Positions 1 through 64,000 of a stretch of 64,000 bases of DNA are shown piece after piece (within the stretch, counting starts at the first letter, position 1; each line of letters opens with the position of its first letter). The DNA is from a virus, in IMG/VR virus record IMGVR_UViG_3300022916_000007, positions 28,740 through 92,739 of that record. One strand, written 5' to 3'. A program made the position numbers and the translations under genes. The notes under the pieces are model-generated. The model was not told the DNA's origin. It did no database searches and saw nothing but the letters and a program-made list of their open reading frames with translations.

Positions 1-372
1 CTCCAAATAGTCTTTTGTTAGAAAAACATTAAATGGACTTATGTTAATATCACTTGTTGAGCAAAGATTATAATGTTCATCCTCAGTATAAAAAAACTCC
101 CACTTTGTCTCACCTAAGCCAACATTGTCTGTTGACCAACAGCTAGGAACAACTGCCCCACCTTCCTCCTGTCGCCTTTTTAATTCAGGCTCCATATTGC
201 AATCAAGACACTGTAGCTTATTTGGGCCATAAACTCTTTTACAAATAGGACAACACCATCCGTAGATTATATTTCCACACATTTCACTCTCCAAATTATC
301 AGAATGCATGGGGCAACAGTTTTCATGCTCACCTGTTGTACTTAAGTTACAACAATAACATTGCTTATTCAT
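1..372 (-). CDS. cysteine-rich zinc-ribbon-like protein, partial (C-terminus outside window)
   Basis: The frame opens at ATG 372-370 and runs off the left edge after 124 codons with no stop. Many cysteines come in pairs (CYCC near residue 6, CCPMH, then WCCPICK and CLDC), a pattern typical of one or two small zinc-binding modules. It lies downstream of the DsbA-like gene in the same direction. I do not recognise a family. A zinc-stabilised regulatory or nucleic-acid-binding protein is possible, but that is inference from the cysteines only. Confidence 0.7.
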   Translation of the reverse strand, partial: MNKQCYCCNLSTTGEHENCCPMHSDNLESEMCGNIIYGWCCPICKRVYGPNKLQCLDCNMEPELKRRQEEGGAVVPSCWSTDNVGLGETKWEFFYTEDEHYNLCSTSDINISPFNVFLTKDYLE

Positions 373-392
373 TTATTTAGCCTTCCCCCTAA

Positions 393-680
393 TCAATCAA
401 TAATCATTCCAATTTTATCTTTAACAATATCTTCTACTTCTTCAATTGTTTCCAGAGATGCATTCTCAATAGCAAGCTTAGCCTTTACAATCTTAATAAT
501 ATTACTTACCATCTTCATCGGGATGCGTTCCTTATATTCAGCCTTAAGAACCTTGCGATCTTCTCTTAGGCCAATAACTTCTTGCTCTAATGTAAAAAGT
601 CTTTCGATAAACTCTCTTACTGCCTCAAGATCCACTGCGCCCTCTGATTTCTCTACCATCTCCATAATTTCTTCTGTCAT
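393..680 (-). CDS. small helical protein, possibly DsbA-like dsDNA-binding protein
   Basis: A 95-residue, highly charged, all-helical protein. A first helix (about residues 15-45, rich in E/R/K/L) is followed by a short break and two more helices ending in an acidic stretch. Length and layout recall T4 DsbA (about 89 residues), a double-stranded-DNA-binding protein that helps late transcription, and the similar GapR/DUF2312-like layout. The similarity is by pattern, not close identity. A good ribosome site (GGAGG) precedes the ATG. Neighbours are a cysteine-rich protein downstream and an AAA+ ATPase upstream. Confidence 0.6.
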   Translation of the reverse strand: MTEEIMEMVEKSEGAVDLEAVREFIERLFTLEQEVIGLREDRKVLKAEYKERIPMKMVSNIIKIVKAKLAIENASLETIEEVEDIVKDKIGMIID

Positions 681-704
681 TTTAAAACCTCCATTTTAAG
701 TCAA

Positions 705-2078
705 TTAAATTCCAAAGCCAGTTTTTTCCTTTTTAACATTTTTTATTTCATTTAAGAAATAAGTGTGTTCTTGAACAGCCTTTTTAAGATCAGAATCTGT
801 AGCCCTCTTTCTGTTCAAGTCAAAAGTGGAAACAATTGAAGAAATATAAATTTCATTTAACAATGAAAAACTATGACCCTTCAATCTTCCAACAACATCT
901 TTAATCATATTACCAGAAACCCGCTCACCTTTAAACTTGTTTTTTAAAAACTTATATGCATTTTCCTCACTAGGACAATCAAATTTAATCCTCCTATCAA
1001 ACCTTCCTGGCCTTAACAACACAGTCTTATCTAGTAACTCTGGCCTATTTGCCGTTGCAACAATAATAGAGTTTTTTATTTTATTTGCCCCATCAAGGCC
1101 GTTCAGGAGTGCGGCTAAGCTAACATTAACTTTTTGTTCTTTGTCAAACATCCTATCAATGTCTTCCAAAATGTACAACTTAACATTTGTGCCACCTTTG
1201 TTTGCCATGCTTATTGATGACATATTTAAAGATGCAGGGGCATTACTATCTCTTCTTCTATTATTATTACTATTACCATGCAACCACCTAATAAACTCTG
1301 TGTCAGGTGCGTCTAACGCTGCCGAAAAATCAAATGTTTTAGGCTTTGTACATAAAAACTTGGACAAACAACTAATAAACAGACTCTTACCATTTCCAGG
1401 AGGCCCATAAAATAAATACGACCTTTTGTAAGGAATATTTTTTTGATCAAACCAACTTCTATTGTTAGTAAAAAAATCTATATCTTTTTTAATAATAGAA
1501 GTTTCATCTGTAAGGTACATTGGGTCAAATGAACTGTTTTTATATTTCTCAACTTTAAGGTTTAAGTTCTTTAATTCATTATCAAACTTAACAAAGTCAT
1601 TTTTATCAATTGCACCAACTACACAATAATCATTATAATCATCATAATAACGATCATCCTCATCATTATCATTTAGTAAATTTTGACTTTCTAATAAAAC
1701 CAACTTGATATTACTATCAAAAACAGTATAACAAGATAATGGTGCCGGAATATTATTATCAACACTTATGACCTTATCATTAAAAACGCTATATTTTTTA
1801 TATATACCAAACACATTATTGTCTAACTTGAAGTGTTTGGTTCTAAATATTGTCTCTGGGATCCTAGCTATAATATAATCAGTAGAACCTAAATAGTCCT
1901 CAATAAAACCTCTATAATATTCATGTCTTAAAACTTCATAGTTGACTGGCAACTTTGAGTCAGACGAACAAAAAAACTCAAAATTAAGATTAGCACTTGT
2001 GTCTAAGTCTTGTTTTTCTGTACTATAACTATACTTTTTGTCTGCGGGACTTCTGATTATATTCTTATTATTATCCAT
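705..2078 (-). CDS. AAA+ ATPase, BCS1-like
   Basis: A 457-residue protein with a complete AAA+ core in the C-terminal half: Walker A GPPGNGKS (225-232), Walker B LYILEDID (301-308), sensor 1 ATAN (341-344) and an arginine-finger segment RPGRFDR (356-362). These are in the order and spacing of the classical AAA/BCS1 clade, which remodels or translocates folded proteins using ATP. Residues 1-200 match no family I recognise and are rich in N, D and Y. Its start overlaps the end of the 66-residue gene upstream, so the two are probably translationally coupled. Phage BCS1-like ATPases have no settled role; remodelling of a replication or virion protein is inference. Confidence 0.85.
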   Translation of the reverse strand: MDNNKNIIRSPADKKYSYSTEKQDLDTSANLNFEFFCSSDSKLPVNYEVLRHEYYRGFIEDYLGSTDYIIARIPETIFRTKHFKLDNNVFGIYKKYSVFNDKVISVDNNIPAPLSCYTVFDSNIKLVLLESQNLLNDNDEDDRYYDDYNDYCVVGAIDKNDFVKFDNELKNLNLKVEKYKNSSFDPMYLTDETSIIKKDIDFFTNNRSWFDQKNIPYKRSYLFYGPPGNGKSLFISCLSKFLCTKPKTFDFSAALDAPDTEFIRWLHGNSNNNRRRDSNAPASLNMSSISMANKGGTNVKLYILEDIDRMFDKEQKVNVSLAALLNGLDGANKIKNSIIVATANRPELLDKTVLLRPGRFDRRIKFDCPSEENAYKFLKNKFKGERVSGNMIKDVVGRLKGHSFSLLNEIYISSIVSTFDLNRKRATDSDLKKAVQEHTYFLNEIKNVKKEKTGFGI

Positions 2079-2271
2079 TTAACTCTTCCTCAACAACTTC
2101 CACACTAACAACATTTTTTTTGCTCACATTTAAAACTTCCATTTGTTTATACACCCACTCCACAACCTCATCCTTACCACTCCCAACAACATTAAACTTT
2201 CTATTTTCTTGCTTCTTCTTTTTTGTTTTTTTATCTACAGCTTTATATGTAATATCAACAATATATTTCAT
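2071..2271 (-). CDS. small basic hypothetical protein
   Basis: 66 residues, starting MKYIVDITYKAVDKKTKKKK, with a lysine-rich patch and then an alternating charged/hydrophobic C-terminus suggesting a small beta-alpha fold. It overlaps the AAA+ ATPase start by 8 bases and sits one base after the next upstream gene, so it belongs to the same transcript. I do not recognise a family. Confidence 0.6.
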   Translation of the reverse strand: MKYIVDITYKAVDKKTKKKKQENRKFNVVGSGKDEVVEWVYKQMEVLNVSKKNVVSVEVVEEELNG

Positions 2272-2272
2272 T

Positions 2273-2560
2273 TTATTTCTCCTTCACAGCTTTTTTTAAA
2301 CAATAAATAACATCATCTACCTCTCTCTCTATGCTACCAACATACCCTTGACAGTCATATAGCCTATCTAACGTTTCTTCAATTATTTCTTTATAACCTT
2401 CTGCATTTTCACCATCATCATGTTTATTTTTATTAATCCCCATCAAATCACCTAACATAGTTTCTAATCTCATCATTTCATCTTGAGACAAAAAATCATT
2501 ATCAGGCAATGTTAAAATTTTATTTAACATAAGCTCAACATCCATACTTGAATACTTCAT
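2273..2560 (-). CDS. hypothetical acidic helical protein
   Basis: 95 residues, mostly helical and acidic, with no recognisable motif. The start follows a GGAGGC ribosome site, and the gene lies between the adenine methylase (13 bases upstream) and the 66-residue protein in one tight minus-strand operon. Function unknown. Confidence 0.6.
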   Translation of the reverse strand: MKYSSMDVELMLNKILTLPDNDFLSQDEMMRLETMLGDLMGINKNKHDDGENAEGYKEIIEETLDRLYDCQGYVGSIEREVDDVIYCLKKAVKEK

Positions 2561-2573
2561 AAAGCCTCCTAAT

Positions 2574-3089
2574 CTATTTTATTTTTTTATCTATAGTAAT
2601 TATTGTATCATTATGACATGCTCCATGACAAACAATCATGATTTCTTTAATTTCAAAACCCCTCTTTTTACCAACACCAGTACTATCCCAACAAAACGAT
2701 ATACATAAACCTCCCGGTTTTATTATTCTAGCTATCTCATCTTTACACTTAGCCCAATATTCTGCTCTTCCTGCCGTACCATTATGTTTTGGTGTATATC
2801 TCCTAAGACATTGTTCAACAGAATATGGGGGATCAAACAAAACACCATCCACAGAACCCCTATCTAGCTGTTTTAAAAAATCTAATGCGTCAAGATTATA
2901 TACAGCATTACGATTGTTCTTTTCGATATCATTTGTAATATTACATGGGCTATTATTACCAGCAAATGGATCTGCCCAATTGTTATTATTTGGAACATAT
3001 TTATCTATTAATTGCTTTATAGGCTTAACATTAAATGTCCAAATAGAAGGCATAGCCCAAGTCCTACTAAGTTCAATACTTTTATTCAT
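2574..3089 (-). CDS. DNA adenine-specific (N6) methyltransferase
   Basis: 171 residues. DPFAGN (40-45) is the SAM-binding motif I, and DPPY (86-89) is the catalytic motif IV of N6-adenine or N4-cytosine DNA methyltransferases. A later KPGGL turn and hydrophobic strand fit the Rossmann-like fold. There is no visible target-recognition domain, so it is the compact phage form. Likely role: modifying phage DNA against host restriction. Its start overlaps the preceding gene's stop by 4 bases (ATGA type), indicating coupled translation. Specificity cannot be read from the sequence. Confidence 0.85.
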   Translation of the reverse strand: MNKSIELSRTWAMPSIWTFNVKPIKQLIDKYVPNNNNWADPFAGNNSPCNITNDIEKNNRNAVYNLDALDFLKQLDRGSVDGVLFDPPYSVEQCLRRYTPKHNGTAGRAEYWAKCKDEIARIIKPGGLCISFCWDSTGVGKKRGFEIKEIMIVCHGACHNDTIITIDKKIK

Positions 3090-3361
3090 ACTTCAATCTC
3101 CATTTTTATATGTTTAACTAAACGATCCTTTTCTAAAAAGCACATTTGGAAAACTCCATACTCATCAATCCTTACCTCACAAGAATAATAATTAAATAAG
3201 TTGGGGCAATATGATTTAAAATAATTATTAACAAATTGGTTTGCTGTTGATTCTAGCTGAAGAGTGATCGGCATATGACGAAACCTATCATCCATTTCCC
3301 TATAGAAATCATGATATTCTTTAGGAGTTAAAAACCTTCTTATATTATCTATCATATTCAA
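3086..3361 (-). CDS. hypothetical protein, first gene of the methylase operon
   Basis: 91 residues, mixed alpha/beta, no recognised motif. It overlaps the methylase start by 4 bases. A plausible promoter (TATATT with TGG in front) lies about 40 bases upstream, making this the first gene of a unit that runs down to the AAA+ ATPase and probably beyond. Confidence 0.6.
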   Translation of the reverse strand: MNMIDNIRRFLTPKEYHDFYREMDDRFRHMPITLQLESTANQFVNNYFKSYCPNLFNYYSCEVRIDEYGVFQMCFLEKDRLVKHIKMEIEV

Positions 3362-3399
3362 AAACCCTTTCTATCATTTTAAACCCTTAAACTAACAAT

Positions 3400-3428
3400 A
3401 ATATACCACGACCTAGTTAAAAACTAAA
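3400..3428 (-). promoter_or_regulatory. candidate sigma70-type promoter for the methylase/AAA+ operon
   Basis: Minus strand: TTTAGT (3428-3423), 17-base spacer, TATATT (3405-3400) with TGG immediately upstream of the -10. The GTGGTATATT part is the same as in the stronger promoters at 17.8 and 39.0 kb, while the -35 is weak. It is followed at about 40 bases by the gene starting at 3361. Confidence 0.45.
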
Positions 3429-3432
3429 GCAA

Positions 3433-6297
3433 TTAATCACATTTAGACCAGCCACAAGAACACTGAATGCATCCACCCTGATAAACAAGACCATCTTCCT
3501 GTCCACAATCAGGACAAGCCTTTAACATTCCATTAGCAGACTCTCCATCAGATATATATCCCTTTACAATTCTTGCCAACCCCTTTGTGAAAGAATAAAA
3601 ATCTGAATCTTTGTTTTTTTGCAATTGTTCCACAACATATTTAGGGCTAGCTCCATGTCTTAACGACAATGAAACCATTCTACATAGAGACAAGTTATTG
3701 CTATTGTCAAACTGTTCAACAATATCTGAAACTACAAGCTCATCATCCCCTTCACCAACAATCAAGTCATATGTTGATCTAATGGTTTTTTTAGAGTTTT
3801 TCACTATCTTTCCAGTCTTATATTTTCTAGGTATTTTAATTTTATTTTGTAGCCCTGAAAATAATTCATATGGTTTGTTATTATATAAACCAACCAATAC
3901 AATATACTGTTCGCCTACAATAGAAGTAGAGTGTATATCACAAACTAACTCCTTTAGTCTTTTTGGTGCGTTACATTGTGTAAATTTATTTTCTTTCTCC
4001 TCATCCTTTGAAACAAGCACTCCACTCCTAGAACCATCTCTATAAACAGTCATCCCCTTACAACCACTTTGCCAACCCATCATATAAATATCATTAACAT
4101 CATTAACACTTGCCGTCTTTAAGAGGTTTGTTGTGTTTGATATAGAGTGACATACCCATCTTTGGGCAGCCGATTGAAGCATAACCTTTTTAATTGGCTC
4201 AATTTTATCTGAAGTTGAATTATAATAAGGGGACTTCTCTGTATCATTTAAGCCAGAAACATGCTTCCATTGTACTAACCCAAAATGCTCAACTTCATAT
4301 TCTTCCCACTCAGTACCAAAATCATCAATAAAAGCAACCTTGGCATTTTCCCCTTGCCCAATTTTTCTTCGTCTTTTATATGACAACTTAAATACAGGTT
4401 CAATACCAGAAGTGCTTTGTGTTTCACAACTTACAGAACCTGCTGGTGGGGTTGTTGTTAAGGCTATGTTTCTTCTACCATGTTTATTATATAAATCATA
4501 TAACCCCTTATCTTCATTTAATACCTTGCTAATAAAACTATTGTTCTTTTCGACACTTGCGTCAAACGCTGGAAATGGGCCTCTTTCTTTTGCCAAAATA
4601 CAACTAGCCTTGTAGGAGTTGATAGAAAGTGCCTTATAAATTTTTTCAGTCAAGCTAATAGATTCATCTGACCCATAATCTAAATTTAAAAATGCAAAAA
4701 CATCTCCAAGGGCAGTAATGCCCAACCCTACTCGCCTACTTTCAGCTAATATGCTTTTAATATTTTCCCATAAATTAACTTCTGTTTCTGTAATAAACGA
4801 AGGCTCAGGATCAAGAGTTACTTTTTCAATAATTTGATCTATTTTTTCTAATTCAAGATCAACCAAGTCATCCAAAAGCCTTGTTGCCAATTGAACCTTT
4901 TCTGTAAACATTTCGAAATCAAAGTAAGCATCTTCTTTAAATTGATTTTTTACAAATGATTTTAAGTTGAGCAAAGTTAATATACAACTTGCACCAGCAC
5001 CCATAAAAATTTCACCACAATTATGAACCAACATACCATTGGCAAAATAATTGTTATTATCATTTACACTAAGATCATAGACTTCAATTTTTTCATTAAG
5101 ACTTTTTATGTCTTTTATTCTAGAAACACCATTTGATATAATTATTTCATCATTCTTTCTTAATTTCTTAGCTTTAACCCATCCATTGTTATAAACAAAC
5201 ACTTTATGATCATATGTTAATTTTAATGTCGAACCATTTTCAAGCTCAATTGCAATAATTTTTTTTTCATCTTTTGTTTTAAACGCATGTGCTACTTTGA
5301 ATTCTAGCCCATTATTGCTTTCATTGAAGCTTAAAACCTTAAATATAGTTTCTGCATCAGCGAGTTCCTTTATTGTTTTGTTACCAATATCAGTAATTAC
5401 AATAGCGTCACCGGAAACACAAGGGTTGGAGCAAACAGTTCTAAATTTTTCATATGCATCTGCTGGAGAATTGTCAAGTATTGTGTCCCAAAAAAATACT
5501 CCAGGCTCCCCACACTTCCAGGCAGACTTGATTAGCTCACCCCAAACATCAACTGCATCTACCATTTTTTTAATTATTGGTGTATCGCTGCCAACTGGAA
5601 ACCTTAGTTCATAAGATGTATTATTTTTGACTGCTTCCATAAACTCATTCGTTAGCCTAACAGATAAATTTACGTTGGTAGCCTTTCTAAGATCTTTTTT
5701 AAGGGTAACAAAGTCTAAGATGTCTGGATGATGGATCGAGCAGCTAATTAAGCCCGCTCCCCTTCGTCCACCTTGGGCCACTTCACCAATCGAATTAGAA
5801 TAACGTTCAACAAACAAAGCAAGACCGTCAGAAGTGTTTGCTGAGTTGTTAACATTAGCTCCTTTCGGTCTTATTGTGCTAATATCAAAACCAACACCAC
5901 CACGTCTTTTTGCAATTTGTACAATTTCTTGATCAGTTTGTAAAATTCCACCATAACTATCAAATGGAGAATTTAAAACAAAACAATTGCCCAAGCTTTG
6001 TACTTTATACTTGTTGCCAACTCCACTCATCGGGCCACCTTGCGGAACCACATACTTAAAGTTCTTAATTAATTCATAGATATCTTTTTCAGGCAATGCA
6101 TTTTTATATTTATTTTCAATTCTAGCGAATTCTTTTGCGAGCCTTTTATGTGTATCATCTGGTGTTTTTTCTAAAAAATTATTGTCTTTATCTTTTAAGC
6201 AATATTTGTTGATCCAAACATTTGCAGCAAGCTCATCACCATTAAAATAATCTAAAGTGGCTTCTTTAACTTCAACTTCAGTATATGTTCTTAACAT
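3433..6297 (-). CDS. nrdJ: adenosylcobalamin-dependent (class II) ribonucleotide reductase with in-frame mini-intein
   Basis: 954 residues: about 820 of reductase interrupted by a 134-residue intein. The exteins show NrdJ features: VVPQGGPMSGVG and QSLGNCF near 85-105, RRGGVGFDIS (131-140), GGRRGAG (176-181), and SNP + CGE at the intein junction, which restores the conserved NPCGE containing the thiyl-radical cysteine. SGCKGMTVYRDGSRSGVL lies near residue 800. The last 27 residues carry CPDC...CIQCSC...C, the zinc/redox tail typical of NrdJ. The enzyme reduces ribonucleotides to deoxyribonucleotides using B12 and no metal-radical subunit, fitting the absence of a small-subunit gene nearby. 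A GGAGAAGAG ribosome site precedes the ATG. Confidence 0.93.
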   Translation of the reverse strand: MLRTYTEVEVKEATLDYFNGDELAANVWINKYCLKDKDNNFLEKTPDDTHKRLAKEFARIENKYKNALPEKDIYELIKNFKYVVPQGGPMSGVGNKYKVQSLGNCFVLNSPFDSYGGILQTDQEIVQIAKRRGGVGFDISTIRPKGANVNNSANTSDGLALFVERYSNSIGEVAQGGRRGAGLISCSIHHPDILDFVTLKKDLRKATNVNLSVRLTNEFMEAVKNNTSYELRFPVGSDTPIIKKMVDAVDVWGELIKSAWKCGEPGVFFWDTILDNSPADAYEKFRTVCSNPCVSGDAIVITDIGNKTIKELADAETIFKVLSFNESNNGLEFKVAHAFKTKDEKKIIAIELENGSTLKLTYDHKVFVYNNGWVKAKKLRKNDEIIISNGVSRIKDIKSLNEKIEVYDLSVNDNNNYFANGMLVHNCGEIFMGAGASCILTLLNLKSFVKNQFKEDAYFDFEMFTEKVQLATRLLDDLVDLELEKIDQIIEKVTLDPEPSFITETEVNLWENIKSILAESRRVGLGITALGDVFAFLNLDYGSDESISLTEKIYKALSINSYKASCILAKERGPFPAFDASVEKNNSFISKVLNEDKGLYDLYNKHGRRNIALTTTPPAGSVSCETQSTSGIEPVFKLSYKRRRKIGQGENAKVAFIDDFGTEWEEYEVEHFGLVQWKHVSGLNDTEKSPYYNSTSDKIEPIKKVMLQSAAQRWVCHSISNTTNLLKTASVNDVNDIYMMGWQSGCKGMTVYRDGSRSGVLVSKDEEKENKFTQCNAPKRLKELVCDIHSTSIVGEQYIVLVGLYNNKPYELFSGLQNKIKIPRKYKTGKIVKNSKKTIRSTYDLIVGEGDDELVVSDIVEQFDNSNNLSLCRMVSLSLRHGASPKYVVEQLQKNKDSDFYSFTKGLARIVKGYISDGESANGMLKACPDCGQEDGLVYQGGCIQCSCGWSKCD
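5020..5421 (-). mobile_element. mini-intein in NrdJ, inserted directly before the catalytic cysteine
   Basis: NrdJ residues 293-426. It starts with Cys (block A CVSGDAIVITD) and has a block-B-like segment (ENGSTLKLTYDHKVFVYNNG). It ends with block F (EVYDLSVNDNNNYFANGML) and block G VHN, followed by extein Cys. There is no LAGLIDADG or HNH domain between B and F, so it is splicing-only. Removal joins SNP to CGE, regenerating the reductase active site. All residues needed for standard splicing (C1, block B TxxH-like TYDH, HN, C+1) are visible. Confidence 0.9.
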
Positions 6298-6314
6298 TAA
6301 AACTCTTCTCCAAT

Positions 6315-7733
6315 TTATTTGTTATTTTTGTTCCTTAATTCTGCAAAGGCTTCCTGAACACTATTACTTTTTAACACCTCTTTCATATCAACACCTTGTT
6401 CGCCTTTGTTCATCATTTTTTCAACAAGACTTTGATCTAACTTATTATAAATCTCAGCCCTAACTGTTGCTGTATCTAGCATAATAGGAAACACAAGCCC
6501 ATCTCTGCCTCTTCTAGATTTGCCAATATAAAGCTTGCCCATATTGTTTGCCCTATCTTTTAACCTTCTTGTTAACGTAATGATAACATCTGCAACCATT
6601 GTTTTTGCAAAACTTTCATGTGCCTTATCAATCTCAAGTATTTCATCATTGTATCCAGAGCGATTGCTTTGACTAGCAGTCCATAGTGGAATTTGTAATT
6701 CACCTGCCAAGTTCCTTAAATCCTCATAAATTGCCTCAAGTTCAAATCTTTTTGTGTCTGTATATCTTGTTCCCTTCATTGTGTCCGCATAATCCAAAAC
6801 TAGCAAGTCACATTTAAAGTTCTTTATTGCTAACTTGTCAATATAAGATCTTAAGGTGTTGGTGGTTGCACTTTTTGTTGGAAAAAATTTAATAAAAAGT
6901 CTCCCTCTTTTTTGACTTACCTTCTCTTTAACACTTTCTTTGAAATCTTTTAATTCATTTTGCGGGATTCCAGAAAAGTTGGCATCAAACCTTCGACCAA
7001 CATCTTTTTCAGACAACTCAAATGTAAAATAAACCACATTTAGCCCTTGCCTCATTGCATTAGCTGCTAATATTGCCAGCATATTTGATTTGCCAACACC
7101 TGTAGGCGCAATAACAATACCCAACTCTCCCCTTGCCAGCCCACCATTTAAAATATTCTTATCATCCAAAACATCAAAGCCAGTCGCAACAGTTTCCACA
7201 TTATCTTCTGAAAGCCTGTCCTCTAATCGCTCACTATACTCATGGCCATAGTCCGTTTCTCCCCCTACATCAATGGCTTTTTTAATAGTTGATACAATGT
7301 TTTCATAATCCATTTTATCCATCATATCAACTACTTCGAACATAGCATTTTTCAATGACTGACTCTTACAAAACTCCAAAGCCTTATCTTTAACATACTG
7401 CAAATCACCATTTAAAGGCTGGGTCTTTATGTCAACAAAATAAGATAAAATCTCTTTTTTGACCAAACCTTCCTCGCCTTCAGAACCAACCTCATCTTTA
7501 ATAATTGTACATAACAATTGAAATGATGGAAATGCATTATATTTTGTATAATAACTAAAATATTTATCAACAATAACTTTTAAATATTGTAAAACAAAAA
7601 AATTAACATTAAGAATGTCAACCAACTGCTCAGCAAACTTTGGATCAACAATTAATGCTTGAACAATCTTCTTTTGAAACGTTGGCCCAAAAGAAGAAAA
7701 ATCAACATTATTATTATTATTGTTTTCTGACAT
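6315..7733 (-). CDS. replicative DNA helicase, DnaB/T4 gp41-like
   Basis: 472 residues. An N-terminal helical domain (1-170) is followed by a RecA-fold ATPase: GFDVLDDKNILNGGLARGE (185-203), Walker A APTGVGKS (209-216), catalytic Glu in FTFELSE (near 240), Walker B LLVLDYAD (311-318), and the DnaB 'TASQSNRSG' sensor-like segment. This matches the hexameric 5'-3' helicase that unwinds at the fork. It lies 17 bases upstream of nrdJ, with the exonuclease gene further upstream, forming a replication unit. TATAAATA directly abuts the ATG and is unlikely to act as a promoter here. Confidence 0.92.
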   Translation of the reverse strand: MSENNNNNNVDFSSFGPTFQKKIVQALIVDPKFAEQLVDILNVNFFVLQYLKVIVDKYFSYYTKYNAFPSFQLLCTIIKDEVGSEGEEGLVKKEILSYFVDIKTQPLNGDLQYVKDKALEFCKSQSLKNAMFEVVDMMDKMDYENIVSTIKKAIDVGGETDYGHEYSERLEDRLSEDNVETVATGFDVLDDKNILNGGLARGELGIVIAPTGVGKSNMLAILAANAMRQGLNVVYFTFELSEKDVGRRFDANFSGIPQNELKDFKESVKEKVSQKRGRLFIKFFPTKSATTNTLRSYIDKLAIKNFKCDLLVLDYADTMKGTRYTDTKRFELEAIYEDLRNLAGELQIPLWTASQSNRSGYNDEILEIDKAHESFAKTMVADVIITLTRRLKDRANNMGKLYIGKSRRGRDGLVFPIMLDTATVRAEIYNKLDQSLVEKMMNKGEQGVDMKEVLKSNSVQEAFAELRNKNNK

Positions 7734-7744
7734 TATTTATAACT

Positions 7745-7996
7745 TTACTGTTGTTCTGAATTTGTTTCATTATAAAAATAAGCATCCATTAACTTCATGT
7801 TGTCATGCAACCAAGATTGCACCTTCTTGTTAATGTAAGCCTTTTTGAAGTCATCAACAGCACTTTTCCAACTTACTTGAGTTGACATACTATTTGCGTA
7901 AAGAAAACCATTTCTACCAATATCAAACTTAACATCCTTATAACGTTCACTCAAAATCCCAACTAGTTCTTTATCATAATCATGATCAAACCCCAT
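7745..7996 (-). CDS. hypothetical small protein between exonuclease and helicase
   Basis: 83 residues with no recognised domain. It overlaps the end of the exonuclease gene by 11 bases and ends 12 bases before the helicase start, so it is co-translated with replication genes. A helicase or primase accessory role would be guesswork. Confidence 0.6.
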   Translation of the reverse strand: MGFDHDYDKELVGILSERYKDVKFDIGRNGFLYANSMSTQVSWKSAVDDFKKAYINKKVQSWLHDNMKLMDAYFYNETNSEQQ

Positions 7997-8954
7997 TTTT
8001 AACCTCCATTAAATAATTGAAAACATTTGGCCAATTAAACCCAAACTTATTAAAACCATACTCATTAAACAATCTCAATAGCTTTATTTTATCATACACG
8101 ACCTCTTTTTCAAAGCAATATTCTAACTGATCTATTTGAGAATTTTTTAATATCACCCCGTCTAATGCTACCACTCTATAATTATTTTTCACGACCTCTT
8201 TATCTTCCAAAAAACGTTCAATTAGTTTGTTTTTTTCTTCAAAACCTTCTACCGTTTCAATAAAGTCGTTAATATATATATATTTTTCACTTAAAATAGG
8301 AAACATCTTGGCAATAGTCTTAAACCCAAAGCCATGAACACCAGTAACGTTGTCAGATTTATCACCATTTATAGCTTTTGCAATAGCGAAATTTTCTGGC
8401 AAAATCTTAAACTCTTCGATCAAATGCTTCTTTGTGACATACTCTCTTTTAATGCTTCTGTAAATGATTGTCTTGTTGTCGAGCAATTGAAAAAAATCTT
8501 TATCATTTGTCACAATCAACTTTTTGTTATCTTTGAACTTGTTTGCACATAAATAAGCAATAATGTCATCAGCCTCACAACCATCAGAAAAAACTTGTGT
8601 GATTGGTAAACACTTCAAGCATAAAAACAATAACCTCAGTTGATATTTTTTATTCTCTTCAACCTCAACAGGAGTTTCATCCTTATAAAACCTATTCAAC
8701 CTCAATGGTGTTCTTCCATTTTTATATTCAGGCAACAACTTTCTTCTATTTTTTGAACTATCCTTTCCATCCCATGCAATTATAATTTTGCTTGGCCTAA
8801 TATTATAAGTCAAATAAGAAAGTGCTCTTAAGAACCCAAAAGCACCACCAATATGATTTCCAGTTATAGCTGACTGTGTTGGATTAGCCGTGAAATGTCT
8901 AATAAATTCAGATAATCCATCAATCAACATAACCATCTCTTTGCTTTTGCTCAT
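7986..8954 (-). CDS. 5'-3' exonuclease / flap endonuclease (T4 RNase H / polI N-domain family)
   Basis: 322 residues. An acidic metal-binding pattern runs through the N-terminal half: MLIDG (near 12), AWDGKDSSKNRRKLLPEYK (the D and helical-arch region), DGCEADDIIAYL and VTNDKDFFQLL. Then comes the helix-hairpin-helix-like INGDKSDNVTGVHGFGFKTI. This is the structure-specific 5' nuclease fold that removes RNA primers and flaps. It complements the separately encoded short family A polymerase at 22.7 kb, which lacks this domain. Its start overlaps the next upstream gene by 4 bases. Confidence 0.88.
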   Translation of the reverse strand: MSKSKEMVMLIDGLSEFIRHFTANPTQSAITGNHIGGAFGFLRALSYLTYNIRPSKIIIAWDGKDSSKNRRKLLPEYKNGRTPLRLNRFYKDETPVEVEENKKYQLRLLFLCLKCLPITQVFSDGCEADDIIAYLCANKFKDNKKLIVTNDKDFFQLLDNKTIIYRSIKREYVTKKHLIEEFKILPENFAIAKAINGDKSDNVTGVHGFGFKTIAKMFPILSEKYIYINDFIETVEGFEEKNKLIERFLEDKEVVKNNYRVVALDGVILKNSQIDQLEYCFEKEVVYDKIKLLRLFNEYGFNKFGFNWPNVFNYLMEVKNGV

Positions 8955-9241
8955 CTTTTCTCCACTAATGTTAAATGATCTTCTTGTAAATATAACACAT
9001 TGTCAAATATATACTCAACAGGATGTTTTAAATGACATGATAAATCTAATGCCATTTCTAAATTCCATTTGCACTTTAGCTTTCTTGTTTGATAACTTGT
9101 AGAATCTACTGCAAATGATTTGCTAGCAATTCTTGTAATATATGCATTTCCATATTTCTGAATAATGATCCCAAGCCCAACATAATAGGGACAAGTGCAA
9201 TTAATCCACACAGAATCACCATTTTTAAATTTATTACCCAC
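8951..9241 (-). CDS. SH3-like small protein family member
   Basis: 96 residues beginning MGNKFKNGDSVWINCTCPYY, then VGLGIIIQKYGNAYITRI. The pattern 'K-x-G-D-h-V-W-h ... Y-x-G-x-G/A-h-I' recurs in about 25 small proteins of this window and looks like two strands of an SH3-like barrel. It is coupled by overlap to both neighbours. The C-terminal half is helical and unique. Function unknown. Confidence 0.65.
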   Translation of the reverse strand: MGNKFKNGDSVWINCTCPYYVGLGIIIQKYGNAYITRIASKSFAVDSTSYQTRKLKCKWNLEMALDLSCHLKHPVEYIFDNVLYLQEDHLTLVEKR

Positions 9242-9518
9242 CCTTCTTCCCCATTAAAACTAAGTCAGTCTTGTCTGTATATGTAAAATGACTAAAAAAA
9301 TCCATCCCATGAAAAACCATTAAATCTTCAGCACTTTTAATTTTTTTATCAAAAGTAATGTAATTCTCTTTCGCAATTTCAGATTTCTTAAATTTATAAA
9401 CTGAATTATTTTGAACACTTATCATATATAATGCTCTTCCAGTATCCCTAGATGTTAATGTTGATTGTACAAGCCCAACCCCACAATAACCACATTTACC
9501 ATTAATCCAAACTAACAT
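9234..9518 (-). CDS. SH3-like small protein family member
   Basis: 94 residues. It begins directly in the family motif (MLVWINGKCGYCGVGLVQS), lacking the usual K-x-G-D lead. This is a natural variant or a start slightly upstream of the usual position. The C-terminal part (VFHGMDFFSHFTYT) is unlike its neighbours. It overlaps genes on both sides by 7-8 bases. Confidence 0.6.
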   Translation of the reverse strand: MLVWINGKCGYCGVGLVQSTLTSRDTGRALYMISVQNNSVYKFKKSEIAKENYITFDKKIKSAEDLMVFHGMDFFSHFTYTDKTDLVLMGKKGG

Positions 9519-9913
9519 TCGTTTCCTTTAACCTTTTCTTTCTCTCCATTATTTTTTAACAATTCCAAAAATATATATCTGTTTAACCAAATGTTGTCAG
9601 TTGGATCTCTTCTTATGGGCCTAATAATACTATAAACTTTGTTTTCAATATTAACTTCCTTGTTCGCTAATTGTAACTGATAATATGGAAAAGTTAAATT
9701 TTTATTTCCACCTGAAGCATCGCTGACTCCAAAATCAATACCAGCAACAATTGCAGGGCCACAATATTGTCTTTTAACGGCTTCTGTCTTTGTTCTAATT
9801 GGCTCATAATCTATAATATTTTTAACATAATAATAAGGAATAAAACTATAATCAACCCAAAGAACTTTCCCTAACCATGCTAACCATATAGAATTATTCT
9901 TTTGATCAACCAT
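9512..9913 (-). CDS. SH3-like small protein family member, longer variant
   Basis: 133 residues. It carries VLWVDYSFIPYYY followed by QYCGPAIVAGIDFG, so both halves of the family pattern are present with an insertion between them. The gene starts right after the stop of the gene upstream (TAA then ATG), with GAAGAAGA as ribosome site. Function unknown. Confidence 0.6.
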   Translation of the reverse strand: MVDQKNNSIWLAWLGKVLWVDYSFIPYYYVKNIIDYEPIRTKTEAVKRQYCGPAIVAGIDFGVSDASGGNKNLTFPYYQLQLANKEVNIENKVYSIIRPIRRDPTDNIWLNRYIFLELLKNNGEKEKVKGNEC

Positions 9914-10534
9914 TTAAATCTTCTTCTTTTTTCTCTTGGGCCTTTTTGTTTTACTGGAAGTTTTCTTTTTACGATTTATTCTTTTACTTTCTTCAATTTT
10001 TTCCTTTTCTGCCTCTTGTGCTTCCAACTCCTCTTGAGCACGCTTATCGATTTCCTCTTGTTCCTGTCTTTCTTGCTCTTCTTTTTCTTTAGCTAACTTG
10101 TCAACTTCACCCTGTTCAACACGTTCTCTTTCCTGCCTTCCCTGCAAGGTAAACTTATTAAGAGTTTCAACAGTTTTAAAATTAATCCCATTCATTCTTG
10201 ATGCACGATATTTTCTATATACCATTAGCCTCGTTGCTGGCTCTTGAACATAATTATAATAAAACTTTTGATGCTCATGAATATTTGGAACCTCTCCATA
10301 AGTTTTTAAAAAATCTTTAACAGCAGGATAACTAAATGTTAAATCTTCTGCCTTATCTGGATAGGCTAAGCACAATAAATGAATTGTTTGTTGTGTTGTT
10401 AAATAATTCAAGTTAATTGCATGTACAAACCCACCCCAACTTGGGTTTAATATTAACACCATTGGACTTGGATCATGTGAATATGGCCCACTATACTTGA
10501 AAGACACAATGTCTCCAGCTTTAAATCTTGGCAT
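9914..10534 (-). CDS. SH3-like N-domain protein with long basic coiled tail; possibly related to T4 gp2-type DNA end protector
   Basis: 206 residues. The N-terminus RFKAGDIVSFKYSG is followed by PSPMVLILNPSWGGFVHAIN and LNYL. From memory this resembles the 'P-L-V-h-h-l...G-h-N-L-H-Y-L' core of T4-like gp2 proteins, which sit on DNA ends in the head; the match is only a pattern. Residues 130-206 are a charged coiled coil rich in E/K/R ending in a run of K and R, which could bind DNA. It sits among the SH3-like genes but is twice as long. Confidence 0.6.
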   Translation of the reverse strand: MPRFKAGDIVSFKYSGPYSHDPSPMVLILNPSWGGFVHAINLNYLTTQQTIHLLCLAYPDKAEDLTFSYPAVKDFLKTYGEVPNIHEHQKFYYNYVQEPATRLMVYRKYRASRMNGINFKTVETLNKFTLQGRQERERVEQGEVDKLAKEKEEQERQEQEEIDKRAQEELEAQEAEKEKIEESKRINRKKKTSSKTKRPKRKKKKI

Positions 10535-10537
10535 TTA

Positions 10538-10783
10538 TTATAACTCTCCTATCTTTTCAATAAAATTAATGTTTTTGGCTAAAACCATATACAAATAATT
10601 AGTAGTGTGTTTTGACAAATTAATAAAAAAATAAGGATGTTCTTTATAATATTTATTCCTATTGACAACCCCCACGCCAGTATAGTTAATTGGATAAGAA
10701 AAAGAACCAGTAGTAAATGTCTCTATATGGCTAACTTGAACCCAATATGCTTTTCCCTCTTCAACTATTTCTTTGCTAATCAT
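10538..10783 (-). CDS. SH3-like small protein family member
   Basis: The frame is open further upstream through a TTG, but ATG 10783 has GGGGGT before it and gives a natural start (MISKEIVEEGKAYWVQVSHI). The protein (about 81 residues) then has YTGVGVVNRNKYY, the second half of the family pattern. Short and mostly beta. Function unknown. Confidence 0.55.
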   Translation of the reverse strand: MISKEIVEEGKAYWVQVSHIETFTTGSFSYPINYTGVGVVNRNKYYKEHPYFFINLSKHTTNYLYMVLAKNINFIEKIGEL

Positions 10784-10828
10784 TGGACCCCCATTCGATC
10801 TTACCTTTATCAACCCAAACCATACTTA

Positions 10829-11332
10829 TTAAAAGCAATATTTATTATCTTTAATATCAACAAAAGTAAGATCACTTAAGTCTAAATATTCATCAAAATA
10901 ATTATTAATTGGATCTGGAGTGTCGCTAGGTAGTTTTTCCGGTGTGTCATTATATTTAGAAGTATACCAACAATAATGATCCATTCTAGAATCCACAGCA
11001 AAATGATTATGCCAGTAATGATTATTGCATGTGTCAACAAATATCCCATTATTATTTTTCCAAATATATGTTTTATAATTAATTGACCATGGAAAATATA
11101 TATTTCCATCATATTTAATATTGTTTTGCAGCCATTTTATTGCCATCAAAATTTTCCCATTAGAATATTTTCTAATTCCTTCAATAATTGACTCCCTATC
11201 CTCATCAAAATAATCATCTTTAACAATTTTTAACATTTGCAATGCACATTCTGCTGTAGTTTTAATCGACTCCTCTTTAATAACAAATGATGTGCTTGAA
11301 CTGTTACTAACAAAACCTTGACGAACTTTCAT
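10829..11332 (-). CDS. protein with conserved MKxRxGFVSNSSS N-terminus (1 of 3)
   Basis: 167 residues, beginning MKVRQGFVSNSSSTSFVIKE. The next two genes upstream start almost identically but have unrelated bodies. The body here is rich in W, Y, N and D and matches nothing I know. An invariant N-terminus on different bodies suggests a sorting, binding or modification signal. I recall similar openings in hypothetical proteins of other phages and bacteria without assigned function. It ends 15 bases above the SH3-like gene. Confidence 0.7.
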   Translation of the reverse strand: MKVRQGFVSNSSSTSFVIKEESIKTTAECALQMLKIVKDDYFDEDRESIIEGIRKYSNGKILMAIKWLQNNIKYDGNIYFPWSINYKTYIWKNNNGIFVDTCNNHYWHNHFAVDSRMDHYCWYTSKYNDTPEKLPSDTPDPINNYFDEYLDLSDLTFVDIKDNKYCF

Positions 11333-11335
11333 GTT

Positions 11336-11929
11336 TTAACCCTTTTTATTTTTTCCAATAAATTCATTAAGCTCATTAATGTTTTTAAATGATTTTTTAA
11401 TTGCCTCTTCAATATTAGTTTTGTTTTTCCCTTGAGATGCCAACATAAACTCTAACAAATCTTCATCTCTGAATGCCTCTAAAGTACAAACAGGACAATA
11501 GTCTATAGGAAATTCATACCTATACTCTCCTTCCTCAAAAAAGTTTTCCCACTCTTCTATAATTTCTTCATATTCTTTATTTTTCAACTCACTAAGTTCT
11601 TTTTCAAGATTGCTAATGTTTGCTTCATAGCCTGATGAATTCCAATTTGAATTAGTGGCCTTAAGTTTCCTTATGTTATTTTTCGTTGTTGTAATTTGAC
11701 CATTTAATTTATTTTCAACAAACTGCAATAACTTCTCTTCATTACCAAGAATCTCATGATAATCAAACCCGCCCTTAACATGACCTTCACAAAAAATATG
11801 ACCATTACCACACTCATACATTTCTGCTTCACTTAACATCATGTCATAACCTGAAACATTTTCTCCACACACGTTACAAATAAAACTACTTGATGAGGAG
11901 TTACTAACAAAGCCTGTTCTAATTTTCAT
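11336..11929 (-). CDS. protein with conserved MKxRxGFVSNSSS N-terminus and zinc-binding cysteines (2 of 3)
   Basis: 197 residues, beginning MKIRTGFVSNSSSSSFICNV. Immediately after the shared N-terminus it has CNVCGEN...ECGNGHIFCEGH, and later CPVCTLEAF, so a two-part zinc-binding or RING/treble-clef-like module is likely. A coiled coil lies between (about residues 80-125, rich in L/E/K/N). It could bind nucleic acid or protein; no function is assigned. Same strand and operon as its two siblings. Confidence 0.7.
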   Translation of the reverse strand: MKIRTGFVSNSSSSSFICNVCGENVSGYDMMLSEAEMYECGNGHIFCEGHVKGGFDYHEILGNEEKLLQFVENKLNGQITTTKNNIRKLKATNSNWNSSGYEANISNLEKELSELKNKEYEEIIEEWENFFEEGEYRYEFPIDYCPVCTLEAFRDEDLLEFMLASQGKNKTNIEEAIKKSFKNINELNEFIGKNKKG

Positions 11930-11943
11930 TTTTTTACCTCCGT

Positions 11944-12285
11944 TTATCCATAATAATTTTTAAATTCCCATGTAAAATTTTCACTTTCATTAACCTCATC
12001 TCTATCTTTATTTAAGATCTGACTTAAAAAACAGCTTGCATAATTATCATCTTCATTTGAAACATATAACTTTATACTTATTTTGGGCTTTAAGTTATAG
12101 TTATTCCTATATAATTGCTCAGCATCATTTAATAGTTGTCTCAAAGAAATGTCAAGATAAGACTCCCCTAGCCTATCAGACAAATCAATCACCAAATCAA
12201 CTACATTTAGCATTTTATCAGACTTGTTAGTAATAATAAAGCTGCTTGTTGAACTATTGCTGACAAATCCTTGCCTTACTTTCAT
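11944..12285 (-). CDS. protein with conserved MKxRxGFVSNSSS N-terminus (3 of 3)
   Basis: 113 residues, beginning MKVRQGFVSNSSTSSFIITN. The body (MLNVVDLVIDLSDRLGESYL...) is a small alpha/beta domain not shared with the other two siblings. It starts 3 bases below the end of dnaK, so it may be translated by re-initiation after the chaperone. Function unknown. Confidence 0.7.
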   Translation of the reverse strand: MKVRQGFVSNSSTSSFIITNKSDKMLNVVDLVIDLSDRLGESYLDISLRQLLNDAEQLYRNNYNLKPKISIKLYVSNEDDNYASCFLSQILNKDRDEVNESENFTWEFKNYYG

Positions 12286-12288
12286 TGC

Positions 12289-14187
12289 TTATTCAATATC
12301 CTCAAATTCTGCGTCAATAATTACCTCACCTCTTTTACTGTTTTCCCCCCTGGCATCGCAACTTAGGTCATCATCAGAACAGCCCTGATACATTTCCTTT
12401 GAGATGTTGTGGAGAATACTTTCTAACATTTTTTTCTGCTCATTTAAGGCCTCAGACGTGGTGTCAGAATTCCCCAAAAGCTCCTCAGTGGATTTTATAA
12501 CATCACCCAATGGGTTGACATAGGCCTTCCCTGAATGCTCTTTAAAAAGGCTCTCAGCAGAAATTTTTAATGTTTCAAGTTCATTCCTTAAATTGATAAT
12601 TTCAATTTTTTCCTCATCTTTTACTTTGTTCTCTTCTGCATCATTTTTCATCTTTTCAATTTCTTCATCAGAAAGCCCACAAGAAGATGTAATTGTAATA
12701 TCTTTATTTTCTCCAGTCACCTTATCAGTTGCAACAACATTCAAAATGCCATCTGAATTCAAATTAAATTTAACTTCAATTTGTGGAGTACCTTTTGGGG
12801 CAGGTGGAATTCCAATTAAATCAAACTTACCTAAAAGTTTATTATTTGCAGCAATATTTCTTTCCCCCTGATAGGCAACAATAGATACTGCTGGTTGGTT
12901 ATTTGCTGCTGTAGAGAAGATCTCCGATTTTACACAAGGGATTGTTGTGTTTCTTTCAATAATTCTTGTAAATACTCCACCTAAAGTTTCAATCCCCAAA
13001 GACAATGGAGTGACATCCAACAACAAAATATCTTTCACGGCATCGTCACCAGAAAGAACCGCCCCCTGGATAGCCGCACCCATTGCAACAATTTCATCTG
13101 GATTAACACTCTTGTTTGGCTCTTTTCCAAAAAAATCAACCATAATTTTCGTCACTAATGGAATTCTTGTTGTTCCACCAACAAACAAAACCTCATCTAT
13201 ATCATCAACACTTAGTTTAGCATCTTCCAATGCAATTTTACATGGGACCAAGGCCCTCTCTAACAATGGCATAATCATTACCTCGAACTTACTCCTACTA
13301 AGCTTATAAATAAAATGCTTAGGACCAGTTTCATTTGCTGAAAGGAATGGTAAGTTAACCTCAGTCTCCAACATTAGGGACAACTCAATCTTCGCCTTCT
13401 CCGCTGCCTCTTTTAACCTCTGCATAACCATCTTATCACCAGAGGCATCGATGTTAGTCTGATTTTTAAATTCCTCAATAAAATGACCCAACAAAACATT
13501 ATCTATATCATCACCACCTAAATATGTATCGCCACTTGTTGATAATACCTCAACAATTCCGCCACCAACTTCAAGTACTGAGAAGTCCGTTGTTCCCCCG
13601 CCAATATCAACAACCATAACCTTAAAATCATCTTTTTTATCAACACCATAAGCTAAAGCTGCCGCTGTCGGCTCATTGATGATCCTTACAACATCCAACC
13701 CAGCAATTTCGCCTGCAACCTTTGTTGCCATTCTTTGAGAATCATCAAAATAAGCAGGAACGGTAATAACAGCCTTCTCAACCTTTTCCCCAAGATAATC
13801 TTCAGCGGCCTTCTTAAGTTTAATTAATATCTTTGAAGAGATCTCTTGTGGTGAATGTTCGTTATCATCATAAACAATTTTTGTTGAACCATTGCTGTTT
13901 TCAAAGACAGAATATGATAAGTTTTTTAACTCACCCTTAATATCTTTATACCTTCTACCAATCAACCTTTTTACTGAATAAATTGTAGATTCCGGGTGAA
14001 CAACTCCAGCCCTTTTTGCTGATATCCCAACTGAACCGTCACTTAAACTAACAACTGATGGTGTTGTTCTATCGCCCTCTTGATTAATAATAATGCTTGT
14101 CTTGCCTGCTTCCATCACCGCAATTGCAGATCGAGAAGTCCCAAGATCAATGCCAACAATTTTATTTTTAATATTATCACTTCCCAT
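12289..14187 (-). CDS. dnaK: DnaK / Hsp70 molecular chaperone, phage-encoded
   Basis: Full-length Hsp70 of about 632 residues. It has the nucleotide-binding domain with IVGIDLGTSRSAIAV, VKRLIGRRY, VPAYFDDSQRMATKVAGEIA, INEPTAAALAYG, VVDIGGGTTDFSV and FVGGTTRIP. The linker DILLLDVTPLSLGIE is followed by a beta-sandwich substrate domain (NNTTIPCVKSE-like ... FDLIGIPPAPKGTPQIEV...GILNV) and a helical lid, ending EVIIDAEFEDIE. It should act in ATP-driven folding, here perhaps of very large virion proteins. ATG 14187 (GGGGGA ribosome site) is preferred over the in-frame ATG at 14202, which has none. No DnaJ or GrpE gene is seen in the window, so it would use host partners. Confidence 0.96.
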   Translation of the reverse strand: MGSDNIKNKIVGIDLGTSRSAIAVMEAGKTSIIINQEGDRTTPSVVSLSDGSVGISAKRAGVVHPESTIYSVKRLIGRRYKDIKGELKNLSYSVFENSNGSTKIVYDDNEHSPQEISSKILIKLKKAAEDYLGEKVEKAVITVPAYFDDSQRMATKVAGEIAGLDVVRIINEPTAAALAYGVDKKDDFKVMVVDIGGGTTDFSVLEVGGGIVEVLSTSGDTYLGGDDIDNVLLGHFIEEFKNQTNIDASGDKMVMQRLKEAAEKAKIELSLMLETEVNLPFLSANETGPKHFIYKLSRSKFEVMIMPLLERALVPCKIALEDAKLSVDDIDEVLFVGGTTRIPLVTKIMVDFFGKEPNKSVNPDEIVAMGAAIQGAVLSGDDAVKDILLLDVTPLSLGIETLGGVFTRIIERNTTIPCVKSEIFSTAANNQPAVSIVAYQGERNIAANNKLLGKFDLIGIPPAPKGTPQIEVKFNLNSDGILNVVATDKVTGENKDITITSSCGLSDEEIEKMKNDAEENKVKDEEKIEIINLRNELETLKISAESLFKEHSGKAYVNPLGDVIKSTEELLGNSDTTSEALNEQKKMLESILHNISKEMYQGCSDDDLSCDARGENSKRGEVIIDAEFEDIE

Positions 14188-14464
14188 AACCATTTCCCCC
14201 ATTTAAATAATAAAGTTTCTGTATGTTCCTCTTATTTATGAACCAATTTGTATTGTCTATTTTAGAAAACACAACATTATATATATTTTTAGTTAAAAAC
14301 TTAAAGCTAAAATAGTTACCATGACATTCTTTATATAACAAAGCTATATTATTATAAAGCAAGTCTCCCTGTTTATTAATTAGTACAACATATACTGGAA
14401 GCCCTTCTCTGCCTTCTTCAGTAATATAAGTGAAAACTAACCCTTTGTCAAGATTATATTTCAT
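14177..14464 (-). CDS. small hypothetical protein upstream of dnaK, distant SH3-like candidate
   Basis: 95 residues, opening MKYNLDKGLVFTYITEEG, then LPVYVVLINKQGDLLY, a beta-rich pattern like the surrounding small proteins but without the V-W signature. It overlaps dnaK by 11 bases and the next upstream gene by 11. Function unknown. Confidence 0.55.
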   Translation of the reverse strand: MKYNLDKGLVFTYITEEGREGLPVYVVLINKQGDLLYNNIALLYKECHGNYFSFKFLTKNIYNVVFSKIDNTNWFINKRNIQKLYYLNGGNGYGK

Positions 14465-14795
14465 TTTTTGCTTCAGTATTGATAAATAATATTAACCCAT
14501 CATTCTTAACGTGTAAACTCTTAAGCCCAATGAGCTTTTTTAATCGGCTTTCTGGCAACTTAAATGTTTCAATTATAACAACAACATCTTCTTCTCCCTT
14601 TTCACCAAGCAGCCTTTTTAATATAACTGGGCCAACATAATTGAATTGATCGTTTGTTAACTTATACTTCAAATTAACAAAAGCAACCTCTTGTTTAATT
14701 ATATCAAATTTGAATCCTGCTATAAAGAACATTTCAAATTGTTTTCTTTTTTGAATTAAATGGCCAAAGTTAGTTTCAATTTTTATATATTTCAT
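14454..14795 (-). CDS. SH3-like small protein family member (YVGPVIL)
   Basis: 113 residues. It has QFNYVGPVILKRLLG, the second half of the family motif, in mid-protein. The N-terminal VW element is replaced by FFIAGFKFDII. It overlaps the next upstream gene by 4 bases. Function unknown. Confidence 0.55.
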   Translation of the reverse strand: MKYIKIETNFGHLIQKRKQFEMFFIAGFKFDIIKQEVAFVNLKYKLTNDQFNYVGPVILKRLLGEKGEEDVVVIIETFKLPESRLKKLIGLKSLHVKNDGLILFINTEAKNEI

Positions 14796-15178
14796 CTTTC
14801 AAACCAATCAACATCAGAACATAAAGTTATTTTGTCACCCTTCCTATTTATAAACCAACCCGAAACTATTCTTTCTGCACCAACAAACTTGGGGAAAGTA
14901 TATGTAAAAAAAGCCATTTGTTCTTTAGGGTTAAATTTACTAACAAAAATAACTTTTCGTCTAACGACTGGCCCAACATAAATTATTTTATTTGCGGCAA
15001 AATTATCATATGCATAACGATCAAAGAATACTCTTGAAAACTTTAATGATTGTCCACCACCAATAAATTGCCAACTTAACGATTTGCAATGATAATGAAA
15101 TGTTCGTCTAGATATTTCTTTAGATGTGCTGTTTGTAAAGTACAAATCAATCATATCTCTACCTTTTCCAAAACCCAA
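14792..15178 (-). CDS. SH3-like small protein family member (YVGPVV)
   Basis: 128 residues. IIYVGPVVRRKVIFVSKF sits in the middle and a beta-rich tail follows (ERIVSGWFINRKGDKITL). The start lies inside the end of the next gene (28-base overlap) with no better start visible. Function unknown. Confidence 0.55.
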   Translation of the reverse strand: MGFGKGRDMIDLYFTNSTSKEISRRTFHYHCKSLSWQFIGGGQSLKFSRVFFDRYAYDNFAANKIIYVGPVVRRKVIFVSKFNPKEQMAFFTYTFPKFVGAERIVSGWFINRKGDKITLCSDVDWFER

Positions 15179-15432
15179 CTTTCAGGAATCTGACAACCAC
15201 CAATTTCTAATCTATCAACAATTAACTTGTTAGCAAAAACAATATCATAATCCCAGGGGTTCCATGTAGACTGTTCAGAAATAATAGCAAGACCTTTGAC
15301 AGCCCTTTTAAAGCTTAATAAAAAATGATTATTAATTAAAGCTTGATAATCAGTAAGCTCCGCAACTTCTTTTAGTGGAATCTGATACCAAATAACATCG
15401 CCAGCTTTATACTTTTTATTTTTTTTCATCAA
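15151..15432 (-). CDS. SH3-like small protein family member (KAGDVIWYQIP)
   Basis: 93 residues. The N-terminus KKYKAGDVIWYQIPLKEV matches the family opening, then VKGLAIISEQSTWNPWDYDI aligns with two other members (16629-16904 and 17136-17435) that share the W-(D/H)-Y and E-W-(V/I) features. These three form a subgroup. Directly abuts the next gene. Confidence 0.6.
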   Translation of the reverse strand: MMKKNKKYKAGDVIWYQIPLKEVAELTDYQALINNHFLLSFKRAVKGLAIISEQSTWNPWDYDIVFANKLIVDRLEIGGCQIPESWVLEKVEI

Positions 15433-15669
15433 TCAGCCTTCTATAATGTCCTTAATTGCATCTTCCGAAACAAGACACATATATTCATCTTTGGAATAAA
15501 ACCCAAGATATAAAGCTTGTTGTTTCATTGACGTATCTTTGAAAATAATCATTAATGGCCCAACAAAATCTCGATAAACATAATGATCACCCAATGAAAA
15601 ACCTACCCTTCCATCAACCCAACATAACTTTCTAATTTCATTACTATAAAATTTCAAAACTGTTCCCAA
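15433..15669 (-). CDS. SH3-like small protein family member with TTG start
   Basis: 78 residues from a TTG at 15669; the frame is closed by a TGA two codons earlier and no ATG serves the motif. KLCWVDGRVGFSL is followed by YRDFVGPLMIIFKD, both halves of the family pattern. The TTG lies inside the end of the 47-residue gene 15654-15797, so translation is probably coupled. Confidence 0.6.
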   Translation of the reverse strand: MGTVLKFYSNEIRKLCWVDGRVGFSLGDHYVYRDFVGPLMIIFKDTSMKQQALYLGFYSKDEYMCLVSEDAIKDIIEG

Positions 15670-15797
15670 ACATCATCTGAGGCCCATGTGTTTTCACCGT
15701 AACGATCTTCTATGTCTTGCTTTTGTACTTCCTTATTGTTGTCCCAATCAACAGAACCAATAAACTCACAAACCATTTTTTCATTGATACTTTCCAT
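15654..15797 (-). CDS. 47-residue protein, first gene after a strong promoter
   Basis: An ATG at 15797 preceded by AAGGAAGGG gives MESINEKMVCEFIGSVDWDN... to a TGA at 15656-15654. The product is acidic with no recognised family. Support comes from the ribosome site, from a consensus-like promoter ending about 30 bases upstream, and from overlap with the next gene. It accounts for what would otherwise be a 200-base gap. Confidence 0.6.
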   Translation of the reverse strand: MESINEKMVCEFIGSVDWDNNKEVQKQDIEDRYGENTWASDDVWEQF

Positions 15798-15832
15798 TTG
15801 TCCCTTCCTTTTAAATATCAATCAATAAAACC

Positions 15833-15861
15833 TTTATACCACAACCAACCCTGTTTGTTAA
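15833..15861 (-). promoter_or_regulatory. promoter of the recurring TTAACA-17-TATAAA type
   Basis: Minus strand: TTAACA (15861-15856), 17 bases, TATAAA (15838-15833) with TGG in front, in the context GTTGGTTGTGG. Spacing and boxes fit host sigma70 with an extended -10. It precedes the 47-residue gene and the SH3-like genes down to dnaK. Confidence 0.7.
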
Positions 15862-15868
15862 CCATAAG

Positions 15869-16207
15869 TCACAAATCAATTCTAAAAAGAGGGTTGTCAA
15901 AAAGAGTTGGCAACAACCTTGCAATAATTAAACATAACCATTCAGCATTTCTGAGGTTGTTCAAAAAGTCTTCTTCAACCATTTTTTCAGTCCAATTATT
16001 ATTTTTTTCCATAATTTCCCAATTAATATGACTTGAGTTAGCCCACCTGTCAAAATACTTCGCTGATCCCATTGAAACAGTATCTCCTTTACCTTCCTTA
16101 TAAAGAATTCGAACAATATGATGTTTGTTACTATAACCAATACCATCATCATATTGCCAGTCTATCTTATATCCTTTCTTTTTAAAAATGTGCTTAAAAT
16201 GTTTCAT
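15869..16207 (-). CDS. hypothetical basic protein
   Basis: 112 residues, starting MKHFKHIFKKKGYKIDWQYD. It is aromatic-rich with a C-terminal hydrophobic helix (WLCLIIARLLPTLF). It overlaps the next upstream gene by 14 bases. It lacks the family VW/YxG motifs. Function unknown. Confidence 0.55.
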   Translation of the reverse strand: MKHFKHIFKKKGYKIDWQYDDGIGYSNKHHIVRILYKEGKGDTVSMGSAKYFDRWANSSHINWEIMEKNNNWTEKMVEEDFLNNLRNAEWLCLIIARLLPTLFDNPLFRIDL

Positions 16208-16442
16208 TATTTATTCCTTTTGTGCAATCTGCTTTGGCTATTCCATATATATGCTCCCCAAACTTAATAATATATTCATAATAATTACCACATTTGCCAG
16301 GAAATCTTGGGTGATAAACAATTCCTACTCCTGAAAATGATTGCCACCTATAAAACCCAAGAACGCCATTAAAGCTAACAATATAACAACTAGCCCAAAC
16401 AATATCACCTTTTCTATGTCTAAACATTAATTTTTTTGTCAA
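16194..16442 (-). CDS. SH3-like small protein family member
   Basis: 82 residues: RHRKGDIVWASCYIV near the N-terminus, then FSGVGIVYHPRFPG, the second motif. It overlaps the next upstream gene by 23 bases. Function unknown. Confidence 0.62.
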   Translation of the reverse strand: MTKKLMFRHRKGDIVWASCYIVSFNGVLGFYRWQSFSGVGIVYHPRFPGKCGNYYEYIIKFGEHIYGIAKADCTKGINNETF

Positions 16443-16632
16443 TATCTTTCTCCGTTATTGCTACCCAACGACCAGACAGCAACCCAACCCAAGAAACTAG
16501 ATATTTTTTAGAACCATTTATGTAACTTTGTTGAATAATAGCAAGACCTGACATCGTTATGAACTTCCCTGCACACATATGCTGATAGTTGTTAATCCAC
16601 ACAATATCACCAATTTTATATTTATAAGTCAT
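16420..16632 (-). CDS. SH3-like small protein family member
   Basis: 70 residues: MTYKYKIGDIVWINNYQHM, then MSGLAIIQQSYING. This is one of the shortest, cleanest copies and probably approximates the minimal domain. Start and stop overlap neighbours by 4 and 23 bases. Confidence 0.65.
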   Translation of the reverse strand: MTYKYKIGDIVWINNYQHMCAGKFITMSGLAIIQQSYINGSKKYLVSWVGLLSGRWVAITEKDIDKKINV

Positions 16633-16904
16633 TTTACTTTCCCTTTAACCCACTCTTTGACAATAGCCCACTCTTTAAGTTTTTTAGTGCCATATTCAAG
16701 ACTAAAACCAATAGGCAATGAAATGACATAATCCCAAGAACCAAATTTATTGTTATGAGAATATACCTCAAAAATAACAGCAACAAAGGTACAACCACCC
16801 TTTTTTACAACTGCATGTCCTTTACAATTTTCATTTTTAACATTTCTTAAGTTTGGAATTTTAACCCAAACAATATCACCAACTTTATATTTATAAATTT
16901 TCAT
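16629..16904 (-). CDS. SH3-like small protein family member
   Basis: 91 residues: MKIYKYKVGDIVWVKIPNLR with a glycine/cysteine turn (KKGGCTFVAVIF) and SWDYVISLP. It resembles 17136-17435 along its whole length (KIPxxxxxKN, GGC, EW(V/I)xxK(V/I)K at the end), so the two are recent duplicates. Confidence 0.65.
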   Translation of the reverse strand: MKIYKYKVGDIVWVKIPNLRNVKNENCKGHAVVKKGGCTFVAVIFEVYSHNNKFGSWDYVISLPIGFSLEYGTKKLKEWAIVKEWVKGKVK

Positions 16905-17139
16905 TTATTAAACCTTTTATTTGGCTTTCTCCAATAATACTAAGACCTTCATATACCCCAACAGGCAATCTGACTACATATACAATCCCCCTTATATCAT
17001 GATCATATTTTCCTGACAATCCACAACTAACAATGCTTACTGGTCCAGTATAAAAAGAATAGCTGCCTTTTCTTGGCCAATAAAAAGCCTCTTTAACCCA
17101 TACAATATCACCAATTTCATATTTGTATTTATAAGTCAT
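16891..17139 (-). CDS. SH3-like small protein family member
   Basis: 82 residues: YEIGDIVWVKEAFYW, then FYTGPVSIVSCGLSG and IVYVVRLPVGVY. It shows the full two-part pattern with the GP form of the second motif. Overlaps 4 bases with the gene upstream and 14 with the gene downstream. Confidence 0.65.
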   Translation of the reverse strand: MTYKYKYEIGDIVWVKEAFYWPRKGSYSFYTGPVSIVSCGLSGKYDHDIRGIVYVVRLPVGVYEGLSIIGESQIKGLINENL

Positions 17140-17435
17140 TTTATTTTTCTATCAATCCATTCTTCGGCAATAGACCATTTATATTTTTCATCAACAGCAG
17201 ACAAGTTGTTAAGCTCAAGCGGGAATAGCAATGAAAGCTCAACATTATAATGCCAACCTGAGATATTATTATTATTATTTAAACCGTTTTGATTTAATAC
17301 TTTGCTGACTCTTCCTAGACAACTGCAACCACCACAGGCAGCAATAAAATGTTTATTATGTTTTCTATTTTTAATGTCCTTTGCTGGTGGAATTTTAACC
17401 CATACAATATCACCAACTTTATATTTATGTGACAT
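17136..17435 (-). CDS. SH3-like small protein family member
   Basis: 99 residues: MSHKYKVGDIVWVKIPPAKD, ACGGCSCLGRVSKV, SGWHYNVELSLLFPL, EEWIDRKIK. It is the sister copy of 16629-16904. The ribosome site GAGGAG lies upstream of the ATG, and it starts 3 bases below the end of the MORN/SH3 fusion gene. Confidence 0.65.
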   Translation of the reverse strand: MSHKYKVGDIVWVKIPPAKDIKNRKHNKHFIAACGGCSCLGRVSKVLNQNGLNNNNNISGWHYNVELSLLFPLELNNLSAVDEKYKWSIAEEWIDRKIK

Positions 17436-17438
17436 TAT

Positions 17439-17798
17439 TTATAACTCCTCAAATTTAATTACCAGATATATATTATTTATTGTTCTCATGAACCTTATTT
17501 TATTTTTCCCTCCCATTATTATTACTAGGCCTGTATATTCATTTGATACCAGGAAATTATTATTGTGCAACTTCCCTTTGGTGTCATAATAAAATTGCCC
17601 ATTGAGATAACATTCTTTATATCCATCAGGATGTTCATAAGCAGGGCCATCTTCTCGATGACACTCCCCATTTAGATACCATCCTTTTGTTCCACTATGA
17701 TGCTCAGCAGCAGGACCATCTTCTCGATGCAACTTTCCATTTAGATACCAATGTTTTGTTCCACTAGGATATTCTGTCATCATTGATTTGTTGAACAT
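17439..17798 (-). CDS. fusion: MORN-variant repeats + SH3-like C-terminal segment
   Basis: 119 residues. Two full and one degenerate 23-residue repeats (WYLNGKLHREDGPA type, from residue 17) are followed by KGKLHNNNFL and YTGLVIIMGGKNKIRFM, which carries the YxG motif of the small-protein family. It is a close paralogue of 38568-38999, including the C-terminus and the promoter. The ribosome site AAGGAGGG is strong. It links the two expanded families of this phage. Confidence 0.75.
   Translation of the reverse strand: MFNKSMMTEYPSGTKHWYLNGKLHREDGPAAEHHSGTKGWYLNGECHREDGPAYEHPDGYKECYLNGQFYYDTKGKLHNNNFLVSNEYTGLVIIMGGKNKIRFMRTINNIYLVIKFEEL
17613..17750 (-). repeat. two tandem 69-bp (23-aa) MORN-variant repeats
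   Basis: Codons 17-62 of the fusion gene hold two units of W-Y-L-N-G-x-x-H-R-E-D-G-P-A-x-E-x-x-x-G-x-K-x, exactly 69 bp each. A third, degenerate unit (CYLNGQFYYD) follows. Confidence 0.85.
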
Positions 17799-17822
17799 TA
17801 GCCCTCCTTTTCAACTGACAAC

Positions 17823-17851
17823 AATATACCACAACAAGGTTCATTTGTTAA
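17823..17851 (-). promoter_or_regulatory. promoter of the recurring TTAACA-17-TATATT type
   Basis: Minus strand: TTAACA (17851-17846), 17 bases, TATATT (17828-17823) with TGG in front. The 33-bp block 17821-17853 is identical to 39021-39053, which precedes the paralogous fusion gene. The expected start of transcription is about 17 bases above the ATG at 17798. Confidence 0.75.
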
Positions 17852-17900
17852 CCTACAACTGAAATATATTTTAAAAAAATTGTAATTTAAGGGTATTTAA

Positions 17901-17978
17901 TTAAGATTTGAACCATTCAAGAAAATCAGATTCCCATATGACGACAAAATTTAAATAAGCTATTTTTTTGTTATTTTT
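17901..17978 (-). pseudogene. C-terminal remnant of a Vsr-like homing endonuclease behind recA
   Basis: Directly after the recA stop, and in the same frame, 25 codons end ...FVVIWESDFLEWFKS. This resembles the last strand and helix of EDxHD/Vsr-like endonucleases; the intact copy at 51237-52373 has IIWEYDFKEFLNN. There is no start codon or ribosome site, so it is a fragment. The match is short and could be chance. Confidence 0.4.
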
Positions 17979-19640
17979 TTAATTTTCTAAGATTTGATCT
18001 GCCAAAGCAGACACTTCAAGGTAGGAATCTGGGTTTATTTCAAACTCTTCAGGGTTGCCAAGTTTTCTAACACAAGATTGATCAATTAATTCTTCGATCA
18101 TTTCAGGATATACATTGATTATCTTTTCTTTAAATTCTTTCTTCCTGAAGCTTTCATTTAAAAGAATGTTGCCTTTCTGATCTTTTGCAACCACTTTACT
18201 CCAAGCGCTAGCAGAAAAATTAACAATACATTCTTTATCATTAATAGTATAAGTTAAGTTTTCAGCCTTAGCCAAAGTATCAAATATTTGTTCACTCTCT
18301 TCAATTCCAACGTTAAACATAATATTAAAGCCAGCAGTCTTAAATGGGATAGATACTTTATTTTTAATAACCTTGGCCTTAACACCAACCCCAATTTGAT
18401 CATCTTTGCCTTTATCACCAAGCACTTTGCCATCTCTTAACAATTTAATCCGTGTGCTAGAGTGATAGGGTATCGCTTTGCCCCCAAACGATACCATACT
18501 ATCACCATAAACCACACCAATCTTTGACTTTAATTGATTAGTAAATACCATTGTAACCTTTTCTGAACCGATCATCTGTGTAATTTTTCTAAGACTTTGA
18601 GCAATCACTTTTGCAGCAGCAGCCATAAACTTATCATCATGTTCACCATCCAACTCTGCTTTTGTAGGAGTTCCAGCAACGGAGTCCCAAACAATTGTCA
18701 CAGGCTTATTTTTACCTATTGTTCTTATCTTTTTAATAACTTGCTCAATTGTGCTAAACACATCTTCAATATGATTAGGTTGTGCATACACAAAACCCTT
18801 TAAATTAATACCAAGTCTTTTAAGTAGCTCAGGACTGGTTGCATTTTCAGTATCCAACAAAACTCCAATACCACCTTTCTTTTGGGTTGATTTTAATAAC
18901 TCTATGGCTAATAAACTTTTTCCTGTGTTGTGATTTTTTATTCCATTTGCCCAATAACAATGCTCTTCATGATCAACTTCAATGTCATAAATCTCATGTT
19001 TTCCAATTGATTCAATTGATATAATTTTTTGAGGACCAGTAACTGTAGATATTTTATCACTGATGTCTAAATCTTTTGCACAAACCCAACCAACTTCATT
19101 CTCATTTTCACAAAACAACAAGTGATCACCAGTACATTCAATAAACCTTTTATCCTTAACAACAACCTTAATAGCATGTAGTTTCCCTTTCTCAACAAAC
19201 CTTTTTACAGGAATAAAACCATAAGGAGAGTCAACACAAACACTTCTACCACTCTCTAACATTTCTTTAATATCAACAATCTTAACTATTTTTTTTACAT
19301 CTCCATCAGTAGAGACTCTAATAGCGGAACGTCCAGTGATACAACTTTCCTCACCGACAATCTCAGTTAATCTTCCAACAGGCACACCTCCACCTTTTTT
19401 ATTTGCAATTGCATAATCAAGCAACGTACTTCCTGTTGAAATAAACTCTTTAATATCAGTTGGGCTTTCTTCGAACCCAAGGGAATAAGCTATTTTTGTT
19501 TTTGAGCTTTTATTAATTTCTTCAATTAATTCTTTTGAGATTTCACTAATAATTTTGTCATTCTCTTTTGATTTTTCAATAAACTTCTTTTTTTGCTCTT
19601 CTTCTTTTTTTTCTTTATTAGTTTCTTTTTTTGTTACCAT
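17979..19640 (-). CDS. RecA-like recombinase (RecA/UvsX family) with in-frame mini-intein in the P-loop
   Basis: 553 residues, about 414 after removal of a 139-residue intein. The N-terminal 45 residues are a charged helix. The core has STGSTLLDYAI, GRLTEIVGEES + TGKSLLAIELL (Walker A restored on splicing), LLDTENA, VWDSVAGTP (Walker B), MVFTNQLKSKIG (loop 2 region) and SFGGKAIPYHSSTRIKLL. It catalyses strand exchange and, in T4-like phages, recombination-dependent replication. SSB is the next gene upstream. RecA and UvsX cannot be cleanly separated by reading; the motifs look RecA-like. Confidence 0.92.
   Translation of the reverse strand: MVTKKETNKEKKEEEQKKKFIEKSKENDKIISEISKELIEEINKSSKTKIAYSLGFEESPTDIKEFISTGSTLLDYAIANKKGGGVPVGRLTEIVGEESCITGRSAIRVSTDGDVKKIVKIVDIKEMLESGRSVCVDSPYGFIPVKRFVEKGKLHAIKVVVKDKRFIECTGDHLLFCENENEVGWVCAKDLDISDKISTVTGPQKIISIESIGKHEIYDIEVDHEEHCYWANGIKNHNTGKSLLAIELLKSTQKKGGIGVLLDTENATSPELLKRLGINLKGFVYAQPNHIEDVFSTIEQVIKKIRTIGKNKPVTIVWDSVAGTPTKAELDGEHDDKFMAAAAKVIAQSLRKITQMIGSEKVTMVFTNQLKSKIGVVYGDSMVSFGGKAIPYHSSTRIKLLRDGKVLGDKGKDDQIGVGVKAKVIKNKVSIPFKTAGFNIMFNVGIEESEQIFDTLAKAENLTYTINDKECIVNFSASAWSKVVAKDQKGNILLNESFRKKEFKEKIINVYPEMIEELIDQSCVRKLGNPEEFEINPDSYLEVSALADQILEN
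18927..19343 (-). mobile_element. mini-intein in the recombinase Walker A motif
   Basis: Residues 100-238. Block A is CITGRSAIRVSTDGD, block B CTGDHLLFCE, block F EIYDIEVDHEEHCYWANGI, block G KNHN, and the +1 residue is Thr. It has no endonuclease domain. The insertion lies between GEES and TGKS, so the unspliced protein cannot bind ATP. All canonical splice residues are visible (C1, block B TGDH, HN, T+1). Confidence 0.9.
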
Positions 19641-19663
19641 GTTTGCACACTACTCCATTGCAA

Positions 19664-19683
19664 TGCCGTCCCGAAGGACGGCA
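19664..19683 (-). promoter_or_regulatory. C(UUCG)G-capped RNA hairpin between ssb and recA
   Basis: On the minus strand GCCGTCC-TTCG-GGACGGC forms a perfect 7-bp stem (8 with the flanking A-T) closed by the very stable C(UUCG)G tetraloop. It is GC-rich in an AT-rich genome. No T-run follows, so it is not a standard terminator. T4 mRNAs are known for such intergenic hairpins. A role as 3' stabiliser of the ssb message or as a processing/attenuation point before recA is inference. Confidence 0.75.
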
Positions 19684-19715
19684 ATTAAGTTAGCAATATT
19701 TTTATTTAATTTTTA

Positions 19716-20507
19716 TTAATCCAAACCTAAGTCATCAAAAGCGTCATCAATACTTTTATGCACACCAGAAGCAGGCTTTTCTTCCTTATCTTTACCTTTG
19801 TATTCTGAACCGCTATCGATTTCCTCAACACTTGGCTCATCAGTCATTTCTGCCTGCCATTCTAGGAGAATTTCTTCTAACTCCTCATATGACTTTGCCT
19901 TAAGAAACTCAATGTTGTCAAAATCAGAAATACCTTCCATCAACTCTTTAATTTCCTTGTCTGATTCTGCAAGCTGACTTGTTCTTGGCTTAAGTTCCAC
20001 ATCAATATCAGGATAAGCCCTTCCCTGCACTGGAGTTACAATAACCTTAATATCTCTGCCCTCTTTTGCATCAATATAGTTACCATAATCTTCGTCAATT
20101 AGCTTTGAAAGAAGATACATGTAAACAGTTTTAGAGAATCCCCACCACTTTACTCCATCACCTTCTTTGCCTCTTACAATAATTGGTGCAAAATATCTAG
20201 ACTTTGGAGAAAGCTGTTTTGCAAGCGCCACTGAATCATCTGTCCCTTTATCAAAAAGAGTTTTCCTGAATTCCCAAATAGGATCTTGTTTTTCAAAGCT
20301 TGCCCATGGAGACACCAGACTACGATATTTTCCAATGTTGTAATAAAAAGCTCGTTCCCTAAAAGGATCATTCACACCCTTAATAGGCACAATCCTTACT
20401 TCATGCACAGCCTTTTCAATTCCTGGTCCCCATGTATCCTTCTTTCCAGAGCCTTGAGGACCACTTTGAAGCTTCTCTAGTTTCTTTTTAATCAGTTCAA
20501 AATCCAT
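19716..20507 (-). CDS. single-stranded DNA-binding protein, T4 gp32-like
   Basis: 263 residues. The OB-fold core has the gp32 layout: HEVRIVPIKGVNDPF, FYYNIG, PIWEFRKTLF, AKQLSPKSRYFAPIIVRG, GVKWWGFSKTVYMYLLSKLIDEDYGNY and DAKEGRDIKV. The acidic C-terminus ends DDAFDDLGLD, the tail used by gp32-type SSBs to recruit replication proteins. The zinc-binding cysteines of T4 gp32 are absent, as in several T4 relatives. It has its own candidate promoter upstream and lies above recA. Confidence 0.88.
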   Translation of the reverse strand: MDFELIKKKLEKLQSGPQGSGKKDTWGPGIEKAVHEVRIVPIKGVNDPFRERAFYYNIGKYRSLVSPWASFEKQDPIWEFRKTLFDKGTDDSVALAKQLSPKSRYFAPIIVRGKEGDGVKWWGFSKTVYMYLLSKLIDEDYGNYIDAKEGRDIKVIVTPVQGRAYPDIDVELKPRTSQLAESDKEIKELMEGISDFDNIEFLKAKSYEELEEILLEWQAEMTDEPSVEEIDSGSEYKGKDKEEKPASGVHKSIDDAFDDLGLD

Positions 20508-20569
20508 TCTTTTCTCTCCTTAATTTTCTAAGGTTAACAAAACATTTAAAACACAACCTAACTAACAAC

Positions 20570-20598
20570 ATTGTAGCAAAGTTTTCTCTATCTATAAA
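20570..20598 (-). promoter_or_regulatory. candidate extended -10 promoter for ssb
   Basis: Minus strand: TTTATA (20598-20593), 17 bases, TACAAT (20575-20570) with TGC in front (extended -10). About 60 bases above the SSB start, followed by the ribosome site AAGGAGAG. Confidence 0.5.
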
Positions 20599-20611
20599 GC
20601 ATTTTTTTTAA

Positions 20612-21073
20612 TTAGACACCAATAATTTCATATAAGACTGTTGGAATCTTATGAAGCTCATCATTATTTCTGACTAGCAATAGTGAATTTTTATAGTTTT
20701 CCCAATCAATTACATAATCTCTATTTTGCTCCCCATTTTCATTTACAACAACCATATTCAACGCATTAAGGGTATATAAGACGTTATAATCTTTTTTTCT
20801 ATGGATCTGAAAGGTTGACTTAAGGATGTCCTTATATTTTAGATCCGGCTGGTTTTTAACATTATAAGTTAATATAAATTTGCTATTATCATTATCTTTT
20901 GTTTTAAGGACAAATATATTTCCACCTACAACCTCAAAGTTTCTTGTAATATTATCCACTGTTTTTTCCAGATAGTACTTGGAATGTTCAATAATCGTAC
21001 ACAACAAAATAACATCAGAATCGTAATTTCTATTCTTCATCACTTTTAGCCCCCACTTTATTTGATTTACCAT
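20612..21073 (-). CDS. hypothetical protein between ssb and the HD-domain gene
   Basis: 153 residues from the first ATG; an internal ATG at residue 12 (MKNRNYDSD) is an alternative start. Alternating beta strands and charged helices, with no motif I know. It lies in the replication region, so an accessory replication or transcription role is possible but unsupported. Confidence 0.6.
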   Translation of the reverse strand: MVNQIKWGLKVMKNRNYDSDVILLCTIIEHSKYYLEKTVDNITRNFEVVGGNIFVLKTKDNDNSKFILTYNVKNQPDLKYKDILKSTFQIHRKKDYNVLYTLNALNMVVVNENGEQNRDYVIDWENYKNSLLLVRNNDELHKIPTVLYEIIGV

Positions 21074-21087
21074 TAAATTCGAAAACT

Positions 21088-22014
21088 TTAAATCTTAAAT
21101 TGCTCTTGCATATTCTCTATTAATTCATTTAAATTATCTATAAGTTTTGTAATGTTTTGATCAATTTCATTTAGGTTGTTTTTAACACTTTCTTCCATAT
21201 CATAATCATCTGGATTGCCAAATATTTTTATTAAATCCACCACATATTTTTCAAACTTTCCTTTTAACGAATCTCTCAGGCCTTCTACAACACTAACTGC
21301 AATAGTTGCTTGCTTTTTAAACTTAGGGTTTATAATGTCTTCTGTTCTTCCCTGGCCGGATGCGTGTACATTTTTGACATACTGACTTAAAGAATTTTTT
21401 GTCCCCTTTGCTTGAGCATATAATCTTGAAAAAAAGCCTTCGTTTAACTCCTCTATAACAATATCTTTAATGTATAAGTCTAATGACTCTTTCTTTACCT
21501 TGTTGCTTGTTTTATAAGCCATACTACTTTTAAAGCTTTTTTTCATGTTTGGATCATTTATATAATCACCATCAACCTCATCCCAATCATCCATCATTTT
21601 ATCTGCCCCTGGCTTTGATTTAGAATCATGACCCATTGGGGCTTGATACCCTGCAACTGACGCTGTTGAACTTACCTCTTCTAAACTATCCTCTTCCTCT
21701 TCCAAAACATCATCAAGCTCTTCAAACTCTAACTCTGACTCTGTTTTTTTACCTGTTGCCATTTGTCTTAGTTCCTCTTTTGTATATTTTACTATTGGTC
21801 CACCTGGGAATCCCCTTGTTGTACCTGGGGTGGATCGTTTTGACATGTCCCTATAATGATTATTTCCAGCAATTGCACCTTGGGGAGAACTCTTTTTCAC
21901 TATTGCCCCATCATTACTAATATCTTCACCATCAATAAGATCTAACATATCTTCTGCTGTTAAATCTTGGCTATGATCATCATTAACATCGTATGGTTTT
22001 TTTTCTTTTGACAT
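21088..22014 (-). CDS. hypothetical protein, disordered N-half and helical C-half
   Basis: 308 residues. The first 165 are low-complexity and acidic/polar (runs of E/D around 95-120), probably disordered. The C-terminal 140 are helical. LDLYIKDIVIEELNEG near residue 180 resembles the [L/I]-x-E N-terminal tags seen at 43-64 kb but is internal. I do not recognise a family; a scaffold, core or assembly protein is one possibility. Confidence 0.6.
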   Translation of the reverse strand: MSKEKKPYDVNDDHSQDLTAEDMLDLIDGEDISNDGAIVKKSSPQGAIAGNNHYRDMSKRSTPGTTRGFPGGPIVKYTKEELRQMATGKKTESELEFEELDDVLEEEEDSLEEVSSTASVAGYQAPMGHDSKSKPGADKMMDDWDEVDGDYINDPNMKKSFKSSMAYKTSNKVKKESLDLYIKDIVIEELNEGFFSRLYAQAKGTKNSLSQYVKNVHASGQGRTEDIINPKFKKQATIAVSVVEGLRDSLKGKFEKYVVDLIKIFGNPDDYDMEESVKNNLNEIDQNITKLIDNLNELIENMQEQFKI

Positions 22015-22067
22015 AACTATAATTACTTAGTCAACCCAACAAAAAGACAAAATATTATCTTGTTCAT

Positions 22068-22706
22068 CTAGTTTTCTTCTGACTCTAATTGTTCCATTTC
22101 TTTTTCTTGTTGAACGGCTAACATGTCTGCAAAATGTAATGTTAGTGCTAGTGGTGGTTGTTTTTGGGAATATGCTTGATTTGCTTCCAAATGCATACCA
22201 TCATGAGTCAAAATAGCAACATATTCTTCTTCAGTTAATTTAATGTCATAATGTTGCAACAAATACAAGGATCTATGTGCATGAAGCATAAACTGAATAT
22301 CATCATTAAACCCATAGTAGATGCCCCTTTCTTGGTGCCACTTAGAAGAATTAAACACATATTGATCTTCCTTTAAGTTTCCAATCTTACCGATATCATG
22401 AAACAATGCAACGAAAATTAATTGCCCATCATCCCAACGATCAGGATAGTGTGTCTTTGCCATCTTCAATAGATTGATACAAACATTAATACTGTGATGC
22501 ATCAATCCACCTGGATATGCAGCATGGAATTGCTTTTTATGCGAAGCGGGTGCGATACAAAACCTTTCTTGTAGATCTTCCATCATCAACTTCGCTAACT
22601 CTCCCCGTCTGCCAGGAATGTTGTCCAATAATTTAACAAGACGTTTATGGTTTTTCTTAGCCAACTCAGTACGATCATTTGAATACATAACAAAACTCCT
22701 TAACAT
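22068..22706 (-). CDS. HD-domain phosphohydrolase
   Basis: 212 residues. The HD signature is present: H of HHSINVCI, the HD pair in ALFHDIGKIGN, a further His in LHAHRSL, and the Asp in ILTHDGMH. It is expected to bind metal and hydrolyse a nucleotide or phosphodiester; the substrate cannot be inferred. Position next to polymerase, SSB and RecA fits nucleotide metabolism or signalling. Ribosome site AAGGAG, own promoter. Confidence 0.85.
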   Translation of the reverse strand: MLRSFVMYSNDRTELAKKNHKRLVKLLDNIPGRRGELAKLMMEDLQERFCIAPASHKKQFHAAYPGGLMHHSINVCINLLKMAKTHYPDRWDDGQLIFVALFHDIGKIGNLKEDQYVFNSSKWHQERGIYYGFNDDIQFMLHAHRSLYLLQHYDIKLTEEEYVAILTHDGMHLEANQAYSQKQPPLALTLHFADMLAVQQEKEMEQLESEEN

Positions 22707-22725
22707 TGAAACGTTTAATTAATTA

Positions 22726-22754
22726 ATTATAACATAATCACCAAAATTTATAAA
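22726..22754 (-). promoter_or_regulatory. candidate extended -10 promoter for the HD-domain gene
   Basis: Minus strand: TTTATA (22754-22749), 17 bases, perfect TATAAT (22731-22726) with TGT in front. The start of transcription would be about 12 bases above the ATG at 22706. Confidence 0.6.
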
Positions 22755-24073
22755 ATTTCTCTAATTGAAACATTCATTTTATTATTAATAATATTATTAT
22801 TTGTCATAATACTAACAACATCATCAATAAACTTCTGTTCTTCGTTAGGATGAACGTCAAACAACAGATCGTCATGAATGATTGCAACACACTCTGACTT
22901 GTATTCTTTTTCTTTTTTTAACTTTAATATCTTATACAATGCATCTAGTACAACATCAACTCCTGTTGATTGAGCATAATAATTTATGTTTTTATATTTT
23001 TGCATATTATTCTGTAAAGATATCGGCCTTCCATACTCATTATACAAGACCTTGTTATCATAACCATAATCTTTAATGTTTATTTTTGACAATATTTTAT
23101 TTTTATTAAAGTTAATGTTAATTATATCACTTACCCTTTTTACATCAGACTTGCATATGCCACTTAACTCCACGATTCTTTCCAAAGAAGCTCCATATAT
23201 AAAAGGTAAAAATATTTTTTTTATTACATCCCTGTCAACATTCTTGTTATTTGCTAACTTTGCAATATTCCCATATAAATCACCTACACCCAGATCTCCA
23301 TCCCCGCCCATTAATGATAATATTATTGTTGGCTCTATAGCTTTAAAGTCAATAGATATTATTTTCCCCCCCTGGAACTTTGATTTAACTAAATATCTAT
23401 AATTCTTTGGTAATGTCAAGATGTTTAATCCAGATGAGACAATCAGCCTGCCTGTTTTAGTGCTTAAGTTATTATACCTTATTGGAAACAACAATTCATT
23501 TTTATGATCTAAATACCTTACCTTTTTTGCCAAAGACGCCATATTCTTATTAAGCAAGCAAGCAAATGCTAAGCTTTCTTTTGACATATGGATAGCACCA
23601 AGGTTGTTAAGGGCATGTTTGTGTTTTATAAAATGATTCTTGTAATAACTTAAATCTGTTTCATTACTTTTACAATATTTAATAAAAAAGTTCATAAATT
23701 CCAACCTGCAACCAATAAATTCCCTTAATGTTGTTATTGGAAGACACTTTTCTATTTCAAGTTGATTTAAATTAACGCCTAATAATTCATATGACCTTTT
23801 ATAAGCATTTATTTTTTTTGTTATATTGTTAAACCTTCTAATAAACTTTCTATCATAATCATATATTCTTGGCCTTTTTATATTATAAAGCTGAATAATG
23901 TCTTGAATATCATATAGGTTTTTTATATTTAAAAGGTGAGAATTGGCAAAACACATGCTATTGTTGTTTTCAAATAATGATTTATCAAATGTAACATCAA
24001 ACTTGTTAATGTTATTACTGTCTGAGTGGTATATATTTTTATTAATATATGCTATGAAATAATCAAAATCCAT
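22748..24073 (-). CDS. short family A DNA polymerase (polymerase domain only)
   Basis: 441 residues. STKTGRL (204-210) precedes motif A IISIDFKAIEPTIIL (Asp242, Glu247), motif B has the R-x3-K-x7-YG pattern (Arg281, Lys285, Tyr293), and motif C is HDDLLFDV (His400-Asp402). Catalytic residues of PolA are therefore intact, though motif A deviates from DYSQIELR and motif C is HDD rather than HDE. No 3'-5' proofreading domain is visible in the N-terminal 200 residues, and the 5' nuclease is a separate gene at 8 kb. Either the main replicase or a repair/specialised polymerase. Confidence 0.85.
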   Translation of the reverse strand: MDFDYFIAYINKNIYHSDSNNINKFDVTFDKSLFENNNSMCFANSHLLNIKNLYDIQDIIQLYNIKRPRIYDYDRKFIRRFNNITKKINAYKRSYELLGVNLNQLEIEKCLPITTLREFIGCRLEFMNFFIKYCKSNETDLSYYKNHFIKHKHALNNLGAIHMSKESLAFACLLNKNMASLAKKVRYLDHKNELLFPIRYNNLSTKTGRLIVSSGLNILTLPKNYRYLVKSKFQGGKIISIDFKAIEPTIILSLMGGDGDLGVGDLYGNIAKLANNKNVDRDVIKKIFLPFIYGASLERIVELSGICKSDVKRVSDIININFNKNKILSKINIKDYGYDNKVLYNEYGRPISLQNNMQKYKNINYYAQSTGVDVVLDALYKILKLKKEKEYKSECVAIIHDDLLFDVHPNEEQKFIDDVVSIMTNNNIINNKMNVSIREIL

Positions 24074-24085
24074 AAAACCCTTTAA

Positions 24086-27000
24086 TTAAACTTTAAAAAC
24101 CTTTTTAGAGTTGGGATCCTTGCTAGAAGCCCTATCTTCTTTCTTATTATACAACCAAACCTCTATGCTTGAAATCAATTTTTTATTTTTATTTATAACA
24201 CCTAAGACTTTCTCGTTTGTCTTTGCCCTATTTGCAGCATTTCCCCTGTTTGTTCCCTTAACATCGACATCAATAGGGGCAAAACCAGTCTGTTGTCCTG
24301 ACTTAATTAAGACTCTTGCAAAATATTTCCTTGAAGACAATGTTGACTTCTCTTTGATTTGATCGGGAGCAAATGGAGCAAAAACATCTTGTAACTGTGC
24401 CAACCTCAACATTTTTCTCTCATACTTCTCCTTTAACTTGTCAAAGCCAACATTTAAAGATTCTATTTCAACATCTTTTTTCGTGGCTAAGGCAATAAAA
24501 CTTAATTCATCATTCAAAAATGCATTGTTAATTTCCTTATCGAACAAAGCATCATTTAATTTAAATTGGCCCGGCGCTCCACCAGCAAACAATGCTTTAT
24601 TAATTTGATTAGGCTTTAATTTTACATCAAAATTTTCTGTCCATTGATAATAACTCAAAACCCTGTCTAACTTTTTATCAGAATATTTCCATAAAGCTTT
24701 TGGGTCAATGTTGTTCGGTGGATATGCTTTGTTGTTTGTAAAACTACCTATAAAGGGATATTTGTTTTCAACACCTAATATATCAAAAACACCTTTATCA
24801 TCATCTCCCTCGCCAAATAATAAGGTTTTATATTCCCTTTCTAAATCAGAAATATTAACTTTTTTTCCTTTACTATCATTATTAATATTAGTCAAAAACC
24901 ATGAATAAAAAAAGCTTGACTCACTTAAAAATCCTAATGAATCTAAAGAATCTCTTATTGATTTCATGTTTCTGTTTATGTCATCTGGTAAAATATAAGT
25001 AAAGGACTTTGGCTCGATTAACTTTTCATAATACAACTTTTCATGCATTCTTAATTTAAAATAATCAAGCTCTGCCAATGCCATTAATTTATAAAATTCA
25101 AATATGCTAGTATCCCCAATACCATGTGACCATTCTAATTTATTGTTAACAAGAATTTTCTTTCTGTTTCTTTTACTTCTATATGTTTCTCGCTCAATAG
25201 TCTTAGCATAATATCTCATTATAAACAACCTAATGAAATCTTGATTAATTAATGACCAAGCAACATCCCTATATCGTTCATATATTTTCTCTGCTGCATC
25301 TAAATCATAACCATCACTAACACTCGGCGCTCTTGTAACACTTTCTTCAGTTAGATCAATAAACTCACTTCTTATATCTGCTGCTGTCCTATACTTTAAA
25401 TAACTTTGTAAGGGATATAAAGTACAATTTGTTGTAAAATTATCTGCTGATATTTTATGCGTTATCTCACCCACTGAATATATGGAATCTATATTTGTTC
25501 CTGTTTTAAAATCAATAAACATCTTTTTTTGTGGCTCTAACAAAGGATAGCCAGCCATATCCATCGAAAGCTCCATTGGAACATAATCAATTGGCAACTC
25601 ATCTAACTGATTAACCAATCTGTTTGTTATAATAGGGTTGGGATCTGTATTTTGCTCTAAATAAATTGCTCCCATCAAATCATTAGTCTCAGTTTTAGCC
25701 CCTATTTTCTTTATTGGGCTTCTTTCAGTGCCAGGAATAACATATGGCATTTTAATTTCATCTCTAATCTTTCTTTTGGTAACTTCTAAATTATATTTTT
25801 CAACATCTCCACTAACTTGTCCTCTAATTGTACCATCCATTAAATCTTCAAATTGTTTTGTGTTAAATGAAGACTCTGAAGATTCAAAGTTCGCTTCATC
25901 ATATATAAAAAGAAAATGCTTTACTGTTTCCTCTTTTTTAATAGTAGTCTTAGTGCTTCTTAATAAAAATCTTATCTTTGGAACAATAAATTGGCCACCA
26001 CTTTGTTTAATAAACCCATTATATTGCTCTTGAAGGTTTGGATTATCAACAGGCTTGTCAGTAATGTGATCGTAAAACTTTTGCAAACCATAATTTATAT
26101 TCTTTTTATTGCTAACCATGTTCTTAAATATATTTTTCATATCATTAAAATTAATGTTATATGAAGGCTTAGACGAAACAACTTCAAAAATTGCATCTAC
26201 AAACTTTTTCTTATCTATAACAAAAGAACCTATATTTTTCCCACTCATGTTTCCACAATAATTATTAAATGTAAAATATACTATATTTAAATCTTTAACT
26301 ACCTTGCCATGTAAGCCAACATCTGCGCCTCGAACAACATTTTTTATGTCATTTTCAACAAACTTAAACAATGAACTTAAAGCATATGACAAATAAGAAT
26401 AATCATTCCCACTAGATTCAGATGTAATATTGACACTTGAAAACCCTTTAAATTTTTTCTTGGCTCCCTTAGAAATAACATTAGGAACTAACAACTTTTC
26501 TGAATATATCTTATCAGTCGTTTCGCCCAACTTTCTAAAACTAGCTAGCCTCTTCTCATTTTCTTTCGCTGAGAATAATTTATTTATTCTTTTTTCGACC
26601 TCTGCCTTTGCACTACCTCTAACTTGAAGCGGCTCTTTTACCTTTCTTCTGTCAACACCATAAGCATCTTCCCCATTAAGGATAGATATGCTATCCCTCA
26701 AACGTTTGACTATCTTCTTTCTACCAAATAATTGTGGGTTATTTTCATACCTAGAGGCCATTCTTGTCAATCGCTTTCTATACAAAACATATTCACTAAG
26801 ACTCTTTTGGAAATTAACATTAATTAAGCCAGTTTCGGCTGAAAAAACATTACCGGCGATGGAAACTAAACTTAAATTAGCCGTTGTAGTTCCTGTTTCA
26901 TCTAAAGATATATCAAAATTTTCTAATATAAAAACACTGCTTTTCTTAAGACCATTTAAAAAACTTGCCACACTTTTGAACTTTATATCTTTCTTCTCTA

Positions 27001-27733
27001 CCTTGTTTGTTGTACCATTAAAACCATAATCATAAACATCAATTGGAAAGTCAGAAATATTTTCATTGTTAATTTCAGGATGATTCCAACCATATTCAAT
27101 TATAAAATAAGTACCATATTGTGGGTTAAATAAGGCAGTTAACTCCCTCAACTTGCTCTTATCGTGTATATATAAATTTAAACTAATTTCCTCAGAAAAA
27201 GCCACTGCGCCTGGAGCTTGTACAATCTTAACTGTCATGTCCTTTATGCTAAAAATTGGCTTAAACTTATTATAATAATTGCCCCTAGCTGCAAATGCTT
27301 TGTTAGTGTTGTTTAGGGTCACTGGCATTGTATATGCTTCAATGCCAATTCCTTCCCAAGCACCACTCTTAAAATCTGCACTAGTTGCACCATAACTACT
27401 GGGTCCATTTAAATTAACAATGTCATCAAACACCAACTTGTCAAGACTGACAACAGAAGGGCCAATAGCCCTAAAATTAATAAACGGTTTTGCTAAAGCC
27501 CAATTAATTGTTGGAATATAATTAAAAAATACATCTAAGACATCACTTTGTAAATATGACCAATTATCTGCATATGCAAATTCCAACGGAGTGCTTTGTT
27601 GCTCACCATCGTCTGCTTCAATATTTTCAGATATTCTTATAATTTGTTTTTCTACACTACTACCAACGTTTTTTGGTATTTTAACCACTTCGTTACTAAG
27701 TAAAACAAAGGTGCTTTCTGTCTTTTTTGCCAT
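24086..27733 (-). CDS. large baseplate/tail structural protein
   Basis: 1215 residues, downstream in the baseplate operon. The region about 155-300 (FSIKDMTVKIVQAPGA, a beta strand series, FIIEYGWNHPE, then SSVFILENFDISLDETGTT) resembles the domain of T4-like baseplate proteins that carries the LEWGWS-type motif. Much of the rest is coiled or unique. It lies directly below the gp53-like gene. Exact equivalent in T4 not identified. Confidence 0.75.
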   Translation of the reverse strand: MAKKTESTFVLLSNEVVKIPKNVGSSVEKQIIRISENIEADDGEQQSTPLEFAYADNWSYLQSDVLDVFFNYIPTINWALAKPFINFRAIGPSVVSLDKLVFDDIVNLNGPSSYGATSADFKSGAWEGIGIEAYTMPVTLNNTNKAFAARGNYYNKFKPIFSIKDMTVKIVQAPGAVAFSEEISLNLYIHDKSKLRELTALFNPQYGTYFIIEYGWNHPEINNENISDFPIDVYDYGFNGTTNKVEKKDIKFKSVASFLNGLKKSSVFILENFDISLDETGTTTANLSLVSIAGNVFSAETGLINVNFQKSLSEYVLYRKRLTRMASRYENNPQLFGRKKIVKRLRDSISILNGEDAYGVDRRKVKEPLQVRGSAKAEVEKRINKLFSAKENEKRLASFRKLGETTDKIYSEKLLVPNVISKGAKKKFKGFSSVNITSESSGNDYSYLSYALSSLFKFVENDIKNVVRGADVGLHGKVVKDLNIVYFTFNNYCGNMSGKNIGSFVIDKKKFVDAIFEVVSSKPSYNINFNDMKNIFKNMVSNKKNINYGLQKFYDHITDKPVDNPNLQEQYNGFIKQSGGQFIVPKIRFLLRSTKTTIKKEETVKHFLFIYDEANFESSESSFNTKQFEDLMDGTIRGQVSGDVEKYNLEVTKRKIRDEIKMPYVIPGTERSPIKKIGAKTETNDLMGAIYLEQNTDPNPIITNRLVNQLDELPIDYVPMELSMDMAGYPLLEPQKKMFIDFKTGTNIDSIYSVGEITHKISADNFTTNCTLYPLQSYLKYRTAADIRSEFIDLTEESVTRAPSVSDGYDLDAAEKIYERYRDVAWSLINQDFIRLFIMRYYAKTIERETYRSKRNRKKILVNNKLEWSHGIGDTSIFEFYKLMALAELDYFKLRMHEKLYYEKLIEPKSFTYILPDDINRNMKSIRDSLDSLGFLSESSFFYSWFLTNINNDSKGKKVNISDLEREYKTLLFGEGDDDKGVFDILGVENKYPFIGSFTNNKAYPPNNIDPKALWKYSDKKLDRVLSYYQWTENFDVKLKPNQINKALFAGGAPGQFKLNDALFDKEINNAFLNDELSFIALATKKDVEIESLNVGFDKLKEKYERKMLRLAQLQDVFAPFAPDQIKEKSTLSSRKYFARVLIKSGQQTGFAPIDVDVKGTNRGNAANRAKTNEKVLGVINKNKKLISSIEVWLYNKKEDRASSKDPNSKKVFKV

Positions 27734-27736
27734 TTT

Positions 27737-28042
27737 TTACTCTTTGAAATATAATAAAACATCATCAATATTATCTGGAACCTGTAAGATAGTTCCAGGA
27801 GGCACTTGTGGAATAAACCCAATTTTATTACACAATGCTAAAATCCAAAAATATTCACCATCGCCAAATTCTTTAAAAGCAATATGATCCAAACGATCTC
27901 CAGGCCTAACAATAACCTCATGAGTCTTTATCTTGTTATTTTCAATCATATCATATATAAAACTATAATCATCAAAAGACTCATAAAATGATCCAAAAAT
28001 ACCATTAAGAGGCCAATTATTTGCGTATCTAGAAATAGCCAT
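27737..28042 (-). CDS. baseplate wedge protein, T4 gp53-like (LysM-type)
   Basis: 101 residues: RPGDRLDHIAFKEFGDGEYFW followed by ILALCNKIGFIP and VPPGTILQVPDNIDD. This is the LysM-like fold of gp53/tail protein X, which links baseplate wedges. It sits between two giant baseplate genes, 3 bases above the next start. Length and motif are typical. Confidence 0.85.
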   Translation of the reverse strand: MAISRYANNWPLNGIFGSFYESFDDYSFIYDMIENNKIKTHEVIVRPGDRLDHIAFKEFGDGEYFWILALCNKIGFIPQVPPGTILQVPDNIDDVLLYFKE

Positions 28043-28049
28043 ATATTAA

Positions 28050-31000
28050 TTAGCTCCCCTTTTTCAAAAGTTCATCCAAAGTGTCTGTTGAGGCCTCATA
28101 ATTTGAATCAGTAGGCCAGCCAATCATATTTTTCCTAAATAATGGTGCCCTATTAAACCCATCAAAGTCAAGCCCTGGCTGAATGTCGTGTATTGCTGTA
28201 AATGCAACTGTCACTGCTAAATATTGAGGCATTACATACCCTGGGGCAGTCTCCCAAGTAACATTTGTAATATCAAAGTCTAACGATGTTATATAACCAG
28301 CTAAACCTTTTCCACCATAATTTTTAAAGTTAGCATGAACCCTTTGAAGCTTGGTATCATCATCACCTTGCTTGCCAACAATTCTTTCAGCATCCTTGTA
28401 ACTGTAGTTTGTTGTAATATAATCACCAACCCTTAACCTAATTATCGGATCTGCTATAGGCAACTGCGAAAATGGGATAGTTTGATCTTTAATGTTTTTT
28501 TCCCCAGCATTATATTGATGATATACAAAAGTAACTAACTTGTTTATTTTATCGTACATATAATCCATATCTTTAGGGCTCATCGCCGCAACTATAAAAC
28601 TTAATGCTAATGTCCTCCCAGTGCCTGCAAGGTTAGGAACTACATCTGAGCGTCCATAAAATGATTCTGCGCTCCAGGAAGGAGAAAATGATTGGCCTAA
28701 ATTAGTTAAAAATGCATGAAAAGATATAACTTCATTAGTTCTTAAATCATGAAAATAAAACGGACAATATTCAGCCTCTAATAGATTCTCCACCTTAACA
28801 ACTGTTTCTAATGGTATTCTTTCAATTTTATTTTTTATAATAAATTGATTTTCTTTATTATTAAGCAGTACATCTTTTCCACCAATATTATTTCCATAAA
28901 TAATTGAACTTAAATTTGAAACACTTGTCTCATTTTTAGCAACATGTTTAACAACCATTCTTTTAGCCTTAGTATGGACTGGATTTTCCTCTATTACAAT
29001 AGACAACTTCGGTTCCAAATCATCTCTAAACTCAGTAAATGATAACGTTCCATCATCAAGCAAACTATCTAAATATGGAACCTGAACCACTGGCAACCAA
29101 GTCTCACCCATCAAAAAGCCTGCACCAGATGAAATTCTTAAAGGATTAAATATCTTTCCTTTCCCTGGCGCAAACGCAGCAGGGGATGGAATCCATGATA
29201 AAACTGATGGCCCTGCTCTCAATGTAATGTCTGCCACACTTCTTTTTGCAAACGAACTATTATCTTCTAACCCTATTGCGGCTAAAGCACTTGCTAGTCC
29301 ACCACCCGAAGTTTCTTCATCAATATTTCTAACATTTGGGTTCATAGCAGTTAGCAATAAATTATTTAAAACCCATTTAAGGATTTTTACACCACCTGTT
29401 CTATTATATTCCCTAGCTATACCATTGAAAAAGTTTATATATGGATTCTCTAATGAGCCAAACGAGTCAATTGACTTGCCAACTAAAGATAAGGCCCCAA
29501 ACACACCAAAAAATGAAGCCTCAAGAGCCTCTACAACATCTTCACCAAAATTACTTTGCCCCATCCTCCTTGCAGCAAACACCCGATCAGGTGTGTAAAA
29601 TTGGCCCCATGTTTTATTTGTACCATTAGACATTGTATGGTTGACATTATTATCAATATCAAATATACTGACAAGATTAGTTAAACTTCCATCATTAGTT
29701 TTGTTCTGTTGTTCTTTAACTAGCTTATTTCCCAAAGCTTTCAAACTATCCCATGAAAACATCTTGCCTGAGCTAAAGTATTTTGATCCATCTATTCTAG
29801 GCGGATCTCCAGCACTTGGGTTCCATAACTTTTCTTTGCTAGCCTCAAAATCTTGAAAAGTACTCTCATCTATATAACCTTCTTTTTTGAACTTTGTTGT
29901 GCTAGAGTCAAATGTCTTTGGCCCGAACCTATTCTCATTAAAAGCATTTGATAATCTTTGTATACCATATTTTTTATAATTAGAATAGCCAGCCTTCCCT
30001 TTAATAAATTCTGGATCTACTCCAGCACCAGGACTGTCAGAGTTGTTGTGTCCAGCAATTTTACTTGCAGCGACACCTTCACCCTTACTAAACTCATCAT
30101 AAACCCCACCCTCACCATCAGATCTAAATTGCTCAGGTTTAAACATATATGCATTATAACTTTTACCCTTAGCTTTTGTTTGTAAGATTTCATTACCAAC
30201 AGTGACAGATAAAATTTTCGTACCATATGTTGTTTTTAACTCTAGGTCAACTGTAGTTAACCCTGAATTTTTAAAATAAGCCTCTAAAACTTTATTATTA
30301 ATCTCCTTGAAATGTTCCCCTAAAACACCCTTGTATTGACCTTCAAAAGATTTGGGATTTGATGATGCTTCACCATTAATAACAGTTGCGTTAGGGTTAA
30401 CATTAAACTTCAACAACTTGTCAAGATAGCTATTTAAGTTGCCAACTAGACCAATTAACTTTTTATTCCTACTTAAAACTTCACCAAAAACACTTAGACC
30501 GCTGAGCTTATTTACCTTTGCACCATCAATAAAAAACCCAAGAACAGAATTGGGTATTGTACCATCTTCTGCAAATATATTATCGGGAGAATATATTGAT
30601 TTTCTATTTAAGCTACCATGAGCATTAGGATTTGCTGAAAATACCTTAAACACCTCAAACAAACTAGTGTCTAATGTCTTAGTTAATTCCACAAGAGGAT
30701 CTTTAGTTGCAGGCAAGTTGATTAAAATAGAACTATTGACGGAGTTAGCATATGTGCCCATTGTCATCTTTAAAGAGGAAAATTTGGGCGGATTAGAACT
30801 TTGAGGAACACCGCCATATTGTTCAACTTCTTCTATAGTCTTACCAGGACTTCCACCAGTTTTTGGAGAATATCCAGGTAAATCATTTGGCAATACATGC
30901 TTAGCGCCTGCCCAAGACGGTCCCTCTAAAATATCTCTAATAACATCTTCAGCATTATAACTTGGTGAATATGGGACGCTAGTTAATTCATGAGCAGGAC

Positions 31001-31169
31001 CAATTTTTAAAGTACTGCCAAAATTAAGAACAGATTTATCTTTTGGTAAATTTTTAGTGTTGTTATCCTCTTTTACCAAAACATCACTAGCCATATTTTG
31101 ACTGTCAAACCTATTCTTTTTAATAAGCCTGCCCAAAGTCTCTCTTCCCCTTTTTTCCAAATCTGACAT
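28050..31169 (-). CDS. large baseplate structural protein
   Basis: 1039 residues. The C-terminal 270 contain FLTNLGQSFSPSWSAESFYG, ALSFIVAAMSPKDMDYMYDK, PIIRLRVGDYI and a final ITSLDFDITNVTW...YLAVTVAFTAIHD. This pattern recurs in baseplate/tail-tube-initiator-type proteins of T4-like marine phages. The N-terminal 700 residues are low-complexity and unique. Its start overlaps the tape measure stop by one base. Role in baseplate or tube initiation is inference. Confidence 0.75.
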   Translation of the reverse strand: MSDLEKRGRETLGRLIKKNRFDSQNMASDVLVKEDNNTKNLPKDKSVLNFGSTLKIGPAHELTSVPYSPSYNAEDVIRDILEGPSWAGAKHVLPNDLPGYSPKTGGSPGKTIEEVEQYGGVPQSSNPPKFSSLKMTMGTYANSVNSSILINLPATKDPLVELTKTLDTSLFEVFKVFSANPNAHGSLNRKSIYSPDNIFAEDGTIPNSVLGFFIDGAKVNKLSGLSVFGEVLSRNKKLIGLVGNLNSYLDKLLKFNVNPNATVINGEASSNPKSFEGQYKGVLGEHFKEINNKVLEAYFKNSGLTTVDLELKTTYGTKILSVTVGNEILQTKAKGKSYNAYMFKPEQFRSDGEGGVYDEFSKGEGVAASKIAGHNNSDSPGAGVDPEFIKGKAGYSNYKKYGIQRLSNAFNENRFGPKTFDSSTTKFKKEGYIDESTFQDFEASKEKLWNPSAGDPPRIDGSKYFSSGKMFSWDSLKALGNKLVKEQQNKTNDGSLTNLVSIFDIDNNVNHTMSNGTNKTWGQFYTPDRVFAARRMGQSNFGEDVVEALEASFFGVFGALSLVGKSIDSFGSLENPYINFFNGIAREYNRTGGVKILKWVLNNLLLTAMNPNVRNIDEETSGGGLASALAAIGLEDNSSFAKRSVADITLRAGPSVLSWIPSPAAFAPGKGKIFNPLRISSGAGFLMGETWLPVVQVPYLDSLLDDGTLSFTEFRDDLEPKLSIVIEENPVHTKAKRMVVKHVAKNETSVSNLSSIIYGNNIGGKDVLLNNKENQFIIKNKIERIPLETVVKVENLLEAEYCPFYFHDLRTNEVISFHAFLTNLGQSFSPSWSAESFYGRSDVVPNLAGTGRTLALSFIVAAMSPKDMDYMYDKINKLVTFVYHQYNAGEKNIKDQTIPFSQLPIADPIIRLRVGDYITTNYSYKDAERIVGKQGDDDTKLQRVHANFKNYGGKGLAGYITSLDFDITNVTWETAPGYVMPQYLAVTVAFTAIHDIQPGLDFDGFNRAPLFRKNMIGWPTDSNYEASTDTLDELLKKGS

Positions 31170-34100
31170 TAATTACTTCTCCCAGACGCTCTTGGGCTAG
31201 TCACCTCTTTTGCCACCTTCTCAATAAAGTCATTAAACTTCTCATTTCCAATATACAATGAAACATTAACCTCTGGTGACACTTTAGCAACATTGATGCT
31301 TGTTGAAGATCCCGCACTAATCTTATTAATTGAATCATCTGCAACATGTACTTCTGCATACTCTGGAAGTTTAATCTTCAAAAACTCATCACTATCAATA
31401 ACCTTTCCGAAAAGCTGCTCCAACCCAGGATCATGAGCGAAAATACCACTTTCAGCCACTGCATTTTGTGACATTTTTGTCAATGCTTGATTGGTTTCTT
31501 TTTGGGCAACTTCTTTCTGTGCGTCTGTAAATGCTTGTTTCTCATACTCTTTCCTAGTTTTTGGATCATATAACTTAACAAGTTCGCTCATACTTTTTAA
31601 TTGTTTCTCTTGGATATCTTCCATGTCCTTACCGCTTGTCTTATATTGCCTTTCTTTCTCGGCCAAAGCATTAATAATTTTACCTGCCTGCACGCCTCGG
31701 TCGTTTATTTTTTTCTGGGCCTCAAGTATATTCTTATATTGTGGCGCATTTCTATCGCCCACCGCAATCCTTTTCTTTAAATAGCCTGACAACTCTAATT
31801 CTGGAACTTTTTTAACTAAGGTTTGAACTGCCTCGGGTAAATTTTTTATCTCACCCCTAAATCTTGCATGTAAATATTGCATATCGTCGAGAAAATTCTC
31901 TGTATCTTTTTTTCGCTTTATAGATAGCTCTACAATATCCTGCTCTAGCTTAGCTCTGTTTTTTAGCCCAACCTCTACTTTTAAAGCCGCCCTATCAACC
32001 TCCATTTTCTTCGCAATTATTTCAGTCTCAAGACGTTTGGCAGCAACAAGCATGGCTGAAGCAACCCTAGACGCCTGTTCAACTACTGTTTTATCTTTCA
32101 AAGCCTCCTCATCGCCCTTCAATGCCGCCATTAACTTACCCAAACTGCCATCATTAGTGTTGCCTGATAACTCTTTTACCTTTTTCAACAATTGCAATTT
32201 AACGGCGTCACTTAACCCGCTCAGATCATCTCCAGCTTTTTTTATACTAGCTACCATGTAATCTGTATGGGCCTTTTCTAAATTATATGACTTTGTTGCT
32301 TGACCTAACTCTGAATTTAAAAGCTTCATTTTGTCAATATTTGCATTAATAACTTTATTTTGTTCATCAAAATACACCTTTAATGATGACACAATTCCCT
32401 TTATACCTTTTCTTAGTTTCTCTTCACCAGTTTCCAAAGAATAAATAAACCCCGTAAGTGCCCCCACCGCACCACCAACAGCTATGCCCATCGGACCAAA
32501 CATACTCCCAACCATGGCACCACTCAAAGCACCACCACCAATTCCAGATACAGCAGCCCCAGTAGAGCCTGCACCAAAGGCAGCACGACCTGAATATGCG
32601 CCCAAAGCACCAACACCAGCCCCCGCAAGTTTGCCAAGAGCACCCGCACCACCAGTCTTGCCAATACCCCCTATCGCAGCAGATAACAAACCAGGGCCAA
32701 CCGTTCCGACAAGCATACCAGCAATAACCTTATCCCCATTATCTTTCCACCAATCTACAATCCACTTTTTCATATTTTTTAATAAATCATGAATACCATT
32801 TTTTATTTTATCATACTTAGACTGTAATCCATCTAAAATGCCGTCTACAAATGGTGATATGTTTTCATGCCATATTTTCATCCCCGCCGCAAACATTAAC
32901 TCCCAATTATCAATAGCAATTTTTTTAAGCTTTCCCCACATTCTCCAAAACCAATCACTTAAACTTTCCCATAATGTTTTTAATGGCTTTTCTAAGTCTT
33001 TCCAAACATCTGAAAACGCTGCTACAATTGGCTTAGTCCATTCCATTCCAGGAGCAAACTTTGATACCCTTGCCGGATCATTAATCAACTCAACAATTGT
33101 TACTATCATATTACCAATTATTCGTATTACAGCACCACTAATTTGTCCAAACAAGGTTAAGAATACCTTTTTAAGCCCAACCAATGCTGCTTCTATATCT
33201 AAGCCCCCAGCTTTAAAAATACTAATAATTTTATCCCAAAATGTTCCAAAGGCATTAGGTGCGTTTTTTTCAATGTCTTTAAATAAATTCTCTAATGTTT
33301 TTTGTAATTCCTCACCTTTTTCTGTAAATATTTCAAAAAACCTAGAAGTTTGTGCAGCAAATCCTTCAGCCGCATCTGAATGTTCTAGGAACTCTTTTGT
33401 TGCCAGTTTGGTTATTTTATATACCTTTCTTAATCCCACAGTTAAATCCGCCGTCAAGCCCGTTTGTCTTGCCCACACTTTTGTTCCCCTTTCGAAACCT
33501 TTTGTCATTGCATCCCAAATGCCAGTAAATTGATGGCCAGATTTTACTAGCCTTTCAATCTCTTCCTTAAGTTCACTCACCCTTTGTTTATCAGTCTTCT
33601 TTTTAGCCTGAGATTTATCTAGTTGTTTATTAATCTCTTCAATAGATTTACCTTGGTTTCTAGTGGAAAACGCTGCTTTTGCAGTTGCCTCATCTAACCC
33701 AGTTGTTTGAGCTAATAACATAATTTGTCTTCTAGACATTGTTTCAGTTGATCTTCCTAACCTAGAGAACTCTTTTCTTATTGTTTCAATACGTTTTGTT
33801 GGATCTTCCTCTTTCATCATTCGTAATGAGTCAATTTGTACACCAAAAGCTCTCGACAACATAGCCACGTTCTTTGATGCATCTTTGAAGGTATCAAAAG
33901 CCTTAACAATACCAGCAACTTTCTTAATTTCAAGGCCCAAAGACCTCGTTCTCATCGCTGCTGCTGCCATTTGTTTTGTAGTAAGGCCTCCCCAAGAGGC
34001 AATATCAACCTTCATTTCACCAATATCTTTAGCGATCAATTTGGCACTAACATTAAAGGCTTTCGCTAAGGCTTGTGCTGAGTCATGAATATCTCTTAAA

Positions 34101-35599
34101 ATACCTAACATTGGCTTACCACTAGCCAAAGACTCTCTTGCTATTTCTTGCATAGCCTCTGCACTTAACGTTAACCCCTTGTTAAACAACATCAATAATT
34201 TTTGAGAGTTTGGATCAGCAAGTTGACCCATAATAGCCTCAACAGTTGGGCCTAAATTCTTAACTAACTCAGCAGCAAGGGCAAGAACTTCCCCTCTAAA
34301 ATATCTAAATTGTCTAAATGCTGACTTAGATGCTTTTGCCATGTTAATAGCAAACCTTGCGACACCCCTTTCTAAATTACCATATTCAGCACGAAGCTTT
34401 TCTAATTCTTGTCTCCACTGAGAAACACCTGAGTACATTTCTGTTGCAGTATTCCAGAAAAATACCATTAACTTAACTGTAGATGACAATATCAAGTTTA
34501 TTATATTAAGAACTGTTTCCATCGAAGCTTTTATTATGTTTGCAGCCGATTTAAAGGCAGTTGCCAATAAATTACCAACAGTATCAGCAATGCTTTTTAA
34601 AATATTTTGTAAGCTTTCAAATGGTGAAGTAATAACAGATAATAAATTACTCAAAACATCGCTAACAAAGCTATGCATATGAGAAAACACATCCTCAATT
34701 GCCATAAATACTTCTTTGAATATAGTTTCAGTTAAATTGCCAAACTCCTTTAAAATATCTGGTATTATTGGGAATTGACCTAAAAATATATCAATCATCT
34801 GGCCCATAAAGTTTTTAATAGAACCATATAAACCAATAACAGCATGTTTTAACACATCATACATAGCTTTCATTGGCTCTGCAAACGAACTATAAATAAC
34901 CTTCCCCACAGACTCAAACCCCACACCAACTGTTTTTAATGCATCTCCTAAAATATCTAAAGCAGTTGTAAAGCCTGCTAAGACAACAGATACCCCAATT
35001 TCAAAAACTTTAAACACGCCCTTGGCAACAAACCATAAGCCCTTTAAAGCTGCCGTATACAATTTAATCTGTGCTTTGCCAACCAACATAACCTTTTGGG
35101 TGAGTGTTAGGTTTTTCCACAACAAATGATAAGATTTAATTAAACCTTTTACTGAATGCCACCATTGTTTATGTACAGGAATAAGATCGCCACTAACTTC
35201 ACCCAAAGACTTGATATAGTCTATCTGATCGTTTAAAGCTCTGTTCAATGTTTCCTCTGATAAACCAAACTTTTCTGATGTTTTTCGCATTCTTTCACGA
35301 ATATTCATAATACGTTCAACAGAGTTCATTAACTCTTTGTTATCTTTTTGCTCTCGCTCTGCTAGTTTATGAAGAGCATCCCTATTTACTTCTTCTGACT
35401 TTGCCTGAGATCCTAAAGCACCCTCTGTATCCTTTGCTGCGTCTGCCAACTCTTTTTGCATACCGACCTGTTTACCTACTACATCATTAAACCTATCAAA
35501 ATTACTAGACAGCTTTTCAATAACAGCAGACAATTGTTTTGTCATTTCTATCTGAGCACTGGAAATAGATTTTGTTTGTCCTTTTACGGTTCTAGCCAA
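31169..35599 (-). CDS. tail tape measure protein
   Basis: 1476 residues, the longest gene here. Long coiled-coil N-terminus (about 1-135), several amphipathic and hydrophobic helical stretches (150-400), and a glycine/alanine-rich membrane-like segment (about 930-1050, with AAIGGIGKTGGAGALG and AVGGAVGALTGFIYSL). The C-terminus is helical. Size, composition and position in the baseplate operon identify the protein that sets tail length and helps DNA passage through the host membrane. The length implies a long tail. Confidence 0.9.
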   Translation of the reverse strand: MARTVKGQTKSISSAQIEMTKQLSAVIEKLSSNFDRFNDVVGKQVGMQKELADAAKDTEGALGSQAKSEEVNRDALHKLAEREQKDNKELMNSVERIMNIRERMRKTSEKFGLSEETLNRALNDQIDYIKSLGEVSGDLIPVHKQWWHSVKGLIKSYHLLWKNLTLTQKVMLVGKAQIKLYTAALKGLWFVAKGVFKVFEIGVSVVLAGFTTALDILGDALKTVGVGFESVGKVIYSSFAEPMKAMYDVLKHAVIGLYGSIKNFMGQMIDIFLGQFPIIPDILKEFGNLTETIFKEVFMAIEDVFSHMHSFVSDVLSNLLSVITSPFESLQNILKSIADTVGNLLATAFKSAANIIKASMETVLNIINLILSSTVKLMVFFWNTATEMYSGVSQWRQELEKLRAEYGNLERGVARFAINMAKASKSAFRQFRYFRGEVLALAAELVKNLGPTVEAIMGQLADPNSQKLLMLFNKGLTLSAEAMQEIARESLASGKPMLGILRDIHDSAQALAKAFNVSAKLIAKDIGEMKVDIASWGGLTTKQMAAAAMRTRSLGLEIKKVAGIVKAFDTFKDASKNVAMLSRAFGVQIDSLRMMKEEDPTKRIETIRKEFSRLGRSTETMSRRQIMLLAQTTGLDEATAKAAFSTRNQGKSIEEINKQLDKSQAKKKTDKQRVSELKEEIERLVKSGHQFTGIWDAMTKGFERGTKVWARQTGLTADLTVGLRKVYKITKLATKEFLEHSDAAEGFAAQTSRFFEIFTEKGEELQKTLENLFKDIEKNAPNAFGTFWDKIISIFKAGGLDIEAALVGLKKVFLTLFGQISGAVIRIIGNMIVTIVELINDPARVSKFAPGMEWTKPIVAAFSDVWKDLEKPLKTLWESLSDWFWRMWGKLKKIAIDNWELMFAAGMKIWHENISPFVDGILDGLQSKYDKIKNGIHDLLKNMKKWIVDWWKDNGDKVIAGMLVGTVGPGLLSAAIGGIGKTGGAGALGKLAGAGVGALGAYSGRAAFGAGSTGAAVSGIGGGALSGAMVGSMFGPMGIAVGGAVGALTGFIYSLETGEEKLRKGIKGIVSSLKVYFDEQNKVINANIDKMKLLNSELGQATKSYNLEKAHTDYMVASIKKAGDDLSGLSDAVKLQLLKKVKELSGNTNDGSLGKLMAALKGDEEALKDKTVVEQASRVASAMLVAAKRLETEIIAKKMEVDRAALKVEVGLKNRAKLEQDIVELSIKRKKDTENFLDDMQYLHARFRGEIKNLPEAVQTLVKKVPELELSGYLKKRIAVGDRNAPQYKNILEAQKKINDRGVQAGKIINALAEKERQYKTSGKDMEDIQEKQLKSMSELVKLYDPKTRKEYEKQAFTDAQKEVAQKETNQALTKMSQNAVAESGIFAHDPGLEQLFGKVIDSDEFLKIKLPEYAEVHVADDSINKISAGSSTSINVAKVSPEVNVSLYIGNEKFNDFIEKVAKEVTSPRASGRSN

Positions 35600-35622
35600 C
35601 TATAAAAACTCCCATAATATAT

Positions 35623-35934
35623 TTACAATAATTTTTTGCCAACAATTAATTCAATCTGCTCTAAATCTTGAAGCGTATCATTTTCAACAAACGATGCCAA
35701 CATTTCTTTCTTTTTTGGATCTGCGTCAAACTCTTCTTTTGACTCAACCAAAACCTTTGCAAACTCTTCAACATCTTTTGATTCACCAAATATTTTGGTA
35801 TATACCTTTTTTCCCAAATAATAACCAGCTAAAGCACCAACAAATCCAGCAATATATTTTGCAACCTCTTCCAAGGTTCCATTTTTTATCTCACTTAAAT
35901 TGAAAACTTTATATCCATCAACATTATCACTCAT
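35623..35934 (-). CDS. small protein with hydrophobic glycine-zipper segment, upstream of tape measure
   Basis: 103 residues. IAGFVGALAGYYLGKKVYT forms one hydrophobic glycine-zipper helix, with acidic helices on both sides. It is the first gene of the tape-measure/baseplate operon. Membrane insertion or chaperoning of the tape measure are both possible; family not recognised. Confidence 0.6.
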   Translation of the reverse strand: MSDNVDGYKVFNLSEIKNGTLEEVAKYIAGFVGALAGYYLGKKVYTKIFGESKDVEEFAKVLVESKEEFDADPKKKEMLASFVENDTLQDLEQIELIVGKKLL

Positions 35935-35971
35935 ATCATTATGCTCCCAATTATTCTATACAAACCACACC

Positions 35972-35979
35972 TATAAATA
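35972..35979 (+). promoter_or_regulatory. T4-like late promoter TATAAATA for the plus-strand island
   Basis: A perfect TATAAATA sits in the intergenic region about 110 bases above the ATG at 36088, reading toward the three plus-strand genes. T4 late promoters consist of exactly this box. A TATAAT at 36051-36056 without a good -35 is a second, weaker candidate. In an AT-rich genome the match alone is weak; intergenic position and direction support it. Confidence 0.45.
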
Positions 35980-36087
35980 TATTTGAATAATAGTATTTTC
36001 TTGTTTTTTTATTAAAATATTTTACAAAAAAAACTCTTACATGTAATAATTATAATACAAGTTTCTTTTATTAAACAGGAGAAGAAA

Positions 36088-36432
36088 ATGAAACTAACAG
36101 AAACTAAACTTAAAAAAATCATAAAGGAAGAAATAAAAAGCATATTAGAGAGTTGGATTGATCATCCTGCTAGTATACCAAAGCCAAAAGATGTTGAATT
36201 TGGAGATTATGACGCATTAATTAATTGGATTGAAACTAGTGATTTTATGAAACAAGTTGCAGAAAATAGAATGCAAGATAGTCTAAAATATATTAAAGCT
36301 GAAATTGAAAACGTACCTAATTCTCAGTTTATTTCTGGATGGGCGAAAGGTAAAACTGGCGGGAGATGTGAATTTATGATGAACTTTTCTAACAAAAACA
36401 AAAGTAAGCTAGACATAAGCTATAATCATTAA
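36088..36432 (+). CDS. small protein with capsid-targeting-like N-terminus (plus strand)
   Basis: 114 residues. A strongly amphipathic, lysine-rich N-terminal helix opens MKLTETKLKKIIKEEIKSIL and is followed by E-S (ILE at 19-21), matching the [L/I]-x-E site after which T4-type prohead protease cuts. The rest is soluble and ends in a small beta region. Ribosome site CAGGAGAAG. Possibly an internal head protein; function of the body unknown. Confidence 0.65.
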   Translation: MKLTETKLKKIIKEEIKSILESWIDHPASIPKPKDVEFGDYDALINWIETSDFMKQVAENRMQDSLKYIKAEIENVPNSQFISGWAKGKTGGRCEFMMNFSNKNKSKLDISYNH

Positions 36433-36530
36433 ATATATATTTTTTACATACCTATATTAATTTTAACAGAAAAAAAATAACTTAAAGCATATTTAATAAC
36501 ACAAAGTTTTTAAATAAATCGGAGGCTAAA

Positions 36531-37406
36531 ATGTCAAAAGAAAGTAGAAATGAAGTTTTCAAAAGTAAAGAAGACGTTCAAGCAGGAATGCAAAATATGA
36601 TGTCTTCAATGTCACAAAAAAAAATGGAAGATGACCTTGGTTTTGAAGTTCCTGTAGAGCTAGTGCCGCTTCCATCAAATGGTCTGGTATATTCTGAAAA
36701 CCATCCTTTACGCAAAGCTGAGTTTGTTGAAATTAAATCAATGACTGCAAAAGAAGAAGATATTCTAACTTCTAGAGCACTTATTAAACAAGGAACAGTG
36801 CTAACATATCTAATCAAAAGTTGTGTAACTAATAAATCAATTGATCCTGACTCCCTTCTTGCAGGCGATAAAAACGCTCTTATGACCTCAATTAGAATTA
36901 CTGGTTATGGTGCAGAATATCCAGTAGAAATTACTTGTCCAGTTTGTGATCATAAATACAAAAATGAATTTGATCTTAATGATCTCCCAATCAAGCGGTT
37001 TAAAATTGACCCCATAGAAGAAAACGAAAACATCTTCTCTTTTATGCTTCCTGGCCTTAAAAAAGAAGTACATTTCAGCTTCTTAACTGGTGCTGACGAG
37101 GAAGAGCTAACAAAGCAATCAGACAGAAAAAAGAAAAAACTAAAGACATCAATTGACTCTTTAGTTAGCGCAAGGTTAATTAAGTCAGTCAAGTATTTTG
37201 ATGGAGTTACAGATAGATCAAAAATTGCAAATATCATTAGACATTTACCTGCAAGAGATTCTTTGGCATTAAGAAACTTTATTGATGACAACGAGCCAGG
37301 AATTGAAATGAGGCAGTTTGCAACTTGCCCTGATTGTGGGGAAGACTCGGAGGTGACGATCCCATTAGGGGTTGAATTTTTTTGGCCTCAACTCTCCAGA
37401 AGCTAA
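36531..37406 (+). CDS. T4 gp26-like baseplate hub / tail assembly protein
   Basis: 291 residues. The middle has RITGYGAEYPVEITCPVCDH and a C-terminal CPDCGEDSEV, two CxxC knuckles. The order (SMTAKEEDILTSRALIKQGT near 65-85, then 'PVEI-C-x-x-C', then DL) follows the gp26-like family of T4-type phages, which acts in baseplate hub assembly. A CGGAGG ribosome site precedes the ATG. The end overlaps the next frame at a run of seven T's. Confidence 0.75.
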   Translation: MSKESRNEVFKSKEDVQAGMQNMMSSMSQKKMEDDLGFEVPVELVPLPSNGLVYSENHPLRKAEFVEIKSMTAKEEDILTSRALIKQGTVLTYLIKSCVTNKSIDPDSLLAGDKNALMTSIRITGYGAEYPVEITCPVCDHKYKNEFDLNDLPIKRFKIDPIEENENIFSFMLPGLKKEVHFSFLTGADEEELTKQSDRKKKKLKTSIDSLVSARLIKSVKYFDGVTDRSKIANIIRHLPARDSLALRNFIDDNEPGIEMRQFATCPDCGEDSEVTIPLGVEFFWPQLSRS

Positions 37407-37617
37407 AGAACTATTTCTGGATCAAATATTCTTGCTTATGTATTATTGTGGATTTTCTTACGAAAATGCCTACAAACTATCTATACCTAAGAGAATATGG
37501 TTTATTAATAGGGTAGCAAAAGAAATAAAAGAAACAAAGGGACAAAAAGAAAATAAAGACCCAATGACTAGTGGACAATTTAGAGATATGCTGCCAAATA
37601 AGCTAAAAAGAATTTAA
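37372..37617 (+). CDS. small tail-assembly protein in an overlapping +1 frame (gp51-like position)
   Basis: 81 residues read from a TTG at 37372, overlapping the previous gene by 35 bases. The frame is closed two codons upstream and has no ATG before residue 23, so either the TTG is used (GGAGGTGA 15 bases before it) or the frame is reached by slippage at T7 (37377-37383). The protein (NSPEAKELFLDQIFLLMYYC, then helical and basic) resembles the small hub-assembly partner that follows gp26 in T4-like phages. Confidence 0.6.
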   Translation: MNFFGLNSPEAKELFLDQIFLLMYYCGFSYENAYKLSIPKRIWFINRVAKEIKETKGQKENKDPMTSGQFRDMLPNKLKRI

Positions 37618-37955
37618 CAATTATACAACATTCTACTCACCATTAAATCAAAATTTAAATTAGGGAAGTTTAACCTAAAGTTATTTTCACTCACATGATA
37701 GATCTCTGTAGTCTGTTTAAACCATTGTGTGAGAGCCTTTTCAGAATTTAAATATTCTTTATTAATTGACCTCAAATTAACTTTATGAGGAAAGGAAAGA
37801 AAAAAGCCCCCTGGCGTACTTGCCTTTTGTTTTCTATGATAAATCTTAATAATTCCACAATAATCAACATACAAAATATAATTGCTATGACCAACTTGTT
37901 CAATTATTTTGTTTTTATATCCATCAAACCATATGCTTCCACAATAATGCTTCAT
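37614..37955 (-). CDS. SH3-like small protein family member
   Basis: An upstream GTG is in frame, but ATG 37955 has AAGGGGGG at good distance and overlaps the previous stop (ATGA). The protein starts MKHYCGSIWFDGYKNKI, then YVDYCGIIKIYHRK: both family motifs. The remainder (about 70 residues) is helical. Convergent with the plus-strand island; the two ends overlap by 4 bases. Confidence 0.6.
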   Translation of the reverse strand: MKHYCGSIWFDGYKNKIIEQVGHSNYILYVDYCGIIKIYHRKQKASTPGGFFLSFPHKVNLRSINKEYLNSEKALTQWFKQTTEIYHVSENNFRLNFPNLNFDLMVSRMLYNC

Positions 37956-38080
37956 CCAACTACCCCCCTTATCCACTCACCCTTAACAGTAAAGTCAACT
38001 ATTCTTATATCATTAGCAACCCTATATTTACTTATCTCGTTGGGGAACATAACGTCATATACGACTTCATACTCACTCAA
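37952..38080 (-). CDS. small 42-residue protein with TTG start
   Basis: TTG at 38080, inside the end of the gene upstream, opens a frame MSEYEVVYDVMFPNEISKYR... ending at a TGA that overlaps the next ATG (ATGA). Its strand-rich sequence (VVYDVMFPNEISK) resembles the later strands of the SH3-like proteins (for example YVILPKKVVFK), so it may be a truncated copy. Supported only by position and coupling. Confidence 0.4.
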   Translation of the reverse strand: MSEYEVVYDVMFPNEISKYRVANDIRIVDFTVKGEWIRGVVG

Positions 38081-38309
38081 AGCAATCCTCAGTTATACCA
38101 AAAACTTGCTTATCGATCCCTTCCACAACAACAATACCAATATTTTTTTTATGTTCCAACATCCTTATTGGGCCTGAATAATATTTATATTTAAGCCACT
38201 TGTTATTATGAAGCAAACAAGACTTCTCTGTTATTAAGTCATCAAGATTATCTAACATCCAATCTCGAACATCGTCTGAACATATTGCCCACTTTTCTTG
38301 AAAGGTCAT
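38073..38309 (-). CDS. SH3-like small protein family member, divergent
   Basis: 78 residues. A helical, acidic N-terminus replaces the usual VW strand. KYYSGPIRMLEHKKNIGIVV keeps the second motif (Y-x-G-P). It overlaps the next upstream gene by 4 bases. Confidence 0.55.
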   Translation of the reverse strand: MTFQEKWAICSDDVRDWMLDNLDDLITEKSCLLHNNKWLKYKYYSGPIRMLEHKKNIGIVVVEGIDKQVFGITEDCFE

Positions 38310-38590
38310 GCTAACACCTCCTTAGAGTTAATAATTTCTTCAAAATAAACCTCTACATACTTTGATTTAAAAGCAGGCGTACCGTTTGATCTTATAAACC
38401 CAACTACTTTAGGCGCTATACAGTGGAAACCATTTGTTGTTCCACCTTCAATAATATAAGGACCATAATAATTATATTTATATGTTCTATTTTGTTTAGG
38501 TTTGGCAAATATAACCTTTCCAATATAATAAGATTCATATTTTTCTTTTTTGTTGTTAATCATAATATTAATCCGCCTTGTTTGTTTCAA
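38306..38590 (-). CDS. SH3-like small protein family member
   Basis: 94 residues. YYIGKVIFAKPKQNR stands in for GDIVWVK, followed by YNYYGPYIIEGG. It overlaps the MORN/SH3 fusion gene upstream by 23 bases. An internal ATG at residue 10 (MINNKKEKYE) is an alternative start. Confidence 0.6.
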   Translation of the reverse strand: MKQTRRINIMINNKKEKYESYYIGKVIFAKPKQNRTYKYNYYGPYIIEGGTTNGFHCIAPKVVGFIRSNGTPAFKSKYVEVYFEEIINSKEVLA

Positions 38591-38999
38591 TTACCAAATA
38601 TCTGTCATCTATTGTCTTCATAAACTTTATTTTATTTTTTCCTCCTGCTATTATTACTGGGCCTATGTATTGATCTGATGTTAAGAAGTTATTGTTGTGT
38701 AGCTTTCCTTTGATATGATTATAAAACCTTCCGCTCAAACACCATTCTTTTGTTCCATCAGGCCGTTCGATTGCAGGAGCGTCAACTCGGTGATACTTTC
38801 CATTTAAATACCAATGTTTTGTTCCATCAAGACAATCATATGCAGGACCATTTTCACGATGACGTTCTCCATTTAGATACCATATTTTTGTTCCATTAGA
38901 ATATTCACAAGCAGGCCCATCAGTTCGATGATACAATCCATTTAAAAGCCACTCTATTGATCCATCAGAATATCTTTTCATTGTTGGTTTATTGCTCAT
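38568..38999 (-). CDS. fusion: MORN-variant repeats + SH3-like C-terminal segment (second copy)
   Basis: 143 residues. Three full 23-residue repeats (WLLNGLYHRTDGPA, WYLNGERHRENGPA, WYLNGKYHRVDAPA) and one partial, then KGKLHNNNFL and YIGPVIIAGGKNKIKFM. It aligns with 17439-17798 from end to end but has one more repeat. Ribosome site AGGGAGG; same promoter block upstream. A clear duplicate, 21 kb away, with repeat-number difference. Confidence 0.75.
   Translation of the reverse strand: MSNKPTMKRYSDGSIEWLLNGLYHRTDGPACEYSNGTKIWYLNGERHRENGPAYDCLDGTKHWYLNGKYHRVDAPAIERPDGTKEWCLSGRFYNHIKGKLHNNNFLTSDQYIGPVIIAGGKNKIKFMKTIDDRYLVIETNKAD
38745..38951 (-). repeat. three tandem 69-bp (23-aa) MORN-variant repeats
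   Basis: Codons 17-85 of the fusion gene: three units with exact 69-bp period and conserved W, LNG, HR, GPA positions. A fourth unit (WCLSGRFYNH) is degenerate. Confidence 0.85.
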
Positions 39000-39022
39000 G
39001 AAACCTCCCTTTCAATAACAAC

Positions 39023-39051
39023 AATATACCACAACAAGGTTCATTTGTTAA
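39023..39051 (-). promoter_or_regulatory. promoter of the recurring TTAACA-17-TATATT type
   Basis: Minus strand: TTAACA (39051-39046), 17 bases, TATATT (39028-39023) with TGG in front. 39021-39053 is identical to 17821-17853. Drives the MORN/SH3 fusion gene at 38999 and the genes below it. Confidence 0.75.
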
Positions 39052-39269
39052 CCCTCAATTAAACAAAAGCCACCCTTGTAAACATTTATTTTATTTGTAC
39101 TGAAATTTGTCATTTTAAATACAACCTTTTTTGGTAGAATAACATATATAGCCCAACCATCTCTATTAAGGCCCTGACCAGAAAAAATAACTGCTGGGCC
39201 ACAATATGGAGTAGAATTACCCCTGTTGTGATTAACCCAAATAACATCACCCTTTTTTAATTGTCTCAT
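39048..39269 (-). CDS. SH3-like small protein family member
   Basis: 73 residues: MRQLKKGDVIWVNHNRGNST, then YCGPAVIFSGQGLN and WAIYVILPKKVVF. A textbook copy with both motifs. Its last codons overlap the promoter at 39023-39051, so that promoter lies partly in coding sequence. Confidence 0.68.
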   Translation of the reverse strand: MRQLKKGDVIWVNHNRGNSTPYCGPAVIFSGQGLNRDGWAIYVILPKKVVFKMTNFSTNKINVYKGGFCLIEG

Positions 39270-39272
39270 TTG

Positions 39273-39611
39273 TTAACCATTCCTTTTAACCAACTTTTTA
39301 ATATGACAATAACATATTCTCCAGCAAATATATTCATTATTAAACCGAACTGAATAATCATATTTAGGATTGAAATAATATACATCCTCTATTATTGCAA
39401 CATTGTTTTTATTCTTGCCCATCTTATGGTTATCCCATTTAACCCATACAATATCGCCTACCTTATAAAACTTATTCATATTTTTTCTTGAAGCCCTCAT
39501 TCTTTTTCCGTCATGCCATAAGTTTCTTTTTTTAAGCCTTTTTTTACTTTTTCTAGACTCTTTTTCAAACTGTAATGAACAATTAAACTTGTCGCTATTA
39601 TTATTGTTCAT
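39273..39611 (-). CDS. SH3-like small protein family member with basic N-terminal extension
   Basis: 112 residues. About 45 extra residues rich in K, R and S precede NKFYKVGDIVWVKWDNHKM. The second motif is degenerate (NNVAIIEDVYY). An internal ATG at residue 45 would give the standard length but has a poor ribosome site. The start overlaps the gene upstream by 4 bases. Confidence 0.6.
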   Translation of the reverse strand: MNNNNSDKFNCSLQFEKESRKSKKRLKKRNLWHDGKRMRASRKNMNKFYKVGDIVWVKWDNHKMGKNKNNVAIIEDVYYFNPKYDYSVRFNNEYICWRICYCHIKKLVKRNG

Positions 39612-39832
39612 TTCTTAATAACCTTTTTGATTGAACTTAATAAGATATGCATATAAGAATATTCTCCACTATCACAATTAATTTTACCACATAATTTAAC
39701 AGGAATATAGTTTTTATATATATGGTTTCTTAATTGATCAACAACTGCTAAGCCATAATAATTATAACAACCAACCCTAATCCATACAATTGAGCCAGCC
39801 TGAATGTCTTTTTTAGATATCATTTTCTTCAA
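39608..39832 (-). CDS. SH3-like small protein family member
   Basis: 74 residues: DIQAGSIVWIRVGCYNYYGL then AVVDQ, so the two motifs are fused with minimal spacing. The end SSIKKVIKK is shared with 41152-41370 (SDIKKVIKK) and 40907-41155 (RVIKK), indicating a subgroup. Confidence 0.62.
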   Translation of the reverse strand: MKKMISKKDIQAGSIVWIRVGCYNYYGLAVVDQLRNHIYKNYIPVKLCGKINCDSGEYSYMHILLSSIKKVIKK

Positions 39833-39841
39833 TTAAATTCA

Positions 39842-40195
39842 TCAAATAATTTCCCTTAAAAAATACTTTCTTATATTAATTCTATCCATCATATAGCCAT
39901 CACAACTACTACGACCTTGACGATTTGAAACACTTATATAGCTTTCATCAAAAACAGACTTAATCTTATTATAACAAATGGGTTTTATTCTTGGATCATG
40001 ACCTTCTAGAATCAACACATAATGTATAACTTCTTTTGGAAATATTAAGTTAACAAAATCACCCCAATGGACGCCAACAATAGCAGGGCCTATATAATTA
40101 ATACGAACAATACTTCTATTAGATCTAGACAAACTATATATTGGTTTCCTAATAAACAGTACTTTTCCAGATCTAAGTTGTTCTTTTTTAAACAT
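39842..40195 (-). CDS. SH3-like small protein family member, longer variant
   Basis: 117 residues: LRSGKVLFIRKPIYS, then INYIGPAIVGVHWGDFV and LIFPKEVIHYV. The C-terminal 50 residues are unique and basic. It overlaps the upstream gene by 8 bases. Confidence 0.6.
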   Translation of the reverse strand: MFKKEQLRSGKVLFIRKPIYSLSRSNRSIVRINYIGPAIVGVHWGDFVNLIFPKEVIHYVLILEGHDPRIKPICYNKIKSVFDESYISVSNRQGRSSCDGYMMDRINIRKYFLREII

Positions 40196-40547
40196 TATCT
40201 ATTAAGTCCTCATGTTGTTTATAAAATTCTGGAAACATGCCTTTAAATTGCTTGTTGTTAAAAAGCGTATGCTTAGTGTAAAAAGATTTAAAACGAATGT
40301 TGTTAAAATCGCCATAATGATTATACTTCAAACAATTAAACGCAAATTGAATATATATTATTGGTACTTCAGTTACATTAAGTCTTCCACAATAAATCTT
40401 AACGGGGCCATTATATTCATAACCATAAGTAAGCTCACTAGTCTTAAGTTGAAACCCTTTTTTAATCCACATATTACCAATATATTTATATCTTTCTCCA
40501 AATATATCTTTTGGCGTTCGTAACTGTTGTGTTTGTGTTGCCATCAT
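40188..40547 (-). CDS. SH3-like small protein family member, first gene after promoter
   Basis: About 119 residues from ATG 40547 (or the adjacent ATG 40544), with GGAGGAGG upstream. An in-frame ATG at 40574 would lie at or above the predicted transcription start (promoter -10 at 40584-40579), so it is rejected. The protein has IGNMWIKKGFQLK, then YNGPVKIYCGRLN. The C-terminal 40 residues are helical and unique. Confidence 0.6.
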   Translation of the reverse strand: MMATQTQQLRTPKDIFGERYKYIGNMWIKKGFQLKTSELTYGYEYNGPVKIYCGRLNVTEVPIIYIQFAFNCLKYNHYGDFNNIRFKSFYTKHTLFNNKQFKGMFPEFYKQHEDLIDNV

Positions 40548-40578
40548 CTCACCAACCTCCTCCTTTTTACACAACCCC

Positions 40579-40607
40579 CTTATACCACAACCGACCTCAT
40601 TTGTTAA
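40579..40607 (-). promoter_or_regulatory. promoter of the recurring TTAACA-17-TATAAG type
   Basis: Minus strand: TTAACA (40607-40602), 17 bases, TATAAG (40584-40579) with TGG in front, in the context GGTTGTGG. Its position decides the start of the gene below. Confidence 0.7.
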
Positions 40608-40616
40608 CCATCTTTT

Positions 40617-40910
40617 TCAAATTTCTTTTATTATTTTAATATAACCATCATTGTTAAGGTTGTTAAATAAATCAACACTGATGAGATGGTCAGAATCAAT
40701 AGAAACCCCTGTTATCTTTCCATTACTATGTTTCTTATAACCAGATTTAAACCGAAACAAATAAAACTTTTTATCATTAAACATAATTTTAACATTAATC
40801 AAACCACTATAAACTATAAAATAAGCTAAGTTATATTTTTTTATTATTTTGTCTATGTCTTTTACCGTGTTAATCCAAATAATATATCCTTTTATTGTTT
40901 TATTAGTCAT
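40617..40910 (-). CDS. SH3-like small protein family member, divergent
   Basis: 97 residues: IKGYIIWINTVKDID, then FIVYSGLINVKIMF. Isoleucine- and lysine-rich with more strands than usual. Overlaps the upstream gene by 4 bases. Confidence 0.6.
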   Translation of the reverse strand: MTNKTIKGYIIWINTVKDIDKIIKKYNLAYFIVYSGLINVKIMFNDKKFYLFRFKSGYKKHSNGKITGVSIDSDHLISVDLFNNLNNDGYIKIIKEI

Positions 40911-41155
40911 TTTTTGATGACCCTTACAATATCAATGTCATTAATGTTTACCCAAACACACCTATTACATACAAAAGCATCACTAATAACAGAATTAATT
41001 CTTACACAAAATGGTAACAACAATTCTACTCCATCACACTCTAAACTATAACCAGTTACAATTGCTGTCCCTACATAGGAAAAACGTTTATTGTGCTTGT
41101 TTATATACACAGCTAAGCCTTCCTCAATATCTGATATGGTGATATTATTGTTCAT
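40907..41155 (-). CDS. SH3-like small protein family member
   Basis: 82 residues: IEEGLAVYINKHNKR, then FSYVGTAIVTGYSL and VELLLPFCVRI. Ends RVIKK like two siblings. 4-base overlaps on both sides. Confidence 0.62.
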   Translation of the reverse strand: MNNNITISDIEEGLAVYINKHNKRFSYVGTAIVTGYSLECDGVELLLPFCVRINSVISDAFVCNRCVWVNINDIDIVRVIKK

Positions 41156-41370
41156 TTTTTAATTACCTTTTTGATGTCGCTAATTAAGCACCAACAATAA
41201 TTATCTTCTCCAAAAAAACCAACTGGAACACCTACCCCAAAAAACCTTTTCACACAAATTGCTCTAATGATACCAACACCACAATAGTTGTAGGTAGTGC
41301 CCTCAACACCTTCAATCCATACAACTGTTCCATGAGTAAGATCTGAAGGACTTGGTGTCTTATTGATCAT
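41152..41370 (-). CDS. SH3-like small protein family member, first gene of the operon
   Basis: 72 residues: DLTHGTVVWIEGVEG, then YNYCGVGIIRAICV, VGVPVGFF and SDIKKVIKK. A clean minimal copy. It starts about 30 bases below a TTAACA/TATAGT promoter. Confidence 0.65.
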   Translation of the reverse strand: MINKTPSPSDLTHGTVVWIEGVEGTTYNYCGVGIIRAICVKRFFGVGVPVGFFGEDNYCWCLISDIKKVIKK

Positions 41371-41402
41371 TTTATTGCCCTCTCTTCGATTGACCTGAGA
41401 GG

Positions 41403-41431
41403 ACTATAACATAAGAGTGAGGTTTTGTTAA
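41403..41431 (-). promoter_or_regulatory. promoter of the recurring TTAACA-17-TATAGT type
   Basis: Minus strand: TTAACA (41431-41426), 17 bases, TATAGT (41408-41403) with TGT in front. The spacer differs from the other copies, so boxes and spacing are conserved rather than a simple duplication. Confidence 0.65.
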
Positions 41432-41495
41432 CCTTTTGGTTGGATTATTTTTTGGAAGGTTCGACTTATCGACTTAGGTAAGGGAAATGGGGAAA

Positions 41496-42554
41496 CTAAA
41501 AATTATAACTAGGATGAAGTTTTTTGTGGCATTCCTTACATAGTGTAATGCCCGACACATTATTTTCTAGGTGATAATTAATAACTAAATCAGTTAACTT
41601 TCTTTTATCACCATCAATAGTTGGGTCATAGTTTTTAAATTGATTTATAATTAACATTATTATTTCTGATAATGTAATATCATCATGATGCACTTGTAGA
41701 TTTTTAGTGCTTTTACATTCCTGGCAAACAAAACCATCTTTTTCTAAAATGGGCTTTTTCCATACAGAATACAATCTCGTTAAAGAATATAACTTACTTG
41801 TTACATAACTAACACCACCTTTCCATTGAGAAGTTTCCTTTCCATATTTAATTACTATTTTACCATCTGCCCAAACTTGCCGCATATTCTTTGCTGCTGC
41901 TTTTTTACGCTCATTGGTAAATGCTTTTGAAACTTTTTTTGCTATAACATTCATACGCTCATCAACCTCTTTCGTCAAGCCTTTATTCCAAGGCACAAAC
42001 CGACCCTCCCTAATCGCTTTTCGTCGAGCCTCCTGGCTTTTCATTAACGCCCTCGGATTATGCCCCCAATTGTTGTGAACCCTTATTGCATGACCAGCAA
42101 TATATTTTTGACCCCTCCTTGGGTTAGGTATTTTTTCACCACAGCCACAAGCACACAACAACCATTCCCCACTTAAAATATGTTCAACATAAAGTTCGTC
42201 TATTGTCTTTTTTGAATCAACATATTTATTAACATAATTAACTTCATTAATATCTTTATTATGCTTGTCACTTAAATGTTTTTTAAAAAAAGCCTTAAAT
42301 TTAAAAATTTCATTGCAAATAGGGCATATAAAAATTTGTGGCTTTCTTCTCTCCTTTCTATCATTACTTCTGGCAAAGCAACTAGCATTACAATAGTGTT
42401 TATTTTTTTTTATGAGTTTGTTTAAAAAGCCAACAACCCGCTCTTTGTCACAATAATCACATCTTAATATTATTTTTCTTTTAGGTGGTTTTTTTCTACC
42501 AAGCTTATCTTTTCCACCATTTTTAACAATTTTTATTATTTTTACTACAGCCAT
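41496..42554 (-). CDS. free-standing HNH homing endonuclease with NUMOD3-like motif
   Basis: 352 residues. N-terminal CDYC...CNASC and CPICNEIFKFKAFFKKH fingers, then CACGCGEKIPNPRRGQKYIAGH, the NUMOD3-type DNA-binding segment WNKGLTKEVDERMN, and a C-terminal HNH core (CQECKSTKNLQVHHD ... GITLCKECHKKLH). Such enzymes cut DNA of related phages and spread their own gene. It has a strong GGAGGTG ribosome site and lies between the tail tube gene and the SH3-like operon. Confidence 0.88.
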   Translation of the reverse strand: MAVVKIIKIVKNGGKDKLGRKKPPKRKIILRCDYCDKERVVGFLNKLIKKNKHYCNASCFARSNDRKERRKPQIFICPICNEIFKFKAFFKKHLSDKHNKDINEVNYVNKYVDSKKTIDELYVEHILSGEWLLCACGCGEKIPNPRRGQKYIAGHAIRVHNNWGHNPRALMKSQEARRKAIREGRFVPWNKGLTKEVDERMNVIAKKVSKAFTNERKKAAAKNMRQVWADGKIVIKYGKETSQWKGGVSYVTSKLYSLTRLYSVWKKPILEKDGFVCQECKSTKNLQVHHDDITLSEIIMLIINQFKNYDPTIDGDKRKLTDLVINYHLENNVSGITLCKECHKKLHPSYNF

Positions 42555-42692
42555 GTTGACACCTCCTGCAAAATAAAAAGAATGTAAGTATAAGGTTAGC
42601 TTTGTACAGGCAATGCAACAGGAGCTACCTGCTGTCCCTTATAAATACAAATTGAATTAATTTTCAAATAATCTAATAAAATCAACCACTTA

Positions 42693-43193
42693 CTAAAATT
42701 GGTTTATCGCCTGATCCATCTTAACCGTGAGTGTAATGTCAGCAGGGTCAGATGAGTCATACGCTAAATCTCCGAAATTGATATCAGAAATCCAGCAGCC
42801 TCTACAGTCCCATCGTTCTACGACTGTCCCAACAGGGTCTAACATCTTGACTACTAAGGATCTTTTGTAAAAATCTGCGTAGCCGCTACGGCCTGTAATA
42901 GCCTCCCAATTAAGCCTTACCCATTCCATCACTTGTTGTGCTCCAGAGGGTGCAATAGGGTCATAAAGCGTAATGCTCATATCACCAACAGTGGCCCTCC
43001 CAGAAAGTTTCCTTTCCACATTAAGCCACTGAATTTTTGTCTCCTCAAAAGTGAACGAGGGCCTTTGTGCTGATTTCAGCAAGAATGCATCAATTCCATC
43101 AATTTCCAGAACCCATCTAAATTTCCTTTTTGGCTCAAATTTATTGGCCAACATTGAAGCCGAATCGCCAGTTACATTAAGTGTTTCTGCCAT
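42693..43193 (-). CDS. tail tube protein, T4 gp19-like
   Basis: About 166 residues. ATG 43193 (GGAG 9 bases before it) is chosen over an in-frame ATG at 43229 without ribosome site. Family features: FRWVLEIDGIDAFLLKSAQR, VNVERKLSGRATVGDMSITL-like strand order, PSGAQQVMEWVRLNWEAITGR, then WDCRGCWISDINFGDLAYDS and ITLTVKMDQA. It forms the inner tube of the contractile tail. Remarkably distant from the sheath genes (9 kb away). Confidence 0.88.
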   Translation of the reverse strand: MAETLNVTGDSASMLANKFEPKRKFRWVLEIDGIDAFLLKSAQRPSFTFEETKIQWLNVERKLSGRATVGDMSITLYDPIAPSGAQQVMEWVRLNWEAITGRSGYADFYKRSLVVKMLDPVGTVVERWDCRGCWISDINFGDLAYDSSDPADITLTVKMDQAINQF

Positions 43194-43235
43194 TATTTTT
43201 TTTCTCCGTATTAATTTTCCACAAAACAATTATCA

Positions 43236-43254
43236 ATCATGAGTGGTTCATGAT
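43236..43254. repeat. inverted repeat in the tail tube leader
   Basis: ATCATGA-GTGGT-TCATGAT, a perfect 7-bp inverted repeat with 5-base loop, about 45 bases above the tail tube ATG. It could be an RNA hairpin in the leader or a protein-binding site. It lies in a 360-base stretch with no intact gene (43194-43552), which otherwise holds the nuclease remnant and the 11-codon tag below. Confidence 0.5.
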
Positions 43255-43314
43255 CATAATTAAATATATTTTACTAAGTTCTTTTTACTGTTTTTTTTTA
43301 ATATTATGATTATT

Positions 43315-43530
43315 TTATTTAATTTTCAATTCTTTTTCGGTCCAGACAAAGTACAACAATCCATTTTTCTTACAATATTTTTTTGCTGCTTTTTCTTTTG
43401 CTTTTACCATTAAATCGTCAAGCAATCTTTTTGGTTTAATTTCGATTAATTCTTTTGTACCATCATTATATTCTATTAAAAGGTCTGGGAAATAGCATCT
43501 TTTCTTTTTATAATAATCTAATATATTTTT
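43315..43530 (-). pseudogene. PD-(D/E)XK nuclease remnant
   Basis: An open frame without start codon reads KKRCYFPDLLIEYNDGTKEL, then IEIKPKRLLDDL, KAKEKAAKKYCKKNG and LLYFVWTEKELKIK before a stop. The order 'Y-x-P-D ... (I)E-I-K ... Y ... T-E' is that of PD-(D/E)XK nuclease cores found in free-standing phage endonucleases. It is only about 70 codons, with the N-terminal part missing, so it is a decayed gene. Confidence 0.65.
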
Positions 43531-43543
43531 CTAATAAGCTCAT
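43508..43543 (-). pseudogene. orphan 11-codon N-terminal tag (MSLLEKYIRLL then stop)
   Basis: ATG 43543 reads MSLLEKYIRLL and then TAA. The DNA is nearly identical to the first 33 bases of the eight tag-bearing paralogues, but continues into the nuclease remnant in another frame. It marks a deletion or recombination breakpoint exactly at the repeated tag sequence. Confidence 0.65.
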
Positions 43544-43552
43544 TTTTAATAT

Positions 43553-44860
43553 TTATATTTCTGATAATCCCATCTCACTTCTTCTTTTATTTAAACTATT
43601 TAAATTTTCTTTAGCATATTGCACCACTTTCTCATCTTTATCTTTCATTAACTTTTTAAATACAGATAGCCAGCCAGTCATTAATGATAAGCTCATTTTA
43701 ACATCCTTACTCTCATCTTCAGCCAACATTAAAGCAATATTTTCAGGCAAATTTGGTCTTAAAGCGATCTTCTCTCTTACTTGTTCTATTGGAAGTTTTA
43801 CTAACCTCATAGTAACTACTTCTCTATCAGTCTTACCCAAATAAACATTGACAATTTTAAAGGCAAGCCTTAAATTCCAACCATTATTATCCTTACTATA
43901 GTTTTTTCCATAATATTTATCTATAATTGCAATTAAGTCTTCATTTGTAAAATCATGACTAGCATTATTATGTTCACTTACCATCACAATCAATTGATCA
44001 TAAGAAACATTTAGAAACACTGTTCTCCTTAGTTCTTTTTTGTTAACAAGTGATAATATTATACTTGAATTTGAATCCAAGTCATTTTCTTGTATAGTTT
44101 TTAATATTTCTGGATCTTTATTTTTTATTCCGTTTTCAAGTTCTTTGTTGTATTTTGAGCTTGGTTCTTCTGTTACACTATTAAGCATCCTATTATTTAT
44201 TACATCATATCTTTTCTCTCCCAAATAATCACTTACTTTGGCTGGAGAGATGGTATCGTCCCATGCGTCAAATATTTCAAAGTCACCATCTTTATTTGTT
44301 GCAACTGCAATTTTATACAATGGATCATGATCATTTTTTGAAAAACCTTTTTTTATGATATAGAAAAATACATTATCTCGCCTAGAATATTCTATAAACC
44401 TATTATCTTCTTTACCTGAAATACACCATTTTGTTTCTGATCCGTATTTACAAGCAGCTTCTTTTGTGTTTACCCTCAATACAATAAACTCTTCATCTTC
44501 ATATATTTTTTCTGCCCCCTTGGAAATCTCTATCCTTTTCTGTCTTTTAGAACCTACCGGAACTTTTAACAACTCATCCTTCAATTGGTATAAATGCTTA
44601 TATTTATTAATATCTCTTTTATCTTTTGGCAACCTATTTTTAACCTTATGAAACTTATTAATTATGTTTACTATTGATTCATAATTGTTTGAATATTTAA
44701 TAAATTGATCTGCCATCCACATTAAATATTTGTTATTGCCTGAAGGATCTTGTTTAGACATCATTTCAATTTCACTACCATAATTAGGATATCTTTTTTT
44801 AACATCGTCAACCCTTGATTCAATTAATAATAATCTAATATATTTTTCTAATAAGTTCAT
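43553..44860 (-). CDS. putative internal head protein: [L/I]-x-E tag + CxYGxxTKWC domain + helical repeats
   Basis: 435 residues. Tag MNLLEKYIRLLLIE-S (predicted cut after Glu14). Linker with DPSGNNKYLMWM (38-49) and LPKDKRDINKYKHL. Domain with EDEEFIVLRVNTKEAACKYG and TKWCISGK (C137, C146), then VFFYII and KIAVATNKDGDFEIFDAWDD. The C-terminal half is helical with short HEAT-like units (LPIEQVREKIALRPNLPENI, DKDEKVVQYAKENL). It overlaps the MORN paralogue upstream by 4 bases. Head packaging is inferred from the tag; the domain's activity is unknown. Confidence 0.75.
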   Translation of the reverse strand: MNLLEKYIRLLLIESRVDDVKKRYPNYGSEIEMMSKQDPSGNNKYLMWMADQFIKYSNNYESIVNIINKFHKVKNRLPKDKRDINKYKHLYQLKDELLKVPVGSKRQKRIEISKGAEKIYEDEEFIVLRVNTKEAACKYGSETKWCISGKEDNRFIEYSRRDNVFFYIIKKGFSKNDHDPLYKIAVATNKDGDFEIFDAWDDTISPAKVSDYLGEKRYDVINNRMLNSVTEEPSSKYNKELENGIKNKDPEILKTIQENDLDSNSSIILSLVNKKELRRTVFLNVSYDQLIVMVSEHNNASHDFTNEDLIAIIDKYYGKNYSKDNNGWNLRLAFKIVNVYLGKTDREVVTMRLVKLPIEQVREKIALRPNLPENIALMLAEDESKDVKMSLSLMTGWLSVFKKLMKDKDEKVVQYAKENLNSLNKRRSEMGLSEI

Positions 44861-45936
44861 TTTTTTAATCCCTTATAATACTCTTCTTTCTTGTCAAGAC
44901 CTACCTTTTGCCAGTATTTATCTTCTGGATATTCCATGCCATTTAACCACCATTCTTTATGGCCGTCAGAATATTCAACAGCAGGACCATCGGTTCGATG
45001 ACGCTTTCCATTTAGATACCATGCTTTTGTCCCATTAGGCCGAACTATTGCAGGGCCATCAGTTCTATGGCGCTTTCCATTTAGAAGCCATGCTTTATAT
45101 CCATCAGCCCGTTCAACAGCAGGGCCATCAGTTCTATGACGCTTTCCATTTAAATACCATTCTTTTCTACCATTAGGCCGAACTATTGCAGGGCCACCAA
45201 TTCGATGACGCTTGCCATTTAGAAACCAATGCCTTCCCCCGTCGCCCCTCTTTATCACCCCCGTAAGCGGAATATACTTAAATATCGAACTTGAAATGTT
45301 ATATTGTTGCAATTTGTCTTCCAACCAACTTAACCTTTCTCCATTATCCCCAGAATCAAATATCTCTTTGTTATTATGCTCATCAACTGCAACTGCAACC
45401 TTCTCCCCACCATCCTTCGGTAATATGTAATATAATGTGACTTCTTCCAAATAATCATCAAAGTAACTCGAATCATCTTTTGATGCTGTACACCATTTGG
45501 TATTACTTCCATAATAACAACTGGCCTCATGAGTCTTCGGAATTAATACCACAACTTCATCATTCTCAAATACGATATCTGCACCTTCCCTCTTTACGGC
45601 CTTTTTTTGCTGTCTCTTTGATTTATCTGGAACTTTACTTAATTCACTTTCAAGATCACTTAAGCTGTTATATTTATATAAATCCCTCTTGTCACCCTTC
45701 AACCTTTGTTGATTTTTATAAAATTTGTTAACTAGATCAATTATTAACTCATAATCATTATTGTTTTTATCATATTGGTCCATCATCCACATTAAATATT
45801 TGTTATTTCCAGAAGGATCTTTTTGTGCCAAAAGCTTTATTGAGGGAACAGTATGATAATTAGAATATTTCTTTATAACATCTTCTAACCTTCCCTCAAT
45901 CAATAATAATCTAATATATTTTTCTAATAAGTTCAC
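44857..45936 (-). CDS. putative internal head protein: [L/I]-x-E tag + CxYGxxTKWC domain + MORN-variant repeats
   Basis: 359 residues. Tag MNLLEKYIRLLLIE-G, linker DPSGNNKYLMWM, domain with EASCYYGSNTKWCTASKDD, VTLYYILPKDGGEKVAVAVD and EIFDSGDNG, then four 23-residue WYLNGKRHRTDGPA repeats and the end WWLNGMEYPEDKYW. The domain is the same as in 43553-44860 but the C-terminal module differs. Stop overlaps the next start (ATGA). Function unknown; delivery with the DNA inferred. Confidence 0.75.
   Translation of the reverse strand: MNLLEKYIRLLLIEGRLEDVIKKYSNYHTVPSIKLLAQKDPSGNNKYLMWMMDQYDKNNNDYELIIDLVNKFYKNQQRLKGDKRDLYKYNSLSDLESELSKVPDKSKRQQKKAVKREGADIVFENDEVVVLIPKTHEASCYYGSNTKWCTASKDDSSYFDDYLEEVTLYYILPKDGGEKVAVAVDEHNNKEIFDSGDNGERLSWLEDKLQQYNISSSIFKYIPLTGVIKRGDGGRHWFLNGKRHRIGGPAIVRPNGRKEWYLNGKRHRTDGPAVERADGYKAWLLNGKRHRTDGPAIVRPNGTKAWYLNGKRHRTDGPAVEYSDGHKEWWLNGMEYPEDKYWQKVGLDKKEEYYKGLKK
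44953..45228 (-). repeat. four tandem 69-bp (23-aa) MORN-variant repeats
   Basis: Codons 237-328 of the paralogue hold four exact 69-bp units (W-x-L-N-G-K-R-H-R-x-x-G-P-A-h). DNA identity between units is high, so copy number can change by slippage or recombination. Confidence 0.88.
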
Positions 45937-45939
45937 CTT

Positions 45940-46230
45940 TTATTCTTTCCCTCTTTTCATAACCAACTTATCTAAATGTTCTGGTCTTACTTTTTTATCA
46001 AAAGCTTTATTTCTTTTTGCCTCTTCAGAAAATTCTTTTAACGCATTTGATATTGCTGAAGATAATGATATCCTCTCTTCAGTTGTAAAATAACCTAAAG
46101 ATGCAAGATCATCAGCAACTACTGTATATGCTTTGTGTATTTTTGATTGCATTAACTCTGCAATTGTTGGAGAACCAATCTCTTCTAATAACAAACTTTC
46201 AATAATTAATTCTAATTTATTATTATTCAT
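45940..46230 (-). CDS. small putative head-packaged protein with [L/I]-x-E tag
   Basis: 96 residues: MNNNKLELIIESLLLE-E, the same tag logic as its neighbours (LLE at 14-16). The rest is helical (TIAELMQSKIHKAYTVVADD..., EEAKRNKAFDKKVRPEHLDK). Ribosome site GGGGAGA. Body unrelated to the KWC domain. Function unknown. Confidence 0.65.
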   Translation of the reverse strand: MNNNKLELIIESLLLEEIGSPTIAELMQSKIHKAYTVVADDLASLGYFTTEERISLSSAISNALKEFSEEAKRNKAFDKKVRPEHLDKLVMKRGKE

Positions 46231-46252
46231 TTTTATTTTTATCTCCCCTTAA

Positions 46253-46753
46253 CTATTTTTCCGCAGGCCATCCGTTAGTTGCTCTTTTTTCAAGAGCCGC
46301 AATAAAAGCTTCAGGGTTGTCAGCAAAAGATGATACTGCCTCTACTTTACTCTCAAAAGTTTTATGTTTTTTTGACAAAGTTTCCCAATATTTTTTTATC
46401 CTTTCTTGTGGCCATGAATCAAAGTCAGGCTTTTCTCCACCATATGGTTTTGATATCTCACTTAGATCTTTTTTTTTATTTTCTGCAATTTTTCTATGAG
46501 CAACATCCATTGCAGTCATTTGTGCTCTTTTTGCTAAATTATGAAGAGCCTCAATATCATCAGCCAACCTACCCTCTCTTCCACCAACACCTTCTGGGAA
46601 GGCTGTCATTATTAGATCTAATTCTGAAGATATCCCCTCTAAAGCACTCGCAACCTTCTCAGGATCTTTATACTCTCCATACTCTTTTAAGCACTTTTTT
46701 GTCTCTTCTTTTATAATCTTCCTTAACTGCTTTTTTTTCATTTTAACTTTCAT
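46253..46753 (-). CDS. small putative head-packaged protein with basic [L/I]-x-E tag
   Basis: 166 residues. Lysine-rich amphipathic start MKVKMKKKQLRKIIKEE followed by CLKE-Y, giving a possible cut after Glu24. The body is helical, with DDIEALHNLAKRAQMTAMDV in the centre. The basic tag is of the same kind as in 36088-36432. No recognised domain. Confidence 0.62.
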   Translation of the reverse strand: MKVKMKKKQLRKIIKEETKKCLKEYGEYKDPEKVASALEGISSELDLIMTAFPEGVGGREGRLADDIEALHNLAKRAQMTAMDVAHRKIAENKKKDLSEISKPYGGEKPDFDSWPQERIKKYWETLSKKHKTFESKVEAVSSFADNPEAFIAALEKRATNGWPAEK

Positions 46754-46777
46754 TTTTTATCCCCTATTATATTTTTA

Positions 46778-47098
46778 TTATTCAAGTTCATCAATTGTAT
46801 CTTGCATTGTATGCATTGAGCCACCCATCCAGTCATTTTCCTTGTCTAGCGCACCTTCAATATGTGCGGCCCACTGCCTTCTCGCCCTCTCATATATCCC
46901 CCTATCATCATCAGCATTACGAATAATATGTTTTGCTTCTTCAACCAACTCTTTCATTTTGTCTTTAATATTTAAAAGCTGTTCAATTGCATCACCATAA
47001 TCATCACCATCATCACCGTAATCATCAAACTCTTCTTTTATAATTTTTTTTATAACAGCCCTTACTCTGCTTTCAGATAACTTTATTTTCTTATTCAT
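46778..47098 (-). CDS. small putative head-packaged protein with [L/I]-x-E tag, acidic body
   Basis: 106 residues: MNKKIKLSESRVRAVIKKII then KE-E (IKE). A very acidic stretch DDYGDDGDDYGD follows, then two helices. Ribosome site AGGAGAAA; 4-base overlap with the HNH gene upstream. Function unknown. Confidence 0.62.
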   Translation of the reverse strand: MNKKIKLSESRVRAVIKKIIKEEFDDYGDDGDDYGDAIEQLLNIKDKMKELVEEAKHIIRNADDDRGIYERARRQWAAHIEGALDKENDWMGGSMHTMQDTIDELE

Positions 47099-47400
47099 TT
47101 TTTTTCTCCTATTATATGTACTTTTGGATCTTCACTTACAATTTTTTTATCATCACCCTCATATCTCCAAACAACAACATTTCCTTTTGTGCTATTAAAC
47201 CTACCTTCAATAATAACTTTTCCTAAATGAACATTTCTATGACAATTACAACAAATATTTACAATATTATATTTTTTATTTTCTCCCCCAAAACACCTTG
47301 ACTGAATATGATGCTTGTCAAGGCCATTAGAAAAACTATTACATATTTCACATATTTTATTTTTTATTGTCATTCTTATAATACTCTTCTTTCTTGTCAA
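47095..47400 (-). CDS. small HNH endonuclease
   Basis: 101 residues with a compact HNH core: CEICNSFSNGLDKHHIQSRC, then NIVNICCNCHRNVHLG. It overlaps the end of the paralogue upstream by 44 bases from the first ATG, or 17 from the ATG at 47373. Probably a free-standing homing endonuclease inserted into the tag-gene cluster. Only a nuclease core is present; a DNA-binding domain is not obvious. Confidence 0.75.
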   Translation of the reverse strand: MTRKKSIIRMTIKNKICEICNSFSNGLDKHHIQSRCFGGENKKYNIVNICCNCHRNVHLGKVIIEGRFNSTKGNVVVWRYEGDDKKIVSEDPKVHIIGEKK

Positions 47401-48571
47401 GACCTACCTTTTGCCAGTATTTATCTTCTGGATATTCCATGCCATTTAACCACCATTCTTTATGGCCATTAGAATCTTCAACAGCAGGACCATCTTTTCG
47501 ATGTTTCCTTCCATTTAAATACCAATGTTTTGTTCCATCAGCCCGTTCAATTGCAGGACCATCTTCTCGATGAAGTTTTCCATTTAGATACCATGATTTT
47601 GTTCCGTCAGGATGTTCATAAGCGGGGCCGTCAGTTCGATGACGCTTTCCATTTAAGTACCATTCTTTTGATTCATCAGAGTCTTCAATAGCAGGACCAT
47701 CTTTTCGATGAAGCTTTCCATTTAGAAACCAATATTTTGTTCCATTAGGACGTTCAATAGCAGGACCATCTTCTCGATGAAGCTTTCCATTTAGATACCA
47801 TCGTTTTTTTCCATTAGGGTGTTCATAAGCAGGGCCATCAATTCGATGAAAATAGCCATTTAGATACCACAATATTGTCCCATCATCCTTTCTTATCATC
47901 CCCGTAAGTGGAATATACTTGAATGTTGAACTTGGAATGTTATATTGTTGCAACTTACCTTCCAGCCACCATAACCTTTTTCCATTATCCCCAGAATCAA
48001 ATATCTCTTTGTCATTATGCTCATCAACTGCAACTGCAACCTTCTCCCCACCATCCTTCGGTAATATATAATATAATGTGACTTTTCCTAAATAATTGTC
48101 AAAGTGACTTGAATCATCCTTTGAAGCTGTACACCATTTGGTGTTGCTTCCATAATAACAACTTGCCTTGTGAGTCTTGGGGATCACAACTGCAACCTTG
48201 TCATTCTCAAACACAGTATCTGCACCTTCTTTTTTTATAATCTTCTTTTGTTGCCTTTTTGACACATCTGACACTTTACCCATCTCATCCTTTAATTGAT
48301 GTAAATGTTCATACTTATAAAGATCTCTTTTGTCTTTTGGGAGTTTATTCTTAACTTTATGAAACTTGTTAACTGTGTCTATTATTGATTCATAGTCATT
48401 TAAATGATCAGCAAATTGTCCCACCATCCACATTAAATATTTGTTATTACCTGATGGATCTCTTCTAGACATCATTTCAATTTCACTACCATAATTAGGA
48501 TATCTTTTTTTAACATCGTCAACCCTTGATTCAATTAATAATAATCTAATATATTTTTCTAATAAGTTCAT
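47357..48571 (-). CDS. putative internal head protein: tag + CxYGxxTKWC domain + six MORN-variant repeats
   Basis: 404 residues. MNLLEKYIRLLLIE-S tag; DPSGNNKYLMWM; KASCYYGSNTKWCTASKDDS; KVAVAVDEHNDKEIFDSGDN; six repeats from Trp235; end WWLNGMEYPEDKYWQKVGLD. First 110 residues are nearly those of 43553-44860 whereas the domain and tail match 44857-45936, so it looks like a recombinant of the two types. The start overlaps the upstream stop by 4 bases. Confidence 0.75.
   Translation of the reverse strand: MNLLEKYIRLLLIESRVDDVKKRYPNYGSEIEMMSRRDPSGNNKYLMWMVGQFADHLNDYESIIDTVNKFHKVKNKLPKDKRDLYKYEHLHQLKDEMGKVSDVSKRQQKKIIKKEGADTVFENDKVAVVIPKTHKASCYYGSNTKWCTASKDDSSHFDNYLGKVTLYYILPKDGGEKVAVAVDEHNDKEIFDSGDNGKRLWWLEGKLQQYNIPSSTFKYIPLTGMIRKDDGTILWYLNGYFHRIDGPAYEHPNGKKRWYLNGKLHREDGPAIERPNGTKYWFLNGKLHRKDGPAIEDSDESKEWYLNGKRHRTDGPAYEHPDGTKSWYLNGKLHREDGPAIERADGTKHWYLNGRKHRKDGPAVEDSNGHKEWWLNGMEYPEDKYWQKVGLDKKEEYYKNDNKK
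47456..47869 (-). repeat. six tandem 69-bp (23-aa) MORN-variant repeats
   Basis: Codons 235-372: exactly 6 x 69 bp, the longest array in the window. Units are of two flavours (KLHREDGPA and KRHRTDGPA) interspersed, suggesting shuffling between paralogues. Confidence 0.88.
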
Positions 48572-49641
48572 TTTTTTAATCCCTTATAATACTCTTCTTT
48601 CTTGTCAAGACCTACCTTTTGCCAGTATTTATCTTCTGGATATTCCATGCCATTTAACCACCATTCTTTATGGCCGTCAGAATATTCAACAGCAGGACCA
48701 TCTTCTCGATGACGCTTTCCATTTATCCACCATGTTTTTATTCCATCAGGATGTTCATAAGCAGGACCATCAGTTCGATGACGTACTCCATTTAAATACC
48801 ATGATTTATGGCCGTCAGAATATTCAATAGCAGGGCCGTCAGTTCGATGACGCTTTCCACTCAAATACCATCTTTTTGTTCCATCAGGATGTTCAACAGC
48901 AGGACCGTCAGTTTGATGAAGCTGTCCATTTAGATACCATAATATTGTCCCATCATCCTTTCTTATCATTCTAGCAAGTAAAATATACTTAAATATCGAA
49001 CTTGGAATGTTATATTGTTGCAACTTGTTTTCCAGCCAACTTAAACCCTTCTTATTATCCCCAGAATCAAATATCTTTTTATCATTATTCTTGTAAACTG
49101 CAACTGCAATCTTCTCCCCACCATCCTTCGGTAATATGTAATATAATGTAACTTTTCCCAAATAACTCTCAAAATAATTTAAGTTTTTCCTTGAAGCTGT
49201 ACACCAACTGGTGTTGCTCCCATAATAACAACTTGCCTTATGAGTCTTGGGGATTACAATCAACACCTTATCGCTTTCAAATACAATGTCTACGCCTTCT
49301 TTTTTTATAGCCTTCTTTTGTTGACTTTTTGATTTATCTGTAACTTTACTCAACTCTTTCCCAAGATCACTTAAGCTGTTATATTTATATAAATCCCTCT
49401 TATCACCTTTCAATCTTTGTTGATTTTTATGAAACTTGTTAACCAAATCAACAACACTCGCTTCATTTTCCCCACCATCAACAACTTGTTGAGTCATCCA
49501 TAAAAGATATTTGTTGTTGCCTGACGGATCTTGACTAGACAAATTGTTAACAAGATCTTTGTTGTTAAGATATTTATTCCGAACATCCTCCAACCTTCCC
49601 TCAACCAACAACAATCTAATGTATTTTTCTAATAAGTTCAC
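48568..49641 (-). CDS. putative internal head protein: tag + CxYGxxTKWC domain + four MORN-variant repeats
   Basis: 357 residues. Tag MNLLEKYIRLLLVE-G; DPSGNNKYLLWM; KASCYYGSNTSWCTASRKN (the Lys before Trp is Ser here); EKIAVAVYKNNDKKIFDSGDN; four repeats; end as in the siblings. It abuts 49642-50079 and overlaps the next gene by 4 bases. The K-to-S change in an otherwise invariant motif may indicate a relaxed or inactive copy. Confidence 0.75.
   Translation of the reverse strand: MNLLEKYIRLLLVEGRLEDVRNKYLNNKDLVNNLSSQDPSGNNKYLLWMTQQVVDGGENEASVVDLVNKFHKNQQRLKGDKRDLYKYNSLSDLGKELSKVTDKSKSQQKKAIKKEGVDIVFESDKVLIVIPKTHKASCYYGSNTSWCTASRKNLNYFESYLGKVTLYYILPKDGGEKIAVAVYKNNDKKIFDSGDNKKGLSWLENKLQQYNIPSSIFKYILLARMIRKDDGTILWYLNGQLHQTDGPAVEHPDGTKRWYLSGKRHRTDGPAIEYSDGHKSWYLNGVRHRTDGPAYEHPDGIKTWWINGKRHREDGPAVEYSDGHKEWWLNGMEYPEDKYWQKVGLDKKEEYYKGLKK
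48664..48939 (-). repeat. four tandem 69-bp (23-aa) MORN-variant repeats
   Basis: Codons 235-326, four units with exact 69-bp period, including a WWINGKRHREDGPA variant. Confidence 0.87.
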
Positions 49642-50079
49642 TTATTCACTCTCACCCAACACCCTCTCAATTGCAACAATAACAAACTTGATCTTCTCAA
49701 TTCCAGCTTTAATATGAGCAATAGAATCCCCACCACCTTCAACCTTGTCACCAATCTTATTTATAAAAGAAATCATGTTCTCTGAAAGGTTGTGCAAATA
49801 ATCATAATCAATATCCTTTGTTGGTAAAAACGATGTTTCATCAAAATCCAAATATTTATCATCAACCATGTTTGAAAAGGTTTCGTATAGATCTCTTATA
49901 TTATTTAATGCATATTCCAAATGTCGATCAGATTTATATAAAAAATATTTATCAATATTATTTGAATATTTGTTCAAAAAATCCTTTACATTTCGCTTTA
50001 AAAAGCCTGTGTTGTCCTTGTAGTACTCATCCATACCTTCTAATAAAACAAGCTCTATGAACGAATTTAAATTTTTCAT
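49642..50079 (-). CDS. putative head-packaged protein with [L/I]-x-E tag
   Basis: 145 residues: MKNLNSFIELVLLE-G, tag of the same length and pattern as the large paralogues (predicted cut after Glu14). The body is all-helical, with two long amphipathic helices. It has no KWC domain. Function unknown. Confidence 0.68.
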   Translation of the reverse strand: MKNLNSFIELVLLEGMDEYYKDNTGFLKRNVKDFLNKYSNNIDKYFLYKSDRHLEYALNNIRDLYETFSNMVDDKYLDFDETSFLPTKDIDYDYLHNLSENMISFINKIGDKVEGGGDSIAHIKAGIEKIKFVIVAIERVLGESE

Positions 50080-50128
50080 ACCTATTTTAAGTCCTTATAT
50101 ATGCAATAAAAAATGCATAAAAATATAG

Positions 50129-51220
50129 TTAAGAGTCAGTTTGTTTTTTATTGTTGTAATTGTTATAATACTCTTCTTTCTTGTCAAGGCCTACCTTTTG
50201 CCAATATTTATCTTCTAGATATTCCCTTCCATTTATCCACCATTCTTTATGGCCGTCAGAATATTCAATAGCAGGACCATCTTCTCGATGAAGCTGTCCA
50301 TTTAGATACCATTCTTTTGATCCATCAGGCCACTCAAGCGCAGGACCATCTTCTCGATGCAACTTTCCATTTAGATACCAATGTTTTGTTCCATTAGAAT
50401 ATTCAATTGCAGGTCCGTCAGTTCGATGAAGCCTCCCATTTAACCACCATTCTTTTGATTCATTAGGATGTTCATAAGCGGGACCATCAGTTCGATGAAG
50501 TTCTCCATTTAAATACCATTCTTTTGCTCCATCATTTCTTTCTATCATCCCCGTCAACAGAACATACTTAAATGTCGAACTTGGAATGTTATATTGTTGC
50601 AACTTGTCTTTCAGCCAACTTAAATTCTTTCCATTATCCTTAGAATCAAACACCTTTTTATCATTATCTTCATCAACTGCAACCGCAACCTTCTCCCCAC
50701 CATCTTTTGGTAAAATGTAATATAACGTTACTTTTCCTAAATAGTTATCAAAGTGACTTGAGTTGTCCTTTGAAGCTGTACACCACTTCGTATTGCTTCC
50801 ATAATAACAACTGGCCTTATGCGTCTTGGGGATTAATACCACAACTTCATCATTCTCAAATACAATGTCTGCGCCCTTTTTCTTTACAATCTTCTTTTGT
50901 TGACGTTTTGACACATCTGACACTTTGCCCATCTCATCTTTTAATTGATATAAATGTTCATACTTATAAAGATCTCTTTTATCTTTTGGGAGCTTATTCT
51001 TAACTTTATGAAACTTATTAACTGTGTCTATTATTGACTCATAATTATTTATATGATCAATAAATTGTCCCACCATCCACATCAAATATGCATTGTTATT
51101 AGAGGGATCGTTCTCAGACATTGTTTGTATAAACCCACCATAATCAGGATACTTCTTTTTGACATCACCAACTCTTGATTCAACCAACAATAATCTAATA
51201 TATTTTTCTAATAAGTTCAT
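50129..51220 (-). CDS. putative internal head protein: tag + CxYGxxTKWC domain + four MORN-variant repeats
   Basis: 363 residues. Tag MNLLEKYIRLLLVE-S; DPSNNNAYLMWM; KASCYYGSNTKWCTASKDNS; KVFDSKDNGKNL; four repeats; end WWINGREYLEDKYWQKVGLD plus a short extra tail. It is the first of this tag-gene run after the Vsr-like endonuclease. Function unknown, delivery with phage DNA inferred. Confidence 0.75.
   Translation of the reverse strand: MNLLEKYIRLLLVESRVGDVKKKYPDYGGFIQTMSENDPSNNNAYLMWMVGQFIDHINNYESIIDTVNKFHKVKNKLPKDKRDLYKYEHLYQLKDEMGKVSDVSKRQQKKIVKKKGADIVFENDEVVVLIPKTHKASCYYGSNTKWCTASKDNSSHFDNYLGKVTLYYILPKDGGEKVAVAVDEDNDKKVFDSKDNGKNLSWLKDKLQQYNIPSSTFKYVLLTGMIERNDGAKEWYLNGELHRTDGPAYEHPNESKEWWLNGRLHRTDGPAIEYSNGTKHWYLNGKLHREDGPALEWPDGSKEWYLNGQLHREDGPAIEYSDGHKEWWINGREYLEDKYWQKVGLDKKEEYYNNYNNKKQTDS
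50243..50518 (-). repeat. four tandem 69-bp (23-aa) MORN-variant repeats
   Basis: Codons 235-326, exact 69-bp period, units WYLNGELHRTDGPA, WWLNGRLHRTDGPA, WYLNGKLHREDGPA and WYLNGQLHREDGPA. Confidence 0.87.
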
Positions 51221-51236
51221 TATATATAATTATCAA

Positions 51237-52373
51237 TTAAACTTGTCTATTTTCCATTTTTTTACCTAAATTTTCTTTTAACATTGGACTGTTATTTAAA
51301 AACTCTTTAAAATCATACTCCCATATTATCTGATAGGGAATGTTTTGTTCTTTGAAGTAGTCTATTTTCTTTTGATCAATTAAAATAGTACTTGCAATTT
51401 TTCTATATTGAGATTTTTTCAAATTATTTTTCTTTTCATATATTATTGCTTTTTTCATTAAGTCATTGTGTGTCTGATCTTTTCCATGCCAATAATCACC
51501 ATTAAAATTAACATATGTATTTTCTGGAATAATGTAGAAATCCATTATCCATCCATTTTTAAAACTCTGTCTTTCAATCTCATCTTCGGAATACCAAAAC
51601 AAAAGATATTCATAATATATGCTTTCTATTTCTGATTTAGCAAAACAATCACCTTCTCCATATCGCTTTTTCCTTGTTTGTTGTGTTTTCTTTATACGCT
51701 TTCTATGGAAATCAGGATCTTTACTTATTGTTTCTTTTCTTTTTTTATTTGCTTCTTCAATTTGTTTTTTTGTTCTTTTATTAAGACCAGCTTTAATACG
51801 ATTAATATCCCTTATACGCTCTTCTTTAGTTCTATTGTTTAATCTTTCTTTAGACATTTCAGCCCACTTTTGTTTATCTTCTTCAGTTTTATTATTCCAC
51901 CTTAGTTTTGTGTTCCTCCTTTGTTTTTCTGAATATGCTTTCTTTTCATCTTCTGACCTATTATGCCATGTCTTTTTAAACTTTCTTGCCCTTTTTTGTT
52001 TCTCATCATTAGTCTTGTTGTTCAAAGTTTTAGATGTTTTTTCATATGCCAGCCTTTTTTCCTCTTCAGTTCTATTGTCATTCCATTTTTTAATACTTTT
52101 GCTCACCTTCTCACTAACAACCAGTCGTTCTTCATCTGTTCTGTTTTGGTGCATAATTTTCATTACCCTGCTTAAATGCTCATTTCTTTCTGGACGTGTG
52201 TTAGCACAAATTCTTGAACAAAAATGATTTTCTTTTTGACTATACCAAGTAGCAAACCTTTTTTCAAATATTTTTCCACAATAATCACACTTTAAAACTA
52301 AAATCTCTTTGAACTTTTTACTATTAAATTTAGACTTACTAACCACCTTGACCTTTTTAACTTCCAACAACAT
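51237..52373 (-). CDS. free-standing Vsr-like (EDxHD-type) homing endonuclease with tandem DNA-binding repeats
   Basis: 378 residues. N-terminal zinc finger CDYCGKIFEKRF...FCSRIC. Then about seven degenerate repeats of 'W-x-N-(R/K)-T-x-E-E-(K/R)' (residues 70-205), probably NUMOD-type DNA-recognition helices. The catalytic domain follows: SEIESIYYEYLLFWYSEDEI, WIMDFYIIPENTYVNFNGDY, then WHG and IIWEYDFKEFL. The NFNGDYWHG core is typical of Vsr-like homing nucleases. It sits between the tail sheath terminator and the tag-gene cluster. Confidence 0.82.
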   Translation of the reverse strand: MLLEVKKVKVVSKSKFNSKKFKEILVLKCDYCGKIFEKRFATWYSQKENHFCSRICANTRPERNEHLSRVMKIMHQNRTDEERLVVSEKVSKSIKKWNDNRTEEEKRLAYEKTSKTLNNKTNDEKQKRARKFKKTWHNRSEDEKKAYSEKQRRNTKLRWNNKTEEDKQKWAEMSKERLNNRTKEERIRDINRIKAGLNKRTKKQIEEANKKRKETISKDPDFHRKRIKKTQQTRKKRYGEGDCFAKSEIESIYYEYLLFWYSEDEIERQSFKNGWIMDFYIIPENTYVNFNGDYWHGKDQTHNDLMKKAIIYEKKNNLKKSQYRKIASTILIDQKKIDYFKEQNIPYQIIWEYDFKEFLNNSPMLKENLGKKMENRQV

Positions 52374-52385
52374 TTAAAACCCCCC

Positions 52386-52412
52386 AAATAAAAAGGGGCC
52401 TAGAAAGGCCCC
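52386..52412 (-). terminator. rho-independent terminator after the tail sheath genes
   Basis: Minus strand: GGGGCC-TTTCTA-GGCCCC stem-loop (52412-52395) followed by TTTTTATTT (52394-52386). A 6-bp all-GC stem with a T-run, 36 bases past the end of sheath gene 52448-55387 and just above the endonuclease ATG. The clearest intrinsic terminator seen. Confidence 0.88.
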
Positions 52413-52447
52413 CATCAATTAACATTTATTTTAAGAAACAATCATCC

Positions 52448-55387
52448 TTAAGAGAATATAACGCCAGCATTTGTAATAACAAAGTCCAAACTTATGAATT
52501 CTACGACCTTCGTAGGTTGCAGATAGATTGTTCCACGCATTACATAATTCTCCACATCAGTTGAAGAGTTTGTGGTATCGTTCATAATAACCTTGTAACG
52601 CTCAATACCAGCTTGCTCCTTAATTCTTTCCAAAATAGGATTAACTTGGTTTGTAAACTTCTGCCATGTACTTTGTGTGTTAGGTTCGAACAACAAGCCC
52701 TGAGAAACAACCTTGACTGCCCTTCTAACCTCAATCATCAACCTTCGAACATTGACACGATCAAGGGCAGATTGTGCAGCTTGAAGTGTTTTTTGTCCAA
52801 ACACAACAGCACCATCAGAGGGATGGACATAAATTGGGTTAATATCTGCATCATAAAGATCATTCCTGTTTTCTTTTGAAAGTCTCACAACAACATCAGT
52901 AACAGACTCCAAAGCACCCCTATTAAATCCAGCAGGAGCAAACCAAGGGAATGACACTTTGTCGTTAAATGCAAATGCACCCATTACAACAACTGAAGGT
53001 GGAACTGTAATTGACTTATTTGTAATATCATCAAATATCTTAACATCAGGCCAATAAGTTGCAGCGAAGTTTGTGTTAAGACCTCTATCCTCAAGAGTTT
53101 GTACAGTTTCTGAAACTAATGGCCTAGTTGAAGAAGTAAGTGAATTAATTTTTGTGCTACTATCACCAACATTTTCAGCATCCATAATATAGAAACAATC
53201 AAACCTTTCTTCACATCTTTCAATTACATAGTCAGTAATTAATGAATCACGAATATCAGGAACAGCCAATAAGCTAATGTCAGTATTTTCTGGACCTGTG
53301 ATTGCTTTGATAGCCACCTTATATGAATTAGCAATATTGGTATCCCAGCCTGATCCATTAGATGCATTATTAAGTGCAGTTTGATTCATTCTTCTCTCAT
53401 CAATTCTAGTAATGTCAGTACCATCCCAACCATACTGTAGGAAGAATGAGAACTTAGCTACATCACTATTTGTATTTAAGTCACTATCAACACTAAATGA
53501 TCGACTACCAGCAGGCATAACACCATTTCTATGATATTTCCATGCATATATTTGTGAGCGATCAGCGTCAGTATCAGTTAGAGACTTAGTTACAACTGAG
53601 ATGTTTCCAAGATTAAATTCATTATTCCAAAGTACTGAAGATCCACTTGTAGGAATATCTGATTGTAGCCATACAGGTGATTCATATGCGGTAGCTGACT
53701 CAGCAACATGAACATTACCATAAAACTTTGTAAACGCTTTAATTGCTGGCTCTGCCTTATCTGAATAGTTTGGTTGGCCCAAGCCTGCATTTGAATTAGT
53801 TGCGCCAGCTAAAGTTCTTTCAAATTTAACGCCCCAATAAAGTTTATTATTGTTTGATTTATTATTACCACTCTTTTTGCTGATTTCAGTTCTAAGTGGC
53901 ACAGGTGGAACAACTGCTTGATTAAAGAATTCTGCAACATCTGTAATGCTTGCATTTGTAATATCAGCATCAATCTCTGGGATTCCAGCAACATCAAACA
54001 TATCAAAAGTATTAAGCATAAAGTTTCCAGTAAAGCCAAATGGAATGGCATTTTCAGGAACTTCACTATTCTTAAGTTCATCAGTTGCAACAATACGAAT
54101 ATGTTTAGAAACATTTGGATACTCTCCATCAACAACCATTTTTTGTTTGTCTTCATCATCATAATCATGATCAAAATAAACAGTCTTATCACCAATTCTT
54201 CTAGCAATATAGTTTTCTGAGCCTGGATTAAGATCTAGAGTTTTAAATTGCTCCAAAATAACTGGCTCAGAATCGGTATCATCAAAAGCTCTTATAAGTA
54301 AAGTGAACGATCCGAAATCAGTATTGTCTGAGGTGCTTTTTCTCACATCTCTAATTGAAATTTTTAGGTTCTCATTTGCCCAAACACCATCAGACAATGC
54401 CTCAACTCTAAATAATTTATATTTTGTACCACCAATATCTTGTGAAGTAACATAAGGAGAAATTGGTGCAGTATATCTTTCTTCATAGTTGTTAAAATCT
54501 GGTACAGTTGTACTTGGCTCTGATCCTGACAGACAGAAAACAATATTTTCATATGACGCTGTGTTGTCAATATAGTTTGTACCAGAAACTTGTAGAATAG
54601 CATTTGAACCAACATCAGCCATGCCAAAGTTTGAATACACAGCATAACCATAGCTATCAATCTGTGTCATATCTGTATTCAACACATAATCAACATAATT
54701 TGGTTTAGTGTGATCAAAGCTAGCAGTGATACTAGAGGGATACAATACCTCATCAGAACTAGTAAATCCGTCCAAATACATCACGAAAGAATTAGTAGAA
54801 TTACCATAAGTACCATAAGAGCCAGTTGAACCATAAGCTGGAGAGGCGTGTGCGCCCCTATCATCTTTAATTTTTAGGATAACACCACTGTCAGCAACAA
54901 TTGCAGTCTTGATGACAGGAAAGTTATTGTCATTATTAGTTAGTGAGCCAGTTCTTGGCAAATTCGCTCCAGTAAAATAATCTGTATTTACTGAGCTTGA
55001 ACCATGAACTGCACCAACAAAATACATTCCACCCCTACCATAACTGGCTGAGGAATAATGCAACCCTGCGCCTGGAACTAACTTGGTTGATGCATTCCGC
55101 TTGCCATATCCAGCACCAAGAACTCTAACAAAAACACCAGCATTAGCATTTCGTAAAAATTCCCTAATTGCATATGGGCCAACATTGCCCTCATCATAAT
55201 CAGGTTCACCAAAATTAATAATAAAATCACGCCATTGTGAAAACAATACTGGCACAAAAGCTGGTCCCTTTATAGAGGTGCCAACAACACCACCAGGAGT
55301 ACCAAAAGGCGCAGCCTCAGCAGCCTGTACTTCTATTTCCCTGTCATAAATACCAGCACCACGAAATGCTCTGCTATTAGTTGTCAT
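52448..55387 (-). CDS. tail sheath protein, T4 gp18-like (copy 1)
   Basis: 979 residues, larger than T4 gp18 (659). N-terminus RAFRGAGIYDREIEVQAAEA, then GTPGGVVGTSIKGPAFVPVL. The C-terminal conserved sheath domain has NDKVSFPWFAPAGFNRGALE, GQKTLQAAQSALDRVNVRRL, LFEPNTQSTWQKF and VENYVMRGTIYLQPTKVVEF. It polymerises around the tube and contracts. The middle (about 150-700) is insertion domains, probably surface-exposed. A second sheath gene lies 55 bases upstream. Confidence 0.92.
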   Translation of the reverse strand: MTTNSRAFRGAGIYDREIEVQAAEAAPFGTPGGVVGTSIKGPAFVPVLFSQWRDFIINFGEPDYDEGNVGPYAIREFLRNANAGVFVRVLGAGYGKRNASTKLVPGAGLHYSSASYGRGGMYFVGAVHGSSSVNTDYFTGANLPRTGSLTNNDNNFPVIKTAIVADSGVILKIKDDRGAHASPAYGSTGSYGTYGNSTNSFVMYLDGFTSSDEVLYPSSITASFDHTKPNYVDYVLNTDMTQIDSYGYAVYSNFGMADVGSNAILQVSGTNYIDNTASYENIVFCLSGSEPSTTVPDFNNYEERYTAPISPYVTSQDIGGTKYKLFRVEALSDGVWANENLKISIRDVRKSTSDNTDFGSFTLLIRAFDDTDSEPVILEQFKTLDLNPGSENYIARRIGDKTVYFDHDYDDEDKQKMVVDGEYPNVSKHIRIVATDELKNSEVPENAIPFGFTGNFMLNTFDMFDVAGIPEIDADITNASITDVAEFFNQAVVPPVPLRTEISKKSGNNKSNNNKLYWGVKFERTLAGATNSNAGLGQPNYSDKAEPAIKAFTKFYGNVHVAESATAYESPVWLQSDIPTSGSSVLWNNEFNLGNISVVTKSLTDTDADRSQIYAWKYHRNGVMPAGSRSFSVDSDLNTNSDVAKFSFFLQYGWDGTDITRIDERRMNQTALNNASNGSGWDTNIANSYKVAIKAITGPENTDISLLAVPDIRDSLITDYVIERCEERFDCFYIMDAENVGDSSTKINSLTSSTRPLVSETVQTLEDRGLNTNFAATYWPDVKIFDDITNKSITVPPSVVVMGAFAFNDKVSFPWFAPAGFNRGALESVTDVVVRLSKENRNDLYDADINPIYVHPSDGAVVFGQKTLQAAQSALDRVNVRRLMIEVRRAVKVVSQGLLFEPNTQSTWQKFTNQVNPILERIKEQAGIERYKVIMNDTTNSSTDVENYVMRGTIYLQPTKVVEFISLDFVITNAGVIFS

Positions 55388-55442
55388 TATTATTATCTCC
55401 TATCAATATTATATATTTAAATATCTCCACTAATTAATTTAA

Positions 55443-58283
55443 TTATGCAAATTCAACACCAGCATTTGTAATAACAAAATCGATACTAATGAATTCTGCC
55501 GCCTTTGTTGGGGCCAAGTAGATCATCCCCTTCATCACATAATTTTCAACATCAGACTGTGAAGTTGTGGTATCATCCATGACAACCTTGAACTTCTCTA
55601 ATCCTGACTGAGATTGTACACGTTCTAAAATAGGATTAACCATAGAAACAAAACGTTCCCATGTGCTAAAAGTATTTGGCTCGAAAAGCAATTTCTGTGC
55701 AACAGACTTGACTGCTCTCCTAACTTCCAACACCATTCTTCGGACATTAACACGATCAAGGGCAGATTGTGCAGCTTGAAGTGTTTTCTGACCAAGAATT
55801 AAAACACCCTCTTTAGGGAACTGTGCAATTGGATTAACATTTGCATCATAAAGATCACCACGATCTTTGTGAGTCAATCTAACATCTGCATCTCTAACAT
55901 TAGTTAATCCACCCCTATTAAATCCAGCAGGGGCAAACCAAGGCTGAGCTACTTTATCATTAAACGCAAATGCACCCATCACAACAACTGAAGGCGGAAC
56001 AGTTACTACTTTATTATTTGCCTCGTCATATAAACGAACATCAGGCCAATAAGTTGCAGCAAAGTTTGTATCAAGGCCTCTTGTCTCCAATTGACTAATC
56101 GTATTTTCAACTGATGGCCTACCACTTCCTGCGACATCTTGCCCAACTGGATTATCAAAAATTACATCACCATCTTCATCAACATTTTCAGCATCCATAA
56201 TATAGAAACAATCAAACCTGTCCTCAACGGCATCTACTGCATAGTCAGTAACCAATCCATCTCGAATATCAGGAATTGCTAACAAGTTTGTATCTACATT
56301 TTCTGGATTTGCAACAATATCAATTGCAGTTCTATATGACTTAACTGTATTACAATCCAATGAATTACCATGAACAACATTTCTCACAGTGAACTCAGTT
56401 GCTTGCATATCATCATCTCTCATTAGACGTGAATTTTTATCTAGCATATCTGTGCCATCAAAACCACCATAAAAGAAGAATGAGAATTTAGCTACATTTG
56501 CAAACTTATTTAGATAAGTTGAGTCTGGTTTGAATGCATTTGAAGCTGCAAGATCATAAGTTCCTTTATATTGCCAATATTTTGCATCTGACAATTTTGA
56601 AGAAGACCCTGCTGTATCAATTTTTTCTAATGAGAATTCATTATACCAACTACCAACAGTTGCGCTATAATCATTCATATTTGAACCAGACAACAATACA
56701 TCTTGTCCGGCATGATTAATTCCCATAAACCTAGCCATACTATCTAGACAATTATTATGTTTTAATGAGGCATTAATATAACCATCATCTCTTCCTGACC
56801 ACACACTTTCTGCTGAGCCTGAAGCTCTTTCAAAGTGTACACCCCAATGTAGTTTTGTGTTAAGGGTTTTGTTTGTGCTAGACTTTTTACCCACGTTAAC
56901 CCTAAATGGGATTGGAGGGATGGTCGAATCAATAATTGTTGCTTCATCACCAAAGAGCCTATTTTTTGTATGCATTAATGGATATCCCTTAAATCCCCAT
57001 GGAAGGGCATCGGTTGGAACCACACCATTTTTAAGATCATTACTTGGAATTACTCTGATATGAGTTGATCTGTTTGCATAATCACCATCTACTACTAACC
57101 TTCTTTCGTCATCATCACTTTGATCCCAATCAAAATAAATACTTTTATCTCCAATTCTTCTAATGATATAATTTTCTGAATTTGGGTTAAGATCTAAGTT
57201 TGTATGTTGTTCCATAATAACTGGATCGTTATCTGTATCATCAAACTTTCTTACCACTAAAGTAAAGGTTCCATAAAGTTCGGTATCAGAAACAGGCCTT
57301 CTTACATTTGTAACAGAGATCTTAATATTTTCATTAGCCCATTTTCCATCAGAAAGTGACTCAAAATAGAAAAGATCATACTTTCTTGTACCAAATCTTT
57401 GTGAAATAACATAAGGAGATTTTGAAGTTGTATATCTACTTTGATAATCACCATATTTTTTATCCCAATTTTCGCCAGCATCAATATGTGAACCACTAAG
57501 AATTTCTACAGTTTTGCCTACAGTAGTCGCACGTTCAATATCAACAGGGAAGTCAAGGTAAAGTAAGTGCCTTTCTGTGCCAAATAAATCTGGATCAGTA
57601 TTGAGGGTATTACCAACATACTCAGTATCTGATGGGTTTAATGATGCACTTAATTTTCTAACATTAAGACTACCAGCAACATTTCCACCAGTCCAATCTG
57701 ATGATGAAGAAATAAACAAGTGAAACTTGTTACCTGTTGCCGTACAAGTATCATTAAAAGTTTCTAGGTTAGCAATTGGAACATCATCTTCAGTGGTATC
57801 TGCAACCCTGATTCTTGTTGAACCACTTGTCATAATGACGGCTCTCACCAAGTTTGCTGATGAATCTTCTGCTGAGCCTGAAGCTTGTCCAAGGAATTGT
57901 GAATCTGTAGTGTCTGTATGGTTTGCACAAAGGAATTGTACCCTTCCATCACTACCAGAAAGCAAAAAACCAGCATTGGAAACTGTACCATCAGTTGCAC
58001 TAACTGCTGCTGTTCCACCACCCAAAACTCTCATATAAACGCCAGATGTGCTACTCCTTAAAAACTCTCTCATTGCATATGGACCATAATAATCAGAGTC
58101 CAAATCACCAAATGTTGCAACAAAGTCTTTCCATTGAGCAAATAGTACTGGTACAAAGGCAGGCCCTTTTTCTGCCGTACCTACAACAGTACCAGGAGTA
58201 CCAAATGGTTTAATCTGAGTTGGGGTTAATTCGATTTCAGTCTGAAAAATACCAGGACTTCTAAATGTCTTCTCTGTTGCCAT
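55443..58283 (-). CDS. tail sheath protein, T4 gp18-like (copy 2)
   Basis: 946 residues, with the same start (SPGIFQTEIELTPTQIKPFG) and the same C-terminal domain as copy 1 (NDKVAQPWFAPAGFNRGGLT, GQKTLQAAQSALDRVNVRRM). The middle is much more different. Stretches of C-terminal DNA are almost identical between the copies (for example around 52750 and 55745), suggesting gene conversion. Either mixed sheath polymers or two alternative sheaths. Confidence 0.92.
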   Translation of the reverse strand: MATEKTFRSPGIFQTEIELTPTQIKPFGTPGTVVGTAEKGPAFVPVLFAQWKDFVATFGDLDSDYYGPYAMREFLRSSTSGVYMRVLGGGTAAVSATDGTVSNAGFLLSGSDGRVQFLCANHTDTTDSQFLGQASGSAEDSSANLVRAVIMTSGSTRIRVADTTEDDVPIANLETFNDTCTATGNKFHLFISSSSDWTGGNVAGSLNVRKLSASLNPSDTEYVGNTLNTDPDLFGTERHLLYLDFPVDIERATTVGKTVEILSGSHIDAGENWDKKYGDYQSRYTTSKSPYVISQRFGTRKYDLFYFESLSDGKWANENIKISVTNVRRPVSDTELYGTFTLVVRKFDDTDNDPVIMEQHTNLDLNPNSENYIIRRIGDKSIYFDWDQSDDDERRLVVDGDYANRSTHIRVIPSNDLKNGVVPTDALPWGFKGYPLMHTKNRLFGDEATIIDSTIPPIPFRVNVGKKSSTNKTLNTKLHWGVHFERASGSAESVWSGRDDGYINASLKHNNCLDSMARFMGINHAGQDVLLSGSNMNDYSATVGSWYNEFSLEKIDTAGSSSKLSDAKYWQYKGTYDLAASNAFKPDSTYLNKFANVAKFSFFFYGGFDGTDMLDKNSRLMRDDDMQATEFTVRNVVHGNSLDCNTVKSYRTAIDIVANPENVDTNLLAIPDIRDGLVTDYAVDAVEDRFDCFYIMDAENVDEDGDVIFDNPVGQDVAGSGRPSVENTISQLETRGLDTNFAATYWPDVRLYDEANNKVVTVPPSVVVMGAFAFNDKVAQPWFAPAGFNRGGLTNVRDADVRLTHKDRGDLYDANVNPIAQFPKEGVLILGQKTLQAAQSALDRVNVRRMVLEVRRAVKSVAQKLLFEPNTFSTWERFVSMVNPILERVQSQSGLEKFKVVMDDTTTSQSDVENYVMKGMIYLAPTKAAEFISIDFVITNAGVEFA

Positions 58284-58405
58284 ATTATTTTTTCTCCCAA
58301 TATATAATTACATTTTTATTCATTATTTAAAAAACTTAAAATAATGCTTATTATTAAGTATGTTTACACTTAATTGAAATGCCAAAAAATTTTTAAGAAA
58401 ATTAA

Positions 58406-59563
58406 TTAATTTGCAAAAAAGTCGTCAAGCTGCTCAACATCATTAAAAAACCAAACTTTCTCTGAAGCTTTTTTTGTTTTATTTTTATTTTTATGTGATG
58501 AGTCTCCACCTTTTCTCTTCCGTATCTTTCTATTTGCCTTTCTCCCCATCTTTGATAACTCATCCACTTGATCAACATCATCACCCAGCTTATCTGGATC
58601 ATATAACGTTGAAGAGCCGTTGCCATCAAAAGTTTCAAACCTTAATTGAGGGGCATTCACCATTTTTGTTATTGGCACACTTTCACTATCAGTTGCACCC
58701 ATAATATAAGCCATAACCTTAACAGTAAACACACTTTTAACTAGTCTTTCTGTGTCTGAAAAATCGTCTTTGTTTGATTGATTTACAATATTTTTCTCTA
58801 GAATAGCAATATAATAATATCCTTTGTCAGTATCTAGTTTTATTGAATTCTTCCAATCACATCCCCTTAACACACTTTCAACAATTGTATTGTTTTGAGT
58901 TGAATATTGTGTCCATACAATTACCTCATAAGTTATTGTAACAAAATCTGGGAACCCCATTGAGTATATCTCATATATATTTCTTGGGTTTAACTTTGAT
59001 TGATTGATTTGCTTTCCCTTATACAACACTCCATTAAATGGTTTTCCTGGAGGTGTTCTTCTTGATCCTTCTTGATCACTTTCTGTTGAGCCAGATAAGT
59101 GTACATTCTTTTGGTTAATTAAGCCTGTTTGGTTAATTAGGTTTTGGTAGTTTGGATTGTCTGCCCCTATCTTTCTTTTTATTATTAGCTCCCCAAAATC
59201 ACCTGGAATGCCATGCATGTCTTCTGTTTTTTCTGTGTCTCCCTTGCTAACTGTTATTAGTGGAAGTATTAACCTACCATCACCATCTCTTAGTGGCTTT
59301 CTTTTTCTTACTAATGCCCACCTTTCTCCAGTTGCAAACATGACAGGAACTTTTTTACTTTCCTTGTTAATCTTTAAAAATATATTTAAGCTCTCGTCAA
59401 AATGATTATATATTGCTTTATCAATATCTTTTATTGTTGATGAAGGTAATACAAAGTCTTCTGTTGTTGTACCAGGACGATCCTTTACATTTTCATTTTT
59501 AACCCTTTTGTTTGAAAATGTTGGGCTTTCTCCCCTTTGTAAGTAATCTTCTCTATTAGGCAT
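58406..59563 (-). CDS. putative neck / tail completion protein (gp15- or gp3-like candidate)
   Basis: 385 residues directly upstream of the sheath genes. AIYNHFDESLNIFLKIN, PVMFATGERWALVRKRKPLR, GRLILPLITVSKGD and, later, YEIYSMGFPDFVTITYEVIV with WTQY recall T4-like tail-terminator/sheath-stabiliser proteins ('FPD-x-A-x-V-x-Y...W-T-Q-Y'). The C-terminus is basic (GRKANRKIRKRKGGDSS). The assignment rests on pattern and position only. It overlaps the gene upstream by 8 bases. Confidence 0.65.
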   Translation of the reverse strand: MPNREDYLQRGESPTFSNKRVKNENVKDRPGTTTEDFVLPSSTIKDIDKAIYNHFDESLNIFLKINKESKKVPVMFATGERWALVRKRKPLRDGDGRLILPLITVSKGDTEKTEDMHGIPGDFGELIIKRKIGADNPNYQNLINQTGLINQKNVHLSGSTESDQEGSRRTPPGKPFNGVLYKGKQINQSKLNPRNIYEIYSMGFPDFVTITYEVIVWTQYSTQNNTIVESVLRGCDWKNSIKLDTDKGYYYIAILEKNIVNQSNKDDFSDTERLVKSVFTVKVMAYIMGATDSESVPITKMVNAPQLRFETFDGNGSSTLYDPDKLGDDVDQVDELSKMGRKANRKIRKRKGGDSSHKNKNKTKKASEKVWFFNDVEQLDDFFAN

Positions 59564-60848
59564 ACTTTTCTAGCCTCTCTTTTTCTGGTGTTTCCTTATA
59601 TCTATCATATTCGTCTTTATAATCTCTTTCAATAATTTGTTTCAATGCCCGTTCCCTAACAATTAAACTGTTATCATAATAAGCTAGCCTAAATAATGCA
59701 TTCATTGGAGTATAGCTAGACCACGCCAACACTTCCCTAACCTTACTACACTCACCACTTAACAATATATCAATAACCCCTTTATCTTTCATAGCAACAA
59801 TGTTTCTAATTAACTGAAACTTAACATACTCATGATCGTCCTTAGACAATTCTCTTAAGATATTAATTGGAGTTTTTTCATTTATAGCAATCCCGGCCCT
59901 CACTTGAAAATTATCATGATTTGACAACAACTTCATAGCTTTTATTGTCAGTGATGGGTTTCCTGTTAACGGCAACAAAACTTCAGGATAACTTTCATAC
60001 CCTGCCAAATATTCTAAAACATTACCTTGTGTGTTAAAATCACTAGCTAATCGTATTTTATATGAAGTACCTAATTTCATAACATTTTTTGGATTATTAT
60101 TTATCTCTTCCATAAACTTTTCTTTACAAACAGACTTTGAATTTTTTGCCCAATTTACATTAATTCTTGCTAATGCTTTTGATATAGAGTTGTCAATTTC
60201 AGGAGTTTCGGCCTTTGATAACAAATCTAATACATGAAATTTTGTATCAGTTGCATCAAATGTTTCATCCCTTCCATCAGTACCAACAGCAATTGCAACC
60301 TTTGCATACTTATCATGAGGGGCTTTACTTATAAGATCTTTGTTAAGTAAAAAATAAAACACAACATTATCCATAGAATATTGTATAAACCTGTTATCTC
60401 TTTTTGCTGAAATGCACCATTTTGTTCCTGCACCATATTTACAAGCAGCATCCTCTGTGTTTACCCTGAAAGCTAATACATTATCATCTTCATAAACCCT
60501 TTCTACGCCACCTTTTGAAATATCTTTTTTTTGCTGCCTTTTTGAAGTTATAGCTATATTGTCAAGAAACGCACTTAGCTCTTCCATACTAACAAATTTG
60601 TTTATGTCTCTTTTGTCTTTTGGCAACCTTTGTATATTTCTATGAAACTGTTTGACCAACTCAAGCCTATCCATTAAAGGATAATTCTTTTGCCTTACCA
60701 TCCACATTAAGTATTTGTCATTTCCTGACGGATCATTATTAGACAAATATTCTAATCCTGGCTCCTTTAACTCTGGATCAATTTTTTTCGCATCATCAAA
60801 TCTTGATTCAACTAACAGATTTTTTATATATTGTTCTAATAAGCGCAT
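59556..60848 (-). CDS. putative internal head protein: [L/I]-x-E tag + CxYGxxTKWC domain + LRV/HEAT-like repeats
   Basis: 430 residues. Tag MRLLEQYIKNLLVE-S; DPSGNDKYLMWM; DAACKYGAGTKWCISAKRDN; KVAIAVGTDGRDETFDATD. The C-terminal half has repeats such as NHDNFQVRAGIAINEKTPIN and SKVREVLAWSSYTPMNALFR, close to the leucine-rich-repeat-variant pattern. It sits between the ADP-ribosyltransferase-like gene (adjacent upstream) and the neck gene. Confidence 0.75.
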   Translation of the reverse strand: MRLLEQYIKNLLVESRFDDAKKIDPELKEPGLEYLSNNDPSGNDKYLMWMVRQKNYPLMDRLELVKQFHRNIQRLPKDKRDINKFVSMEELSAFLDNIAITSKRQQKKDISKGGVERVYEDDNVLAFRVNTEDAACKYGAGTKWCISAKRDNRFIQYSMDNVVFYFLLNKDLISKAPHDKYAKVAIAVGTDGRDETFDATDTKFHVLDLLSKAETPEIDNSISKALARINVNWAKNSKSVCKEKFMEEINNNPKNVMKLGTSYKIRLASDFNTQGNVLEYLAGYESYPEVLLPLTGNPSLTIKAMKLLSNHDNFQVRAGIAINEKTPINILRELSKDDHEYVKFQLIRNIVAMKDKGVIDILLSGECSKVREVLAWSSYTPMNALFRLAYYDNSLIVRERALKQIIERDYKDEYDRYKETPEKERLEKYA

Positions 60849-61640
60849 CTATCTAACCTCCCTCCTAAACAGATCAGCAACGTCTTTTTTAGATATATGT
60901 TTGCCCACATTACTTATGAGTCCATATGGGATAATACAAACCTCCTCACAATTAATAGGCCCTAATGAAATAACTTCACTTTCTTGTCTCATTAAATTCG
61001 AACTATGTACATGATGAGGAAAGAACTCTTTATATTTGCCCTTATACTTACCACTTAAGTAGTAATTATATGGCTTAATTTGCCTATAATCAAACAGAAA
61101 ATTATTATTAGCAACATTGGCCTTATATATTACATAAACAAGATTTTTATTAGAATATATATCTCTATAAAATCTATTATAAAGATAAACAGAAAAACCT
61201 AATGCCGTTCTTTTTTTATAAGACCATGAAGAAATCATTTTTCTTGGTTCATATACATAATTTTCAATTTTAACAACTAGATTTTCAGTAGTTATTTCAT
61301 CAAAAATATTGTTTCCAAACATTTCCTCTGCCAAAGTAGTTGATAGTTGCATACCACGATAAACTTTTCCAAGCTTTGGCTTCAAAACATCCTTATATAA
61401 ACCCTGATCCATCATATCTTTTAACTTATCAAGCTGCTTCAAAAACTTAGCACTTATACGACGATCTTGCACCCAATCAGACAAAGCTTTATATAACTTT
61501 CTTTCCTCATCAACATCTTTTTCTGGATTTTCTTTTGTTGGCAGACCCCTCGGCTCTCCAAACAAATATTTACCATACAGCCCATTAACTAACTCCCTCT
61601 CAATTAAGTTTTTTATATATCGTTCTAATATGTCCATCAA
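60849..61640 (-). CDS. putative head-packaged ADP-ribosyltransferase (Alt-like), R-S-ExE
   Basis: 263 residues. Tag MMDILERYIKNLIE-R, then a helical region and an ART-like catalytic layout: KVYRGMQLS (Arg95), MISSWSYKKRTALGFS (S-x-S at 138-140) and RQESEVISLG (Glu220, Glu222 as ExE). This is the R-S-E order of arginine-specific mono-ADP-ribosyltransferases. T4 Alt is such an enzyme, carries a capsid targeting sequence, and is injected to modify host RNA polymerase. Target here unknown. It overlaps the gene upstream by 4 bases. Confidence 0.75.
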   Translation of the reverse strand: MMDILERYIKNLIERELVNGLYGKYLFGEPRGLPTKENPEKDVDEERKLYKALSDWVQDRRISAKFLKQLDKLKDMMDQGLYKDVLKPKLGKVYRGMQLSTTLAEEMFGNNIFDEITTENLVVKIENYVYEPRKMISSWSYKKRTALGFSVYLYNRFYRDIYSNKNLVYVIYKANVANNNFLFDYRQIKPYNYYLSGKYKGKYKEFFPHHVHSSNLMRQESEVISLGPINCEEVCIIPYGLISNVGKHISKKDVADLFRREVR

Positions 61641-62236
61641 TAATCATCATCTTCAGTAAACGGTGAAGTTACACCATGGTCCAACAACCTCTCAATCTTC
61701 CCACCTTCAACCAACTCTCTCCTGTCACCCTCATCTTCATCACCAGCAATCTGTGTAAACGTATCCCTTTCTTCGTCTGTTTCCAGGCTATCTTTATAAA
61801 ACTGACCTTTTCTAACAGACTTACAAATAGCTTTTGTCATAACTTTGTGCTCAGCTTGTCCATAAATAAGGTCTGGTTGTCCTAAATTTATAACTTCAAA
61901 AAATATTGCTCCATATTCAACAAAATCACCCTCTCTCAACTTTATGTTCTTATCTGAAAGATCCTCTTCATGAAAATAAACTTCAATTGAATATTTCTTA
62001 TCCACACCAAAATTTGTTGTTTCAGTTGTTGAACCTTCCCAATTAACCAAACATCTTATATTTATTGGAGTCTCTGTTACCTTTACCTCAGCCTCATCAT
62101 ATAGCTCATCCTTTTTTGTCTTCTCTTCTGATACTGGATGATATATTATCTCTTCTCCAATGATATCTTTTATTAACTCTTTGTTAATATCAGAAATAAG
62201 CTGAAGCTCTCTTTTTGTTATAAATAATCTACCCAA
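61637..62236 (-). CDS. putative virion (neck or head-tail) protein
   Basis: 199 residues. A central beta-rich domain (YSIEVYFHEEDLSDKNIKLR, EGDFVEYGAIFFEVINLGQP, then DLIYGQAEHKVMTKAICKSV, RKGQFY) is followed by an acidic disordered tail. From memory the 'G-D-h-V-E-Y...h-x-E-V...I-Y-G-Q' pattern occurs in structural proteins of marine myoviruses. The opening helix could also carry a tag (IIGE near 25-28), less convincing than in neighbours. Confidence 0.6.
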   Translation of the reverse strand: MGRLFITKRELQLISDINKELIKDIIGEEIIYHPVSEEKTKKDELYDEAEVKVTETPINIRCLVNWEGSTTETTNFGVDKKYSIEVYFHEEDLSDKNIKLREGDFVEYGAIFFEVINLGQPDLIYGQAEHKVMTKAICKSVRKGQFYKDSLETDEERDTFTQIAGDEDEGDRRELVEGGKIERLLDHGVTSPFTEDDDY

Positions 62237-62315
62237 TTAATTTGTATTCCAATTAATTTAAATTTACTCTCTATATATTAATTATATTTTAATTTAGGAA
62301 AAACACTATAATATT

Positions 62316-62564
62316 TTAAGCTGCTAAAGTTAATTGTCGTTTGTTATTTTTGAACTCTCTCTCCATTGCAATAACAATGTCTTCAATTAACCCTTGAGCT
62401 TTAATTAAGTTTCTTTTTTCTTCCCCTGAGAATGATAACTGATAGGTTGATAGAAGGTTGACAACTTGACTAAGTGTGCTTGCAACTTTTTTCTTTTTGC
62501 CATTTGTAGTCTCTGTAATTACTTTTAAAATTAGATTTTCAATTTGTGCTTCAGTTAGTTGCAT
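62316..62564 (-). CDS. small putative head-packaged protein with [L/I]-x-E tag
   Basis: 82 residues: MQLTEAQIENLILKVITE-T (ITE), then KKK and two helices (KVASTLSQVVNLLSTYQLSF; LIKAQGLIEDIVIAMEREFK). Helical-hairpin protein with no known family. Located between the neck candidate and the large paralogue 62582-63898. Confidence 0.62.
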   Translation of the reverse strand: MQLTEAQIENLILKVITETTNGKKKKVASTLSQVVNLLSTYQLSFSGEEKRNLIKAQGLIEDIVIAMEREFKNNKRQLTLAA

Positions 62565-62581
62565 TTATTTAACTCTCCCAT

Positions 62582-63898
62582 TTAAAAATTATATTCAATT
62601 GTTTGCATTAGTTTATTATATTCTTCCTCTGTAAAGCTTTGTTTGTGATCTTTTACATAATCATAAACATCCTTTATAAAATACATTGTTGATTTATTTT
62701 CTAACATTAATTTTATTATCTCATATGTTAAATCATCCCTTAGCAACATGTAAGAAATTACATCGTGACTTTGACTTCCCATAGTTATGACATTCTTCAA
62801 TGCATAATAGGGCGTTCTTTCATTCAAAACCGCTGACCTAGCAACCATCCAACTTTGAGTCGCATCATTATAATCAAAAACCATCCTACCCAAAACATCA
62901 ACAGGGGTGTTCTCATGCAGAGCGACTAAAGAGCGAATTGATGGTGGAAATCGTCTATCATCACTTAAGTAAGTTAATAATCTAGGCGTGTTGTTTGAAT
63001 GTGATACCCACTTGTTTATATTGTGAAGAAAAAAATCCATATTATTAAAAACAACTTCTAATATATCCTCTGGCAAGTCCTTATCTTCTAACAAATCGTG
63101 TACTGCGGCATCGTTATAACTATAATCTAAAATTTGTTTCGGATTATTATAAATTTTTTCTACTATTTTATCAACATAATAATTTTTACCTAATTTTTTA
63201 GAATCACTTTCAATTAAATGCAATGCCTTTTCGACCAACATATCATATGGTGGATAATGTTCAATATCACCAACAACATTTCTTTCATTATCTTCAGAGT
63301 CAAATATGTCAACTTTTCCAACATTTGAACCAACAGTATAAACAGCAAAGGCGATCTTGTTTAATACAGAGCCGTCATTTTCTATATTTTTTGCAATCAT
63401 ATAATAAAATATAACGCCCTCTTCTGAATATTTTTCAAAGTGTCTTTCATTTTTACTCGTTATGCACCACTTTGTTCCTGCACCATATTTACAAACAGCA
63501 TCCTTTGTGTCCACCCTTATTAACAAAGCTTCATCATCTTCATATATTTTTTCTGCACCTTCAGAAATTTCTATTTTTTGTTGTCTCTTTGATTTTTTTG
63601 GAAGCTTATCTAACTCTTTTGACAGTTCACTAAGATTTTTATAACTATAAAGATCTTTCTTATTACCTTTCAACCTTTGTTGGCTTTTATGAAATAAGTT
63701 TACTAACTCAACAATATCATCTAAACCATAGCCTGTTGAAGCCTGCTTAACCATCCATTCAAGGTATTTATTATTGCCTGAAGGGTCTTGTTTAGATAAT
63801 AATTCAACTTTATTTGCAATATTAGGATATTTTATCTTTATATCATCAACTCTTGATTCAACCAACAATAATCTTATATATTTTTCTAATAGGTTCAT
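62582..63898 (-). CDS. putative internal head protein: [L/I]-x-E tag + CxYGxxTKWC domain + LRV/HEAT-like repeats
   Basis: 438 residues. Tag MNLLEKYIRLLLVE-S; DPSGNNKYLEWM; DAVCKYGAGTKWCITSKNER; KVDIFDSEDNERNV. The helical C-terminal half includes RFPPSIRSLVALHENTPVDV and AVLNERTPYYALKNVI, the same unit type as in 59556-60848. The start overlaps the stop of the MORN paralogue upstream by 4 bases, repeating the gene-pair junction seen at 44.86 and 48.57 kb. Confidence 0.75.
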   Translation of the reverse strand: MNLLEKYIRLLLVESRVDDIKIKYPNIANKVELLSKQDPSGNNKYLEWMVKQASTGYGLDDIVELVNLFHKSQQRLKGNKKDLYSYKNLSELSKELDKLPKKSKRQQKIEISEGAEKIYEDDEALLIRVDTKDAVCKYGAGTKWCITSKNERHFEKYSEEGVIFYYMIAKNIENDGSVLNKIAFAVYTVGSNVGKVDIFDSEDNERNVVGDIEHYPPYDMLVEKALHLIESDSKKLGKNYYVDKIVEKIYNNPKQILDYSYNDAAVHDLLEDKDLPEDILEVVFNNMDFFLHNINKWVSHSNNTPRLLTYLSDDRRFPPSIRSLVALHENTPVDVLGRMVFDYNDATQSWMVARSAVLNERTPYYALKNVITMGSQSHDVISYMLLRDDLTYEIIKLMLENKSTMYFIKDVYDYVKDHKQSFTEEEYNKLMQTIEYNF

Positions 63899-64000
63899 TT
63901 GTTCAATCCCTTATAATACTCTTCTTTCTTGTCAAGGCCTACTTTTTTCCAATATTTGTTTTCTGAGTATTTTTGATCATTTATATACCACGATTTTGTT
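63895..64000 (-). CDS. C-terminal part of a further tag/KWC/MORN paralogue (partial)
   Basis: The last 34 codons of a gene entering from the right: KSWYINDQKYSENKYWKKVG, then LDKKEEYYKGLNK and TGA. This matches the WWLNGMEYPEDKYWQKVGLD end of the MORN-type paralogues, here with a degenerate final repeat. It is at least the eighth member of the family. Confidence 0.7.
   Translation of the reverse strand, partial: TKSWYINDQKYSENKYWKKVGLDKKEEYYKGLNK

Follow-up and report, generated by a model that had tools for sequence, protein, structure and literature searches.

Probable capsid-targeting leaders of T4 type on a large set of candidate internal head proteins in a large T4-like phage

The window considered here, a 64,000-nucleotide stretch of IMG/VR virus record IMGVR_UViG_3300022916_000007 (positions 28,740 to 92,739), raises the question of why so many of its proteins begin with a short amphipathic helix that ends in [L/I]-x-E. 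The cleavage rule and capsid targeting sequence (CTS) of phage T4 (PMC9026906, PMC5694885) are the obvious point of reference. An earlier note had read the window as encoding an arsenal of internal head proteins, and had counted fourteen such genes, including one truncated by the window edge. Fourteen complete genes of this kind are present, all with their N-termini inside the window (thirteen at 43553-63898 and one at 36088-36432), and the edge-cut gene is an additional fifteenth.

Seven of the eight large tagged proteins share the KWC domain (CYYGxxTKWC); the bodies, which the same note had called otherwise diverse, are thus alike in the large genes, where only the C-terminal halves differ. 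The complete KWC genes, all on the minus strand, encode proteins of 435 aa (43553..44860; leader MNLLEKYIRLLLIE/S, where a slash marks the leader/body junction; C-terminal half without MORN-like repeats), 359 aa (44857..45936; GTG start; MNLLEKYIRLLLIE/G; C-terminal YLNGxxHRxDGPA, or MORN-like, repeats), 404 aa (47357..48571; MNLLEKYIRLLLIE/S; MORN-like repeats), 357 aa (48568..49641; GTG start; MNLLEKYIRLLLVE/G; MORN-like repeats), 363 aa (50129..51220; MNLLEKYIRLLLVE/S; MORN-like repeats and a partial match to DUF6745, E = 5e-8), 430 aa (59556..60848; MRLLEQYIKNLLVE/S; C-terminal half weakly HEAT-like) and 438 aa (62582..63898; MNLLEKYIRLLLVE/S). The eighth large protein, of 262 aa (60849..61637, minus strand; MDILERYIKNLIE/R), is without the KWC domain. 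The small minus-strand genes encode proteins of 96 aa (45940..46230; MNNNKLELIIE/SLLLE/E), 166 aa (46253..46753; MKVKMKKKQLRKIIKE/E), 106 aa (46778..47098; MNKKIKLSESRVRAVIKKIIKE/E), 145 aa (49642..50079; MKNLNSFIELVLLE/G; body unrelated) and 82 aa (62316..62564; MQLTEAQIENLILKVITE/T); the 114-aa protein (36088..36432; MKLTETKLKKIIKE/EIKSILE/SW) is the only one of the set encoded on the plus strand. The fifteenth gene (63899..64000, minus strand), of KWC/MORN type, is cut by the contig end and retains its last 33 residues, ending in TKSWYINDQKYSENKYWKKVGLDKKEEYYKGLN.

As a fixed criterion we required an [LI]xE whose last residue falls at position 10-24, a helix free of P, G and C, and at least 35% ILVMF. 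The N-termini of 19 of the 140 genes of the whole 92.7-kb contig satisfy it, versus 2.4% of internal windows. Shuffled N-termini give 6.6 +/- 2.3 expected matches, and none of 2000 shuffles reaches 19. Matches are concentrated in the block (13 of its 19 genes against 6/121 in the rest of the contig, p = 8e-10), also when MNLLEKYI-type paralogs are removed (6/12 versus 6/121, p = 1e-4), although these p-values are descriptive only, because the block was picked for its motif in the first place. Since shuffling alone yields about 6.7 of the 19 matches, a small gene taken by itself may be a chance match, which does not hold for the tagged block as a whole. Under the same criterion, three phages lacking a prohead protease of the S77 family (T4 gp21 type) show no excess (2.6-3.7%), and in larger S77-bearing genomes 7-14% of N-termini match, so that among the control genomes the leader excess is confined to S77-bearing phages. 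T4's own MKTYQEFIAE-type leaders escape this detector because of the hydrophobicity cut-off. Farther upstream the contig holds two more candidates, at -20177..-19713 and -19353..-18886 (window numbering).

The boundary between leader and body follows one rule across the KWC family: it reads [L/I]-x-E/[G/S/N/D/A] in 59/59 non-redundant homologs, while leader sequence and P2 vary and leader length ranges from 5 to about 49. One homolog set was fetched by body motifs rather than by leader, and the entry L149, mis-split by the script, reads MNFLELLKE/GK and fits the rule too. As compared at the sequence level, this junction matches the T4 gp21 cleavage rule. Two homologs in relatives have no leader and start near the body; the leader is therefore a separable module. 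One leader type is common to the KWC genes and the 262-aa gene of the window, and in two relatives a single leader recurs on unrelated bodies: on 15 genes of 13 body families in G004 (0.07 expected), where the tagged genes are scattered over the genome, and on 10 genes of 10 families in G028 (0.15 expected). Judged in this way, many relatives also appear to carry large sets of tagged, otherwise unrelated proteins; Pfam searches on 54 other tagged proteins found three families with one member each (GP88, L5 gp82 and YodL).

A homolog of these proteins is annotated as present in virions. Pseudomonas phage PA5oct EST35_0205 (QCG76086.1) is a KWC protein that starts MKLFEVFTLYE/DK and is annotated as structural from ESI-MS/MS, in an annotation silent on the mature N-terminus. 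PA5oct resembles the window phage in this homolog, in a leader ending LYE and in the S77 and gp23 genes that its genome carries; it differs in having one matching place instead of a tandem array, and in the C-terminal part of the protein. As a general predictor of PA5oct virion proteins the bare N-terminal [LI]xE was rejected (11/90 MS-detected proteins versus 34/253 others, p = 0.68); a tighter pattern, picked post hoc, is enriched (7/90 versus 4/253, p = 0.009).

That failure, together with the commonness of [LI]xE by itself, the number of matches expected from shuffling and the many matches that are paralogs with one leader, would suit a reading in which the motif belongs to the folded body or is inherited by paralogy, has no packaging role, and marks cytoplasmic accessory proteins. 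Such a reading is very improbable, as the site stays constant despite hypervariable leader length, leaderless homologs exist, the same leader sits on unrelated bodies, phages without S77 show no excess, and one homolog is MS-detected.

The protease itself is found next to this type of gene. Neither S77 nor Gp23 was found in the window's own contig, which is incomplete. S77 is encoded (E = 2.7e-24) in a second contig, G045 (IMGVR_UViG_3300024258_000157), which probably adjoins it: both come from one metagenome, their GC content and orientation fit, their gene contents complement each other, and a KWC gene is broken off on either side of the presumed junction; the fragment at 63899..64000 may be the same gene as one whose first 172 codons end G045. 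In G045 the protease gene adjoins a KWC gene (leader MNLLEKYIRLLLAE) and a gene for a 77-aa protein with leader MNLLEKYIENIIKE and an acidic tail like that of T4 gp67; the latter gene shares its first 23 bases exactly with window leaders. S77 was found in 6/6 searched KWC contigs above 200 kb, as well as in PA5oct and SCTP-2, and was not found in several shorter than 200 kb, possibly because these are fragments. The capsid gene of the window phage was not found in the contigs searched for it (G000, G001, G011, G045 and G046). Major capsid proteins (MCPs) of 12 related contigs carry LITE/LISE/LINE/LLRE/MLNE-type sites at or near the position of T4 gp23 FLTE65/A, which suggests that they may share [L/I]-x-E site specificity with the leaders. 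Neither the probable neighbor, nor the larger KWC contigs, nor the relatives' MCPs gave evidence of a protease with another site consensus, an outcome that the earlier note had anticipated as adverse.

The same neighborhood bears on whether the proteins leave the head at all. In relatives, small tagged proteins occupy the interval from S77 to the capsid gene, a place like that of the core proteins in T4 (the leaders of these small proteins, MKKVIKLTENDIEKLVKKIINE, resemble that of the 106-aa protein at 46778..47098), and the gp67-like acidic protein of G045 bears the window leader; T4 IPIII, moreover, influences head assembly (PMC9026906). The leaders could then be cut in the prohead from core or scaffold components that serve head size or DNA condensation and stay there or are destroyed instead of being delivered. 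This is unlikely, given that the tagged genes of G004 are many, scattered and unrelated in body, and so more accessory-like than core-like, that the large tagged proteins have repeat modules and vary among relatives, and that the best-studied tagged T4 proteins (Alt and Ip1-3) have their roles in the host (PMC9026906, PMC12373910). Less probable still is an assignment to tail, baseplate or adhesion structures, in which MORN-like repeats could bind the host surface. The cluster does lie between or beside two sheath genes (52448-58283) and a tube gene (42693-43193), and a virion-detected homolog is not necessarily a head protein; yet a prohead-protease site is unexpected on tail proteins, genes of this kind are scattered in G004 and flank the protease in G045, and profile searches gave no tail-family match.

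The preferred reading, to which we give a probability of roughly 0.8, is that the leaders are capsid-targeting sequences of T4 style, carried by a large set of internal head proteins that this large T4-like phage ejects with the DNA as effectors. The comparisons (leader, site rule, linked protease, and virion presence of one homolog) point to this much of the T4 scheme, from which we infer cleavage, ejection and an effector role in this phage. Each tagged protein would be made as a precursor whose short amphipathic N-terminal helix brings it into the scaffold core during prohead formation; the S77 protease would cut after [L/I]-x-E and so free the body inside the head; the freed body would be packed with DNA and reach the host by ejection when the phage infects. 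The KWC proteins would most simply be host-takeover or counter-defense effectors. The arsenal proposed earlier is thus supported, as is its being larger than T4's, since the tagged genes outnumber Alt and IPI-III together.

The principle is already known, and novelty seems to lie in the leaders, the scale and the main cargo; a literature search of incomplete coverage found neither such a set of leaders nor the KWC family described. T4 IPI-III and Alt (Straboviridae) likewise show a short [L/I]-x-E leader on unrelated bodies, in phages whose heads are of gp20/gp23 type and whose protease is gp21/S77, whereas here the leaders are amphipathic and of other sequence (MNLLEKYIRLLLVE, MKNLIKKILKE), tagged genes are far more numerous, and the main cargo is the KWC domain. 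Giant phages of the phiKZ/SPN3US type eject many head proteins that a diverged gp21-like protease has trimmed after Glu, but SPN3US propeptides are mostly longer than 100 residues (here mostly about 9-25), and the phiKZ site is S/A-x-E instead of L/I-x-E. Phage P1 DarB offers another parallel, an N-terminal signal that sends a capsid-borne defense-against-restriction protein into the head (PMC9024508), with a different leader and other head assembly (no separate scaffold reported). In T4, a leader of the same kind is found on Ip1-3, which inhibit the GmrSD restriction enzymes (PMC12373910). If the preferred reading is right, the N-terminal rule plus S77 presence would make the head cargo of uncultured T4-like phages readable from sequence, including large unannotated sets of candidate host-takeover or anti-defense proteins, and KWC, a family of unknown function, would gain a testable setting.

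In the 262-aa protein (60849..61637), VYRG(92)..SWS(137)..ESE(219) resembles, by eye and at the motif level only, an R-S-E ADP-ribosyltransferase. Pfam, PHROGs, NCBIfam, a PDB sequence search and phage tblastn returned nothing for this protein, and its single-sequence AlphaFold model is poor (pLDDT 33) and gives no support for such an enzyme; the sole relative in viral contigs is an identical copy, so no alignment is possible. The assignment is kept at that motif level.

The KWC domain occurs at at least 570 viral loci versus 4 loci among 84,980 cellular genomes; T4 is not among the matches of a phage search with a KWC protein. A model of residues 15-215 of the protein at 59556..60848 (pLDDT 86.5) finds no counterpart among PDB folds (best E 0.14), nor did a sequence search of the PDB yield a relative; the model's best BFVD fold matches are viral proteins without annotated function, and include the PA5oct structural protein. 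By sequence comparison the family seems to join this domain, enriched in viruses, to C-terminal modules that vary (repeats of MORN-like or helical type). Rather speculatively, KWC may be the core, coupled to delivery, of a polymorphic effector system carried in virions, with a removable leader, a new-fold virus-enriched core, C-terminal recognition modules that can be exchanged (leucine-rich or ankyrin as well as MORN-like or helical repeats), tandem expansion in T4-like phages, and fold relatives in Marseillevirus-type giant viruses. A marginal likeness links it to PcfJ-like proteins (PF14284), which 6/56 KWC sequences match weakly (best 2.5e-5) and which are among the BFVD fold matches (2e-4); KWC differs from them in its own invariant Y-G....W-C core.

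Gene calling places 19 genes within 43553-63898, 13 of which have an N-terminal amphipathic helix that terminates in [L/I]-x-E; with a similarly tagged gene starting at 36088 on the plus strand, this recovers the 14 tagged genes of the earlier note. That note took one of the eight large genes to be edge-truncated, but the gene at 62582-63898 is complete and the one cut by the window end is separate (63899-64000). It also described the bodies as diverse, but seven of the eight large genes form one family, in which the leader is followed by a common DPSGNNKYL segment and a domain termed KWC (CYYGxxTKWC; invariant core Y-G....W-C) and only the C-terminal halves differ, four being YLNGxxHRxDGPA (MORN-like) repeats. 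The same repeats make up small leaderless proteins (M..KP.M) at 17439-17798 and 38568-38999 and in several genes of L001, which are possible donors or partners of KWC C-termini. Two untagged genes within the cluster (47095-47373 and 51237-52373) appear by eye to be HNH/homing-endonuclease-like, suggesting insertion into the tagged array. A 262-aa neighbour of the KWC genes may, from its motif, be an Alt-like ADP-ribosyltransferase; in a 66% relative, the position of this and a 430-aa tagged gene is taken by a tandem pair of protein-kinase-like genes (L028:10606-12314; Pkinase E = 3e-7 and 0.002).

One N-terminal criterion, set before genomes were compared, is matched by 19 of 140 genes (13.6%) in the window's contig, 13.7% and 11.9% in two other KWC phages, and 8.0%, 9.2% and 7.3% in T4, immuto and PA5oct; three phages without the T4 gp21-type prohead protease S77 (crAss001, phi14:2, and phi38:1) give 2.6-3.7%, which is their shuffled level. 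Composition alone predicts about 6.7 of the contig's 19 matches, and bare [LI]xE does not mark the MS-detected proteins of PA5oct. The motif by itself is a weak signal, and the case therefore stands on comparative evidence.

In 59 of 59 non-redundant KWC homologs the leader/body junction is [L/I]-x-E|[G/S/N/D/A] (the bar marks the predicted cut), with P2 freely variable and leaders of many sequences, 5 to ~49 residues long. Because most loci were gathered via body motifs, this constancy is not a selection artefact. Paralogs from Salicola phage SCTP-2, outside the 59, also obey (HILFE|N, QYLFE|S); two homologs lack leader and junction entirely. The cleavage rule of T4 gp21 is the same (PMC9026906). 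Leaders of the K/R-N-L-I-K-K-I-L-K-E type occur on 15 genes with 13 unrelated bodies in a 318-kb relative (0.07 expected) and on 10 genes with 10 bodies in a 380-kb genome (0.15 expected); the window's contig has two, both outside the 43553-63898 cluster, immuto has one, and T4, PA5oct and the S77-negative controls lack them. Lineages thus vary the leader sequence while keeping one site.

The window is the final 64 kb of a 92,739-bp record and carries T4-like tail genes (a tube match, and a sheath protein with numerous matches in phages). A search of this contig found neither an S77 protease nor the major capsid protein Gp23. Genes for a T4-type portal, terminase and S77 protease are present in contig IMGVR_UViG_3300024258_000157 (G045); its source metagenome also has another contig that matches the window's end at 100% identity. 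The S77 gene is flanked on one side by a KWC gene (leader MNLLEKYIRLLLAE) and on the other by the gene for a 77-aa protein whose acidic tail resembles that of T4 gp67; the leader of the latter, MNLLEKYIENIIKE, shares its initial 23 bases with window leaders, and its body is unrelated. G045 and the window each terminate inside a KWC gene, with compatible orientation, GC content and gene content; no overlap between the two was found, and we therefore only infer that they adjoin. In relatives, small leader-bearing proteins adjoin S77 in the direction of Gp23, and capsid proteins have [L/I]-x-E at the position of T4's cut or close to it. Short ORFs of 132-196 aa beside leader-bearing genes (L021-L024, in contigs G003-G006) match segments of the Gp23 profile, and two of them do so in swapped order (143-196 and 2-48).

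The best reading is that leaders would load cargo into the prohead core, S77 would then trim them off, and the trimmed cargo would be ejected together with the DNA, as precedented by T4 Alt and Ip1-3 (PMC9026906, PMC12373910). The KWC protein of PA5oct, a phage with both S77 and gp23, is annotated as structural and as detected by ESI-MS/MS (MKLFEVFTLYE|DK.., predicted cut). The packaging-leader principle is already known from T4, and phiKZ/SPN3US-type giant phages have mostly long propeptides in place of short leaders (PMC5694885); in the literature searched, the leader types, the KWC cargo family and the scale on which uncultured T4-like phages use such leaders appear to be new.

KWC occurs in at least 570 viral-contig loci, and a search of 84,980 bacterial and archaeal species genomes yielded four loci, one of which (L173) has a phage-like leader and a start near-identical to that of viral locus L130. 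Viral abundance, repeat modules and T4 precedent point to KWC proteins as candidate effectors. AlphaFold, given 55 sequences, produced a good model (pLDDT 86.5) that has zero matches in the PDB; the model's BFVD neighbours are viral, mainly uncharacterised proteins, including the PA5oct structural protein and proteins of Marseillevirus LCMAC202. KWC-like folds of Marseillevirus LCMAC201/202 are A0A481YZT2, A0A481Z016 and A0A481YW50, one annotated with ankyrin repeats.

Elsewhere in the window, genes at 10829-11332, 11336-11929 and 11944-12285 share the N-terminus MK[VI]R[QT]GFVSNSSS[TS]SF on different bodies, and 12289-14187 encodes, by eye, an Hsp70/DnaK-like protein (GIDLGTSRSAIAV). Numerous small genes (60-140 aa) at 8951-9518, 16194-17435 and 39048-41370, and many left of the window, have a KxGD[IV][IV]W[VI]-like start and are a large paralogous family.

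What the first reader, a model, noticed from the sequence alone, without database searches (positions are those of the whole stretch)
60849..61640. Alt-like ADP-ribosyltransferase with its own packaging tag
The R...S-x-S...E-S-E layout (Arg95, 138-140, Glu220/Glu222) follows an [L/I]-x-E tag. It is half the size of T4 Alt. It supports reading the rest of the tagged set as injected effectors.
Basis: partly seen in the sequence, partly recalled or inferred. Interest (0 to 1): 0.75.

Follow-up and report, generated by a model that had tools for sequence, protein, structure and literature searches.

The report
Phage enzyme with a head-packaging leader

Summary
The ORF is real: minus strand, 263 aa, probably starting at ATG 61637. 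The R-S-ExE layout is not chance: loose pattern in 4 of 20,000 shuffles and 2 of 843 ORFs; a block profile built only from other phage ADP-ribosyltransferases (ARTs) ranks it first of 843. It is an orphan: no useful Pfam, NCBIfam, PDB or phage-database relative. T4 ModA and ModB, proven ARTs, also have no credible Pfam hit. The fold test failed for lack of homologues (pLDDT 33). Which glutamates form ExE is unsettled (E220/E222 or C231/E233).
The leader MDILERYIKNLIE is shared with unrelated neighbours (0 of 20,000 internal segments score as high). In a relative, probably another part of the same phage, leader-bearing genes flank a T4-gp21-type head protease. The main leader-bearing family keeps [LI]xE-x-R in 34 of 34 aligned members. 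In 3 of 3 relatives holding both flanking genes, the ART and its partner are absent.
Best reading: a packaged, injected R-S-E-clade ART that works like T4 Alt but is not a demonstrable Alt-family member. 'All tagged proteins are injected effectors' is weakly supported. Packaged phage ARTs are a published theme.

The parts
60849..61637 (-). orphan R-S-E-type ADP-ribosyltransferase gene (262 aa from ATG 61637; 263 aa from TTG 61640)
61599..61637 (-). leader MDILERYIKNLIE with [LI]xE (LIE) end; shared with unrelated neighbouring proteins
   Evidence: rank 11 of 1,333 N-termini; 0 of 20,000 internal segments as good
61356..61358 (-). R95 codon (VYRGM), putative NAD-binding Arg
   Evidence: chosen without prompting by block PSSM and by hmmsearch
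61221..61229 (-). S138-W139-S140 (S-x-S, followed by A146 and F149)
   Evidence: (ModA SASYDKNIALHF versus SWSYKKRTALGF)
60975..60983 (-). E220-S221-E222, candidate ExE
   Evidence: register not settled, the PSSM prefers residue 232 (81)
60942..60950 (-). C231-E232-E233, rival position of the catalytic glutamate
   Evidence: BLASTP segment to T4 Alt, 12 of 23 identical; PSSM
59556..60848 (-). adjacent leader-bearing GTxWC-family protein (430 aa), absent with the ART from the site in relatives
61637..62236 (-). upstream flanking gene of the insertion site (199 aa, in the tail/connector operon, function unassigned)
   Evidence: homologues in 4 of 47 related records
58406..59563 (-). downstream flanking gene (385 aa), next to the tail sheath
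   Evidence: homologues in 7 of 47 related records
62582..63898 (-). GTxWC-family protein with leader MNLLEKYIRLLLVE
50129..51220 (-). GTxWC-family protein with leader, WYLNG repeats (PF20530)
48568..49641 (-). GTxWC-family protein with leader
47357..48571 (-). GTxWC-family protein with leader
44857..45936 (-). GTxWC-family protein with leader
43553..44860 (-). GTxWC-family protein with leader

Best explanation
The gene encodes a stand-alone mono-ADP-ribosyltransferase of the R-S-E clade with a short N-terminal address leader. Inferred course: late in infection the leader (MDILERYIKNLIE) docks the protein on the prohead core, as the capsid-targeting sequences of T4 internal proteins do; a gp21/S77-type protease cuts after the [LI]xE glutamate; the ~249-residue enzyme stays in the head, is ejected with the DNA, and uses NAD+ to ADP-ribosylate host proteins (acceptor unknown; arginine is typical for R-S-ExE enzymes) before phage genes are expressed. 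It works like T4 Alt, but the leader is one that this phage also places on its GTxWC-repeat proteins, and the ART sits with one of those in a two-gene insertion. Shown here: the ORF, the motifs, the shared leader, the head protease next to the same leader in a relative, and the empty site in relatives. Inferred: fold, activity, cleavage, packaging, ejection, target.
For: Residues in place. Loose R-S-ExE pattern in 4 of 20,000 shuffles. Three-block PSSM from 17 other phage ARTs: 31.9 bits, first of 843 ORFs (next 23.4); 500 shuffles mean 10.9, SD 3.7, max 28.7; R95 and S138 chosen without prompting. Profile of those 17 ARTs ranks it first of 1,874 sequences, E 0.0068, on the helix plus YRG segment. 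S-x-S-Y-x-K-x-x-A-L-x-F shared with T4 ModA. T4 ModA has 0 Pfam families and ModB only a 0.17 hit to an unrelated family, so lack of a Pfam hit is uninformative. Leader: 0 of 20,000 internal segments. GTxWC family: [LI]12 34/34, E14 34/34, R16 34/34, leader 5-45 residues. S77 protease in 16 of 25 related virus records plus PA5oct and T4; in L009 the order is leader-bearing 357-aa gene, head maturation protease, leader-bearing 77-aa gene, with terminase and portal nearby. L009's tetranucleotide correlation with the window is 0.83 (the rest of its contig 0.70-0.75), versus 0.81 for the window record's own other end and 0.35-0.63 for six other relatives and PA5oct. Empty site in 3 of 3 records with both flanks. 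Papers: PMC9026906 (section 2.6) on capsid-targeting sequences; PMC9503650 (passages) on head-packaged phage ARTs.
Against: No homologue in 50,697 phage records at E 0.01 (7), in 47 related records at E 1 (36) or in genome contigs; in viral contigs only its own contig. No Pfam, NCBIfam, PHROGs, PADLOC or PDB match of value. A larger, more diverse ART profile still ranks it first but only at E 0.12; Alt-only and Mod-only profiles did not list it among their best; hhalign probability 7.5 and 21. Fold prediction failed. E-block register ambiguous. MAFFT aligned only the R motif, not S or E, to 38 ARTs. No S77 protease in the window's own record, which is a fragment. No virion proteomics.
Confidence: 0.6

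Rival explanations
1. It is a leader-bearing ART whose substrate is not host protein: it RNAylates, modifies nucleic acid, or simply hydrolyses NAD+ to starve or blind host defence.
For: T4 ModB also transfers NAD-capped RNA (PMC10468400, passages); if the real register is C231/E233 the first Glu is missing, which would argue against an arginine transferase. PMC9503650 (passages) mentions nucleic-acid-modifying viral ARTs.
Against: A literal E-S-E-V-I is present, typical of arginine-specific R-S-EXE enzymes (PMC10468400, passages).
Confidence: 0.2
2. It is not an ART: a virion internal or core protein with the same leader whose R-S-E residues are coincidental or relics.
For: Orphan with no library match and no model; a larger ART profile gives only E 0.12.
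Against: Three ordered blocks with ART-like context, shuffle z about 5.7, first of 843; strict pattern 0 of 20,000 shuffles.
Confidence: 0.13
3. A real ART, but the leader is a shared assembly helix (for example tail or core docking) and is neither cleaved nor a packaging signal; the enzyme acts in the cell that made it.
For: The genes sit among tail sheath and tube genes; no cleavage data; [LI]xE occurs often by chance.
Against: [LI]xE-x-R kept in 34 of 34 aligned family members although leader length varies from 5 to 45; the same leader next to the head maturation protease in L009; PA5oct relative annotated as found in virions by ESI-MS/MS.
Confidence: 0.2
4. The leader match is only recent fusion debris from the adjacent paralogue (59556-60848) and has no function in the ART.
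For: The closest leader is that of the adjacent gene, about 8 of 12 positions identical by eye (letters).
Against: The leader has diverged yet keeps hydrophobic spacing, Y-I and an LxE; another non-family protein carries it too, the 77-aa protein beside the protease.
Confidence: 0.1

Closest known systems
T4 Alt (T4Alt/VIP2 family, PF03496)
   Same: R-S-ExE chemistry implied; short N-terminal leader ending in an [LI]xE site (MELITE); head-packaged and injected in T4 (PMC9026906 and PMC10468400, passages)
   Different: 682 aa with ~370 residues before the ART domain; the window protein is 263 aa, has no PF03496 hit, no significant pairwise similarity and a different gene neighbourhood
T4 ModA / ModB (Mod family)
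   Same: small ARTs without a credible Pfam hit; S-x-S-Y-x-K-x-x-A-L-x-F shared with ModA; long S-to-E spacing (67-74 residues in six Mod proteins, 82 here)
   Different: ModA and ModB are made in the cell from early genes (PMC10468400, passages) and are not head-packaged (recalled); no such leader; about 20% identity in a MAFFT alignment
T4 internal proteins IPII/IPIII with the capsid-targeting sequence MKTYQEFIAE
   Same: one leader on otherwise unlike proteins, ending in an IxE cut site; aromatic at position 7 and Ile at 8 as in MDILERYIKNLIE (ATG numbering)
   Different: IPs are not ARTs; in the window the leader is also on large GTxWC-repeat proteins
MuF- or portal-fused and polyvalent phage ARTs (PMC9503650 passages; PMC5512222 seen only as start of abstract in search listings)
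   Same: ART predicted to be delivered from the head
   Different: there the address is a fused structural domain; here it is a 13-residue leader on a stand-alone enzyme

Membership tests
R-S-E clade of ADP-ribosyltransferases | Arg in [Y/W]RG context | tested here: met
   R95
R-S-E clade of ADP-ribosyltransferases | S-x-S/T strand motif about 25-45 residues after the Arg | tested here: met
   S138/S140, 43 residues on
R-S-E clade of ADP-ribosyltransferases | E-x-E at the catalytic position | tested here: inconclusive
   E220-S-E222 exists, but PSSM and BLASTP prefer the 231-233 register
R-S-E clade of ADP-ribosyltransferases | split NAD-binding beta-sandwich fold | tested here: inconclusive
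   single-sequence AlphaFold2, pLDDT 33
R-S-E clade of ADP-ribosyltransferases | NAD-dependent transferase activity | not testable with these tools
   needs biochemistry
T4Alt/VIP2 family (PF03496) | profile match above the family cut-off | tested here: not met
   no hit; T4 Alt itself hits at 5.8e-36 (59)
T4Alt/VIP2 family (PF03496) | Alt-type long N-terminal region | tested here: not met
   263 aa against 682
Mod family | sequence similarity to ModA/ModB beyond motifs | tested here: not met
   P0001 not among the listed hits of the Mod-only profile; hhalign probability 0.34
capsid-targeting-sequence (T4 internal-protein type) cargo | short N-terminal leader shared by unrelated proteins | tested here: met
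capsid-targeting-sequence (T4 internal-protein type) cargo | [LI]xE cleavage motif at the leader end | tested here: met
   LIE 12-14 (26); family column 34 of 34 (105)
capsid-targeting-sequence (T4 internal-protein type) cargo | cognate S77 prohead protease in the same phage | tested here: inconclusive
   absent from the fragmentary record; present in L009 with the same leader
capsid-targeting-sequence (T4 internal-protein type) cargo | cleaved protein found in virions | not testable with these tools
   no proteomics for this phage

The most novel reading that the evidence does not exclude
This phage lineage uses one short leader as an open loading address: any enzyme that acquires it by gene insertion is packed, cut and injected. 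Payloads then include this founding member of a new R-S-E ART family, seven GTxWC-repeat proteins and perhaps a Nudix hydrolase with a leader-like start elsewhere in the record, so that an exchangeable arsenal is delivered before transcription.
Probability: 0.3. Interest if true: 0.68.

Novelty: new member of a known kind. Interest (0 to 1): 0.42.

Why it matters
If right, the leader gives a sequence-only way to list the injected proteins of a jumbo-phage lineage that cannot be cultured, and adds an ART so divergent that standard libraries miss it. The question of which phage proteins enter the cell with the DNA becomes testable by fusing 13 residues to a reporter.

Tried and rejected
Library scans gave nothing for the ART. 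Homologue hunts failed: phages tblastn, viral contigs, genome contigs (47 stretches matched a pattern, none confirmed), 47 related records, PF03496 in the same 47 (37). AlphaFold2 on the single sequence failed. I ran no further search on an ART alignment, because MAFFT aligned only the Arg to 38 known ARTs and a model built on it would have been circular; it went to the GTxWC family (mean pLDDT 66; blocks of 73-96 over residues 1-140). That model had no PDB match at E 0.001 (125); in BFVD it found the PA5oct structural protein and, weakly, PcfJ-like proteins.

Rejected: reading [LI]xE alone as a tag (too frequent by chance); filing the protein as an Alt-family member (PF03496 and length not met); treating the missing Pfam hit as evidence against an ART (ModA and ModB have no credible hit either).

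Selections: A5 holds 34 proteins; one search listed 59 non-redundant family members out of 92 with the motif, and about 25 of these were left out (cut at contig ends, long, or divergent) while one window member was added by hand. Among those left out, five (L060_6016, L062_6436, L040_1274, L023_5276, L065_8575) lack such a leader and PA5oct gp279 has a different one (LYE-D), so 34 of 34 describes A5 only. Searches with 47 records used 46 of the 61 distinct virus loci first tried, plus PA5oct; small contigs were dropped. One search used 27 records.

Full report
WHAT IS THERE. The window is the last 64,000 bases of a 92,739-base virus record, 33% G+C, from a large contractile-tailed phage: tail sheath, tube, RNR, DnaB helicase, UvsX. 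The finding is one minus-strand ORF of 263 aa. Its ATG at 61637 overlaps the stop of the upstream gene (TGATG), a sign of coupled translation, and is likelier than the TTG one codon earlier. R95, S138-W-S140 and E220-S-E222 are in place. It is 39%, not half, of T4 Alt (682 aa).

IS IT AN ART? Libraries say nothing: no useful hit in Pfam, PHROGs, NCBIfam, PADLOC or PDB sequences. That is no evidence against it: T4 ModA has no Pfam match at E 1 and ModB only an irrelevant one at 0.17, while T4 Alt hits PF03496 at 5.8e-36. I therefore built tests from 17 Alt and Mod ARTs of other phages, without the window protein. A three-block score (Arg, Ser and Glu neighbourhoods with spacing limits) gave 31.9 bits, first of 843 non-redundant ORFs (second 23.4); 500 shuffles of the protein averaged 10.9 (SD 3.7, maximum 28.7); the program chose R95 and S138 itself. 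A loose R-S-ExE pattern is present in 4 of 20,000 shuffles, 2 of 843 ORFs and 40 of 48 known phage ARTs; a strict one in 0, 1 and 3. An HMM of the 17 ARTs ranked the protein first of 1,874 sequences at E 0.0068, on the helix-plus-YRG segment. Against: a bigger profile with 48 ARTs still ranked it first but at E 0.12; Alt-only and Mod-only profiles did not list it among their best; hhalign probabilities were 7.5 and 21. The serine segment SWSYKKRTALGF matches ModA SASYDKNIALHF.

THE GLUTAMATES ARE NOT SETTLED. The block score placed the Glu block at residue 232 rather than 220, and BLASTP aligned SLGPINCEEVCIIPYGLISNVGK with the Alt segment that holds its ExE (12 of 23 identical). Under that register the first Glu is C231 and the catalytic one E233. 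E220-S-E222-V-I is a literal ExE and I still favour it, but a Glu222 mutant alone would be an incomplete control.

FOLD. A single-sequence AlphaFold2 run gave pLDDT 33, which decides nothing.

THE LEADER. Seven window proteins begin MNLLEKYIRLLL[VI]E or close to it and share a GTxWC domain. Scoring 1,333 ORF N-termini with their leaders, the first two proteins outside that family were a 77-aa protein (MNLLEKYIENIIKEE, L008) and the ART (MDILERYIKNLIE, rank 11); 0 of 20,000 internal segments reached the ART's score, and none of the top 45 came from the L210-L214 stretches full of baseplate and other genes. In an alignment of 34 family members from many phages the leader length varies from 5 to 45 residues, yet [LI]xE-x-R is kept in 34 of 34; five family members left out of that alignment lack such a leader. 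T4 IPII and IPIII share MKTYQEFIAE on otherwise unlike proteins; in T4 the first ten residues suffice for packing, positions 4 and 7 target and 8 and 10 govern cutting (PMC9026906, section 2.6 read). The window leader has an aromatic residue at 7 and Ile at 8 as well (ATG numbering).

THE PROTEASE. The S77 (gp21-type) protease is not in the window's record, which ends within this gene cluster. It is in 16 of 25 related virus records tested, in PA5oct and, as control, in T4. In L009, which carries the identical MNLLEKYIRLLL leader, the order is leader-bearing 357-aa protein, head maturation protease (phrog_207, 5.8e-44), leader-bearing 77-aa protein, with terminase and portal upstream. L009 resembles the window in tetranucleotides (0.83, the rest of its contig 0.70-0.75, against 0.81 for the window record's own other end and 0.35-0.63 for six other relatives and PA5oct), shares 80% DNA identity in one tagged gene, and a contig with the same cluster (L010) comes from the same sample (3300024258) as a contig identical to the window. 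It is probably another part of the same phage; that is inference.

CONTEXT. The ART and the leader-bearing gene 59556-60848 lie between genes 61637-62236 and 58406-59563. Homologues of the two flanks occur together in 3 of 47 related records (G004, G005, G009), adjacent with no ORF between in all three; gene order is swapped in G005. So the ART came in with, or beside, another leader-bearing gene, or both were lost from the relatives.

MECHANISM. Most likely: packed by the leader, trimmed after LIE, ejected with DNA, then ADP-ribosylation of host protein before phage transcription. Packing, trimming, ejection and target are inferred. The GTxWC relative in PA5oct, gp279, is annotated as found in virions by ESI-MS/MS, which supports packing of that family but not injection.

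COMPARISON WITH PRINT. [quoted passage not shown] PMC7824862 (passages) notes ARTs in all three jumbo-phage groups; PMC10468400 (passages) gives R-S-EXE for ModA and ModB and injection for Alt. Searches of an open-access library listed no paper on this protein or this leader, judged from titles and abstract starts; that is a limited search. Hence a new, highly divergent member of a known kind, with an address that may be of wider use.

Noticed in passing
L004:12330-12818 (own record, outside the window): A Nudix hydrolase (PF00293, 9e-13) whose first ~20 residues look like a leader ending ILAES; possibly a second leader-bearing enzyme, and one that could act on ADP-ribose.
   Followed up: partly
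window 43553-51220, 59556-63898: Seven paralogues with a GTxWC domain (phrog_17056) and swapped C-termini: WYLNG repeats (PF20530) or HEAT/LRV-like helices. The same WYLNG repeats stand alone at 17439-17798 and 38568-38999 and in L004.
   Followed up: partly
window 36088-36432, 45940-46230, 46253-46753, 46778-47098, 49642-50079, 62316-62564: Small proteins with other amphipathic N-termini rich in IIKEE / LLxE (for example MKLTETKLKKIIKEE, MKNLNSFIELVLLEG), perhaps a second class of leader.
   Followed up: partly
window 52448-55387 and 55443-58283: Two tandem, very long tail-sheath-like proteins (979 and 946 aa) about 43% identical to each other.
   Followed up: no
window 12289-14202: DnaK/Hsp70-like protein about 50% identical to proteins of huge metagenomic phages up to 735 kb.
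   Followed up: no
window 10829-12285: Three adjacent proteins starting K[VI]R[QT]GFVSNSS; function unknown.
   Followed up: no
window 8951-17435, 39048-41370 and L004/L005: A large family of small proteins with a YKxGDIVW-like motif scattered through the genome.
   Followed up: no
L006 (PA5oct gp279): GTxWC homologue next to the terminase gene, annotated as a virion protein by ESI-MS/MS, with a differing leader (MKLFEVFTLYE).
   Followed up: partly
window 41496-42554 and 51237-52373: Two proteins that both carry LKCDYC/LRCDYC zinc-like motifs, one matching HNH endonucleases, beside the tagged-gene cluster; likely homing endonucleases.
   Followed up: no
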